Origin: Loxodes magnus
Lineage: Eukaryota > Ciliophora > Karyorelictea > Loxodida > Loxodidae
DNA: 64,000 nucleotides
Reading direction: 5' to 3'
Assembly: GCA_946699065.1 (NCBI GenBank)
Contig: CAMPDV010000452.1
Span: 124,001 to 188,000, forward strand
Positions within the stretch are counted from its first letter, which is position 1, and each line of letters opens with the position of its first letter. Positions 1-64,000 of the stretch are shown here, one piece after another. Both the position numbers and the translations under genes were made by a program. Under the pieces are notes generated by a model. The model had not been told where the DNA came from, did not search any database, and was given only the letters and a program-made list of their open reading frames with translations.

Positions 1-900
1 ACTAAACTTTAATGAAGTTAATTTACTATATCTTTTATTATTTTAATATTTGCAAATAATTCTATAAATTTTCATTTAGTTTTGCTTTTTATTGAAGCTC
101 ATTATGCTCTTCTCAAATTTTCAGTTGAAATCTAGTCTTTTAACTCAGATATTTAGCCTTTAAATATTTACTAATGTGTTTTACAAAATATTTATTGAGC
201 GATATAAGGTCAATTTTAATACACTTTGAACACATTAAGCAACTATATTGAAGTATATTAGGAATTCTTTTCTAAGAACCAAATTATTTTTTAGGACTTT
301 TATAATTTTACTAATCCATTTATTAAACTAAAACAAGCTTATAGATTTTAATTAATTATATTATAAATTAAAATTAAAGAGAATTTGTTTAAATGAAAAC
401 AAAGTAAAATTAATAAAATAATAAATTTGTTAAAATAGATATTATTTAATGCTTATAGCTAAGCAGTTTATTAAGCTCTTATTTATATTTTATTTATTTA
501 TTTTTTACATTTAAATATTTTAATTTTAGTCTTATCTTAAAAATTAATTCAAATTTTATATTTTTTAATGTCTATATTTTGGTAATATTTCTACATAATA
601 ATAGCAATATTGAGATATAGTGATAATACCTTGGTAAATACTTAAACCAATTGAAAATCATTTCCTTTACTAAATACTTCGCTAGTCTTCCTCAGTTTTA
701 TACTATATCATGACAATTCTACTTATTTTCTTTTCATCTATTTTGATTTAGATATTTAACTGAAACGGGGACTATTTTCGAATATTTATTAATACTGACT
801 TATAAAGATTTCTACAAACATAGCAAGCAAATATTTTCAATTAAGTATTTTAAATCTTTAAATATTATCCTTAGGAGTAATAAGCAGTTTACAATTAATT
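1..900. other. A+T-rich left flank, no gene seen
   Basis: This stretch is over 80% A+T with many homopolymers. I found no motif, repeat or convincing reading frame on either strand. It has no counterpart in the tandem units, so it belongs to the unique left flank of the array. Confidence 0.6.
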
Positions 901-925
901 AATTATAATCTTTAAAATTTCTCTT

Positions 926-1201
926 TCGAGGGACTGGAAACTCCTTTCCAGCTAGACGACTCAGGGCACTCTCTCAATGCATATAGAGAGGATATCCTGT
1001 TGCTTAATTCAATAAGCATCAGTCAGGTGTTCCATAACTAGGAGCCGACAGTCTTCAAGTTGTTAGCAAGAGTGGATAATCGGAAAGATTTTGTTTTCCT
1101 GCTAAGAATGACTCTAGCCATGGACCTTCTCAGTTGATAGGAACTTGACCTTATCCAAAATGCTAAAAGGTTTTATGAGAATCAACTTCAGCTCCCATCA
1201 T
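926..1201 (-). CDS. Coding-like segment rich in UGA, possible ORF1 C-terminal piece
   Basis: This island is clearly more G+C-rich than its surroundings. Read on the minus strand from ATG-ATG at 1201 with UAR=Gln and UGA=Trp, it gives about 92 codons of natural-looking protein with four UGA codons in contexts such as VPINWEGPW and GTPDWCLL. The piece QVPINW resembles the QVPIGW near the end of the ORF1c protein, so it may be the tail of the ORF1d remnant just to the right (inference). The plus strand is also open here and gives a plausible 75-codon reading, so strand is not certain. I do not recognise a family. Not present in the tandem units. Confidence 0.35.
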
Positions 1202-1389
1202 CTTTTTAATTATCTAATTTTTAAATAATTCGTACATAATTTTAATATAACTATACATATAATAAAAAGTTTTAAAATTACATAGTAAACTCTTAATTTT
1301 ATTATTATTTAATAATGATAATGAAATTAAAATGTTCAAAAGTGCCAATCTGGACACTGTTTAAAATAAGTTGTTTTATCAGCAATACT

Positions 1390-2191
1390 ACTCATCATTC
1401 TTGACTTTCTAATGAAATTATCTTCACTAAGGTCTTCTCAATTTCTTCGATTTCTTATTCTTATTATTTCAAAAGGTACTTCACATCATTTTCTTCTGTA
1501 AATATCTCCATGCTAGTTGCAATAGAGCCTCTAATATTTTTCTTATTCTTTACGCCAAAATTTTTTCTTGAAATTCTAAAATTTTTAGCAATTCTTGTAC
1601 AAATGTCACTTACTATTACAGTAGTAGCATTTCTTCCTTACTTATCTGATTGGTTTTTGATTTATAACCTCTTTTTATTCTAATTCCATCTAATTTGTCT
1701 AATTAGCTATGTTGTGCTAATATTCTTTTGCTTAATAAACTCCAACTCTTGTTTTTATACGATATTTCCAAGCCTTGCTGCTTCTTATCTATGTTCAGTT
1801 TAAATGTTCGAATATGCTTGGAGTTCCCTTTCTTAATTAATAATTCTAATCTCTAAGTTATCTTATCCAAGCGATAATAAGTTTCTTAGTTCTTAATTTT
1901 CCTACTTAACCCCTTTAATCTCTTCCTAGAGATTGGATATTTCAAATACTAACTGTTAAATATTGATTTCCTTTTTAATTATCTTTGATGGAAGTTCTTT
2001 TCCTGTTATTATATTAGATTCCTTTCTTTTCATTACTTTAGGAGGTGTTTATTATAGTTATTAGGTTTTTATTAGTTTTGTAAGTGGGGAGAAGAAGACT
2101 CTTGCTAATTTTTTTATGGCTGCTTTTTCTCCAGAGCTTTTTTCTCTTCTTTGCTGAAGAAAAAGCCGGGAACAAGATTTTAAGAATCCAT
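1390..2191 (-). pseudogene. Retrotransposon ORF1-like coiled-coil gene (ORF1d), frameshifted
   Basis: The reading starts at ATG 2191 with a Lys/Gln-rich N-terminus (MDSQNLVPG...). It needs a frameshift near 2055 and then continues as a Glu/Gln/Leu-rich coiled coil containing NLQEEIKGVKQENQELRNLL and INQEREL. The same layout, including the Q-E-R-x-L motif, occurs in ORF1b of the units, so these are members of one family. Non-LTR ORF1 proteins typically are coiled-coil RNA-binding chaperones. Near 1340-1355 a CPDWHFW reading may be a decayed zinc knuckle. UAR codons are used as Gln throughout. The break shows it is a remnant. The frame beyond the break is inferred from similarity, not from openness. 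Confidence 0.5.
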
Positions 2192-2410
2192 TTTTTTTAA
2201 TTACTATTATTTAATAATAAATAAAAAAGATATTAAGTTTGAAGATAAATTAAACTTCTCAATAAATCTGTTAAAGCAATGCCATATTTCTTATTTCTAG
2301 ATTAATTTACCAAATAATAAATCTATTTGTAGTTTAATTTGAGCATCAATTTTTGCATCTATGGCTTTTGGATTACAATATTTTGATATTAACTGTAATA
2401 TTTTTGCTCT
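2192..2410. other. Left boundary of the tandem array
   Basis: Similarity to the corresponding parts of units 2 and 3 (around 23.2-23.4 kb and 44.6-44.8 kb) is lost in this interval. Left of it the sequence is unique. A minus-strand reading across 2260-2420 shares only QLKM-KNLR with the ORF2 remnant of the other units, so the boundary lies inside or next to a diverged non-LTR element. Confidence 0.45.
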
Positions 2411-2620
2411 CAAATTCTTGCACATCTTCAATTGATCTCTTATAAAATTAATTTTTTTGTCTTATATATTTGTTTGTTAGAATTTTTTTAATTATAATTC
2501 CTCTTATTTCTGTTTATCTTATAAAAGGATTGATTTTAAGAGTTAATTTTTTATCTTTAAATAATCTAACAATTTTTCAGACATTATGAAAACATTAATT
2601 ACAATCTTTAATCATAAATA

Positions 2621-4331
2621 AAATAGATCAATGAACAAAAAATAATAACTATTTTTAATTAGAAAATGAATATTAAAACATTTTAATTTAATTTCTTGAT
2701 AAGATCTTTTAAATTTAAATTAGTTGCTTTTTTTTATTTATTTTAAATAAAGCACTTTAAATATTATTATATTTATGAATATTTAGTATTTTAAATTAAA
2801 AATTACTATATTGTATATTAAACCAAACATTTATTAAAGGAATGCTTAAATTATAAATTATAATTTAGTTGTCTAATCATTTAGAATCAAACTAGCTCAT
2901 TATTAAGGTTCTTTATGAAATTGTGTACTATTACCATTATCGGCTTAGTAGAAACTTTGCTTTTTATTATGCTATATATGTTTCTTTTTATATTGTACGA
3001 AATATTTCCCATTTTTTATAGATATAATTATAATAGTTATTAACTTACACTTTGTATATTATTTTAATTAATACAAAAGATTAAAGCTTTTAACCTTTTT
3101 TGATATAATCAAAACTATATTGATTTCTTAATTATTTACACTTTCATTTTGCTAATTCTTATTATTTAATATTAGAATATAATTTTATTCTTATTTTAGA
3201 TGGAATATAAGATAATTTACAAGAAAGTGAAGATTTTTATAATTTTGCATATATTCAAATTATTTATATAGTTTACTAGCAAATGTTTTTATATGATAAA
3301 TAATCAATCAATTTTTTAAAAAAGCTTTCAACTTTAATAAAATAGCTTCATTAGAAATTCAAATTTTAAGATTAATAAATAAAATCGATTTTCTACATGC
3401 ACAGTAGATATGCTTAAGTTGCTTATAATCAGAAAGTTTATCTTTAAAGCTTTTCTTTTAATATTACGAAATGAGAAAAAATTTTAAAGAGAAAAAATAT
3501 TTAATATAGCAATTTTTTTCTTAAAAACTAATTTTTCTCTTCTAAATTAACATCTTTTCGCAAACTAAAAACAGATAGTTAATCGTAGTAAGCTCTTTTC
3601 AAAACTCTTTTACTAATCTTAAATTTTTAATGTTTTTCTAATTATTATAATAAAGCAGAATATTTTTAAACTTGATTAATAAATTTTTGTTTCTATATTT
3701 TATATAGTTAGGTTAGATATATTATTTAGATCCTTGTTTAAATATTTTTTAGATTCTTTGAAAATTGGCCTAAAATTTATTATTACAGATGCATTATACC
3801 TCATTTTTTCTATTTGATTGATCATATTTTTATAAAGAGATTTTTTAGCTCTTTTTGATTAGTTATTTTTAAAATTCGCAATATCTATTAAAAAGGTAGT
3901 TTTAAGCCCTCTTATAGAAAAAATTTTTAACTAATTTATTTCTTCCTAAAATTGTAATTTATTTTTTTATATTTACTTCTTAAAAGTTATTTAAAAAACT
4001 TTTCAAATCTTTTAAAATTCTATCCCTTTAAGAAAAGGATTTATCCATCCCGAAAATCTTTTGTAGCGAAAAAAGGATAATTTTTTCAAGATTTCATGGT
4101 TATTTTATTATATCTATTTTTTCTTGAGATCCTTTTCATTTAATTAAATTCTTATAATATTAAAAATTTTAAAACAAATTTTTTCATTTACTCGAAAAGA
4201 TGTTCAAAATTAAAAATTGTATTTTTTCCGAAACATAAACAATAAATTTTTTTTATAATTTCAAACATAATTAACCTTATCAAAAATATATTTTTAAATA
4301 AAAAAGAAAAAAAGTTTTGTTTAAAAATTTT
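2621..4331. other. A+T-rich stretch, nothing firm
   Basis: No gene can be supported. The block recurs in units 2 (about 23750-25320) and 3 (about 45890-47450) with moderate divergence and small indels. A 42-codon minus-strand reading beginning MGNISYNIKRN at 3012 is similar in all units for about 33 codons, but its end differs, so I did not call it. Confidence 0.5.
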
Positions 4332-4518
4332 CAAAAAATTTTCTTAAAAACAAAAATTTTATTTTTATTTTTACAAAATACCATTTCAACAAAAAATATT
4401 TCCAAATTCAATTTTGAATATAAAATTTTTTTTATTCCTATTTTTTTCTCAAAAATCTTTTATATTTGGAATTTTTTCTTGAAATTTTATTCCTATTTAG
4501 GATTTTTTATCCCGAAAT
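4332..4518. repeat. 187-bp segment present in units 1 and 3, absent in unit 2
   Basis: In unit 1 the segment is bounded by the direct repeat CAAAAAATTT at 4332-4341 and 4519-4528. In unit 2, around 25322-25331, only one copy of the repeat remains and the segment is gone. This is a clean loss between short direct repeats, either by replication slippage or by ciliate-type excision. Confidence 0.7.
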
Positions 4519-4524
4519 CAAAAA

Positions 4525-4680
4525 ATTTATTCCGTGCCGAAAATCTTTGGTAGTGTAAAACGCTGAGCAAAAAAACAAATTTTTTATTTTCATGAAATTT
4601 AAGCTTTAAAATTGAAAAAGAATGATAAATAAAAAACTTAATATCAAAAAATTTTATAATTCAATCGGAAACGAAAAATA
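4525..4680. repeat. Dispersed ~150-bp repeat, copy a of unit 1
   Basis: The core reads CTTTGGTAGTGTAAAACGCT, followed by GAGC, an A-run, an AAACAAA/TTTGTTT inverted repeat, CATGAAAT, and ends with AATCGGAAACGAAAAATATT. It lies 3' of the WD40 gene. A second copy is at 5117-5275, and partial copies of its CCGTCCCAGAAATATTT-type head are at about 4048 and 4857. Function unknown. Confidence 0.7.
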
Positions 4681-5116
4681 TTAGAATAAAAATTAAAAAT
4701 TTATTATTGAACTTAAACACAAGAATAAACAAATTTAAATAAATTTATTAACATATAAATTAAAAAATTAAATTACCATCCCAAAATTCAAAATTTTTTT
4801 AGTTTTAAGTCTATTTATAAAAAAAAAACCTTTTTTTACATATTAAAAAAATGTATCCCGTCCCAGAAATATTTATCAAAAAAAGTTTTCAAAAAAATTC
4901 CTTAAAAAAAATTTAATGATTTTTAAAATTAATTTCCAAATTTTATTTCAAAAACGATTTTAGATAATTATTTTCGAAATTATTTTAGAAACGCTTTTTT
5001 AAGAAATTTTAAAAACTTTTTTTTTTATTACTTTCAAAATTTTTATTCCAATTTTATAATTTTTTATTCCGAAATAAAAAAATTTATTCCTATTTAGATT
5101 TTTTTTATCCCGAAAT

Positions 5117-5275
5117 AATTAAATTTATTCCGTCCCAGATATCTTTGGTAGTGTAAAACGCTGAGCAAAAAAACAAATTTTTTGTTTTCATGAAATCTAT
5201 GCTTTGAAATTGAAACATAAAAAATTACCATCAGAAAATTTTTTCCAAATCGGAAACGAAAAATATTAAACTTAA
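5117..5275. repeat. Dispersed ~150-bp repeat, copy b of unit 1
   Basis: Same core as copy a, with a CCGTCCCAGA head and a better-matched AAACAAA-TTT-TTTGTTT inverted repeat. It lies about 510 bp downstream of the WD40-A stop codon. Confidence 0.7.
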
Positions 5276-5786
5276 ATATTAAAATTTTATAATATCAATA
5301 AATAATAAAAAAACAAAATTTAATTTAATTTAATTTAAAATAAAATAAATACTTAATTAAATTTTTTAATTAATAATCAAAATTACGAACTAACTTTGCC
5401 ATAATAAATAATATTTTAACCACTTCACCAAAAAAATGATAATTTATACTCAACTTGAAATTTTTACTAAATCTAAAAATATATCCATAAAATTTTATAG
5501 CATAAATTTAAACTTAAACTTATTACACGTCTTCATTTAACAAAATTATATTTTAAATATTTTTAAATATTACCACTTTAAATCAACATACCTCACTAAT
5601 TTCTATAACCTATATTACTCAAACTTTTTTTTAAACTAATAATATTTAACAATATAACAAATTTTTTAATAAATAAAAAACTTCATATAACTAAAAACAT
5701 TATTAGCATTAAACATTCATTTAAATGCATTACCAATATCTTATATCTTTAATCGTAAAATTTAATTAAGTCAAATAGCAAGTTAC
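5276..5786. other. C-rich/G-poor intergenic stretch 3' of WD40-A
   Basis: The plus strand has many C and few G. The last 60 bp before the gene are identical or nearly so in all three units. No reading frame was supported. It may contain the 3' end signals of the minus-strand WD40 gene. Confidence 0.5.
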
Positions 5787-6873
5787 TCAACTCGAAATGC
5801 TCCACTTTCTTATCGTCTTGTCCCATGATCCCGATACCAACCATCTATTATCAACACTCAATGCTATAGAAGATATTGATCCTGCATGCCCTTATAAAGT
5901 CTATATACACTCACCTTTATCAAAATTCCAGATCTTGATTGTTTTATCATTTGAACCAGAAAAGATAACACTTGAATCAACACTTAACTTAATACTTGAT
6001 ATAACATCTGCATGACCTTGAAGAGTACGAATACACTAACCAGAAGAGAAGTCCCATATCTTAATAGTCCTGTCACCAGAACCCGATATGATATATCTAT
6101 TATCCTTAGACACTATCACCGAGAAAACATAACCTGATTGCCCAGTAAGAATTCGCACAAGCTGACCAGTCTAGAAATCCCAAATCTTTATAGTTTTATC
6201 ACCAGATCCCGATATAATATATCTAGAGTCATAGGAGAGTACTACCGATATAACTGTATTAGTATGCTCAGACAAAGTTCTTTGGAGAACACCATTGTGG
6301 AAATTTCAGATCTTTATGGTTGCATCGTAAGATCCTGATATAATATAGCTAGAGTCATAGGAGATTACTACTGATCTAACTGAGGAAGTATGCCCCGTTA
6401 AAGTTCTTATGAGAGAACCAGTCTATAAGTTTCAGATCTTTATAGTTGAATCTCCAGATGCTGATACGATATAGCTAGAGTCTGAGGAGATTACTACCGA
6501 GTTAACTGAGGAAGTATGTCCCGTTATAGTTCTTATGAGAGCACCTGTCTGGAAATTCCAGATCTTTATCGAATACTCAGGATATCCTGAACCTGATACA
6601 ATTCAATTCATGTCACTTGATATAGCTAACGAGTAAACAACTGAAGTGTGACCAGTAAGGACTTAGTCTAAAAAATATTAAAGAAATACCTTTACTTTGG
6701 TCATAACTGATCTTGTTTATTAACTTTTAGTAGCATAAGTTAGGCAGAATTTCATACTTAAAATGAAGTAGAGATATTTTCCCTAGGATGTGGCTTCTCG
6801 CTCTTAAGAGTTTTCTTAAAAAAATAATTTTAGCGAATTGCTTTTCTTTTTTCTCCGTTTCTTTTTTCTCCAT
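5787..6873 (-). CDS. WD40-A: seven-bladed beta-propeller protein, one 22-nt intron
   Basis: Spliced length is 354 residues. Exon 1 (6690-6873) starts at ATG 6873, preceded by an A-rich leader, and encodes about 61 residues, Lys/Glu-rich then hydrophobic (FLRKLLRARSHILGK). Exon 2 (5787-6667) encodes exactly seven WD40 blades of about 42 residues with the frame GH-xxx-V-x-SV...YIxSGS-x-D-x-TIKIW. UAR is Gln (WDFQTG, TLQGH). In-frame UGA occurs at residues 83, 140 and 182; the last two replace the Trp of KIW. The UGA at 5787-5789, directly after blade 7 (RKWSISS), is taken as the stop. WD40 propellers bind peptides or proteins; the partner is unknown. The blade slots that vary face the ligand side in known propellers. 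An antisense shadow ORF lies at 6138-6338. Confidence 0.85.
6668..6689 (-). other. 22-nt intron of WD40-A
   Basis: On the minus strand it begins GTATTTC and ends TTTTTTAG. Removing it joins ...YDQSK (exon 1) to DQVLTGH (exon 2), splitting a GAC codon after its G, and puts the ATG in frame with the seven blades. It is identical in all three units. No transcript is available, so splicing is inferred. Confidence 0.75.
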
Positions 6874-6879
6874 TTTAAT

Positions 6880-9800
6880 TTTTATAAATTACTTTAATAA
6901 ATATTTAATTAAAATAACTCAATAAATTTTACTTACTTAATTTCAATACAATTAAACAATTAAATTATTTATTAAACATATTTATAAATATCTCATTTCT
7001 TAAACATTGATTTTTCTATTTTTGTCTTAAAACAAGACAAGATATTAAACTAATAGTGTACAAACTTTTAAGATTTTAATTATTTTATATTCTTTTACTT
7101 TTAAATGAAAGGATAATTTATTATATCAAAAGTTTATAATGAAGAATTTATATCCTTATTATAATAACTTTAATATGCATTTATTAATTACAATTTATTT
7201 GTGCTTTAAATCAAAGACTTTTAATAAGAAAACCTTATTTCTTTGTAAATTAATTTAAATGATAAATAAAATATTACAATTCTTTTAAAAGCTACTGCTA
7301 TTAATTATTACTTTTCACTTACATTTAATCAAAAAAATTATTTATTTAATCTTTTTACTAATAAAAAAAATGAAAAAAATAAGTTTCTTATTAATTAGCT
7401 TAAATATATATTAAAAAACATCAAATTATTTTAAAAAAGCATTTTTAGAATCTATAATATAAACTCTTTTAATTGTCCACTTTCTTACTACTATTTAATT
7501 AAAACTTTTTATTTATAAAGGTCTCTCTTATAATAATAAACTAATATAATTTATTATAATGTTGATTCTAAGCAAAATATATAAATGTAATAAATAGAAG
7601 TAGTAGAAAGTAAATATTTAAACTAGCTATAAATGGTGTATCACTAATTTTATCTTACAATTATTAAATAGTAATATTTAATTTTATTATTAAAATAAGC
7701 TTTAATATGTTTAATTATGTCTATTAAATACTTAATATTTTATCCTTTTAGCTTTATTAGTTATTAATTAATTTCTCTTTAATTTAGATATTAGATTAGT
7801 TATAATTAATACATTTAGATAACTTTCTCTTTTTATAGCAAACTAATATTAATTATTTAGGTTATTTTAGTAATTATCATTTCTAATTAATAATACCTAA
7901 ATTATTCTAGATTATTTAAAGATAAAAACTTAATTCTATTATTCTATACTTATCCAAAAAACATAGTTACCACTATTAATACTCTCTTTCTTAAATGTTG
8001 TTTGCTATTAAGAAATTTATAAGCTTTTAAGAAAGAAAGCATATTTTTACTATTTTCTATTATTATTTTCTGAATTAATAGAAAGAGTAAACTTAACATA
8101 ATATGTTTCTTTGTAGTATTAGATAATATAAGTATTAGATTAGCTAATATAAGTTATTTAAAACTAATCTAACAGATTATTATTTACCCTTAATACATTT
8201 TATTAATCTACTATTATTCTATATCTTTCTGTTCCTAATAAACAATTCTACATGTTTTGCTTTATAGCACATCATCATTTATTAATCTTATTACAAAAGA
8301 TTTAAACCTAAAAAGATGATATAGATAGTTATAGAAATATTTGAAACTTAGGCATTAAAATGAGCTAGATTTTTAGATTATTTATAATTTTCCTAAATTT
8401 AAATTATATTTATATATTCCTTTTTATTAACTATCTTCTGTAATTAACTTTTGTTTGAAAAACTGATAAAAAGATACATTCTGTAAAATATTTAGTCTTA
8501 ATTTATCTAAGTTTAAAAATGTTTATGAATATAAGAATATATTAAATTTAAAGTATTAATGATACTAGTTCTATAAAACATTTAGGTAATTATATGTACT
8601 TATATAAATAGTAAAGAGAAAACATTATTTTTTTATATAATTAAATAAAGAAAAGCTAGCCTAAATATTCAATAGAGTCAATTATTCATATATCTAAAAT
8701 CCTCTATTTATCTTACAATCAAGTACTTAATATATTATAGTCTCCTTTACTCCTTTAGTAATATTAATTCATAAAAACTTAAAAGAAAATTCCTTTTTAC
8801 TTTAACTGTACTTGGAAATATTCTATATACTTTAACTAGTTAAAGATAGGTTTAATTAGAGACTAATAAGAAATTTTCTTATCCTCTAGATAAAATATTT
8901 AATAAAACTGTGATTGCATTTCTTATTAATGAAGAATAATATTTTAAATTAAAATAAGGAAAATTAATATTTTTATTTTTGTTTAATAAAAATTTAAAAT
9001 AATTTATATATAATCTATTAATATTTTATAAAAAACCAAAGTAAAGGCAAATAAATTAATTAAATATAATTTAAAAATATTAAGAAAATTTATAATTCTA
9101 AATGATATTATAAATAAATATTTTAAATATTTTAAATATTTTATTATTGTTTAGATAAACATATAATAAATTATGTAAATTATATTTAAACTTAGAAATG
9201 TAGTAAAATATTTTTAAAAGTTAAATTAAAAATTATAAGGAAAACTTAAGAAATTAAATTTTTCTATAAAAAGAGAATATAAAATTTACTAATTATTTAA
9301 TTGACACTATCAATTTTGTTAATTATTAAAAATATTACTAAAAGAAAAATAAAGTATAAATTAATTAAATTAATTAATTTAAAAAATAAAAAAAATTATA
9401 ATTTTAAATTTTATATTTAACAATATTTGTGATAAAGATAAATATTAAAGAATACAAATTTTATAAATCTAGCATCGATTGACTTTTTAAATAAAGAAAT
9501 TCAACATAAAAATAATTATTCTTAGAAATTTTCAATTTCAATTTAAAAATATAAAAAAGTTAAAAAAGTTAAAAATGTTAAAAATGTTAAAAAATTCTCT
9601 AACTCTCAGATTTTTATAATCAGCCTATTCAAAGATAGTTTATTTTTACTATTTTTCATAGATTATGGATGTATATATGGTATAAGTATTAATTATTTTA
9701 CTAATCTCAAATTTACTTCTGCTTAAGTGAAAACTTTTAATAAATAAGTAAAAATAATTTAATTTTTTATTTTCTAATTCTTTTTCTAAACTTAATATGA

Positions 9801-11940
9801 AATCCCACTAAATGTTTTTAAAAATAATTTAATTTATATCAATATTAAGATTCTAATTTTAAATGTTAAGTAAAGTAGCAAAATAAATTATAATTTTGAA
9901 TTAAAAACATATTTATTTTTTAATTTTATTGATTCAAATATGCCTATAAATAAAAAAATATGAAATTAGAACCATTTTTTATTAAAAGGAGAGTTAAAAA
10001 TTGTCTAAGAACAATAAATAAAATTAAATTAAAGTTTTTGATAAATTTGTATTAATAAAATATAAACTATATAAATTTGAATATTATTCTTGCTTATTTA
10101 AAATTTAATATTATTTAAATATTTTAAATATTTCTGATTATTAAATTTTATAAAAACTTACTAATTTATAGTTATTAATTATTAGTGAAAATAATATTAT
10201 TATAATACTATTTATAATTTATTTACGTATCTTATATTTATTATTTTTATATATTAAATTTCATAGAAAAATAATTAGTAATAATTAGTATTTAATAATT
10301 AATGCAATTCTACTAATTATAATTAAAATAAAAGTTTTCAAATTCTAGGTTTAACAGACTGGAAAATGGTATTTTTTTACTTAAAATAGGTACATAAGGA
10401 AAAATTATTTATTTATAAAATAAATTATATCAATAGAGTATATATCCCTTCTTATTTTTAGTTTCAAATATCCCTTTCTATTAACATTTATTTTTTAAAC
10501 AATTTTGTCGAAACTAATTATAAAAATCTATTTTGTAATAAATTCTCTATCAAGTTGATAAGTAATATTTATACTTTTATCGAAGAGAATTTCTTTCTAA
10601 TTATATTATAGCAAGTGGTTATCATACTTTCAAATATATATAAAAATTAAAATATAAATGAGAATAGCATTTTAAAGCCTTTACATTATAAAAAGATGTA
10701 TTTTATAGATAGTAAATTTAAGCAAAGAAATGATAAAGTAATAAAGAATATAATAAATAATTTTATATAATGAATGGATTCTTTTTATCTATTATAAAAA
10801 TATTTAATTTCTTATTATATATTAAAATAATATATTTTTATATTTATAAAATAGTTTTAATTAATTTCTCATATAACTTTAGTTTAGCAAAATCTTTATA
10901 AATTAAAAAGAATTTAGATATCAAATTTAAAATATTTAATTTGTAAAATTATTAAAAATTTAATAAAACTATAATATGATTTTAAGATATAATTAGAAAT
11001 AAAAGAAAGTATATAATTTATGTATCCTATTTAAAAAATATAGTTAAAATTATTTAATATATTTAAATAGCTTAAAAAATAATTTTCTTTGTTTTTAAAC
11101 ATTTTAAGAATAGTATTAAATAATTTTAAGTTATATATGGAAATAAATATTACTATTTTAATAATAATTATAAATTAAATAGTTTAATTTATATAATTCT
11201 TTCAAACTTTATTTATTAGCATTTTCATATCTTATAATTTTTATTATTAGATTCTAAATATTTTTAATAGTGAAATTTTATATTTAGTTTTTATTTGTTT
11301 CAATACATTTTTCTTCGTTATAACTTTATTATTAAATTGTGTCATTTATAATATTTATCATATTCTTTTTTTGATTAAATATTATCTTATATTTGTTAAA
11401 TTCTTGTCATAATAACTTATTAATATCGTAATTATATTACTTAAAATTTAAGCTCCAATTAATTTAATTCTAGCGAATATCTTCCAATTAATTAAATTTC
11501 TTCAACAATAAATTAATCTATTTTTTCTATATTTTAAATTATTTTATTTCAAATTGTCATATTCTATTAAAAAATTATTCTGATGTTTAATAAAGTTCAA
11601 AAAGTTATTTTTTGCTCATTTTTTCACTTAAATTTTTTTATTTCAAGAAAAATTTGACTAAAATCTTAATTATCACAGTATCAGCCAAGCTTTTTTCTCA
11701 ACTAGAATCGAATGATTAAGTTTAAATGAAATTCATAGTTTATTTAATAGTATTATTTTAATTTTTCATTTGTATTATCGATATCCTTTTTTATATAAAA
11801 GCTTCTAACTTTTGGAGTAAAACAAATATCTTTGGAATTAATGAGGAGAAAATGCATACTTAAAATTAAATCATTTGATACTATAAAGTTTTAGATAAAA
11901 CAGCAAATATTAGGTTTTGTAATTATTATTATATAAAATT
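6880..11940. other. Long A+T-rich intergenic region, strongly conserved between units
   Basis: About 5 kb upstream of WD40-A with no supported gene on either strand. From about 8.0 to 9.7 kb I see almost no differences from units 2 and 3, less than in the WD40 exon. It contains a short 9-10-bp tandem (AAAAAGTTA-like) near 9550 and the indel at 9750-9835. It presumably holds the WD40 promoter at its left end, but I see no recognisable promoter motif. Confidence 0.55.
9750..9835. repeat. 54-bp segment flanked by 16-bp direct repeats, unit 1 only
   Basis: AAAAATAATTTAATTT occurs at 9750-9765 and 9820-9835, enclosing 54 bp. Units 2 and 3 have a single copy of the repeat and no insert (near 30608 and 52998). 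The repeat length matches the 15-16-bp duplications of the retroinsertions here, so it could be a very short truncated retroinsertion. Loss from the ancestor of units 2 and 3 is equally possible. Confidence 0.6.
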
Positions 11941-11984
11941 GTTTCTCCATTATTAAGGAGTTTTACCCTCAAAAGTACAGCGCT

Positions 11985-12797
11985 TCAAGCTTTTCGCTGT
12001 TCGTTAAAATACTTGGGGCAACAGAAAGATTACACGTACCCATCCGCGGGTTTTTTTAATAGGTTTTACGTTATAATTCCCTTAGGACTTGGTTATAGCT
12101 CCATTTTCTTCCTCTTGTTCGTACTTCCATTCTCGTGCAAAAAATCTTGTTCAGCCCAATTGCTTTTGTTCGCTTTGCTTATCAGAAATTCTATTGTTTC
12201 CATTGAAACTTCTTACAGTTCCGATATAGTTTTTATTGGTTTTAGAAGCGAAAGCATCTCGTCTTAATCGAAATATTTTCATTTGAGATTAAGCTTAGGG
12301 TTTGACGAATATTGAGATCGATCCAGTATTAGCTATTCTATTCTTGATTCTTTTAGGAGTTAAATTTCCTATTCTTATTTCACTACTTAATCCATCAGCT
12401 AAGTTGTGTTTTTATCCTAATGGTGTTGGATGCCGAAGAGCGCATCCATTTGCGTTCATAGTCATCTATACGATCCCCATCCATTTAATTCTTTTCTTTG
12501 TGGCTTGAAAATTAGCTTTTTGTTCTAGTATTTAAACTTTTAAACCTCTTCATTGAAGTTCACCACTCTTAATGCAAACTACACTACATCAAATTGCTCA
12601 GAGTTAAAGCCAAAGGATCGTTCCTAGTCACGCAATATCATCTCCTACTGCCTTCGAGGCCTCTCTTCCGTTTTGGAGTTTACCAAGTTTGTTTCTGTCG
12701 TTTACGACTTTGGAAGTTGTTAGGTCTGTTATTAGTTTTTTTGCTGATAAAAGGTTGTTCTAATTAAAGAAAAGACGTGAGGTTAGAAGAATGACAT
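11985..12797 (-). CDS. ORF1a: coiled-coil ORF1-like protein, intact in unit 1
   Basis: Read from ATG 12797 with UAR=Gln and UGA=Trp this is one open frame of 270 residues ending at UGA 11985-11987. It has a Gln-rich N-terminus (about residues 18-35), a coiled-coil stretch VVNFNEEVQKFKYQNKKLIF at about 78-97, a second helix-rich part (DQVVKQEQEIQLLKESRIEQ) at about 136-155, a Lys-rich part at about 226-232 and a Cys pair (FCCPKYF) near 259. In-frame UGA at residues 112, 114 and 173. The N-EEV-KLK-N-K pattern matches ORF1b, so I place it in the non-LTR ORF1 family by inference. It is more G+C-rich than its surroundings. Standard-code readings on the opposite strand (12013-12267, 12302-12508) are shadows. 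The stop is uncertain. Confidence 0.5.
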
Positions 12798-13199
12798 CTC
12801 GCTTCCTCTCTTCCTTTTTGTCTTTTGAAGAGGTGGCAAAGAAGCCCTATCGGATGTTTGACATTTTTTTAATTACATATAAATTGATGTAATTTATAAT
12901 TATCCAAGCTAGAAAAAACTTAAAATTTGATGAAGTTAATAATTTAAAATAATTTAATTATTAGATTTAACCTTTTAAATAAAATTTAGTCTTAAACATT
13001 TTTTATTTTAAGTTTTGAATATTAAATTATTAAATTAAATTATTAAATTAAATATGTTAAAGTAAATAATTTTAATTATTTTTAGCTTTTAATATTGCTT
13101 CAATAAGAGCTTGCAATATTATTAGAATATAAATATTTAAAGGTAGTTTAATTAAAAGCGTTTTTAAAGTTTCTATCTATATAGAGGACAAAAACTCAA

Positions 13200-15110
13200 A
13201 CTCTATAAATATATTTCGCATTTCAAATGATGTGGATCACCATGCAAAGCAGCCCCATAAATTTATGAGAATGATGAAAAACATATAGGGTATCCTGCCT
13301 CGTTTTCTATTTGTTGCTATATTCTTTCTTTTTCTTGTTGAAGATACCTACTGTTTGAATAGCTTTTTCTGAAGGAATATACTCGATTTCCTCTTATGTT
13401 TCCTCTTATATTTCTTCCTGCTTTTCTTCACTTTCTTCTACATATTTTTGTTATGCATCCTGATTTGCTCTTATAGTTTATCCTAATTACATTGCTATAA
13501 GACTTGCTTATTCTTTACATGATTTTCTTCTTTTTCTCCAATTCATATCGTAATTGTTAAGCTTGGAAGTTTTTTCTTGAAAACCTCATATACTGCGCTA
13601 TTTTAAAATACTGTTCTTGCAATTATAAATAAAATAAATTTGACTCCTAAAGGTGGCGTAGGTTTTTCTTCTTTATAACCATCTAATTTTCTCTTATATA
13701 ACTCGAGCATTTTCTTCAGTTCAATCTTTTGGTATACCGAAAATATTAGTTTTTTATTATTTGCTATTTTAAGATGTATAAATTTGATTTGAAAAGGGAA
13801 ATCTTAAGATTTTATAAATATTTCACATTTATTTAGTTTTATTTACTTTTTCTTATTCAGTTTATTAAGTACTAAGAACATTTTAAGTATTTTAGTCTAT
13901 TTTTTAGTGGGAGCATTTTATTATACTACTTTAAGTATCTACTCTCCTGTTCAAACAGCACATCTATTAAACTTACTAGCTTCTAGAATAAATTCGGCAA
14001 CTCCTGCTTCACTTAAGGAGCTTTTCCCACTTGGACAGATGCTAAACATAGAATAGTAATTCCATTCAAATGTTTACAATTTTACCTTACTAAAAATTAA
14101 TTCTTCTAAGTAGCATATAAGCTAGACATTCTTCATGGTCTCTAAAATACTGTTCTGAAGCAATCTAATTCAAAATTTCAACTTATTGTCGTATTTTGCA
14201 CTGAACTTCATACTTTTTTGTGTAAATATTCAATCAGTTAATCACTTTCAAATATGCTTTTCATTTAAAGACTTGGAATATTTCTAGCAAATCTTTCCCA
14301 AATCATTCTAAGGATTTAATCAGATAATCCATCAGCTGTTATATTTTATTGATGAGTAAAATATAAACCATAGAAAAAACATCATAAATCGGTTATTTAA
14401 GAATGCTTTACTATTTCAAAATATCTCATATTATAAAGTATGAAGTCATAGTCACTAGGATCAAGAAAATTTATATAATCTCTATATTTTAAAGCTGCTT
14501 CAAGAGAGCTATTTCTCTTCATCATCAGTTCTTCCAATAGCTATATTCCTTACAATTTCAACTAAAAGCTTACCAAGTTAGGAACTTTCACGGATTATTC
14601 TCTTAGAATTATTTATACAGTGTTTATCATAGCCAATATATAGATTAAAAATTTGTCTTCTTCTGATCTATAATAAGCCATTAAAGTACCATAAATACAT
14701 GCTAGGTAAGACTAAACCATTTCAAGAGCATATATTTTTTATTTCCCCTCTAATCTTAAAAACTTATTCTATGCATCAGGCTCTATATGTACGAAAAATG
14801 ATATTAATCAGTTTTAGTTCTCAGGGAGTTTCTTTCTCTAAAATGCATTATTTATTATACTGCAAGGTAATAATCCTAAAACACCTCACTAATTTACACG
14901 CTTCATCCAGACCCAATTATTAGTTCTAAAATACAAACAGGTACAGTTCCCTTTTGTAATGTTACATCTGTTTCTGGTAATTAAAAAGCTAGCACTAAAT
15001 ACGCATCAGCTTCAGTTTTTCCATCATGATTTTTAAAGGTATCATTAAGCATTTAAATTCCTACATTTTATCTCAATAAATTTTATCTCTCTGCAGCTCA
15101 CTAAATATGA
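13200..15110 (-). pseudogene. Frame-broken coding remnant, family not recognised
   Basis: Several stretches of the minus strand read as natural protein but in different frames. They include TFKNHDGKTEADAYLVLAF (near 15040), a long block near 14330-14760 with KQKIYALEMVQSYLACIYGT and SSLEAALKYRDYINFLDPSD, then ADGLSDQILRMIWERFARNI (near 14310), an acidic coiled coil EEKQEEIQEETQEEIEYIPS (near 13410) and a Lys-rich end. Since all stops may be sense, the exact frame changes cannot be fixed. The three units share the same apparent breaks, so decay preceded duplication. It could be an old mobile-element gene or a gene with tiny introns. I assign no function. Confidence 0.4.
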
Positions 15111-15449
15111 GATGGTATTTAATAATTAATTATTGGAGACAGGCAATCTTAATAAGATATAAAAAGTACAGGGACTGTAAATTTAATAACAATAAAAAGT
15201 GTTAATTAATATATAATAGATTTTTAGAATATTTATACTACTGAAGACGCGGTATGGGTCAGAATTAATTACTTGAACTATTCTTCAGAGATAAAAAATA
15301 AAATGATATAATCACTGACTAAAGATAAGTAGCAAGATGTGCTTTACAAAGTCTTATCTACTTTTAATGAATCTTACTTTATTGTCTTTAATTGGTTATT
15401 CTTTTAAAATTACATTGCAATGTATTATTTCGAATTCTATATAAAACTT

Positions 15450-16212
15450 TACAATGAATCTTAAACGGATCTCAGCTCTTATTTAGCATTTCTTTTTAGT
15501 AACCTTAAATATTTCAAGAATTCTAAATAGATGAATTAACATTTTCAAATAGAACTTTAAGATGCTAGTAGTAGCAAATAATTTTAAATAAAGTTTTAAA
15601 TAAAATAGAATAAACATTTTATTCAGATGTAATAGGAAGGTTGAGTGCAATGCCTACTTCACACCTTTATTTTAAAGATTAAGATAATAACATTGAATAA
15701 TAGAAATTTCCAACTTTTACTTACACAATATTAAACAAGACAATGATTAGAGAAATAGTATCAATTTTCAAATTAATGACCTTTAGTTACAATTTTTAGT
15801 ATTATTTGAGATATAGGTACTATTAAATAAAACACTCTGAAATTTGCATTTGCGGAGAATAAGAAACCTATTAACATATTTCTTAATGTGAAGCTCTGCA
15901 AGATTTAATGGAAGAATTTAAAGACTTGAAAAATTATGATTTGCTTAAACTTATAACTAGCAAAAAAATTAAATTAATCTTAACTTCCATACTCTAAGAT
16001 AACTTTAACAAATTGACTACAGAATTAAATACTTTTATTCAAAATTGCTTCATAGAATAATTTAAATTTTAGAGTAAAAAACGAACAAGTGGAAGAGTTA
16101 ATGGAATAATTTGACTAGTGAGCAAGTGCAGAAGAAAATGATTAAAGAAAATTAAATCAAGATTATTGAGATGGAAGTTGTAAAACATTTTTTATTATCT
16201 ATATGAAATATG
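15450..16212 (+). pseudogene. 3' end of a non-LTR retrotransposon ORF2, unit 1
   Basis: The plus strand from about 15620 reads FYSDVIGRLSAMPTSHLYF, then a basic-aromatic stretch (YYLRYRYYQIKHSE) and the zinc-finger motif CICGEQETYQHISQC with C-x-C-x7-H-x3-C at 15845-15889. This finger typically lies C-terminal to the reverse transcriptase in CR1/R1-like non-LTR elements. Helical Leu/Lys-rich sequence follows. No reverse-transcriptase core is present upstream, so it is a 5'-truncated relic. It is oriented opposite to the other elements of the unit. Confidence 0.65.
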
Positions 16213-16544
16213 GTAAAAACATATAAATTTTAATTATTATATATATTAATCAATATAAGTCAAAAAAATAACCATTTTTAATATTTAACTTAGTTTTTAA
16301 ATTATATATCAAAAAATTTTAATTTAAATTAGAATTATAATTGAAAATATTATTAAAATTAAGGCTTTAAAAATGAAAGCTAATGTTTTCATAGTTAAAT
16401 TATTTTTTTAATTAAATTAGTAATTAGTTATCATTTTCATATTACATCAAGATTAAAAATTGCTTTGCAATTACAACAATTTTTCTGTTTAATTAAAATG
16501 CTGCAAAAATTTTAATTAATTATAAATAATAAAAATTAAAGTTT

Positions 16545-17071
16545 AGGTTTAAATCTTGAGTTATTGTCGCCTTCAATTATCATTGGATCATTTCTTTATT
16601 CTTTCAATTCCATTTAATGCTGCAATTTTTACTGATTTTCTTCTATTTCCTAATTTGCTGATTAGTTCTTTCTGCTTCTATTGTTAGTTTTGAGATTAAC
16701 TGCTCTAGTCTTGTGATATATTTCAAAATTCGTTAAGGTCTCTTTCTTAGGTCATGAATCTCGATTCTATTTCCTCTGCAAGTTGAAGTTTTTCCATAAA
16801 CTTCTTATTGTCTTTCTTCAACTTTTTAACCTCTTCCTGGAAATCTAGCACCACTTTAATCAGCTAATCTTAGCTTATTTACTATTATGTAGCGAGATTC
16901 AAAGACTTCCGAGCGCATAATATTCTTAGCCTGTTTTAGGCTTTTTTTAGAGCTGGAAGATTCATCTTGATTGATGATTTTTTTATTACTCTTTTCCTGG
17001 TCCTAACCTTTCTAGAATGTCGTTAACTCCTATTTTTAGGAGCCGCGAAGAATCTTTTTGAATCCTGACAT
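16545..17071 (-). pseudogene. ORF1b: ORF1-like coiled-coil remnant, unit 1
   Basis: From ATG 17071 the reading is MSGFKKILRGSQKQELTTFQ, Ser/Lys-rich, then after a possible 19-nt intron (16864-16882) a coiled coil LDFQEEVKKLKKDNKKFMEK with a TQERDL motif, as in ORF1d. Near 16745 the best frame shifts, and near 16690 again, ending EGDNNSRFKPKL. The shifts are identical in all units, so it was broken before duplication. Its island is more G+C-rich than its surroundings. Confidence 0.5.
16864..16882 (-). other. Possible 19-nt intron in ORF1b
   Basis: On the minus strand: GTAAATAAGCTAAGATTAG. Removing it joins FESRYII directly to LIKVVLDFQEEV at a codon boundary and restores the coiled-coil frame. 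It is conserved in the other units at 37655-37673 and 60017-60035. A plain frameshift is the alternative. Confidence 0.4.
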
Positions 17072-17705
17072 CTTTTAAAAAAAAGAAGGTTAAAAGATAA
17101 TAATTTATAAAGATAAAATGTAAGATAAACTTTAGAATTTATAATAAATAAAATTAAAAAAGTAAAATTTCATTCAATTAGCAGATAATCCTTATTATTT
17201 TTAATTTAGATCCTCTTAAAATAAAATAGATAAAAAGATATTTTAATTAATGTTATAATCTAAAAATATTAGAAGTAAAAAAAGAGTAAAATCTTAAAGA
17301 ATTCTTTAGTGATAATACTTTTAGATAATCGTTAGTAAAGAGAAAGAAAGTCACAAATTTTAAGATTTTTTATTAAATTCACGAAGAAAAAATTAATATT
17401 AAAATTCAGTCCTGAAATGAATTATAATTTAAACATATTTAACTACAATATCTATAAATTTTATATCTTTTTAAAAAAGCTAACTTTTTATATAAATTAA
17501 AGAACTATTTATAAAATTAAATAAATATTTTTATTATATATTAAATAATTAAAAAATTTATAAATGTGTAAGGCAATTACAAATAAACCTTTCTTTATAA
17601 AAAGTTTAGCGTTTAGAAAATTATAAATAAATATACAATTACTAAAACATTTAAACTAAAAATTACATAAATATTCTTATTTTTAGCAAATTTTAGCTTT
17701 AAATT

Positions 17706-17721
17706 CTAAAATTAAAAGGTT
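17706..17721. other. Empty target site of the ORF1c element
   Basis: CTAAAATTAAAAGGTT is present once here, followed by ATCTTAATTTAATAAATAGA. In units 2 and 3 the same 16 bp flank a 784-bp insertion on both sides. Confidence 0.9.
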
Positions 17722-17759
17722 ATCTTAATTTAATAAATAGAGCAATAAAGATATCTAAT

Positions 17760-18700
17760 AGTAAAACGTTGAAATTAAAGAGATAATATTTATAGGATAT
17801 TAATGAACCTATTAAGCAAAAAATAATTTCTAAAGTTTTATTATTATTAAATAATTAAATCTTATACCACAAAGTTTAATTATTTGATTTAGTATAAACT
17901 AGCTAAAATGTAATAAAAATAGAATATAAAATAAGTTGTTTAAGTTTAATAAAATAGATTTAAAATACTTTGATTAATATATAGTTAAATATTCTAAAAG
18001 GGATTCCTTGATTATGAAAGTTTTAAATTAGGCTTTTTAATAAATTGAATATGATTTAGTGATAATTTTAGAATATTTAAAGTAAATTAGGATTATTTAA
18101 TAAATGATAATTGAATTTGATTAAAAAGGATAAAATGATTAGTTAGTATTTTGACTTAAAGTAGTTAATGAATAATAGACTAATGATTTAATGATTATAT
18201 TGATTTTGAATAATAATGTTTATAGTTTTAAAATATTAGTAGTATAATCCCTTATAATGCTTTTATATTTTTGATGACTAATTTAAATTAATCTTTTTTG
18301 ATAAAATAATAATTTAATTAATTAATTTTATTATTTTTAAATTAAATATACTAATTATTTATTTATCAATTCATAGTCATTTAACATTATTTAAATAACA
18401 TTTAACTATATCAACAGTAACTATCAAAACTACTATTACTACTATCAAATATACTATTTACATATTTTTACTAACAAACCTAAATAACTCATTTCAAATT
18501 ACTTCTTTAATAACTTATATAATATCTATTTATTATTTAACATACAAATATTACATTCTACTATTATAACAAAAACTATAACCTATTTTACTTCTACTAA
18601 ATCCAAACCCATACCTAGTTATTAGATTATTAGAAACTAAAAAAAACTAAATACCATTTACTTTATTCCTATTAATATCAAGCCTCTACTAAAATTATTT
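17760..18700. other. Sharp GC-skew switch, unit 1
   Basis: Between 18001 and 18240 the plus strand has about 35 G and 5 C. Between 18361 and 18600 it has about 2 G and 41 C. The change happens across a 60-bp segment around 18301-18360 that is nearly pure A/T. No gene was supported on either side. All three units show it. Confidence 0.7.
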
Positions 18701-19246
18701 CTATTTCTTAAATAAGAAAAAGAAGCAATAGTTATAAGGGTACTTCTATAATTAAAATTTAGAAATTTAAAATGTTTGTTTCAAAGTTTCCTCCTTAATA
18801 AACTGTTACTTTAATTATTTGCTTTACTATAATGAAACATACTATTATTTCCTAAAATAGTATTTTAACATAAGAACAGCATGTGTAAGAGAATGATTTA
18901 GATTAGCTATCTATAAGTCATTAAATATTGCACTAGTGTTGGGAATACTAGTTTATTTTTACCTTTCATTATAATATCAGCAATGATAGCTCCAATTTAA
19001 CAAAAATAATTCTACTTAGTAAAAAGATAAAAATTACCCCATTTAATCTTTATTCTCAAAATCAGACCAAAGAAATAAATCTGAAGTAATATATCTATTT
19101 ATTAAAAATTAAGAGTTGTCAAGATAATCGAAACCTTGCTTACTTATGAATATTTGCAAATAGATATTATAATTGATGATTTCAAAGAGTTTAATAAGCA
19201 TAGCAATATTTAAAAAAAAAATTATTCTAAGAATGTCTTTAAAGAA

Positions 19247-19795
19247 ATGAAGTCATATCAACAGCAAAAAGATTTGTTGATTTAATAAGAGATATATAAA
19301 ACGTTTTCTCTTTAATAATATACGCTAAATACAATAGACATCTAATTTAAGAAACTATTTCAATCTAAAAACTAATTACTTATATTTATAATTTTTAATA
19401 TGAACTGAATCATCGATATAACAAAATTCAATTCAATAAACTTTGCTTAAGTAGATAGGAATTTGATACATTTGAGCACATTTTCAAACGTAATCTTTTT
19501 ACAGATATTAAAAAATTTAATAAATTTAAAATAATTAATGGAAATAGTGTAAAAACTTGTTTTATATAACTAAAACTATATTAATAAATAGTTTAAAAAA
19601 GATAAGATAATTAAATTAGATAAGTACATAAAAATATTTCATCAATAATATTTAGAAAACCATTAAAGATTTTTAAGGACTAGAGTGAAGAGAAAGTAGA
19701 TTATATTAAAAACCCATAAAAAGATTTAATGAGCTAAAAAATTCTTTATCAAGATGAGAGTGAAAGAGAATCATGAATGAAATATATAAACTTTT
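19247..19795 (+). pseudogene. Copy of the 40851 candidate ORF, unit 1
   Basis: Aligns codon for codon with the first part of the 40851-41522 candidate (MKSYQQQKDLLIQQEIYK). Three single-base losses near 19510-19560 cancel out, but an extra T near 19670 shifts the C-terminal part, so the copy is broken relative to unit 2. Weak, because the coding status of the family is itself uncertain. Confidence 0.25.
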
Positions 19796-19799
19796 AAAT

Positions 19800-21020
19800 T
19801 TAGCGTAATTTGCATGGTTTTATGCCAATAATTATACAATTATGTTTCAATATTTAAAATATTTAAACTCTTATAGTTTATTATTATGACTTATTATTTA
19901 AACTTTTAAATAGTAAATAAGATTTTTTAACTATTAATTTAAAAATTAAAATGAATTATTTTAATAATTATCATTAATCTTATTATTTTAAGCTAAAATA
20001 TGGGAATTTTCTAATATAATTGTTGATATATATATATAAATAATAAAAATGATAGGATAAATAAAAGTTAATCTTTTAGCATTTATAATATTAAAGGATA
20101 GTTTTAGTTAAAATATGTTTTTAATAAAAGAAATAAAGTAATTTAATTATAGTTAAATGTTTTATGTAAGTATAATTTTCTTATTATTAGCAAATTAATA
20201 ATAATGGCTTATATTTAAATTTCTTTAAACTGACAATTATAAAATAATTAATTTTACATAATTATAATAAGTTTAATTAAATTTTGATATATAAATTAAT
20301 AATTTATACTTAACTTTAAAAAATAATAAAAGTTAGTTAAGATTATTATTATAATTACTTATATTATTTAGAACTAAAAATTATACATTCATTAAATTTA
20401 TAATTATTTATAATTCTTTATTAATTTTATTTTATACAGTTATCTCTAAAGATATGTTTAACTATATTTACTTTTTAATTAACTAAATTATTGTTTTAAT
20501 TATTGTAGACATTAATTATCAAATGTGAACTTTTATATTTTTATAATCTAGTAATCAAATGCTTATTGTTAACCAATTATTTAAAACTCTTATCAAAATT
20601 ATGAAAAGCATACTCTTTATTAGTTTTAAATTAATACAAAGATAATTAATTCTAGCATATAATTATTTAATTATTTGATATAGTATTTTTAATATTAATA
20701 TCTTACTATTATAAAGGATTATTTTAAACTATATTTTGCTATCATTTAGAATTTATATTATTAAAGTAATAAAGCTAAAGTTTCCTTTGGTTTACTTAGA
20801 ACTTAAATTCCTTTTAGATATTTCTTCCTTTATATTATCTATGTTTTATTAATTATAGTTAAATAAAGAGTTATTTAAATGGCTTAATTAGCAATTTAAT
20901 TAGTTTTTAGAACTTAAATTTTAATATTTATTTATAAAAATAAATGGTATAAATTAAAGCTATTTAGTAATAGTATTTCACTTTAATAATAGAGTTATTG
21001 TATGAAACTGTTTATTTAAA
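19800..21020. other. A+T-rich stretch with a unit-1-specific segment
   Basis: No gene seen. A segment of about 195 bp at roughly 20084-20278 is missing at the matching place in unit 2 (near 41690). The rest is well conserved. Confidence 0.5.
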
Positions 21021-21027
21021 TTTTAAA

Positions 21028-23470
21028 TCAAAAGAGTTTTTTGAAATCTATAACTGCATGAATTGCTTCCTTCAATTATAGACATTAGTAAATGTTTTTA
21101 ATGCTTTTTAATTATAATCTTGATTTCATAAATTTTAAATTACTCTTGTTATAGTTTCTCTTTTATGTCTTCCTTTTTTACTTTTTTCATTTCTAAAAAT
21201 CTAATCTTCTTGATATAAGTTACTTGTGAAATACTTTTATTTATAAATCTAAATATCCCAAATAAGACTTTGGAAAGAAGTTTATAAGTATTTAATCATA
21301 TATTATAAAGCGTCTTAAGTCATAATTCCCAATCTTTTACGATAGTCAATCTCTTATATTAGAATAGTATATACATTTAAAAATGTGCTAAATTTTACCA
21401 TACTCTCCACACATACACTAGGGATTATCAATAGGATAATGATGATCTTAAAGATATTTTCGAAAACTATAAGATTGGGTTCTAAGCTTATATATACTGA
21501 TAATTTCTTGTCTAAATTATTTGTTCAATTTAGTGTAAGTAATTACTAGAATTGGTTAAGATACGAAATTGTTTAGTATATATTTTAGCTTTTTCATTCT
21601 CTTAAACTTTTGAGTAGCTGTATTATAGAAATATTATTGTATTTTGTCTCTTATATATTTAGTAAAAATTTTTTAATTTGTACTAATCTTAGAATTCTAC
21701 TGATCGATACTATAGAGGTCTGATAATTGCTAAACTTGATCATAGCATTGAAATCCTTTTTTTCAGTTGGTAATGAAAAGAGAGCCTATTGTCGACGTTG
21801 GAAAATCAATATTTTCTTATTTCATTTTATAATAGAATTAAAAAAACTTTATTGCCATAATGTGTTTGAAAGATAACCAGTTTAAATCTATGAAGCATAA
21901 CTTATTTATGTGCTTAAAGTGCTTTTCTTGAAATCATTCTCATATTTGATTCAATTCTATTCAAAACTCAAGTTATTCCTCTCTGAATACACCATGGTAC
22001 TAGTTCTCTCCATATTCTGCTTTAGGTAATGTAAAAAGTCTGCATAAAGTTTTAAAATGTCAAGAAATCACATTCTTATATCTCATAAGTTAAAAACAGC
22101 TTTTTCATTGCAACTAAATACTTGATCACGACTTCTCTACAATGAGAATTAAAATTCTTCTTCTAATGTAGCATTACATCTAAATATGTTACTTGTTCCT
22201 TTTAAATAATTGGTTAATTATCTAATCATAAATTTAAATTTTATTATTTCTAATGTTTCTTTAAAATTTAGATGTATTCAGATTTGATAAATTTTATCTT
22301 TAATTGATTTTATGTAAAAATGCTTATCTTTAGCACGTTTCCGATAGTTATTAATTATTTGTTATATTATTCAAATTTATTAAGTTGTTTATCTAATTTT
22401 TATAAATCCCATTTATGTAGGGTGAATCAAATTTTTCTAATAAAGCAGATTGCAAATTCTTTTTGTTAAAGCTTTATCATATAGTTTTATAATAATATTA
22501 ATAAGAGAAACAGGTAGTCAGTTTTTCCAGTCATCTTTGATTCCTTTTTTAAATATTGAAATTATCGCCAATGTATTTAATTCCTAAGGGATTCTTCCAA
22601 ATCTTAACATATTATTCAGAAAAGAGTGAAGAATTATTATCAAATATTATCCACCATATTTCAGAAATTCACCTTTTATTCTGTCTGAATCAGCTGATTT
22701 TCCATTCGTAATTTCTTGTATTTCTTGTATGGTAAAAAGATAAAATCTTAATAAATATGAGAGTTGATAATTTTTAATTTCCTATATACTATCTTATATT
22801 TTATCTATTTTTTAATTACTGAGAATTATATTATTTAGTTAGATTAAAATTTTTCTAAAAAATAAATTCTTCCATGACTCAATGGATTTATTTTTGATTT
22901 CTTAATCAAAGTTCATTTAATTTATTTTTTTAGGATTTTTAATTTTCTTAGTATTTGAAAATATTTCTTTAGCATCTCCATTTAGAAGTAAAAGTTTCTT
23001 TTTGCTTTGTTTTTTCAAACTTTCACAAATTAGAATTGAAGTCATTCAGAATGTCGTTTCACCTTTTCATGAATATTAGTTACTTATTTGTTTATTCTTC
23101 CAGATATAATGTATGCTTCTTATATACTGAGTTAGCTCTTTTAGGCCTACATATTTCTTAGTAAGATCTCGAGAAATTTGTTATAACTTGAGTCTGGAAT
23201 AAAGAATCCTAATGTTTAATCAGCATTGTATTAGATGTTATTTTTGATAAATTCATATTAAACTTCAAGATTATCTTAATCTTTCTAAAAGAATTCTAGA
23301 TAAGTTTGCAGGAAAGATTCTAAATATTTTTGACGATATATTGCATCTTATAACCTATTTATTTTATATTTCCTCAAATTCTTGCTCATCTTCAATTAAT
23401 CTCATATAAAATTAAGTTTTGTTTTATAAATCAATTTGCAGGAAAAAAATTATCTTTTTAAGCTATAATA
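21028..23470 (-). pseudogene. Non-LTR retrotransposon ORF2 (reverse transcriptase) remnant at the unit 1/2 junction
   Basis: Minus-strand reading from about 23.4 kb: a helical linker (ISGRINKQVTNIHEKVKRHS), the RT palm entry (TIQEIQEITNGKSADSDRIK; IPQELNTLAIISIFKKG; DWKN-UGA-LPVSL; HPTQMGF with UAA at the conserved Q, 22413-22415), then KDKHFYI. Next would come motif A and YxDD, but the reading jumps to downstream sequence, so the catalytic core is deleted. Further on are LPKAEYGENQYHGVF and the finger CMCGEYGKIQHIFKC. After UGA at 21346-21348 homology to the 45145 insertion continues. The frame shifts near 22735. It is a dead element. Confidence 0.7.
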
Positions 23471-23725
23471 TCATCTTATCACTGTTTATTTTATAAAAGA
23501 ATTATTTTAAGAATTAAGTTTTTATCTTTAAATAATCTAGCAATTTTCAGTTGATATCATACTTTATGAATAAATATAATTACAATCTTTAAAATATTAA
23601 TAAAATAGATAAATAAACAAAAAATAATGACTATTTAATTAGAAAATGAATATGAAAACATTTTAATTTAATTTCTTGATAAGATATTTTAAATTAAAAT
23701 AAGTGTTTAATCTTTTAAAAATCAT

Positions 23726-23740
23726 ATTTATTAAACCACT
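23726..23740. other. Empty target site of the unit 3 ORF2 insertion
   Basis: ATTTATTAAACCACT occurs once here, followed by TTAAATG. In unit 3 it is duplicated on both sides of a 718-bp insertion. Confidence 0.85.
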
Positions 23741-23749
23741 TTAAATGTT

Positions 23750-25328
23750 TTATGTTTATGAATATTTAGTATCTTAAATTAAAAATTACTATATTGTATA
23801 ATAACCAAACGTTTATTAAAGGAATGTGAAATTAAAAATTATAATTTAGTTGTCAAATAATTTAGAATAAAACAAAAATAGCTCATTATTAAGATCATTT
23901 ATGAAATTGTGTACTATTAGCATTATCGGCTAAGTAGAAACTTTGCTTTTTATTATGCTTTATATGTTTCTTTTTATATTGTACGAAATATTTCCCATTT
24001 TTTATAGATATAATTATAATAGTTATTAACTTACACTTTGTATATTATTTTAATTATACAAAAGATTAAAGCTTTTAACCTTTTTTGATATAATCAAAAC
24101 TATATTGATTTCTTAATTATTTACACTTTCATTTTGCTAATTCTTATTATTTAATATTAGAATATAATTTTATTCTTATTTTAGATGGAATATAAGATAA
24201 TTTACAAGAAAGTGAAGATTTTTATAATTTTGCATATATTCAAATTATTTATATAGTTTACTAGCAAATGTTTTTATATGATAAATAATCAATCAATTTT
24301 TTTAAAAAGCTTTCAACTTTAATAAAATAGCTTCATTAGAAATTCAATCTTTAAGATTAATAAATAAAATCGATTTTCTATATACATAGTAGATATATTC
24401 AAGTTGCTTAAAATCAGAAAGTTTATTTTTAAAGCTATTCATTTTAATATTACGAAATGAGAAAAAATTTTGAAGAGAAAAAATACTTAATATAGCAATT
24501 TTTTCTTAAAAATTAATTTTTCTCTTCTAAATTAACATCTTTTCGCAAACTAAAAACAGATAGTTAATCGTAGTAAGCTCTTTTCAAAACTCTTTTACTC
24601 ATCTTAATTTTTTAATGTTTTTCTAATTATTATAATAAAGCAGAATATTTTTAAACTTGATTAATAAATTTTTGTTTCTATATTTTATATAGTTAGGTTA
24701 GATATATTATTTAGATCCTTGTTTAGTTACTTTTTTTGGATTCTTTGTAAATTGGCCTAAAATTTATTATTACAGATGCATTATACCTCATTTTTTCTAT
24801 TTGATTGATCATATTTTTATAAAGAGATTTTTTAGCTCTTTTTGATTAGTTATTTTAAAAATTCGCAATATCTATTAAAAAGGTAGTTTTAAGCCCTCTT
24901 ATAGAAAAAAATTTGTTAACTAATTTATTTCTTCCTAAAATTGTAATTTATTTTTTTATATTTACTTCTTAAAAGTTATTTAAAAAACTTTTCAAATCTT
25001 TTAAAATTCTATCCCTTTAAGAAAAGGATTTATCCATCCCGAAAATCTTTTGTAGCGAAAAAAGGATAATTTTTTCAAGATTTCATGGTTATTTTATTAT
25101 ATCTATTTTTTCTTGAGATCCTTTTCATTTAATTAAATTCTTATAATATTAAAAATTTTTAAAAAGAATTTTTTCATTTACTCGAAAAGATGTTCAAAAT
25201 TAAAAATTGTATTTTTTCCGAAACATAAGCAATAAATTTTTTTTATAATTTCAAACATAAAAAACCTTATCAAAAATATACTTTTAAATAAAAAAGAAAA
25301 AAAGTTTTGTTTAAAAATTTTCAAAAAA
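23750..25328. other. A+T-rich stretch, unit 2
   Basis: No gene seen. Counterpart of 2621-4331, without the 187-bp segment. An antisense standard-code reading at 25178-25396 has no support. Confidence 0.5.
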
Positions 25329-25490
25329 TTTATTCCGTGCCGAAAATCTTTGGTAGTGTAAAACGCTGAGCAAAAAAACAAATTTTTTATTTTCATGAAA
25401 TTTAAGCTTTAAAATTGAAAAAAAATGATAAATAAAAAACTTAATATCAAAAAATTTTATAATTCAATCGGAAACGAAAAATATTAGAAT
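25329..25490. repeat. Dispersed ~150-bp repeat, copy a of unit 2
   Basis: Nearly identical to 4525-4680, with head TTCCGTGCCGAAAATCTTT and tail AATCGGAAACGAAAAATATT. Confidence 0.7.
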
Positions 25491-25926
25491 AAAAATTAAA
25501 AATTTATTATTGAACTTAAACACAAGAATAAACAAATTTAAATAAATTTATTAACATATAAATTAAAAAATTAAATTACCATCCCAAAATTCAAAATTTT
25601 TTTAGTTTTAAGTCTATTTATAAAAAAAAAACCTTTTTTACATATTAAAAAAATGTATCCCGTCCCAGAAATATTTATCAAAAAAAGTTTTCAAAAAAAT
25701 TCCTTAAAAAAAATTTAATGATTTTTAAAATTAATTTCCAAATTTTATTTCAAAAACGATTTTAGATAATTATTTTCGAAATTATTTTAGAAACGCTTTT
25801 CTAAGAAATTTTAAAAACTTTTTTTAAAATTACTTTCAAAATTTTTATTCCAATTTTATAATTTTTTATTCCGAAATAAAAAAATTTATTCCTATTTAGA
25901 ATTTTTTATCCCGAAATAATTAAATT

Positions 25927-26085
25927 TATTCCGTCCCAGAAATCTTTCATAGTATAAAACGCTGAGCAAAAACAAATTTTTTGTTTTCATGAAATTTAAA
26001 CTCTAAAATTGAAAGATAATGATAAATAAAAAACTTAATTTCAGAAAATTTTATAATCCAATCGGAAACGAAAAATATTAAAATT
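25927..26085. repeat. Dispersed ~150-bp repeat, copy b of unit 2
   Basis: Matches 5117-5275 but with CTTTCATAGTATAAAACGCT in the core, a variant shared with copy b of unit 3. Confidence 0.7.
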
Positions 26086-26094
26086 TTATAATAT

Positions 26095-26180
26095 CAATAA
26101 ATAATAAATAATAAATAATAATAATAATTAATAATAATTAATAATAATAATAATCAATCATAAAAAATAAATAATAAAAA
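26095..26180. repeat. (AAT)n microsatellite, unit 2
   Basis: An impure AAT/AATA run of about 85 bp. Unit 3 has a similar run at about 48485-48575. Unit 1 has only a short trace near 5300. Confidence 0.8.
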
Positions 26181-26645
26181 ACAAAATTTAATTTAATTTA
26201 AAATAGATACTTAATTAAATTTTTTAAATTATAATCAAGATTATTAACTAACTTTAACCTTATAAATAATATTTTAACCACTTCACAAAAAAAATGATAA
26301 TTTATACTCAACTTGAAATTTTTACTAAATCTAAAAATAAATCCATAAAATTTTATAGCATAAATTTAAACTTAAACTTATTACACGTCTTCATTTAACA
26401 AAATTATATTTTTAATATTTTTAAACATTACCACTTTAAATCAACATACCTCACTAATTTCTATAACCTATCACTCAACCTTTTTTTTAAACTAATAATA
26501 TTTAAGAATATAACAAATTTTTAATTAATAATTAAAAAACTTCATATAACTAAAAACATTATTAACATTAAACATTCATTTAAATGCATTACCAATATCT
26601 TATATCTTTAATCGTAAAATTTAATTAAGTCAAATAGCAAGTTAC

Positions 26646-27729
26646 TCAACTCGAAATCCTCCATTTTCTTATCGTCTTGTCCCATGATCCCGATACCAAC
26701 CATCTATTATCAACACTCAATGCTATAGAAGATATTGATCCTGCATGCCCTTATAAAGTCTATATACACTCACCCTTATCAAAATTCCAGATCTTGATTG
26801 TTTTATCCCATGAACCAGAAAAGATAACACTTGAATCAACACTTAACTGAATACTTGATACATAACTTGAATGACCTTGAAGAGTACGAATACACTAACC
26901 AGAAGAGAAGTCCCATATCTTAATAGTCCTGTCACTAGAACCAGATATTATATACCTATTATCCTTAGAAATTATCACCGATGAAACATAACCTGAATGC
27001 CCAGTAAGATTTCGCAAAAGCTGGCCAGTCTAGAAATCCCAAATCTTTATAGTTTTATCGTAAGATCCCGATATAATATATCTAGAGTCATAGGAGATTA
27101 CTACCGATCAAACATAGTGAGTATGCCCAGACAAAGTTCTTTGGAGAGCACCATTGTGGAAATTTCAGATCTTTATGGTGTTATCGTAAGATCCCGATAC
27201 TATATAGCTAGAGTCTGGGGAAATTACTACCGATGTAACACATGAAGTATGATCCGTTATAGTTCTTATGAGAGAACCAGTCTATGAATTTCAGATCTTG
27301 ATCGTGTTATCAGCAGATCCCGATACGATATAGCTAGAGTCCTAGGAGATTACTACCGAGTTAACTGAGGAAGTATGTCCCGTTATAGTTCTTATGAGAG
27401 CACCTGTCTGGAAATTCCAGATCTTTATCGAATACTCAGGATATTCTGAACTTGATACTATTCAATTCATGTCACTTGATATGGCTGCCGATAACACAGC
27501 TGAAATGTCATAAATGATCTAGTCTAAAAAATATTAAAGAAATACCTTTACTTTGATCATAACTGATCTTGTTTATTAACTTTTAGTAGCATAAGTTAGG
27601 CAGAATTTCATACTTAAAATGAAGTAGAGATATTTTCCCTAGGATGTGGCTTCTCGCTCTTAAGAGTTTTCTTAAAAAAATAATTTTAGCAAATTGCTTT
27701 TCTTTTTTCTCCGTTTATCTTTTCTCCAT
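26646..27729 (-). CDS. WD40-B: seven-bladed beta-propeller protein, one 22-nt intron
   Basis: 353 residues after splicing: exon 1 27546-27729 (ATG 27729; MEKRQTEKKEKQFAK), exon 2 26646-27523. All indels relative to WD40-A keep frame. The first blade has lost its GH (QIIYDISAV). Variable slots differ from WD40-A: blade 3 TSC-V-T and Y-D-N, blade 4 THY-V-UGA and Y-D-K, blade 6 SSY-V-S and W-D-K. The UGA in blade 4 (27108-27110) sits in a V-W-S-V context typical of WD40 repeats. The two KIW positions of blades 2 and 3 are again UGA. The final UGA is at 26646-26648. Confidence 0.85.
27524..27545 (-). other. 22-nt intron of WD40-B
   Basis: Same sequence and phase as in WD40-A. Exon sequence beside it has changed (YDQSK-DQIIYD), while the intron has not. 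Confidence 0.75.
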
Positions 27730-27734
27730 TTTAA

Positions 27735-30700
27735 TTTTTATAAATTACTTTAATAAATATTTAATTAAAATAACTCAATAAATTTTACTTACTTAATTTC
27801 AATACAATTAAACAATTAAATTATTTATTAAACATATTTATAAATATCTCATTTCTTAAACATTGATTTTTCTATTTTTGTCTTAAAACAAGACAAGATA
27901 TTAAACTAATTGTTTACAAACTTTTACAATTTTAATTATTTTATATATTTTTACTTTTAAATATAAGGATAATTTATTATATCAAAAGTTTTATAATGAA
28001 GAATTTATATCCTTATTATAATAACTTTAATATGCATTTATTAATTATTACTTATTTGTGCTTTAAATCAAAGACTCTTAATAAGAAAACCTTATTTCTT
28101 TATAGACCCTTTTAAATAATAAATAAAATATTACAATTCTTTTAAAAGCTACTGTTATTAATTATTACTTTTCACTTACATTTAATCAAAAAAATAATTT
28201 ATTTAATCTTTTTACTAATTAAAAAATGAAAAAAATAAGTTTCTTATTAATTAGCTTAAATATATATTAAAAAACATCAAATTATTTAAAGTAAAGTATT
28301 TTTAGAATCTATAATATAAACTCTTTTAATTTTCCACTTTCTTACTACTATTTAATTAAAACTTTTTATTTATAAAAGTCTCTCTTATAATAATAAACTA
28401 ATATAATTACTTATAATGTTAATTCTAAGCAAAATATATAAATGTAATAAATATAAGTAGTAGAAAGTAAATATTTAAACTAGCTATAAATGGTGTATCA
28501 CTAATTTTATCTTACAATTATTAAATAGTAATATTTAATTTTATTATTAAAATAAGCTTTAATATGTTTAATTATGTCTATTAAATACTTAATATTTTAT
28601 CCTTTTAGCTTTATTAGTTATTAATTAATTTCTCTTTAATTTAGATATTAGATTAGTTATAATTAATACATTTAGATAACTTTCTCTTTTTATAGCAAAC
28701 TAATATTAATTATTTAGGTTATTTTAGTAATTATAATTTCTAATTAATAATACCTAAATTATTCTAGATTATTTAAAGATAAAAACTTTATTCTATTATT
28801 CTATACTTATCCAAAAAACATAGTTACCACTATTAATACTATCTTTCTTAAATGTTGTTTGCTATTAAGAAAATTATCAGCTTTTAAGAAAGAAAGCATA
28901 TTTTTACTATTTTCTATTATTATTTTCTGAATTAATAGAAAGAGTAAACTTAACATAATATGTTTCTTTGTAGTATTAGATAATATAAGTATTAGATTAG
29001 CTAATATAAGTTATTTAAAACTAATCTAACAGATTATTATTTACCCTTAATACATTTTATTAATCTACTATTATTCTATATCTTTCTGTTCCTAATAAAC
29101 AATTCTACATGTTTTGCTTTATAGCACATCATCATTTATTAATCTTATTACAAAAGATTTAAACCTAAAAAGATGATATAGATAGTTATAGAAATATTTG
29201 AAACTTAGGCATTAAAATGAGCTAGATTTTTAGATTATTTATAATTTTCCTAAATTTAAATTATATTTATATATTCCTTTTTATTAACTATCTTCTGTAA
29301 TTAACTTTTGTTTGAAAAACTGATAAAAAGATACATTCTGTAAAATATTTAGTCTTAATTTATCTAAGTTTAAAAATGTTTATGAATATAAGAATATATT
29401 AAATTTAAAGTATTAATGATACTAGTTCTATAAAACATTTAGGTAATTATATGTACTTATATAAATAGTAAAGAGAAAACATTATTTTTTTATATAATTA
29501 AATAAAGAAAAGCTAGCCTAAATATTCAATAGAGTCAATTATTCATATATCTAAAATCCTCTATTTATCTTACAATCAAGTACTTAATATATTATAGTCT
29601 CCTTTACTCCTTTAGTAATATTAATTCATAAAAACTTAAAAGAAAATTCCTTTTTACTTTAACTGTACTTGGAAATATTCTATATACTTTAACTAGTTAA
29701 AGATAGGTTTAATTAGAGACTAATAAGAAATTTTCTTATCCTCTAGATAAAATATTTAATAAAACTGTGATTGCATTTCTTATTAATGAAGAATAATATT
29801 TTAAATTAAAATAAGGAAAATTAATATTTTTATTTTTGTTTAATAAAAATTTAAAATAATTTATATATAATCTATTAATATTTTATAAAAAACCAAAGTA
29901 AAGGCAAATAAATTAATTAAATATAATTTAAAAATATTAAGAAAATTTATAATTCTAAATGATATTATAAATAAATATTTTAAATATTTTAAATATTTTA
30001 TTATTGTTTAGATAAACATATAATAAATTATGTAAATTATATTTAAACTTAGAAATGTAGTAAAATATTTTTAAAAGTTAAATTAAAAATTATAAGGAAA
30101 ACTTAAGAAATTAAATTTTTCTATAAAAAGAGAATATAAAATTTACTAATTATTTAATTGACACTATCAATTTTGTTAATTATTAAAAATATTACTAAAA
30201 GAAAAATAAAGTATAAATTAATTAAATTAATTAATTTAAAAAATAAAAAAAATTATAATTTTAAATTTTATATTTAACAATATTTGTGATAAAGATAAAT
30301 ATTAAAGAATAAAAATTTTATAAATCTAGCATCGATTGACTTTTTAAATAAAGAAATTCAACATAAAAATAATTATTCTTAGAAATTTTCAATTTCAATT
30401 TAAAAATATAAAAAAGTTAAAAAAGTTAAAAATGTTAAAAATGTTAAAAAATTCTCTAACTCTCAGATTTTTATAATCAGCCTATTCAAAGATAGTTTAT
30501 TTTTACTATTTTTCATAGATTATGGATGTATATATGGTATAAGTATTAATTATTTTACTAATCTCAAATTTACTTCTGCTTAAGTGAAAACTTTTAATAA
30601 ATAAGTAAAAATAATTTAATTTATATCAATATTAAGATTCTAATTTTAAATGTTAAGTAAAGTAGCAAAATAAATTATAATTTTGAATTAAAAACATATT

Positions 30701-32740
30701 TATTTTTAATTTTATTGATTCAAATATGCCTATAAATAAAAAAATATGAAATTAGAACCATTTTTTATTAAAAGGAGAGTTAAAGATTGTCTAAGAACAA
30801 TAAATAAAATTAAATTAAAGTTTTTGATAAATTTGTATTAATAAAATATAAACTATATAAATTTGAATATTATTCTTGCTTATTTAAAATTTAATATTAT
30901 TTAAATATTTTAAATATTTCTGGTAATTAAATTTTATAAAAACTTACTAATTTATAGTTATTAATTATTAGTGAAAATAATATTATTATAATACTATTTA
31001 TAATTTATTTACGTATCTTATATTTATTATTTTTATATATTAAATTTCATAGAAAAATAATTAGTAATAATTAGTATTTAATAATTAATGCAATTCTACT
31101 AATTATAATTAAAATCCAAGTTTTCAAATTCTAGGTTTAACAGACTGGAAAATGGTATTTTTTTACTTAAAATAGGTACATAAGGAAAAATTATTTATTT
31201 ATAAAATAAATTATATCAATAGAGTATATATCCCTTCTTATTTTTAGTTTAAAATATCCCTTTCTATTAACATTTATTTTTTAAACAATTTTGTCGAAAC
31301 TAATTATAAAAATCTATTTTGTAATAAATTCTCTATCAAGTTGATAAGTAATATTTATACTTTTATCGAAGAGAATTTCTTTCTAATTATATTATAGCAA
31401 GTGGTTATCATACTTTCAAATATATATAAAAATTAAAATATAAATGAGAATAGCATTTTAAAGCCTTTACATTATAAAAAGATGTATTTTATAGATAGTA
31501 AATTTAAGCAAAGAAATGATAAAGTAATAAAGAATATAATAAATAATTTTATATAATGAATGGATTCTTTTTATCTATTATAAAAATATTTAATTTCTTA
31601 TTATATATTAAAATAATATATTTTTATATTTATAAAATAGTTTTAATTAATTTCTCATATAACTTTAGTTTAGCAAAATCTTTATAAATTAAAAAGAATT
31701 TAGATATCAAATTTAAAATATTTAATTTGTAAAATTATTAAAAATTTAATAAAAACTATCTTATTATGTTAAACTATAATATGAAATTAAAGAAATTATA
31801 TAATTTATGTATCGTATTTAAAAAATATAGTTAAAATTATTTAATATATTTAAATAGCTTAAAAAATAATTTTCTTTGTTTTTAAACATTTTAAGAATAG
31901 TATTAAATAATTTTAAGTTATATATGGAAATAAATATTACTATTTTAATAATAATTATAAATTAAATAGTTTAATTTATATAATTCTTTCAAACTTTATT
32001 TATTAGCATTTTCATTTCTTATAATTTTTATTATTAGATTCTAAATATTTTTAATAGTGAAATTTTATATTTAGTTTTTATTTGTTTCAATACATTTTTC
32101 TTCGTTATAACTTTATTATTAAATTGTGTCATTTATAATATTTATCATATTCTTTTTTAGATTAAATATTATCTTATATTTGTTAAATTCTTGTCATAAT
32201 AACTTATTAATATCGTAATTATATTACTTAAAATTTAAGCTCCAATTAATTTAATTCTAGCGAATATCTTCCAATAAATTAAATTTCTTCACTATTAAAT
32301 TAAATTAATCTATTTTTTCTATATTTTTAAATTATTTTATTTCAAATTGTCATATTCTATTAAAAAATTACTCTGATGTTTAATAAAGTTCGAAAAGTTA
32401 TTTTTTGCTCATTTTTTCACTTAAATTTTTTTATATCAAGAAAAATTTGACTAAAATCTTAATTATCACAGTATCAGCCAAGCTTTTTTCTCAACTAGAA
32501 TCGAATGATTAAGTTTAAATGAAATTCATAGTTTATTTAATAGTATTATTTTAATTTTTCATTTGTATTATCGATATCCTTTTTTATATAAAAGCTTCTA
32601 ACTTTTGGAGTAAAACAAATATCTTTGGAATTAATGAGAAGAAAATGCATACTTAAAATTAAATCATTTGATACTATAAAGTTTTAGATAAAACAGCAAA
32701 TATTAGGTTTTGTAATTATTATTATATAAAATTGTTTCTC
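27735..32740. other. Conserved A+T-rich intergenic region, unit 2
   Basis: No gene seen. Counterpart of 6880-11940, almost identical from about 28.9 to 30.5 kb and lacking the 9750-type 54-bp segment. Around 31760-31800 there is a local rearranged or diverged patch. Confidence 0.55.
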
Positions 32741-32777
32741 CATTATTAAGGAGTTTTACCCTCAAAAGTACAGCGCT

Positions 32778-33588
32778 TCAAGCTTTTCGCTGTTCGTTAA
32801 AATACTTGGGGCAACAGAAAGATTACACGTACCCATCCGCGGGTTTTTTTAATAGGTTTTACGTTATAATTCCCTTAGGACTTGGTTATAGCTCCATTTT
32901 TTTCCTCTTGTTCGTACTTCCATTCTCGTGCAAAAAATCTTGTTCAGCCCAATTGCTTTTGTTCGCTTTGCTTATCAGAAATTCTATTGTTTCCATTGAA
33001 ACTTCTTACAGTTCCGATATAGTTTTTATTGGTTTTAGAAGCGAAAGCATCTCTTCTTGATCGGAATTAGTCTCATTTGAAGTTAAGCTTAGGGTTTGAC
33101 GATCATTGAGATCGATCCATTATTTAGCTATTCCATTCTTGATTCTTTTAGGAGTTGAATTTCATATTCTTATTTCACTACTTAATCCCTCAGCTAAGTT
33201 GTGTTTTATCCTAATGGTGTTGGATGCTGAAGAACGCATCCATTTGCGTTCATAGTCATCTATACGATCCCCGTCCATTTAATTTTCTTTGTGGCTTGAA
33301 AATTAGTTTTTTGTTCTAGTATTTAAACTTTTAAACCTCTTCATTGAAGTTCACCACTCTTAATGCAAACTACACTACATCAAATTGCTCAGAGTTAAAG
33401 CCAAAGGATCGTTCCTAGTCACGCAATATCATCTCCTACTGCCTTCGAGGCCTCTCTTCCGTTTTGGAGTTTACCAAGTTTGTTTCTGTCGTTTACGACT
33501 TTGGAAGTTGTTAGGTCTGTTATTAGTTTTTTTGCTGATAAAAGGTTGTTCTAATTAAAGAAAAGACGTGAGGTTAGAAGAATGACAT
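32778..33588 (-). pseudogene. ORF1a copy, frameshifted, unit 2
   Basis: 811 bp against 813 in unit 1. Relative to unit 1 there is an in-frame 3-bp loss (one Glu), one lost T near 33208 and one extra base each near 33123 and 33065. The middle segment and the part after about 33060 are therefore out of frame. ATG 33588 and the coiled-coil region are kept. Confidence 0.5.
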
Positions 33589-33989
33589 CTCGCTTCCTCT
33601 CTTCCTTTTTGTCTTTTGAAGAGGTGGCAAAGAAGCCCTATCGGATGTTTGACATTTTTTTAATTACATATAAATTGATGTAATTTATAATTATCCAAGC
33701 TAGAAAAAACTTAAAATTTGATGAAGTTAATAATTTAAAATAATTTAATTATTAGATTTAACCTTTTAAATAAAATTTAGTCTTAAACATTTTTTATTTT
33801 AAGTTTTGAATATTAAATTATTAAATTAAATTATTAAATTAAATATGTTAAAGTAAATAATTTTAATTATTTTTAGCTTTTAATATTGCTTCAATAAGAG
33901 CTTGCAATATTATTAGAATATAAATATTTAAAGGTAGTTTAATTAAAAGCGTTTTTAAAGTTTCTATCTATATAGAGGACAAAAACTCA

Positions 33990-35900
33990 AACTCTATAAA
34001 TATATTTCGCATTTCAAATGATGTGGATCACCATGCAAAGCAGCCCCATAAATTTATGAGAATGATGAAAAACATATAGGGTATCCTGCCTTGTTTTCTA
34101 TTTGTTGCTATATTCTTTCTTTTTCTTGTTGAAGATACCTACTGTTTGAATAGCTTTTTCTGAAGGAATATACTCGATTTCCTCTTATGTTTCCTCTTAT
34201 ATTTCTTCCTGCTTTTCTTCACTTTCTTCTACATATTTTTGTTATGCATCCTGATTTGTTCTTATAGTTTATCCTAATTACATTGCTATAAGACTTGCTT
34301 ATTCTTTACATGATTTTCTTCTTTTTCTCCAATTCATATCGTAATTGTTAAGCTTGGAAGTTTTTTCTTGAAAACCTCATATACTGCGCTATTTTAAAAT
34401 ACTGTGCTTGCAATTATAAATAAAATAAATTTGACTCCTAAAGGTGGCGTAGGTTTTTCTTCTTTATAACCATCTAATTTTCTCTTATATAACTCGAGCA
34501 TTTTCTTCAGTTCAATCATTTGCTATACCGAAAATATTAGTTTTTTATTATTTGCTATTTTAAGATGTATAAATTTGATTTGAAAAGGGAAATCTTAAGA
34601 TTTTATAAATATTTCACATTTATTTAGTTTTATTTACTTTTTCTTATTCAGTTTATTAAGTACTAAGAACATTTTAAGTATTTTAGTCTATTTTTTAGTG
34701 GGAGCATTTTATTATACTACTTTAAGTATCTACTCTCCTGTTCAAACAGCACATCTATTAAACTTACTAGCTTCTAGAATAAATTCGGCAACTCCTGCTT
34801 CACTTAAGGAGCTTTTCCCACTTGGACAGATGCTAAACATAGAATAGTAATTCCATTCAAATGTTTACAATTTTACCTTACTAAAAATTAATTCTTCTAA
34901 GTAGCATATAAGCTAGACATTCTTCATGGTCTCTAAAATACTGTTCTGAAGCAATCTAATTCAAAATTTCAACTTATTGTCGTATTTTGCACTGAACTTC
35001 ATACTTTTTTGTGTAAATATTCAATCAGTTAATCACTTTCAAATATGCTTTTCATTTAAAGACTTGGAATATTTCTAGCAAATCTTTCCCAAATCATTCT
35101 AAGGATTTAATCAGATAATCCATCAGCTGTTATATTTTATTGATGAGTAAAATATAAACCATAGAAAAAACATCATAAATCGGTTATTTAAGAATGCTTT
35201 ACTATTTCAAAATATCTCATATTATAAAGTATGAAGTCATAGTCACTAGGATCAAGAAAATTTATATAATCTCTATATTTTAAAGCTGCTTCAAGAGAGC
35301 TATTTCTCTTCATCATCAGTTCTTCCAATAGCTATATTCCTTACAATTTCAACTAAAAGCTTACCAAGTTAGGAACTTTCACGGATTATTCTCTTAGAAT
35401 TATTTATACAGTGTTTATCATAGCCAATATATAGATTAAAAATTTGTCTTCTTCTGATCTATAATAAGCCATTAAAGTACCATAAATACATGCTAGGTAA
35501 GACTAAACCATTTCAAGAGCATATATTTTTTATTTCCCCTCTAATCTTAAAAACTTATTCTATGCATCAGGCTCTATATGTACGAAAAATGATATTAATC
35601 AGTTTTAGTTCTCAGGGAGTTTCTTTCTCTAAAATGCATTATTTATTATACTGCAAGGTAATAATCCTAAAACACCTCACTAATTTACACGCTTCATCCA
35701 GACCCAATTATTAGTTCTAAAATACAAACAGGTACAGTTCCCTTTTGTAATGTTACATCTGTTTCTGGTAATTAAAAAGCTAGCACTAAATACGCATCAG
35801 CTTCAGTTTTTCCATCATGATTTTTAAAGGTATCATTAAGCATTTAAATTCCTACATTTTATCTCAATAAATTTTATCTCTCTGCAGCTCACTAAATATG
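33990..35900 (-). pseudogene. Frame-broken coding remnant, unit 2
   Basis: Counterpart of 13200-15110 with very few base changes and the same apparent breaks. Confidence 0.4.
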
Positions 35901-36240
35901 AGATGGTATTTAATAATTAATTATTGGAGACAGGCAATCTTAATAAGATATAAAAAGTACAGGGACTGTAAATTTAATAACAATAAAAAGTGTTAATTAA
36001 TATATAATAGATTTTTAGAATATTTATACTACTGAAGACGCGGTATGGGTCAGAATTAATTACTTGAACTATTCTTCAGAGATAAAAAATAAAATGATAT
36101 AATCACTGACTAAAGATAAGTAGCAAGATGTGCTTTACAAAGTCTTATCTACTTTTAATGAATCTTACTTTATTGTCTTTAATTGGTTATTCTTTTAAAA
36201 TTACATTGCAATGTATTATTTCGAATTCTATATAAAACTT

Positions 36241-37003
36241 TACAATGAATCTTAAACGGATCTCAGCTCTTATTTAGCATTTCTTTTTAGTAACCTTAAA
36301 TATTTCAAGAATTCTAAATAGATGAATTAACATTTTCAAATAGAACTTTAAGATGCTAGTAGTAGCAAATAATTTTAAATAAAGTTTTAAATAAAATAGA
36401 ATAAACATTTTATTCAGATGTAATAGGAAGGTTGAGTGCAATGCCTACTTCACACCTTTATTTTAAAGATTAAGATAATAACATTGAATAATATAAATTT
36501 CCAACTTTTACTTACACAATATTAAACAAGACAATGATTAGAGAAATAGTATCAATTTTCAAATTAATGACCTTTAGTTACAATTTTTAGTATTATTTGA
36601 GATATAGGTACTATTAAATAAAACACTCTGAAATTTGCATTTGCGGAGAATAAGAAACCTATTAACATATTTCTTAATGTGAAGCTCTGCAAGATTTAAT
36701 GGAAGAATTTAAAGACTTGAAAAATTATGATTTGCTTAAACTTATAACTAGCAAAAAAATTAAATTAATCCTAACTTCCATACTCTAAGATAACTTTAAC
36801 AAATTGACTACAGAATTAAATACTTTTATTCAAAATTGCTTCAAAGAATAATTTAAATTTTAGAGTAAAAAACGAACAAGTGGAAGAGTTAATGGAATAA
36901 TTTGACTAGTGAGCAAGTGCAGAAGAAAATGATTAAAGAAAATTAAATCAAGATTATTGAGATGGAAGTTGTAAAACATTTTTTATTATCTATATGAAAT
37001 ATG
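36241..37003 (+). pseudogene. 3' end of a non-LTR ORF2, unit 2
   Basis: Counterpart of 15450-16212; the finger CICGEQETYQHISQC is at about 36636-36680 and unchanged. Confidence 0.65.
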
Positions 37004-37329
37004 GTAAACACATATAAATTTTAATTATTATATATATTAATCAATATAAGTCAAAAAAATAACCATTTTTAATATTTAACTTAGTTTTTAAATTATATAT
37101 CAAAAAATTTTAATTTAAATTAGAATTATAATTGAAAATATTATTAAAATTAAGGCTTTAAAAATGAAAGCTAATGTTTTCATAGTTAAATTATTTTTTT
37201 AATTAAATTAGTAATTAGTTATCATTTTCATATTACATCAAGATTAAAAATTGCTTTGCAATTACAACAATTTTTCTGTTTAATTAAAATGCTGCAAAAA
37301 TTTTAATTAATTATAAATAATAAAAATTA

Positions 37330-37862
37330 AAGTTTAGGTTTAAATCTTGAGTTATTGTCGCCTTCAATTATCATTGGATCATTTCTTTATTCTTTCAATT
37401 CCATTTAATGCTGCAATTTTTACTGATTTTCTTCTATTTCCTAATTTGCTGATTAGTTCTTTCTGCTTCTATTGTTAGTTTTGAGATTAACTGCTCTAGT
37501 CTTGTGATATATTTCAAAATTCGTTAAGGTCTCTTTCTTAGGTCATGAATCTCGATTCTATTTCCTCTGCAAGTTGAAGTTTTTCCATAAACTTCTTATT
37601 GTCTTTCTTCAACTTTTTAACCTCTTCCTGGAAATCTAGCACCACTTTAATCAGCTAATCTTAGCTTATTTACTATTATGTAGCGAGATTCAAAGACTTC
37701 CGAGCGCATAATATTCTTAGCCTGTTTTAGGCTTTTTTTAGAGCTGGAAGATTCATCTTGATTGATGATTTTTTTATTACTCTTTTCCTGGTCCTAACCT
37801 TTCTAGGATGTCGTTAACTCCTATTTTTAGGAGCCGCGAAGAATCTTTTTGAATCCTGACAT
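37330..37862 (-). pseudogene. ORF1b remnant, unit 2
   Basis: Counterpart of 16545-17071 with the same frame breaks. ATG at 37862, possible 19-nt intron at 37655-37673. Confidence 0.5.
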
Positions 37863-38496
37863 CTTTAAAAAAAAAGAAGGTTAAAAGATAATAATTTATA
37901 AAGATAAAATGTAAGATAAACTTTAGAATTTATAATAAATAAAATTAAAAAAGTAAAATTTCATTCAATTAGCAGATAATCCTTATTATTTTTAATTTAG
38001 ATCCTCTTAAAATAAAATAGATAAAAAGATATTTTAATTAATGTTATAATCTAAAAATATTAGAAGTAAAAAAAGAGTAAAATCTTAAAGAATTCTTTAG
38101 TGATAATACTTTTAGATAATCGTTAGTAAAGAGAAAGAAAGTCACAAATTTTAAGATTTTTTATTAAATTCACGAAGAAAAAATTAATATTAAAATTCAG
38201 TCCTGAAATGAATTATAATTTAAACATATTTAACTACAATATCTATAAATTTTATATCTTTTTAAAAAAGCTAACTTTTTATATAAATTAAAGAACTATT
38301 TATAAAATTAAATAAATATTTTTATTATATATTAAATAATTAAAAAATTTATAAATGTGTAAGGCAATTACAAATAAACCTTTCTTTATAAAAAGTTTAG
38401 CGTTTAGAAAATTATAAATAAATATACAATTACTAAAACATTTAAACTAAAAATTACATAAATATTCTTATTTTTAGCAAATTTTAGCTTTAAATT

Positions 38497-38512
38497 CTAA
38501 AATTAAAAGGTT
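38497..38512. repeat. Left target-site duplication of ORF1c element, unit 2
   Basis: CTAAAATTAAAAGGTT, repeated at 39297-39312. The unoccupied site in unit 1 has it once. Confidence 0.9.
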
Positions 38513-39167
38513 TTAAATTTAAATTAAAGTGTTAAAGAAGGATCGTCTACTTAAAAGCTTCCTACTTCCCTATCCAACCAATAGGAACTTGATCTCTAGG
38601 TGGTCTTCTCCTCCCTTCACAGTCAAGTTTTCGGAATGGTTGTCTCTTCATATAGCTTGCTTTCTTCTTATAAATTTCTCCATTCCTGGTTGGGTAAAAT
38701 TAAGTTAGGTCATTCCATATTTTCTATTAAATCTTCTTTCTCTTCCAGCATCTCCATAGGTGGTCTGTTCTCCTGCAGATGTAACATTTTTTCCTAAAAT
38801 ATTTCTCTTTAGTTTGCTCAATTGGCTTATTATTCTCTTATTCAATCTCTATTGGGATAGATTGCATAGCCTATTATTTTACAGTTGTCTCTAATTTTTC
38901 CAATTTGATATGAATATTTTCATTCGATTCGTATAATTGTTCTAGCTGCCTATCGAATTCGTCAATTCTAATATTCATTGCAACCTGGTTTAAGTTTCTA
39001 GGAGCATGGGTTTCCTCATCTTCTAAATGCTCTTGCTGTTCTTAAGCTAGTTCTTCAATCTGTTTTTCCAGATCTTTATTTTTTCCTATTAATGCTAAGA
39101 TAAGCTTAGCCATTTCCTCCTTCGTCATTCCTAAGATTTGTTCTTTATTGAGATCTCCGAGGTCCAT
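38513..39167 (-). CDS. ORF1c: coiled-coil plus CCHC zinc-knuckle protein
   Basis: From ATG 39167 about 218 codons are open to the end of the insertion, with no UGA. N-terminus MDLGDLNKEQILGMTKEEMA. Coiled coil at about 20-95 (GKNKDLEKQIEELAQEQQ, then LEQLYESNENIHIKLEKLE). CCHC knuckle CYICRRTDHLWRC at 128-140 (C-x2-C-x4-H-x3-C), followed by a basic stretch CWKRKK and a Lys/Arg-rich tail with RRRPPRDQVPIGWIG. This is the domain order of gag-like ORF1 proteins of non-LTR elements, which bind the element RNA. No stop lies inside the element, so the tail is truncated or fused to the 3' end. Antisense reading 38600-38797 is a shadow. Confidence 0.75.
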
Positions 39168-39296
39168 GTAGGGGTTGAATGTCCTAATCTAGGCCTGAAA
39201 GTTACAATATTTTGCTTCTTGGGAAGGTCCTCAGTCGATATTGTTTCATGTTAGTGTTTCTAGGGTTGTCTGGGGGGGTGTTGTTTAGAGTTGCTC
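38513..39296 (-). mobile_element. 784-bp ORF1-only retroinsertion, unit 2
   Basis: Inserted on the minus strand between 16-bp duplications. The 5' end begins GAGCAACTCTAAACAACACC. The 3' end is a T/A-rich tail, CTTTAATTTAAATTTAA. It contains an ORF1 but no ORF2 and no endonuclease or reverse transcriptase, so it must have been mobilised in trans. This resembles the 'half' LINEs of mammals (HAL1) in layout. It is more G+C-rich than the target. Confidence 0.8.
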
Positions 39297-39312
39297 CTAA
39301 AATTAAAAGGTT
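39297..39312. repeat. Right target-site duplication of ORF1c element, unit 2
   Basis: Second copy of CTAAAATTAAAAGGTT, followed by the ATCTTAATTTAATAAATAGA that also follows the empty site in unit 1. Confidence 0.9.
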
Positions 39313-39339
39313 ATCTTAATTTAATAAATAGAGCAATAA

Positions 39340-40300
39340 AGATATCTAAAACTTAATAAATTCTAATAGAAAAAAGATTGAAATTAAAAGAGATAATATT
39401 TATAGGATATTAATGAATCTATTAAGTTAAAAATAATTTCTAAAGTTTTATTATTATTATTAATAATTAATTCTTATGCTACATAATTATTTAATTTAGT
39501 ATAAACTAGCTAAAATGTAATAAAAATAGAATATAAAATAAGTTGTTTAAGTTTAATAAAATAGATTTAAAATACTTTGATTAATATATAGTTAAATATT
39601 CTAAAAGGGATTCCTTGATTATGAAAGTTTTAAATTAGGCTTTTTAATAAATTGAATATGATTTAGTGATAATTTTAGAATATTTAAAGTAAATTAGGAT
39701 TATTTAATAAATGATAATTGAATTTGATTAAAAAGGATAAAATGATTAGTTAGTATTTTGACTTAAAGTAGTTAATGAATAATAGACTAATGATTTAATG
39801 ATTATATTGATTTTGAATAATAATGTTTATAGTTTTAAAATATTAGTAGTATAATCCCTTATAATGCTTTTATATTTTTGATGACTAATTTAAATTAATC
39901 TTTTTTGATAAAATAATAATTTAATTAATTAATTTTATTATTTTTAAATTAAATATACTAATTATTTATTTATCAATTCATAGTCATTTAACATTATTTA
40001 AATAACATTTAACTATATCAACAGTAACTATCAAAACTACTATTACTACTATCAAATATACTATTTACATATTTTTACTAACAAACCTAAATAACTCATT
40101 TCAAATTACTTCTTTAATAACTTATATAATATCTATTTATTATTTAACATACAAATATTACATTCTACTATTATAACAAAAACTATAACCTATTTTACTT
40201 CTACTAAATCCAAACCCATACCTAGTTATTAGATTATTAGAAACTAAAAAAAACTAAATACCATTTACTTTATTCCTATTAATATCAAACCTCTACTAAA
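39340..40300. other. GC-skew switch, unit 2
   Basis: Counterpart of 17760-18700; the switch lies near 39900-39960. Confidence 0.7.
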
Positions 40301-40850
40301 ATTATTTCTATTTCTTAAATAAGAAAAAGAAGCAATAGTTTAAGGGTACTTCTAAAACTAAAATTTAGAAATTTAAAATGTTTGCTTTAAAGTTTCCTCC
40401 TTAATAAACCATTATTTGAGTTATTTGCTTTACTATAATAAAGCATAATATTATTTCCTAAAATAGAATTTTAACATAAGAACAACATGTGTAAGAGAAA
40501 GATTTAGATTAGCTATCTATAAGTCATTAAATATTGTACAAGTGTTGGGAATAATAGTTTATTTTTACCTTTCATTTTAATATCGACAATGATAACTCCA
40601 ATTTAACAAAAATAATTCTACTTAGTAAAAAGAAAAAAATTACATCATTTAATCTTTATTCTTAAAATAAGAGCAAAGAAATTAATTTGAAGTAAGATAA
40701 ATATTTATTAAAATTAAGAGTTATCAAGATAATCAAAACCTTGCTTACTTATGAATATCCGCAAATAGATATTATAATTGATGATTTCAAAGAGTTTAGT
40801 AAGCATAGGATTATTTAACAAAAAATTTATTCTAAAATACCTTTAAAGAA

Positions 40851-41522
40851 ATGCAGTCATATAAACAGCGAAAAGATTTGTTGATTTAATAAGAGATATA
40901 TAAAAAGTTTTCTCTTTAATAATATACGCTAAATACAATAGACGTCTAATTTAAGAAACTATTTCAATCTAAAAAATTAATTACTTATCTTATAACCTTT
41001 AATATGAACGGAATCGTCGATATATTAAAACTCAATTCAATAAAGTTTGCTTAAGTAGATAGGAATTTGATACGTTTGAGTACATTTTCAAACGTAATCT
41101 TTTTGCAGATATTAAAAAATTTTAATAAACTTAAAATAATTAATGGAAAATAGTGTAAAAGACTTGTTTTATATGACTAAAACTATATTAATAAATAATT
41201 TACAAAAGATAAGATAATTAAATTAGATAAGTACATAAAAATATTTCATCAATAATATTTAGGAGACCATTTAAGATTTTAAGAACTAGAATGAAGAGAA
41301 AATAAGTTATATTAAAAACCCATAAACAGATTTAATGAGCTAAAAAATTCTTTATCAAGATGAGAGTGAAAGAGAACCATGAATGAAATATACAAACTTT
41401 TAAATTTAGCGTAATTTGCATGGTTAAATGCCAATAATTATACAATTATGTCTCAATATTTAAAATATTTAAACTCTTATAGTTTATTATTATTACTTAT
41501 TATTTAAACTTTTAAATAGTGA
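40851..41522 (+). CDS. Candidate protein, family not recognised
   Basis: 223 codons from ATG 40851 to UGA 41520-41522 with UAR=Gln and UGA=Trp. The N-terminus is MQSYKQRKDLLIQQEIYKKF. The middle is Leu/Ile/Asn-rich (LKLNSIKFAQVDRNLIRLST). A Trp-rich segment made by in-frame UGAs (SRWEWKRTMNEIYKLLNL) follows, and the end is hydrophobic (YSLLLLLIIQTF). Unit 1 and 3 copies carry frame-shifting indels. Base changes between copies hit all codon positions, so there is no clear sign of selection for protein. It could be a decayed gene or chance openness. I assign no function. Confidence 0.3.
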
Positions 41523-41529
41523 ATAAGAT

Positions 41530-42440
41530 TTTTTATTTATTAATTTTTAAAAATTAAAATAAATTATTTTAATAATTATCATTTATTTTATTATTTTAAG
41601 CTAAAATATGGGCCTTTCTAATATAGCTGTTGATATATATAAATAATAAAAATGATAGGATAAATAAAATTTAATCATTTAGCACTTTAAATTTGATATA
41701 TAAATTAATAATTTATACTTAACTTTAAAAAATAATAAAAGTTAGTTAAGATTATTATTATAATTACTTATATTACTTAGAACTAAAAATTATACATTCA
41801 TTAAATTTATAATTATTGATAATTCTTTATTAATTTTATTTTATACAGTTATCTCTAAAGATATGTTTAACTATATTTACTTTTTAATTTACTAAATTAT
41901 TGTTTTAATTATTGTAGACATTAATTATCAAATGTGAACTTTTATATTTTTATAATCTAGTAATCAAATGCTTATTGTTAACCAATTATTTAAAACTCAT
42001 ATCAAAATTATGAAAAGCATCCTCTTTATTAGTTTTAAATTGATACAAAGATAATTAATTCTAGCTAAGCATATAATTATTTAATTATTTGATATAGTAT
42101 TTTTAATATTAATATCTTACTATTATAAAGGATTATTTTAAACTATATTTTGCTATCATTTAGAATTTATATTATTAAAGTAATAAAGCTAAAGTTTCCT
42201 TTAGTTTACTTAGAACTTAAATTCCTTTTAGATATTTCTTCCTTTATATTATCTATGTTTTATTAATTATAGTTAAATAAAGAGTTATTTAAATGGCTTA
42301 ATTAGCAATTTAACTAGTTTTTAAAACTTAAATTTTAATATTTATTTATAAAAATAAATGGTATAAATTAAAGCTATTTAGTAATAATATTTCAATTTAA
42401 TAATAGAGTTATTGTATGAAACTGTTTATTTAAATTTTAA
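41530..42440. other. A+T-rich stretch, unit 2
   Basis: No gene seen. Counterpart of 19800-21020 without the ~195-bp segment. Confidence 0.5.
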
Positions 42441-42444
42441 ATTA

Positions 42445-44880
42445 AAAGAGTTTTTTGAAATCTATAACTGCATGAATTGCTTCCTTCAATTATAGACATT
42501 AGTAAATGTTTTTAATGCTTTTTAATTATAATCTTGATTTCATAAATTTTAAATTACTCTTGTTATAGTTTCTCTTTTATGTCTTCCTTTTTTACTTTTT
42601 TCATTTCTAAAAATCTAATCTTCTTGATATAAGTTACTTGTGAAATACTTTTATTTATAAATCTAAATATCCCAAATAAGACTTTGGAAAGAAGTTTATA
42701 AGTATTTAATCATATATTATAAAGCGTCTTAAGTCATAATTCCCAATCTTTTACGATAGTCAATCTCTTATATTAGAATAGTATATACATCTAAAAATGT
42801 GCTAAATTTTACCATACTCTCCACACATACACTAGGGATTATCAATAGGATAATGACAATCTTAAAGATCTTTTCGAAAACTATAAGATTGGGTTCTAAG
42901 CTTATATATACTGATAATTTCTTGTCTAAATTATTTGTTCAATTTAGTGTAAGTAATTACTAGAATTGGTTAAGATACGAAATTGTTTAGTATATATTTT
43001 AGCTTTTTCATTCTCTTAAACTTTTGAGTAGCTGTATTATAGAAATATTATTGTATTTTGTCTCTTATATATTTAGTAAACATTTTTTAATTTGTACTAA
43101 TCTTAGAATTCTACTGATCGATACTATAGAGGTCTGATAATTGCTAAACTTGATCATAGCATTGAAATCCTTTTTTTCAGTTGGTAATGAAAAGAGAGCC
43201 TATTGTCGACGTTGGAAAATCAATATTTTCTTATTTCATTTTATAATAGAATTAAAAAAACTTTATTGCCATAATGTGTTTGAAAGATAACCAGTTTAAA
43301 TCTATGAAACATAACTTATTTATGTGCTTAAAGTGCTTTTCTTGAAATCATTCTCATATTTGATTCAATTCTATTCAAAACTCAAGTTATTCCTCTCTGA
43401 ATACACCATGGTACTAGTTCTCTCCATATTCTGCTTTAGGTAATGTAAAAAGTCTGCATAAAGTTTTAAAATGTCAAGAAATCACATTCTTATATCTCAT
43501 AAGTTAAAAACAGCTTTTTCATTGTAACTAAATACTTGATCACGACTTCTCTACAATGAGAATTAAAATTCTTCTTCTAATGTAGCATTACATCTAAATA
43601 TGTTACTTGTTCCTTTTAAATAATTGGTTAATTATCTAATCATAAATTTAAATTTTATTATTTCTAATGTTTCTTTAAAATTTAGATGTATTCAGATTTG
43701 ATAAATTTTATCTTTAATTGATTTTATGTAAAAATGCTTATCTTTAGCACGTTTCCGATAGTTATTAATTATTTGTTATATTATTCAAATTTATTAAGTT
43801 GTTTATCTAATTTTTATAAATCCCATTTATGTAGGGTGAATCAAATTTTTCTAATAAAGCAGATTGCAAATTCTTTTTGTTAAAGCTTTATCATATAGTT
43901 TTATAATAATATTAATAAGAGAAATAGGTAGTCAGTTTTTCCAGTCATCTTTGATTCCTTTTTTAATATTGAAATTATCGCCAATGTATTTAAATTCCTA
44001 AGGGATTCTTCCAAATTTTAACATATTATTCAGAAAAGAGTGAAGAATTATTATCCAATATTATCCACAATATTTCAGAAATTCACCTTTTATTCAAGCT
44101 GAAAAAGCTGATTTTCCATTCGTAATTTCTTGTATGGTAAAAAGATAAAATCTTAATAAATATGAGAGTTGATAATTTTTAATTTCCTATATACTATCTT
44201 ATATTTTATCTATTTTTTAATTACTAAGAATTATATTATTTAGTTAGATTAAAATTTTTCTTAAAAATAAATTCTTCCATGACTCAATGGATTTATTTTT
44301 GATTTCTTAATCAAAGTTCATTTAATTTATTTTTTTAGGATTTTTAATTTTCTTAGTATGTGAAAATATTTCTTTAGCATCTCCATTTAGAAGTAAAAGT
44401 TTCTTTTTTGCTTTGTTTTTTCAAAATTTCGCAAATTAGAATTGAAGTCATTCAGAATATCGTTTCACTTTTTCATGAATATTAGTTACTTATTTGTTTA
44501 TTCTTCCAGAAATAATGTATGCTTCTTATATACTTAGTTAGCCCTTTTAGGCCTATATATTTCTTAATAAGATCTCGAGAAATTTGTTATAACTTGAGTC
44601 TGGAATAAAGAATCCTAATGTTTAATCAGCATTGTATTAGATGTTATTTTTGATAAATTCATATTAAACTTCAAGATTATCTTAATCTTTCTAAAAGAAT
44701 TCTAGATAAGTTTGCAGGAAAGATTCTAAATATTTTTGACGATATATTGCATCTTATAACCTATTTATTTTATATTTCCTCAAATTCTTGCTCATCTTCA
44801 ATTAATCTCATATAAAATTAAGTTTTGTTTTATAAATCAATTTGCAGAAAAAATTATCTTTTTAAGCTATAATATCATCT
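42445..44880 (-). pseudogene. ORF2 (reverse transcriptase) remnant at the unit 2/3 junction
   Basis: Counterpart of 21028-23470, with the same missing catalytic segment and the same UGA positions (before LPVSL and after the CMCG finger). Differences include a 9-bp loss at the ITNGKSA entry near 44130 and UAA in place of the far C-terminal UGA near 42450. Confidence 0.7.
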
Positions 44881-45129
44881 TATCACTGTTTATCTTATAA
44901 AAGAATTGTTTTAAGAATTAAGTTTTTATCTTTAAATAATCTAGCAATTTTCAGTTGATATCATACTTTATGAATAAATATAATTACAATCTTTAAAATA
45001 TTAATAAAATAGATAAATAAACAATAAATAATGACTATTTAATTAGAAAATGAATATGAAAACATTTTAATTTAATTTCTTGATAAGATATTTTAAATTA
45101 AAATAAGTGTTTAATCTTTTAAAAATCAT

Positions 45130-45144
45130 ATTTATTAAACCACT
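45130..45144. repeat. Left target-site duplication of the ORF2 insertion
   Basis: ATTTATTAAACCACT, repeated at 45863-45877; single in unit 2 at 23726-23740. Confidence 0.9.
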
Positions 45145-45862
45145 ACAGAACAATTTTAAAACCTAAGATAATTCCCCAAAATAACATACACGAAATTAAA
45201 CAAAATTATTTGAAAGAAATAATTTGCATCTATAAGATTAGAAGCCAGTCTTACGCATTTCGAAAGACTCTGAAAGATCGAAATTATATTATTGAAAATC
45301 CTTTTTGTATATGCGGAGAATATGACACTCTCCAACATGTAATGGAATGTATATATTACATTGATATAAGAGAATGATTTGTCTCCAAAATTGGTTAATG
45401 TGATATTTTGAAACTAATAAATTACGATTAACTATATATAAACTCTTTTCCTAAGAAAAAAATAGAAATGGTGGATGAATAAATAAAAATATTCATTCAA
45501 ATGTTTATCAAAAGGAGAATGAAGAATAATAAAATCAAGAAAGCAAAGAATAAGATGTCCAACAAAATTAGATGAAAAATGATGAGGAAGAAGAAGATTG
45601 GAACGAAAAGGAAAACGATAGCGAAGATGAAGAAGAAGAAGATTGACAACAGAAAATAGAAAAAAATGAAAGTTAGCTTGAAAATGAACAAGAAAGGAGA
45701 TACTTAGAAGAAAAAAAAACCTAAACTAGAAAATTAGTTCTGAAGAGCAATAAACTTGATATATAATAACATTTAAAAACAATATAATACTTTCAATTGG
45801 AAGAACATATTCTGAAAATTGAAGGTACCACAAATTTTTTTAGTTAAATTAAATTAAATTTA
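45145..45862 (+). mobile_element. 718-bp 5'-truncated non-LTR insertion, unit 3 only
   Basis: Lies between 15-bp duplications. It starts abruptly inside coding sequence (AGAACAATTTTAAAACC) and ends with an A/T-rich tail TTAGTTAAATTAAATTAAAT. 5' truncation with a target-site duplication is the hallmark of target-primed reverse transcription. Absent from units 1 and 2, so it is the youngest event visible here. Confidence 0.85.
45147..45743 (+). CDS. C-terminal part of non-LTR ORF2 with CCHC-type finger
   Basis: The frame is open from the 5' junction: NIHEIKQNYLKEIICIYKIR, SYAFRKTLKDRNYI, then the finger CICGEYDTLQHVMEC (C-x-C-x7-H-x3-C), CIYYIDIRE, UGA (45375-45377), FVSKIGQCDILKL, YDQLYINSFPKKK. 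It matches the junction ORF2 remnants closely on both sides of the UGA, which is therefore read as Trp. A Lys-rich tail follows to UGA 45741-45743. Around 45570-45650 the alternative frame is strongly acidic (EEEEDWNEKENDSEDEEEED), so the tail frame is uncertain. Antisense readings at 45156-45338 and 45497-45691 are shadows. Confidence 0.65.
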
Positions 45863-45877
45863 ATTTATTAAACCACT
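45863..45877. repeat. Right target-site duplication of the ORF2 insertion
   Basis: Second copy of ATTTATTAAACCACT, followed by TTAAATATTATTATG as in the other units. Confidence 0.9.
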
Positions 45878-45889
45878 TTAAATATTATT

Positions 45890-47640
45890 ATGTTTTGAAT
45901 ATTTAGTATCTTAAATAAAAAATTACTATATTGTATAATAACCAAACATTTATTAAAGGAATGTGAAATTAAAAATTATAATTTAGTTGTCAAATAATTT
46001 AGAATAAAACAAAAATAGCTCATTATTAAGATCATTTATGAAATTGTGTACTATTAGCATTATCGGCTAAGTAGAAACTTTGCTTTTTATTATGCTTTAT
46101 ATGTTTCTTTTTATATTGTACGAAATATTTCCCATTTTTTATAGATATAATTATAATAGTTATTAACTTACACTTTGTATATTATTTTAATTATACAAAA
46201 GATTAAAGCTTTTAACCTTTTTTGATATAATCAAAACTATATTGATTTCTTAATTATTTACACTTTCATTTTGCTAATTCTTATTATTTAATATTAGAAT
46301 ATAATTTTATTCTTATTTTAGATGGAAATATAAGATAATTTACAAGAAAGTGAAGATTTTTATAATTTTGCATATATTCAAATTATTTATATAGTTTACT
46401 AGCAAATGTTTTTTATATGATAAATAATCAATCAATTTTTTAAAAAGCTTTCAGCTTTAATAAAATAGCTTCATTAGAAATTCAATCTTTAAGATTAATA
46501 AATAAAATCGATTTTCTATATACATAGTAGATATATTCAAGTTGCTTAAAATCAGAAAGTTTATCTTTAAAGCTTTTCTTTTAATATTACAGAATGAGAA
46601 AAATTTTAAAGAGAAAAAATACTTAATATAGCAATTTTTCTTAAAAACTTGCTTTCCTCTTCTAAATTAACATCTTTTCGCAAACTATAAACAGATAGTT
46701 AGTCGTAGTAAGCTCTTTTCAAAACTCTTTTACTAATCTTAAATTTTTAATATTTTTATAATTATTATAATAAAGCAGAATATTTTTAAACTTGATTAAT
46801 AAATTTTTGTTTCTATATTTTATATAGTTAGGTTAGATACATTATTTAGATCCTTGTTTAATTACTTTTTTTAGATTCTTTGTAAATTGGCCTAAAATTT
46901 ATTATTACAGATGTATTGTACCTCATTTTTTCTATTTGATTGATCATATTTTTATAAAGAGATTTTTTAGCTCTTTTTAGATTAGCTATTTTTTTAAATT
47001 TACAATATCCATTAAAAAAATAGTTTTAAGCCCTCTTATAAAAAACTTGTTTATTGATTTTGTTTCTTCCTAAAATTTTAATTTATTTTTTTATATTTAC
47101 TTCTTAAAAGTAATTTAAAAAACTTCTCAAATCTTTTAAAATTCTATCCCTTTAAGAAAAAGATTTATCCATCCCGAAAATCTTTTGTAGCGAAAAAAGG
47201 ATAATTTTTTCACGATTTCATGGTTATTTTATTATATCTATTTTTTCTTGAGATCCTTTTCATTTAAGTAAATTCTTATAATATTAAAAATTTTTTAAAC
47301 GAATTTTTTCGTTTACTCGAAAATATGTTCAAAATTAAAAATTGTATTTTTTCCAAAACATAAACAATACATTTTTTTTATAATTTCAAACATAATTAAC
47401 CTTATCAAAAATATACTATTAAATAAAAAAGAAAAAAAGTTTTGTTTAAAATTTTTAAAAAATTTTTCCTAAAAGAAAAAATTTTTTTATTTTTACAAAA
47501 TACCATTTCAACAAAAAAATTCCAAATTCTATTTTAATATAAAATTTTTTTAATTCCTATTTTTTCTCAAAAATTTTTTATATTTGGAATTTTTTCTTGA
47601 AATTTTATTCCAATTTTATAATTTTTTATCCCGAAATAAT
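45890..47640. other. A+T-rich stretch, unit 3
   Basis: No gene seen. Counterpart of 2621-4331 and retains the segment lost from unit 2. Confidence 0.5.
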
Positions 47641-47646
47641 TAAATT

Positions 47647-47805
47647 TATTCCGTTCCAGAAATCTTTGGTAGTGTAAAATGCTGAGCAAAAAACAAATTT
47701 TTTATTTTCATTAAAATTAAGCTCTAAAATTGAAAAATAATGATAAATAAAAAACAAAATATCAGAAAATTTTATAATTCAATCGGAAACGAAACATATT
47801 AGAAT
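47647..47805. repeat. Dispersed ~150-bp repeat, copy a of unit 3
   Basis: Matches 4525-4680, with CCGTTCCAGAAATCTTT as the head. Confidence 0.7.
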
Positions 47806-48159
47806 ACAAATTATAAATTTATTATTGAACTTAAACACAAGAATAAACAAATTTAAATAAATTTATTAGCATATAACTTAAAAAATTAAATTTCCATCCT
47901 AAAATTTAAAATTTTTTTAGTTTTAAGTCTATTTATAAAAAAAAACCTTTTTTTACATATTAAAAAAATGTATCCCGTCCCAGAAATATTTATCAAAAAA
48001 AGTTTTCAAAAAAATTCCTTAAAAAAAATTTAAAGATTTTTAAAATTAATTTCCAAATTTTATTTCCAAAACGATTTTAGATAATTATTTTCAAAATTAT
48101 TTTAGAAACGCTTTTCTAAGAAATTTTAAAAACTTTTTTTAAACATTATTTTCAAAATT

Positions 48160-48330
48160 TTTATTCCAATTTTAGAATTTTTTATCCTGAAATAAAAAAA
48201 TTTATTCCTATTTAGAATTTTTTATCCCGAAATAAAAAAATTTATTCCTATTTAGAATTTTTTATCCCGAAATCAAAAATTTATTCCTATTTAGAATTTT
48301 TTATCCCGAAATCAAAAAATTTATTCCGTC
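48160..48330. repeat. Minisatellite of about 42 bp, expanded in unit 3
   Basis: About four copies of a unit containing TTTATTCCTATTTAGAATTT and TTTTATCCCGAAATAAAAAA. Units 1 (near 5080-5120) and 2 (near 25870-25930) have one to two copies. It sits directly before dispersed repeat copy b. Confidence 0.8.
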
Positions 48331-48480
48331 CCAGAAATCTTTCATAGTATAAAACGCTGAGCAAAAACAAATTTTTAATTTTCATGAAATTTAAACTCTA
48401 AAATTGAAAGATAATGATAAATAAAAAACTTAATTTCAGAAAATTTTATAATCCAATCGGAAACGAAAAATATTAAAATT
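48322..48480. repeat. Dispersed ~150-bp repeat, copy b of unit 3
   Basis: Matches 25927-26085, including the CATAGTATAAAACGCT variant. Confidence 0.7.
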
Positions 48481-48484
48481 TTAT

Positions 48485-48575
48485 AATATCAATAAATAAT
48501 AAATAATTAATAATAATTAATAATAATTAATAATAATAATAATCAATCATAAAAAATAAATAATAAAAAAACAAA
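48485..48575. repeat. (AAT)n microsatellite, unit 3
   Basis: Impure AAT run as in unit 2, with a different repeat order. Confidence 0.75.
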
Positions 48576-49040
48576 ATTTAATTTAATTTAATTTAAAATA
48601 AATACTTAATTAAATTTTTTAAATTATAATCAAGATTATTAACTAACTTTAACCTTATAAATAATATTTTAACCACTTCACAAAAAAAATGAAAATTTAT
48701 ACTCAACTTGAAATTTTTACAAAATCTAAAAATAAATCCATAAAATTTTATAGCATAAATTTAAACTTAAACTTATTTCATGCTTTCATTTAACAAAATT
48801 ATATTTTAAATATTTTTAAATATTACCACTTTAAATCAACATACCTCACTAATTTCTATAACCTATCACTCAACCTTTTTTTTAAACTAATAATATTTAA
48901 CAATATAACAAATTTTTAATTAATAATTAAAAAACTTCATATAACTAAAAACATTATTAGCATTAAACATTCATTTAAATGCATTACCAATATCTTATAT
49001 CTTTAATCGTAAAATTTAATTAAGTCAAATCATAAGTTAC

Positions 49041-50124
49041 TCAACTCGAAACTCTCCACTTTCTTATTGTCCTGTCCTCCGCTCCCGATACCAACCATCT
49101 ATTATCAACACTCAATGCTATAGACCATATTCATCCTGCATGCCCTTATAAAGTCTATATACACTCTCCTTTGTCAAAGTTCCATATCTTGATTGTTTCA
49201 TCATCAGAACCAGAAAATATAGCACTTGAATCAACACTTAACTGAATACTACATACACCATCTACATGACCTTGAAGAGTACGAATACACTAACCTGAAG
49301 AGAAGTCCCATATCTTAATAGTACTGTCACTAGAACCAGATATTATATACCTATTATCCTTAGACACTATCACCGATAAAACAGAACCTGAATGCCCAGT
49401 AAGAGTTCGTACAAGCTGACCTGTCTAGAAATCCCAAATCTTTATAGTTTTATCACCAGATCCCGATATAATATATCTAGAGTCATAGGAGAGTACTACC
49501 GAGGTAACTCTAGAAGTACGTCCCGACAAAGTTCTTTGGAGATCACCATTGAGGAAATTTCAGATCTTTATGGAGTAATCACCAGATCCTGATATAATAT
49601 AGCTAGAGTCCGGGGAGATTGCTACCGAGTAAACTGAGGAAGTATGCCCCGTTAAAGTTCTTATGAGAGAACCAGTCTATAAGTTTCAGATCTTTATGGT
49701 TTAGTCATCAGATCCTGATACGATATAGCTAGAGTCATAGGAGATTACTACCGATCTAACGAAGGAAGCATGTCCCGTTAAAGTTCTTATGAGAGCACCT
49801 GTCTGGAAATTCCAGATCTTTATAGAATATTCAGGATATGCTGAACCTGATACAATTCAATTCATATCATTTGATATGGCTACCGATAAAATAGGTGAAG
49901 TGTCAGTAATGACTTAGTCTAAAAAATATTAAAGAAATACCTTTACTTTGGTCATAACTGATCCTATTTATTAACTTTTAGTAGCATAAATTAGGCAGAA
50001 TTTCATACTTAAAATGAAGTAGAGATATTTTCCCTAGGATGTGGCTTCTCGCTCTTAAGAGTTTTCTTAAAAAAATAATTTTAGCAAATTGCTTTTCTTT
50101 TTTCTCCATTTATTTTCTCTCCAT
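49041..50124 (-). CDS. WD40-C: seven-bladed beta-propeller protein, one 22-nt intron
   Basis: 353 residues after splicing: exon 1 49941-50124 (ATG 50124; MERKQMEKKEKQFAK), exon 2 49041-49918. Slots differ from both other copies: blade 2 ASF-V-R and D-D-Q, blade 3 TSS-V-Y and G-D-Y, blade 4 TSR-V-T and G-D-K, blade 6 VDG-V-C and D-D-E, blade 7 AG-UGA-I-W and A-E-D-R. Blade 4 has GR in place of GH. UGA stands at the KIW of blades 2 and 3 as in WD40-A and -B. Stop UGA at 49041-49043 after RKWRVSS. An antisense standard-code reading at 49392-49592 is a shadow. Confidence 0.85.
49919..49940 (-). other. 22-nt intron of WD40-C
   Basis: Identical to the intron in WD40-A and WD40-B, and in the same phase. 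Confidence 0.75.
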
Positions 50125-50129
50125 TTTAA

Positions 50130-53100
50130 TTTTTATAACTTACTTCAATAACTATTTAATTAAAATAACTCAATAAATTTTACTTACTTAATTTCAATAC
50201 AATTAAACAATTAAATTATTTATTATGCATACTTATAAATATCTTCTAAAACATTGATTTTTCTATTTTTGTCTTAAAACAAGACAATATATTAAACTAA
50301 TAGTGTATAAACTTTTACAATTTTAATTATTTTATATTCTTTTACTTTTAAATGAAAGGATAATTTATTATATCAAAAGTTTATAATGAAGAATTTATAT
50401 CCCAATTATAATAACTTTAATATGCATTTATTAGTTACTACTTATTTGTGCTTTAAATCAAAGACTTTTAATAAGAAAACCTTATTTCTTTGTAAATTAA
50501 TTTAAATGATAAATAAAATATTACAATTCTTTTAAAAGCTATTGCTATTAATTATTACTTTTCACTTACATTTAATCAAAAAAATAATTTATTTAATCTT
50601 TTTACTAATTAAAAAATGAAAAAAATAAGTTTCTTATTAATTAGCTTAAATATATATTAAAAAACATCAAATTATTTAGAGCAAAGTATTTTTAGAATCT
50701 ATAAGATAAACTCTTTTAATTGCCCACTTTCTTACTGCTATTTCATTAAAACTTTTTATTTATAAAGGTCTCTCTTATAATAATAAACTAATATAATTTA
50801 TTATAATGTTAATTCTAAGCAAAATATATAAATGTAATAAATATAAGTAGTAGAAAGTAAATATTTAAACTAGCTATAAATGGTGTATCACTAATTTTAT
50901 CTTACAATTATTAAATAGTAATATTTAATTTTATTATTAAAATAAGCTTTAATATGTTTAATTATGTCTATTAAATACTTAATATTTTATCCTTTTAGCT
51001 TTATTAGTTATTAATTAATTTCTCTTTAATTTAGATATTAGATTAGTTATAATTAATACATTTAGATAACTTTCTCTTTTTATACCAAACTAATATTAAT
51101 TATTTAGGTTATTTTAGTAATTATAATTTCTAATTAATAATACCTAAATTATTCTAGCTTATTTAAAGATAAAAACTTAAATCTATTATTCTATACTTAT
51201 CCAAAAAACATAGTTATCACTATTGATACTCTCTTTCTTAAATGTTGTTTGCTATTAAGAAAATTATAAGCTTTTAAGAAAGAAAGCATATTTTTACTAT
51301 TTTCTATTATTATTTTCTGAATTAATAGAAAGAGTAAACTTAACATAATATGTTTCTTTGTAGTATTAGATAATATAAGTATTAGATTAGCTAATATAAG
51401 TTATTTAAAACTAATCTAACAGATTATTATTTACCCTTAATACATTTTATTAATCTACTATTATTCTATATCTTTCTGTTCCTAATAAACAATTCTACAT
51501 GTTTTGCTTTATAGCACATCATCATTTATTAATCTTATTACAAAAGATTTAAACCTAAAAAGATGATATAGATAGTTATAGAAATATTTGAAACTTAGGC
51601 ATTAAAATGAGCTAGATTTTTAGATTATTTATAATTTTCCTAAATTTAAATTATATTTATATATTCCTTTTTATTAACTATCTTCTGTAATTAACTTTTG
51701 TTTGAAAAACTGATAAAAAGATACATTCTGTAAAATATTTAGTCTTAATTTATCTAAGTTTAAAAATGTTTATGAATATAAGAATATATTAAATTTAAAG
51801 TATTAATGATACTAGTTCTATAAAACATTTAGGTAATTATATGTACTTATATAAATAGTAAAGAGAAAACATTATTTTTTTATATAATTAAATAAAGAAA
51901 AGCTAGCCTAAATATTCAATAGAGTCAATTATTCATATATCTAAAATCCTCTATTTATCTTACAATCAAGTACTTAATATATTATAGTCTCCTTTACTCC
52001 TTTAGTAATATTAATTCATAAAAACTTAAAAGAAAATTCCTTTTTACTTTAACTGTACTTGGAAATATTCTATATACTTTAACTAGTTAAAGATAGGTTT
52101 AATTAGAGACTAATAAGAAATTTTCTTATCCTCTAGATAAAATATTTAATAAAACTGTGATTGCATTTCTTATTAATGAAGAATAATATTTTAAATTAAA
52201 ATAAGGAAAATTAATATTTTTATTTTTGTTTAATAAAAATTTAAAATAATTTATATATAATCTATTAATATTTTATAAAAAACCAAAGTAAAGGCAAATA
52301 AATTAATTAAATATAATTTAAAAATATTAAGAAAATTTATAATTCTAAATGATATTATAAATAAATATTTTAAATATTTTAAATATTTTATTATTGTTTA
52401 GATAAACATATAATAAATTATGTAAATTATATTTAAACTTAGAAATGTAGTAAAATATTTTTAAAAGTTAAATTAAAAATTATAAGGAAAACTTAAGAAA
52501 TTAAATTTTTCTATAAAAAGAGAATATAAAATTTACTAATTATTTAATTGACACTATCAATTTTGTTAATTATTAAAAATATTACTAAAAGAAAAATAAA
52601 GTATAAATTAATTAAATTAATTAATTTAAAAAATAAAAAAAATTATAATTTTAAATTTTATATTTAACAATATTTGTGATAAAGATAAATATTAAAGAAT
52701 AAAAATTTTATAAATCTAGCATCGATTGACTTTTTAAATAAAGAAATTCAACATAAAAATAATTATTCTTAGAAATTTTCAATTTAAATTTAAAAATATA
52801 AAAAAATTAAAAAAGTTAAAAATGTTAAAAATGTTAAAAAATTCTCTAACTCTCAGATTTTTATAATCAGCCTATTCAAAGATAGTTTATTTTTACTATT
52901 TTTCATAGATAATGGATGTATATATGGTATAAGTATTAATTATTTTACTAATCTCAAATTTACTTCTGCTTAAGTGAAAACTTTTAATAAATAAGTAAAA
53001 ATAATTTAATTTATATCAATATTAAGATTCTAATTTTAAATGTTAAGTAAAGTAGCAAAATAAATTATAATTTTGAATTAAAAACATATTTATTTTTAAT

Positions 53101-55130
53101 TTTATTGATTCAAATATGCCTATAAATAAAAATATATGAAATTAGAACCATTTTTTATTAAAAGGAGAGTTAAAGATTGTCTAAGAACAATAAATAAAAT
53201 TAAATTAAAGTTTTTGATAAATTTGTATTAATAAAATATAAACTATATAAATTTGAATATTATTCTTGCTTATTTAAAATTTAATATTATTTAAATATTT
53301 TAAATATTTCTGATTATTAAATTTTATAAAAACTTACTAATTTATAGTTATTAATTATTAGTGAAAATAATATTATTATAATACTATTTATAATTTATTT
53401 ACGTATCTTATATTTATTATTTTTATAGATTAAATTTCATAGAAAAATAATTAGTAATAATTAGTATTTAATAATTAATGCAATTCTACTAATTATAATT
53501 AAAATCCAAGTTTTCAAATTCTAGGTTTAACAGACTGGAAAATGGTATTTTTTTACTTAAAATAGGTACATAAGGAAAAATTATTTATTTATAAAATAAA
53601 TTATATCAATAGAGTATATATCCCTTCTTATTTTTAGTTTCAAATATCCCTTTCTATTAACATTTATTTTTTAAACAATTTTGTCGAAACTAATTATAAA
53701 AATCTATTTTGTAATAAATTCTCTATCAAGTTGATAAGTAATATTTATACTTTTATCGAAGAGAATTTCTTTCTAATTATATTATAGCAAGTGGTTATCA
53801 TACTTTCAAATATATATAAAAATTAAAATATAAATGAGAATAGCATTTTAAAGCCTTTACATTATAAAAAGATGTATTTTATAGATAGTAAATTTAAGCA
53901 AAGAAATGATAAAGTAATAAAGAATATAATAAATAATTTTATATAATGAATGGATTCTTTTTATCTATTATAAAAATATTTAATTTCTTATTATATATTA
54001 AAATAATATATTTTTATATTTATAAAATAGTTTTAATTAATTTCTCATATAACTTTAGTTTAGCAAAATCTTTATAAATTAAAAAGAATTTAGATATCAA
54101 ATTTAAAATATTTAATTTGTAAAATTATTAAAAATTTAATAAAACTATAATATGATTTTAAGATATAATTAGAAATAAAAGAAAGTATAAAATTTATGTA
54201 TCCTATTTAAAAAATATAATTAAACTTATTTAATATATTTAAATAACTTAAAAAATAATTTTCTTTATTTTTAAACATTTTAAGCATAGTTTTAAATAAT
54301 TTTAAGTTATATATAAATATAAATATTATTATTTTAATAAAAATTATAAATCAAATAGTTTAATTTATATAATTCTTTCACACTATATTTATAGCATTTT
54401 CATTTCTTATTATTTTTATTATTAGATTCTAAATATTTTTAATAGTGAAATTTTATATTTAGTTTTTATTTGTTTCAATACATTTTTCTTCGTTATAACT
54501 TTATTATTAAATTGTGTCATTTATAATATTTATCATATTCTTTTTTTGATTAAATATTATCTTATATTTGTTAAATTCTTGTCATAATAACTTATTAATA
54601 TCGTAATTATATTACTTAAAATTTAAGCTCCAATTAATTTAATTCTAGCGAATATCTTCCAATAAATTAAATTTCTTCAACAATAAATTAATCTATTTTT
54701 TCTATATTTTAAATTATTTTATTTCAAATTGTCATATTCTATTAAAAAATTATTCTGGTGTTTAATAAAGTTCAAAAAGTTATTTTTTGCTCATTTTTTC
54801 ACTTAAATTTTTTTATATCAAGAAAAATTTGACTAAAATCTTAATTATCACAGTATCAGCCAAGCTTTTTTCTCAACTAGAATCGAATGATTAAGTTTAA
54901 ATGAAATTCATAGTTTATTTAATAGTATTATTTTAATTTTTCATTTGTATTATCGATATCCTTTTTTATATAAAAGCTTCTAACTTTTGGAGTAAAACAA
55001 ATATCTTTGGAATTAATGAGGAGAAAATGCATACTTAAAATTAAATCATTTGATACTATAAAGTTTTAGATAAAACAGCAAATATTAGGTTTTGTAATTA
55101 TTATTATATAAAATTGTTTCTCCATTATTA
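50130..55130. other. Conserved A+T-rich intergenic region, unit 3
   Basis: No gene seen. Counterpart of 6880-11940; lacks the 9750-type segment as unit 2 does, but around 54180-54330 it follows the unit 1 version rather than unit 2. Confidence 0.55.
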
Positions 55131-55159
55131 AGGAGTTTTACCCTCAAAAGTACAGCGCT

Positions 55160-55969
55160 TCAAGCTTTTCGCTGTTCGTTAAAATACTTGGGGCAACAGA
55201 TAAATTACACGTTCCCATCCGCGGGTTTTTTTAATAGGTTTTACGTTATAATTCCCTTAGGACTTGGTTATAGCTCCATTTTCTTCCTCTTGTTCGTACT
55301 TCCATTCTCGTGCAAAAATCCTGTTCAGCCCAATTGCTTTTGTTCGCTTTGCTTATCAGAAATTCTATTGTTTCCATTGAAACTTCTTACAGTTCCGATA
55401 TAGCTTTTATTGGTTTTAGAAGCGAAAGCATCTCTTCTTGATCGGAATTAGTCTCATTTTAAGTTAAGCTTAGGGTTTGACGATCATTGAGATCGATCCA
55501 TTATTTAGCTATTCCATTCTTGATTCTTTTAGGAGTTGAATTTCATATTCTTATTTCACTACTTAATCCCTCAGCTAAGTTGTGTTTTATCCTAATGGTG
55601 TTGGATGCTGAAGAACGCATCCATTTGCGTTCGTAGTCATCTATACGATCCCCGTCCATTTAATTTTCTTTGTGGCTTGAAAATTAGTTTTTTGTTCTAG
55701 TATTTAAACTTTTAAACCTCTTCATTGAAGTTCACCACTCTTAATGCAAACTACACTACATCAAATTGCTCAGAGTTAAAGCCAAAGGATCGTTCCTAGT
55801 CACGCAATATCATCTCCTACTGCCTTCGAGGCCTCTCTTCCGTTTTGGAGCTTACCAAGTTTGTTTCTGTCGTTTACGACTTTGGAAGTTGTTAGGTCTG
55901 TTATTAGTTTTTTTGCTGATAAAAGGTTGTTCTAATTAAAGAAAAGACGTGAGGTTAGAAGAATGACAT
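55160..55969 (-). pseudogene. ORF1a copy, frameshifted, unit 3
   Basis: 810 bp. Carries the same shifts as unit 2 plus one lost A near 55315. ATG at 55969. The antisense reading at 55188-55403 is a shadow. Confidence 0.5.
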
Positions 55970-56369
55970 CTCGCTTCCTCTCTTCCTTTTTGTCTTTTGA
56001 AGAGGTGGCAAAGAAGCCCTATCGGATGTTTGACATTTTTTTAATTACATATAAATTGATGTAATTTATAATTATCCAAGCTAGAAAAAACTTAAAATTT
56101 GATGAAGTTAATAATTTAAAATAATTTAATTATTAGATTTAACCTTTTAAATAAAATTTAGTCTTAAACATTTTTTATTTTAAGTTTTGAATATTAAATT
56201 ATTAAATTAAATTATTAAATTAAATATGTTAAAGTAAATAATTTTAATTATTTTTAGCTTTTAATATTGCTTCAATAAGAGCTTGCAATATTATTAGAAT
56301 ATAAATATTTAAAGGTAGTTTAATTAAAAGCGTTTTTAAAGTTTCTATCTATATAGAGGACAAAAACTC

Positions 56370-58265
56370 AAACTCTATAAATATATTTCGCATTTCAAAT
56401 GATGTGGATCACCATGCAAAGCAGCCCCATAAATTTATGAGAATGATGAAAAACATATAGGGTATCCTGCCTCGTTTTCTATTTGTTGCTATATTCTTTC
56501 TTTTTCTTGTTGAAGATACCTACTGTTAATATACTCGATTTCCTCTTATGTTTCCTCTTATATTTCTTCCTGCTTTTCTTCACTTTCTTCTACATATTTT
56601 TGTTATGCATCCTGATTTGTTCTTATAGTTTATCCTAATTACATTGCTATAAGACTTGCTTATTCTTTACATGATTTTCTTCTTTTTCTCCAATTCATAT
56701 CGTAATTGTTAAGCTTGGAAGTTTTTTCTTGAAAACCTCATATACTGCGCTATTTTAAAATACTGTTCTTGCAATTATAAATAAAATAAATTTGACTCCT
56801 AAAGGTGGCGTAGGTTTTTCTTCTTTATAACCATCTAATTTTCTCTTATATAACTCGAGCATTTTCTTCAGTTCAATCTTTTGGTATACCGAAAATATTA
56901 GTTTTTTATTATTTGCTATTTTAAGATGTATAAATTTGATTTGAAAAGGGAAATCTTAAGATTTTATAAATATTTCACATTTATTTAGTTTTATTTACTT
57001 TTTCTTATTCAGTTTATTAAGTACTAAGAACATTTTAAGTATTTTAGTCTATTTTTTAGTGGGAGCATTTTATTATACTACTTTAAGTATCTACTCTCCT
57101 GTTCAAACAGCACATCTATTAAACTTACTAGCTTCTAGAATAAATTCGGCAACTCCTGCTTCACTTAAGGAGCTTTTCCCACTTGGACAGATGCTAAACA
57201 TAGAATAGTAATTCCATTCAAATGTTTACAATTTTACCTTACTAAAAATTAATTCTTCTAAGTAGCATATAAGCTAGACATTCTTCATGGTCTCTAAAAT
57301 ACTGTTCTGAAGCAATCTAATTCAAAATTTCAACTTATTGTCGTATTTTGGACTGAACTTCATACTTTTTTCTGTAAATATTCAATCAGTTAATCACTTT
57401 CAAATATGCTTTTCATTTAAAGACTTGGAATATTTCTAGCAAATCTTTCCCAAATCATTCTAAGGATTTAATCAGATAATCCATCAGCTGTTATATTTTA
57501 TTGATGAGTAAAATATAAACCATAGAAAAAACATCATAAATCGGTTATTTAAGAATGCTTTACTATTTCAAAATATCTCATATTATAAAGTATGGAGTCA
57601 TAGTCACTAGGATCAAGAAAATTTTTATAATCTCTATATTTTAAAGCTGCTTCAAGAGAGCTATTTCTCTTCATCATCAGTTCTTCCAATAGCTATATTC
57701 CTTACAATTTCAACTAAAAGCTTACCAAGTTAGGAACTTTCACGGATTATTCTCTTTGAATTATTTGTACAGTACTTATCTTAGCCATATATAGGTTAAA
57801 TATATTTCTTCTTCTGATCTATAATAAGCCATTAAAGTACCATAAATACATGCTAGGTAAGACTAAACCATTTCAAGAGCATATATTTTTTATTTCCCCC
57901 TCTAATCTTAAAAACTTATTCTATGCATCAGGCTCTATATGTACGAAAAATGATATTAATCAGTTTTAGTTCTCAGGGAGTTTCTTTCTCTAAAATGCAT
58001 TATTTATTATACTGCAAGGTAATAATCCTAAAACACCTCACTAATTTACACGCTTCATCCAGACCCAATTATTAGTTCTAAAATACAAACAGGTACAGTT
58101 CCCTTTTGTAATGTTACATCTGTTTCTGGTAATTAAAAAGCTAGCACTAAATACGCATCAGCTTCAGTTTTTCCATCATGATTTTTAAAGGTATCATTAA
58201 GCATTTAAATTCCTACATTTTATCTCAATAAATTTTATCTCTCTGCAGCTCACTAAATATGAGAT
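56370..58265 (-). pseudogene. Frame-broken coding remnant, unit 3
   Basis: Counterpart of 13200-15110 with a 20-bp deletion near 56525 and a diverged patch near 57760-57810. Confidence 0.4.
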
Positions 58266-58601
58266 GGTATTTAATAATTAATTATTGGAGACAGGCAATC
58301 TTAATAAGATATAAAAAGTACAGGGACTGTAAATTTAATAACAATAAAAAGTGTTAATTAATATATAATAGATTTTTAGAATATTTATACTACTGAAGAC
58401 GCGGTATGGGTCAGAATTAATTACTTGAACTATTCTTCAGAGATAAAAAATAAAATGATATAATCACTGACTAAAGATAAGTAGCAAGATGTGCTTTACA
58501 AAGTCTTATCTACTTTTAATGAATCTTACTTTATTGTCTTTAATTGGTTATTCTTTTAAAATTACATTGCAATGTATTATTTCGAATTCTATATAAAACT
58601 T

Positions 58602-59360
58602 TACAATGAATCTTAAACGGATCTCAGCTCTTATTTAGCATTTCTTTTTAGTAACCTTAAATATTTAAAGAATTCTAAATAGATGAATTAACATTTTCAA
58701 ATAGAACTTTAAGATGCTAGTAGTAGCAAATAATTTTAAATAAAGTTTTAAATAAAATAGAATAAACATTTTATTCAGATGTAATAGGAAGGTTGAGTGC
58801 AATGCCTACTTCACACCTTTATTTTAAAGATTAAGATAATAACATTGAATAATAGAAATTTCCAACTTTTACTTACACAATATTAAACAAGACAATGATT
58901 AGAGAAATAGTATCAATTTTCAAATTAATGACCTTTAGTTACAATTTCTAGTATTATTTGAGATATAGGTACTATTAAATAAAACACTCTGAAATTTGCA
59001 TTTGCGGAGAATAAGAAACCTATTAACATATTTCTTAATGTGAAGCTCTGCAAGATTTAATGGAAGAATTTAAAGACTTGAAAAATTATGATTTGCTTAA
59101 ACTTATAACTAGCAAAAAAATTAAATTAATCCTAACTTCCATACTCTAAGATAACTTTAACAAATTGACTTAAGAATTAAATACTTTCATTCAAAATTGC
59201 TTCATAGAAGAATTTAAATTTTAGAGTAAAAAAACGAACAAGTGGAAGAGTTAATGGAATAATTTGGCTTGTGAGCAAGTGCAGAAGAAAATAATTAAAG
59301 AAAATTAAATCAAGATTATTGAGATGGAAGTTGTAAAACATTTTTTATTATCTATATGAA
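58602..59360 (+). pseudogene. 3' end of a non-LTR ORF2, unit 3
   Basis: Counterpart of 15450-16212 with the finger intact near 58997-59041. A seventh A in the run near 59228-59234 puts the tail into a frame that reads EQVQKKIIKENQIKIIEMEV, which may be the better one. Confidence 0.65.
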
Positions 59361-59696
59361 ATATGGTAAACACATATAAATTTTAATTATTATATATATT
59401 AATCAATATAAGTAAAAAAAATAACCATTTTTAATATTTAACTTAGTTTTTAAATTATATATAAAAAAATTTTAATTTAAATTAGAATTATAATTGAAAA
59501 TATTATTAAAATTAAGGCTTTAAAAATGAAAGCTAATGTTTTCATAGTTAAATTATTTTTTTAATTAAATTAGTAATTAGTTATCATTTTCATATTATAT
59601 CAAGATTAAAAATTGCTTTGCAATTACAACAATTTTTCTGTTTAATTAAAATGCTGCAAAAATTTTAATTAATTATAAATAATAAAAATTAAAGTT

Positions 59697-60224
59697 TAGG
59701 TTTAAATCTTGAGTTATTGTCGCCTTCAATTATCATTGGATCATTTCTTTATTCTTTCAATTCCATTTAATGCTGCAATTTTTACTGATTTTCTTCTATT
59801 TCCTAATTTGCTGATTAGTTCTTTCTGCTTCTATTGTTAGTTTTGAGATTAACTGCTCTAGTCTTGTGATATATTTCAAAATTCGTTAAGGTCTCTTTCT
59901 TAGGTCATGAATCTCGATTCTATTTCCTCTGCAAGTTGAAGTTTTTCCATAAACTTCTTATTGTCTTTCTTCAACTTTTTAACCTCTTCCTGGAAATCTA
60001 GCACCACTTTAATCAGCTAATCTTAGCTTATTTACTATTATGTAGCGAGATTCAAAGACTTCCGAGCGCATAATATTCTTAGCCTGTTTTAGGCTTTTTT
60101 TAGAGCTGGAAGATTCATCTTGATTGATGATTTTTTTATTACTCTTTTCCTGGTCCTAACCTTTCTAGGATGTCGTTAACTCCTATTTTTAGGAGCCGCG
60201 AAGAATCTTTTTGAATCCTGACAT
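59697..60224 (-). pseudogene. ORF1b remnant, unit 3
   Basis: Counterpart of 16545-17071 with the same frame breaks. ATG at 60224, possible 19-nt intron at 60017-60035. Confidence 0.5.
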
Positions 60225-60858
60225 CTTTTAAAAAAAAGAAGGTTAAAAGATAATAATTTATAAAGATAAAATGTAAGATAAACTTTAGAATTTATAATAA
60301 ATAAAATTAAAAAAGTAAAATTTCATTCAATTAGCAGATAATCCTTATTATTTTTAATTTAGATCCTCTTAAAATAAAATAGATAAAAAGATATTTTAAT
60401 TAATGTTATAATCTAAAAATATTAGAAGTAAAAAAAGAGTAAAATCTTAAAGAATTCTTTAGTGATAATACTTTTAGATAATCGTTAGTAAAGAGAAAGA
60501 AAGTCACAAATTTTAAGATTTTTTATTAAATTCACGAAGAAAAAATTAATATTAAAATTCAGTCCTGAAATGAATTATAATTTAAACATATTTAACTACA
60601 ATATCTATAAATTTTATATCTTTTTAAAAAAGCTAACTTTTTATATAAATTAAAGAACTATTTATAAAATTAAATAAATATTTTTATTATATATTAAATA
60701 ATTAAAAAATTTATAAATGTGTAAGGCAATTACAAATAAACCTTTCTTTATAAAAAGTTTAGCGTTTAGAAAATTATAAATAAATATACAATTACTAAAA
60801 CATTTAAACTAAAAATTACATAAATATTCTTATTTTTAGCAAATTTTAGCTTTAAATT

Positions 60859-60874
60859 CTAAAATTAAAAGGTT
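60859..60874. repeat. Left target-site duplication of ORF1c element, unit 3
   Basis: CTAAAATTAAAAGGTT, repeated at 61659-61674. Confidence 0.9.
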
Positions 60875-61529
60875 TTAAATTTAAATTAAAGTGTTAAAGA
60901 AGGATCGTCTACTTAAAAGCTTCCTACTTCCCTATCCAACCAATAGGAACTTGATCTCTAGGTGGTCTTCTCCTCCCTTCACTGTCAAGTTTTCGGAATG
61001 GTTGTCTCTTCATATAGCTTGCTTTCTTCTTATAAATTTCTCCATTCCTGGTTGGGTAAAATTAGGTTAGGTCATTCCATATTTTCTATTAAATCTTCTT
61101 TCTCTTCCAGCATCTCCATAGGTGGTCTGTTCTCCTGCAGATGTAACATTTTTTCCTAAAATATTTCTCTTTTGTTTGCTCAATTGGCTTATTATTCTCT
61201 TATTCGATCTCCATTGGGATAGATTGCATAGCCTATTATTTTACAGTTGTCTCTAATTTTTCCAATTTGATATGAATATTTTCATTCGATTCGTATAATT
61301 GTTCTAGCTGCCTATCGAATTCGTCAATTCTGATATTCATTGCAGCCTGGTTTAAGTTTCTAGGAGCATGGGTTTCCTCATCTTCTAAATGCTCTTGCTG
61401 TTCTTAAGCTAGTTCTTCAATCTGTTTTTCCAGATCTTTATTTTTTCCTATTAATGCTAAGATAAGCTTAGCCATTTCCTCCTTCGTCATTCCTAAGATT
61501 TGTTCTTTATTGAGATCTCCGAGGTCCAT
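60875..61529 (-). CDS. ORF1c copy, unit 3
   Basis: From ATG 61529, about 218 codons with the same coiled coil and CYICRRTDHLWRC knuckle. The extra base near 61568 joins the frame to upstream readings (ISTDDLPKKQNISNFQ) that are out of frame in unit 2, so the protein may begin further upstream in this copy; no earlier ATG is in frame. Plus-strand readings at 60962-61159 and 61500-61718 are shadows. Confidence 0.7.
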
Positions 61530-61658
61530 GTAGGGGTTGAATGTCCTAATCTAGGCCTGAAAGTTACTAATATTTTGCTTCTTGGGAAGGTCATCAGTCG
61601 ATATTGTTTCATGTTAGTGTTTCTAGGGTTGTCTGGGGGGTGTTGTTTAGAATTGCTC
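60875..61658 (-). mobile_element. 784-bp ORF1-only retroinsertion, unit 3
   Basis: Same site, ends and length as in unit 2, so inherited by duplication of the unit and not a new insertion. It differs by a few substitutions, a C-run of 6 instead of 7, and one extra base near 61568. Confidence 0.8.
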
Positions 61659-61674
61659 CTAAAATTAAAAGGTT
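61659..61674. repeat. Right target-site duplication of ORF1c element, unit 3
   Basis: Second copy of CTAAAATTAAAAGGTT. Confidence 0.9.
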
Positions 61675-61699
61675 ATCTTAATTTAATAAATAGAGCAAT

Positions 61700-62680
61700 A
61701 AAGATATCTAAAACTTAATAAATTCTAATAGAAAAAATATTGAAATTAAAAGAGATAATATTTATAGGATATTAATGAATCTATTAAGTTAAAAATAATT
61801 TCTAAAGTTTTATTATTATTAAATAATTAATTCTTATGCTACATAATTATTTGATTTAGTATAAACTAGCTAAAATGTAATAAAAATATAATATAAAATT
61901 AGTTGTTTAAGTTTAATAAAATAGATTTAAAATACTTTGATTAATATATAGTTAAATATTCTAAAAGGGATTCCTTGATTATGAAAGTTTTAAATTAGGC
62001 TTTTTAATAAATTGAATATGATTTAGTGATAATTTTAGAATATTTAAAGTAAATTAGGATTATTTAATAAATGATAATTGAATTTGATTAAAAAGGATAA
62101 AATGATTAGTTAGTATTTTGACTTAAAGTAGTTAATGAATAATAGACTAATGATTTAATGATTATATTGATTTTGAATAATAATGTTTATAGTTTTAAAA
62201 TATTAGTAGTATAATCCCTTATAATGCTTTTATATTTTTGATGACTAATTTAAATTAATCTTTTTTGATAAAATAATAATTTAATTAATTAATTTTATTA
62301 TTTTTAAATTAAATATACTAATTATTTATTTATCAATTCATAGTCATTTAACATTATTTAAATAACATTTAACTATATCAACAGTAACTATCAAAACTAC
62401 TATTACTACTATCAAATATACTATTTACATATTTTTACTAACAAACCTAAATAACTCATTTCAAATTACTTCTTTAATAACTTATATAATATCTATTTAT
62501 TATTTAACATACAAATATTACATTCTACTATTATAACAAAAACTATAACCTATTTTACTTCTACTAAATCCAAACCCATACCTAGTTATTAGATTATTAG
62601 AAACTAAAAAAAACTAAATACCATTTACTTTATTCCTATTAATATCAAACCTCTACTAACATTATTTCTATTTCTTAAAT
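61700..62680. other. GC-skew switch, unit 3
   Basis: Counterpart of 17760-18700; the switch lies near 62270-62330. Confidence 0.7.
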
Positions 62681-63211
62681 AAGAAAAAGAAGCAATAGTT
62701 ATAAGGGCACTTCTAAAACTAAAATTTAGAAATTTAAAATTTTTGCTTCAAAGTTTCCTCCTTAATAAACCGTTTTTTGAATTATTTACTTTACTATAAT
62801 GAAGCATACTATTATTTCCTTAAATAGAATTTTAACATAAGAACAACATGTGTAAGAGAAAGATTTAGATTAGCTATCTATAAGTCATTAAATATTGTAC
62901 AAGTGTTGGGAATAATAGTTGATTTTTACCTTTCACTTTAATATCGACAATGATAGCTCCAATTTAACAAAAATAATTCTACTTAGTAAAAAGAAAAAAA
63001 TTACATCATTTAATCTTTATTCTTAAAATAAGAGCAAAGAAACTAGTTTGAAGTAAGATAAATATTTATTAAAATTAAGAGTTATCAAGATAATCAAAAC
63101 CTTGCTTACTTATGAATATCCGCAAATAGATATTATAATTGATGATTTCAAAGAGTTTAGTAAGCATAGGATTATTTAAAAAAAATTTATTCTAATAATA
63201 CCTTTAAAGAA

Positions 63212-63880
63212 ATGCAGTCATATAAACAGCGAAAAGATTTGTTGATTTAATAAGAGATATATAAAAAGTTTTCTCTTTAATAATATACGCTAAATACAAT
63301 AGACGTCTAATTTAAGAAACTATTTCAATCTAAAAAATTAATTACTTATCTTATAACCTTTAATATGAACGGAATCGTCGATATATTAAAACTCAATTCA
63401 ATAAAGTTTGCTTAAGTAGATAGGAATTTGATACGTTTGAGTACATTTTCAAACGTAATCTTTTTGCAGATATTAAAAATTTTAATAAACTTAAAATAAT
63501 TAATGGAAAATAGTGTAAAAGACTTGTTTTATATGACTAAAACTATATTAATAAATAATTTACAAAAGATAAGATAATTAAATTAGATAAGTACATAAAA
63601 TTATTTCATCAATAATATTTAGGAGACCATTTAAGATTTTAAGAACTAGAATGAAGAGAAAATAAGTTATATTAAAAACCCATAAACAGATCTAATGAGC
63701 TTAAAAATTCTTTATCAAGATGAGAGTGAAAGAGAACCATGAATGAAATATAGAAACTTTTAAATTTAGCGTAATTTGCATGGTTAAATGCCAATAATTA
63801 TACAATTATGTCTCAATATTTAAAATATTTAAACTCTTATAGTTTATTATTATTACTTATTATTTAAACTTTTAAATAGT
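63212..63880 (+). pseudogene. Copy of the 40851 candidate ORF, unit 3
   Basis: Starts MQSYKQRKDLLIQQEIYKK as in unit 2, but one A is missing near 63475 so the frame is lost in the middle. Weak for the same reasons as the unit 2 copy. Confidence 0.25.
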
Positions 63881-64000
63881 GAATAAGATTTTTAAATTAT
63901 TAATTTAAAAAATTAAAATAAATTATTTTAATAATTATCATTTATTTTATTATTTTAAGCTAAAATATGGGCCTTTCTAATATAGCTGTTGATATATATA

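Follow-up and report, generated by a model that had tools for sequence, protein, structure and literature searches.

A 64,000-nucleotide stretch of Loxodes magnus DNA (the window) carries three tandem WD40 genes that differ mainly within the WD40 exon, which raises the question of whether they belong to a family that diversifies its recognition surface. All three genes lie on the minus strand and consist of a 184-nt exon 1, a 22-nt intron and an exon encoding seven WD40 blades. In gene A, exon 1 (6690..6873) encodes a conserved basic N-terminus of 61 residues, and exon 2 (5787..6667) holds blades 1-4 (6534-6659, 6408-6533, 6282-6407 and 6156-6281), blades 5-7 (6030-6155, 5904-6029 and 5787-5903) and a TGA taken as the stop. 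Exon 1, intron and WD40 exon are at 27546..27729, 27524..27545 and 26646..27523 in gene B, and at 49941..50124, 49919..49940 and 49041..49918 in gene C. The limits that a first-pass annotation had given for gene A (5787-6873) and for the end of gene C (50124) were correct. In A, B and C alike, blade 1 deviates from the usual blade pattern, and in gene A it has one additional codon.

The gene models were built with TAA and TAG read as glutamine and TGA as tryptophan; since TGA also encodes tryptophan, the role of the final TGA as stop was inferred. In 55 genes, TGA (168 codons) and TGG (342 codons) interchange at conserved tryptophan positions, and this alternation at the same residues ruled out a pseudogene reading of the in-frame TGAs. 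The intron (6668..6689 in gene A), placed by reading frame and GT..AG ends, is the same sequence in A, B and C. Its length agrees with the introns reported for L. magnus, with a mean of 19.3 nt and 93% at most 25 nt (PMC11441545, excerpted text). The family thus has both the code 27 and the short-intron features of Loxodes magnus nuclear genes, and the genetic code of the assembly, as read from these genes, fits the L. magnus macronucleus. Rfam gave 0 matches at gathering thresholds, a tRNA search found none, and 10 translations of other open reading frames of the tandem unit matched 0 Pfam families above the cut-off.

Each gene sits in its own tandem unit: gene A in unit 1 (2399..23364, ~21 kb), gene B in unit 2 (23365..45143, ~22 kb, right edge approximate at 44771-45144) and gene C in unit 3 (45144..64000, left edge approximate, cut by the window end). 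Divergence among A, B and C is 0 in the intron, 2.2-3.8% in exon 1, 3.0-4.8% in the near flanks and 9.7-12.9% in exon 2, so that the WD40 exon forms a divergence peak between units that are nearly identical (0.3-0.6%) a few kb upstream, at 8000-10999. This upheld the described contrast between a diverged WD40 exon and similar surroundings, but the exon is not the sole diverged stretch: 2500-2999 reaches 12-19%, above exon 2, and divergence is also raised at, among others, 5000-5499 (2-10%) and 19000-19499 (0.4-8%).

The first-pass annotation had placed the variation in particular slots of each blade, namely the three residues after GH, one after V/I and both neighbors of D in GS-x-D-x-TIKI. 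We found that variation does concentrate there. With four slots per blade in blades 2-7, 23/24 slots vary among A, B and C against 29/223 other positions (Fisher p=5e-17), and with six slots per blade over all seven blades the counts are 31/42 and 33/247 (p=4e-15). The residues quoted for blades 5 and 6 were right, whereas the statement that framework residues stay fixed was too strong, with those 33 of 247 positions varying.

We next consider what these genes encode. The Pfam WD40 family (PF00400) matched gene A with E 1.1e-75 over 7 stretches, and 2ymu was matched by sequence in the PDB with E 1.2e-173. An AlphaFold2 model (pLDDT 97.9, pTM 0.93) matched seven-blade structures in Foldseek, with TM 0.95 to 7big. 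By sequence and model, therefore, the family protein is a seven-bladed WD40 propeller, and every gene examined joins the conserved 61-residue N-terminus to a single such propeller. The annotation had drawn a parallel with HNWD proteins, which are NACHT-WD40 NLRs with a HET domain. Pfam found neither a NACHT nor a HET domain in the gene model, in which just 61 residues precede the propeller. That N-terminus matched no Pfam family at E<=0.001; its sole match at E<=10 was to a zinc knuckle, below threshold (E 0.013), and 5 candidates yielded no homologue at E<=10. An NLR engine or known N-terminal domain was accordingly rejected for this gene model.

Genes A, B and C are members of a dispersed family. 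The count of three tandem genes holds for the window but not as a total: the same contig has 5 further matches outside it, and the whole-genome search proposed with the annotation, run over 705,730,643 bases (the assembly is reported as 706 Mbp; PMC11441545, excerpted text), found 827 exact matches to a 27-nt intron tag and 0 to its reversed control. This number counts exact matches, and the tag is present in 20/30 members found by similarity, which suggests that the true family is larger than 827; uncollapsed haplotypes (Falcon, 96% identity setting) would partly offset that excess. On 12 contigs over 700 kb, the tags cluster near contig ends (KS p 5e-5). Subtelomeric placement was not accepted as the reason, because contig C33 ends within the family (L100) and the clustering can result from the assembly breaking off at the repeat; in Loxodes, telomeres reportedly went undetected (PMC11441545, in the text available).

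For comparison we assembled 92 members: L001-L090, of which L001 is gene A, plus genes B and C. L001-L030 are 30 of the 40 scored among 2657 first-look candidates, and the first 100 listed of the 827 tag matches supplied the 60 members L031-L090. In this set, 74/92 kept gene A's reading frame through all seven blades, 12/92 were flagged as out of frame (L012 only through a contig-end cut), 4/92 were short of one or two entire blades and 2 matches were truncated; part of the family is thus decaying or misassembled. Alignment began with 86 members, after exclusion of six (L031, L041, L048, L050, L084 and L085); subtracting the 12 out-of-frame members left 74, and removal at >=97% identity left 55 non-redundant members, 14 local and 41 dispersed.

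When variability is averaged over blades 2-7 in these 55 members, the six highest-ranking among 39 offsets correspond to positions 10, 11, 12, 14, 30 and 32 of HNWD blades. These six and position 39 are the hypervariable blade positions reported for HNWD (PMC12222747, excerpted text); position 39 (offset +2) is not variable in this family, with 0.41 bits. The per-offset statistics leave out blade 1 and offsets +6 to +8, and a separate per-blade profile covers all blades. In that profile the four main slots fill the first four ranks in each of blades 2-5, though not in blades 6 and 7, and high single offsets occur outside the slot set at -17 in blade 2 and +6 in blade 3. On the AlphaFold2 model, slots of blades 2 and 3, the blades checked by DSSP, occupy the beginning of the first strand and the turn that connects strands 2 and 3; this mapping, proposed with the annotation, matches the sites reported for HNWD (PMC1805685, in part). 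The position pattern alone was rejected as proof of recognition, because the same slots vary generally in unrelated WD40 proteins (mean entropy 3.23 vs 1.85 bits in 32 homologues). The argument therefore rests on rate comparison instead.

Pairwise counting, made without a tree or recombination model, gave piN 0.541 and piS 0.311 for the four main slots, a ratio of 1.74 (bootstrap 1.45-2.33; n=55) in which multi-hit codon paths bias slot piS upward. For the framework, piN was 0.061 and piS 0.191, a ratio of 0.32 (bootstrap 0.25-0.42; the ratio is 0.35 at the other positions). Divergence is thus unequal between slots and framework, and by this method slot dN/dS exceeds 1, both as the first-pass annotation had anticipated. 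Slot piN also exceeds framework piS, and codon diversity in the slots (0.495) is above that of non-coding DNA on the 5' side (0.079, 52 sequences) and the 3' side (0.137, 49 sequences). These estimates show that 4-6 residues per blade, or 24-36 in blades 2-7, vary strongly, above the synonymous rate, and that the framework is under purifying selection. Gap runs per sequence (0.04 and 0.60 in exons, 5.9 and 13.5 in non-coding DNA) were set aside as evidence, because out-of-frame members had been dropped and exon insertions relative to gene A were uncounted.

Several observations support exchange between genes, in line with the blade shuffling suggested earlier. The distances of different blades are almost uncorrelated (-0.03 to 0.26), and all slot combinations are distinct (55/55). 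Gene C, 87.4% identical overall to the near-identical pair L088 and L089, has a 102-nt identical tract in common with each of them (p=1e-5 in both cases, 135 tests), and gene A has an 82-nt tract in common with L072 (p=1e-4). Blade 3 of gene C (49540-49670) is 97-98% identical to 12 places on C905, C2855, C352 and C319, the next best match being 92% (40 of 1821 candidates scored). In the tract test on 45 in-frame dispersed members, taken before the removal at >=97% identity, 9/135 window-to-dispersed pairs reached p<0.01 vs 1.35 expected, as did 17/399 dispersed pairs vs 4.0 expected, a modest effect. Direct chimaera counts are low: 41 gene pairs have <=2 differences in one blade, and in 8/41 the neighboring blades on both sides (or on the one side present) are at least 10% different, with 0 such cases for blades 3, 5 and 6. 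Full slot sets never occur at two blade positions (0/286 distinct sets). Half-blade sets do recur across positions, for 11/211 first halves and 36/84 second halves, counts that include any recurrence by chance, so that exchange is not necessarily in strict register.

Could the WD40 gene instead be a passenger of a mobile or repeated element? A block of DNA is common to the copies (5297..8167 in unit 1, minus strand) and contains the gene with ~1.3 kb of conserved 5' and ~0.5 kb of 3' non-coding DNA. If this ~2.9 kb repeat, or larger segmental repeats, were the unit that multiplies, copy number would be the element's and slot variation would reflect relaxed constraint and recombination. The hundreds of dispersed intron tags, the recurrent block edges near 5297 and 8167, the conserved 5' non-coding DNA and the repeat-rich L. 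magnus genome (PMC11441545, excerpted text) all suit such a passenger. The framework piN/piS ratio does not, nor does a slot piN above both framework piS and the diversity of these genes' non-coding DNA. Furthermore, the 25 longest of 62 inverted-repeat pairs at 5150-8400 are AT-rich, 71-87% matches with no clear terminal pair, and the 8167 edge shows two different flank types. We regard this explanation as quite improbable.

An explanation through function without an arms race, which we consider unlikely, is that every propeller serves one endogenous partner of its own as a fixed adaptor, such as a substrate receptor in degradation or trafficking, and that the variation is ordinary subfunctionalisation. 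WD40 proteins often act as adaptors, and the short N-terminus common to the compared members would fit that role; hundreds of stable partners, however, are difficult to reconcile with the weak correlation of blades within genes and with slots that diversify beyond the synonymous rate. It is very doubtful that a targeted mutator, somatic or resembling a diversity-generating retroelement, made the slot variation in place of exchange and selection. Slot changes often span several nucleotides of one codon, and the first two positions of slot codons are diverse, as a mutator might leave them, but their composition lacks an adenine-only pattern. Framework synonymous sites of the same exon are also raised among the tandem copies (pS 0.12-0.18), and long tracts are common to separate loci, both of which fit exchange.

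The parallel with HNWD proved partial. Blades are 42 residues long both in the Loxodes family and in HET-D, HET-E and HET-R of Podospora anserina. Diversifying selection and a conserved residue within each slot pair are common to both (PMC1805685, excerpted text), as is exchange among family members (PMC2873952, in part). The site positions and their diversification therefore agree, but the architecture does not: the Loxodes gene model has one seven-blade propeller without NACHT or HET, full slot sets are not shared across blade positions, and 827 tag copies in a ciliate stand against a family of 10 in a fungus (PMC1805685, excerpted text). The Loxodes family is best read, from its sequences, as convergent on HNWD sensors and outside that family. 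The highly repetitive or designed propellers 2ymu, Tako8 and WRAP-T have a similar fold and blades but are single proteins or designs, whereas the diversifying L. magnus family has hundreds of members in a single genome. VSG, vlsE and lamprey VLR are antigen-variation or receptor families diversified by gene conversion. They resemble the Loxodes family in combining a constant frame with variable cassettes and numerous donor copies; a single expression site, switching or surface location, by contrast, found no support in the Loxodes sequences.

Taken together, we think it likely that this very large family of stand-alone WD40 proteins constitutes a combinatorial recognition repertoire. Of the proposed diversifying recognition family, diversifying change at the predicted recognition-face slots stood up, and recognition itself is what that change suggests, with self/non-self, mating and prey/pathogen sensing as the candidate roles put forward in the annotation. 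Variants are recombined between members, mostly in register, so that each non-redundant gene sampled carries a combination of its own. Paralogues would serve as mutual donors through gene conversion or unequal exchange, and new faces would be kept by selection on ligand binding. Whatever the propeller, the common N-terminus could then feed into the same cellular output. Binding of changing ligands from prey, symbionts, pathogens or conspecific cells is the most probable putative job. An antibody-like repertoire, in which gene conversion would reshuffle the blades of hundreds of single-propeller 'receptors', perhaps in the somatic nucleus too and hence with differences among cells or clones, and in which each cell would express one or few of them, is a speculative and improbable extension.

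No description of the family was found in searches of open-licence PMC literature, and the main text of the L. magnus genome paper contains 0 instances of 'WD40' (PMC11441545). If our reading is true, hypervariable recognition by WD40 repeats, for which fungal incompatibility NLRs are the best-known case, would extend to ciliates, and would do so as a bare propeller without an NLR engine, in hundreds of genes per genome. Fungal and ciliate convergence on the same propeller positions would become testable, as would the ways in which a unicellular eukaryote assembles and keeps up a large binding repertoire.

The window, whose G+C content is about 20%, contained no open frame of at least 150 residues under the standard bacterial code. 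Once TAA and TAG were assigned to glutamine and TGA to tryptophan, the minus-strand WD40 genes A (5787-6873), B (26646-27729), and C (49041-50124) became readable across all blades up to a terminal TGA, which we took as the stop. Across 55 family members, the same conserved tryptophan positions use TGA (168) or TGG (342), and this interchange argues that TGA encodes tryptophan here and that the genes are not broken by in-frame TGA. The code and short intron agree with the description of Loxodes magnus in PMC11441545, which gives a macronuclear assembly of 706 Mbp, code table 27, and introns averaging 19.3 nt; we searched 705,730,643 bases. TGA occupied conserved tryptophan codons 83, 140, and 182 in 51, 53, and 54 of the 55 genes, codon 98 was mostly TGG (49), and later conserved tryptophans had TGA in fewer than three genes each. 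This pattern agrees with the depletion of coding TGA close to the stop described in the same paper, yet extends further upstream.

Each gene is the one WD40 gene of a tandem unit of ~21-22 kb: A in unit 1 (~2399-23364), B in unit 2 (~23365-45143), and C in unit 3, which comes next and is cut at the window end. Exon 1 (184 nt) encodes a basic stretch of 61 residues; after it come a 22-nt intron whose sequence does not differ among A, B, and C, and an exon 2 with seven blades spaced 42 residues apart. Pfam and structure concur on one seven-bladed WD40 propeller. When the 61-residue N-terminus was compared with 5.8 billion proteins by a word-based method, none of the five candidates reached E 10 and no homologue was found; Pfam likewise gave no family that passed its cut-off. 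The propeller shares 27-52% identity with bacterial and eukaryotic WD40 proteins among 120 listed of 6915 matches at E<=1e-10.

The family extends far beyond the window. An exact 27-nt tag that runs from the intron into the first bases of exon 2 occurred 827 times in the genome, against 0 for the reversed tag. Diverged members escape this count, and some loci may be represented in it by both haplotypes. We compared 92 members in a non-random sample: 30 similarity-search loci (gene A included), 60 dispersed loci drawn from the first 100 tag places listed, and genes B and C. Seventy-four kept the frame of gene A through all seven blades, whereas 12 received an out-of-frame flag (one of these is merely cut by a contig end), four lacked one or two whole blades, and two matches were truncated. 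Dispersed full-length members were ~86-90% identical to gene A. The block that members share continues for ~1.3 kb on the upstream side of the gene and ~0.5 kb on the downstream side, and its edges recur near 5297 and 8167; two of the dispersed loci were read over 8 kb.

The AT-rich non-coding DNA on the 5' side of the gene (6874-8167, ~1.3 kb) scored ~0.8-1.0 per 100 nt in two dispersed members (L091, L092), against 0.80-0.95 for the WD40 exon, and was mostly more conserved; it is a possible promoter or recombination anchor. At the upstream, 8167 edge (also in L019-L021, L025-L027, and L091), two unlike flanks alternate among members, which suggests two larger repeat backgrounds. Near-identical pairs in opposite orientation, L055/L056 (contig C98) and L077/L079 (C294), lie 37 kb and 128 kb apart and represent either recent inverted duplication or assembly artefact. 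In 12 contigs longer than 700 kb, tags were concentrated towards the ends; since contig C33 terminates within member L100, assembly breaks may explain this clustering. PMC11441545 describes the assembly as repeat-rich and collapsed with a 96% identity setting, and haplotypes or assembly effects may account for some of the near-identical copies.

Variability was averaged over blades 2-7 of 55 non-redundant members at 39 offsets from the blade tryptophan. Offsets -7, -25, -23, and -5 ranked highest (2.3-2.8 bits), followed by -26 (1.91 bits) and -27 (1.23 bits), with the remaining 33 at 0.02-0.86 bits. In agreement with the proposed likeness to the fungal NACHT-WD40 (HNWD) proteins, these six correspond to HNWD positions 30, 12, 14, 32, 11, and 10, respectively, in the numbering used in PMC12222747, and the four strongest are spaced like codons 7, 9, 25, and 27 in PMC1805685. 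These four slots were the top four in each of blades 2-5, while -26 and -27 intruded in blades 6 and 7; single high offsets outside the slots were -17 in blade 2 and +6 in blade 3. The V/I and D residues between slots were conserved. In blades 2 and 3 of an AlphaFold2 model, the slots occupy the beginning of strand one and the turn between strands two and three, which PMC1805685 gives as the interaction face, consistent with the predicted recognition face. In 32 unrelated WD40 homologues, however, the slot positions were also among the more variable (3.23 vs 1.85 bits). The position pattern is partly generic to WD40 proteins, and we therefore place weight on the rate comparison.

By a counting method that uses neither a tree nor a recombination model, slot piN/piS among the 55 members was 1.74 (bootstrap 1.45-2.33), as expected for a diversifying family, compared with 0.32 (0.25-0.42) for the framework and 0.33 for exon 1. 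Slot codons carried 0.495 differences per site, against 0.079 in 5' and 0.137 in 3' non-coding DNA. Among genes A, B, and C, changes were concentrated at the slots, as first described: 23 of the 24 four-slot positions in blades 2-7 were unlike, versus 29/223 other positions, so that the framework is largely kept but not strictly fixed.

Exon 2 diverged by 9.7-12.9% among the three genes, near flanks by 3.0-4.8%, and unit positions 8000-10999 by 0.3-0.6%. Synonymous sites in non-slot codons of exon 2 were 12-18% divergent and so exceeded the flanks by a wide margin; slot selection alone would not be expected to produce this after recent tandem duplication. Other unit stretches were raised too, with 2500-2999 exceeding exon 2; the exon 2 peak is strong but not unique within the unit. 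Elsewhere in the unit, G+C-rich stretches within 11900-17100 (11908-12881, 13166-13733, 13905-15414, and 16597-17077) are probably coding, differ mostly by 0-2% between units (up to 5% at 12000-12499), and matched no Pfam family above cut-off. A ~0.8-kb insertion that unit 1 lacks near 17720 is present in units 2 and 3 (38521-39338 and 60883-61685, minus strand), and its open frame has a knuckle-like motif, KKCYICRRTDHLWRC. A minus-strand ORF at 1395-2033, with KKCYYCNSKWHLYKNC, is related to it (26% identity, E 7e-8); these ORFs matched nothing in Pfam above cut-off and are possibly another multigene or gag-like family.

Descent without exchange would make blades agree on relatedness, and they hardly did (pairwise distances computed from different blades had rank correlations of -0.03 to 0.26), which argues for exchange between paralogues. 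Slot combinations were distinct in 55/55 genes, with 286 distinct sets among 330 blades. No full set occurred at two blade positions, suggesting exchange in register; half sets recurred at more than one position in 11/211 and 36/84 cases, by chance or exchange. Direct chimaeras were few, with neighbours clearly different in 8 of 41 gene pairs sharing a near-identical blade. A tract test against 45 dispersed members, out of more than 800 possible donors, gave p<0.01 in 9 of 135 pairs versus 1.35 expected, a signal modest in number. Gene C and the near-identical pair L088/L089 had a common tract of 102 identical nt at 87.4% overall identity (p=1e-5, 135 tests); gene A and L072 shared 82 nt (p=1e-4, 135 tests). 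Blade 3 of gene C recurred at 97-98% in 12 places on contigs C905, C2855, C352, and C319, L088/L089 included, with the next best at 92%.

Like the HNWD sensor, the family has putative recognition by hypervariable WD40 blades at nearly the same positions; unlike HNWD genes, which undergo unit shuffling according to PMC2873952, its exchange seems to be in register. Neither NACHT nor HET domains were found in the gene model, and we therefore do not assign it to the HNWD/NLR family. No description of it appeared among the papers listed for Loxodes or ciliates in connection with WD40, family expansion, diversifying selection, or allorecognition, and WD40 was absent from PMC6935857 by word search. 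The family is best regarded as putative hypervariable WD40 recognition proteins outside HNWD/NLR. It combines a constant N-terminus and framework with a variable face and exchange between loci, the framework being under purifying selection and the slots under diversifying change. Paralogues would serve as donors for one another, selection on putative binding would retain new faces, and the common N-terminus would provide a common output. Prey, symbionts, pathogens, and other Loxodes cells are all candidate sources of such non-self ligands.
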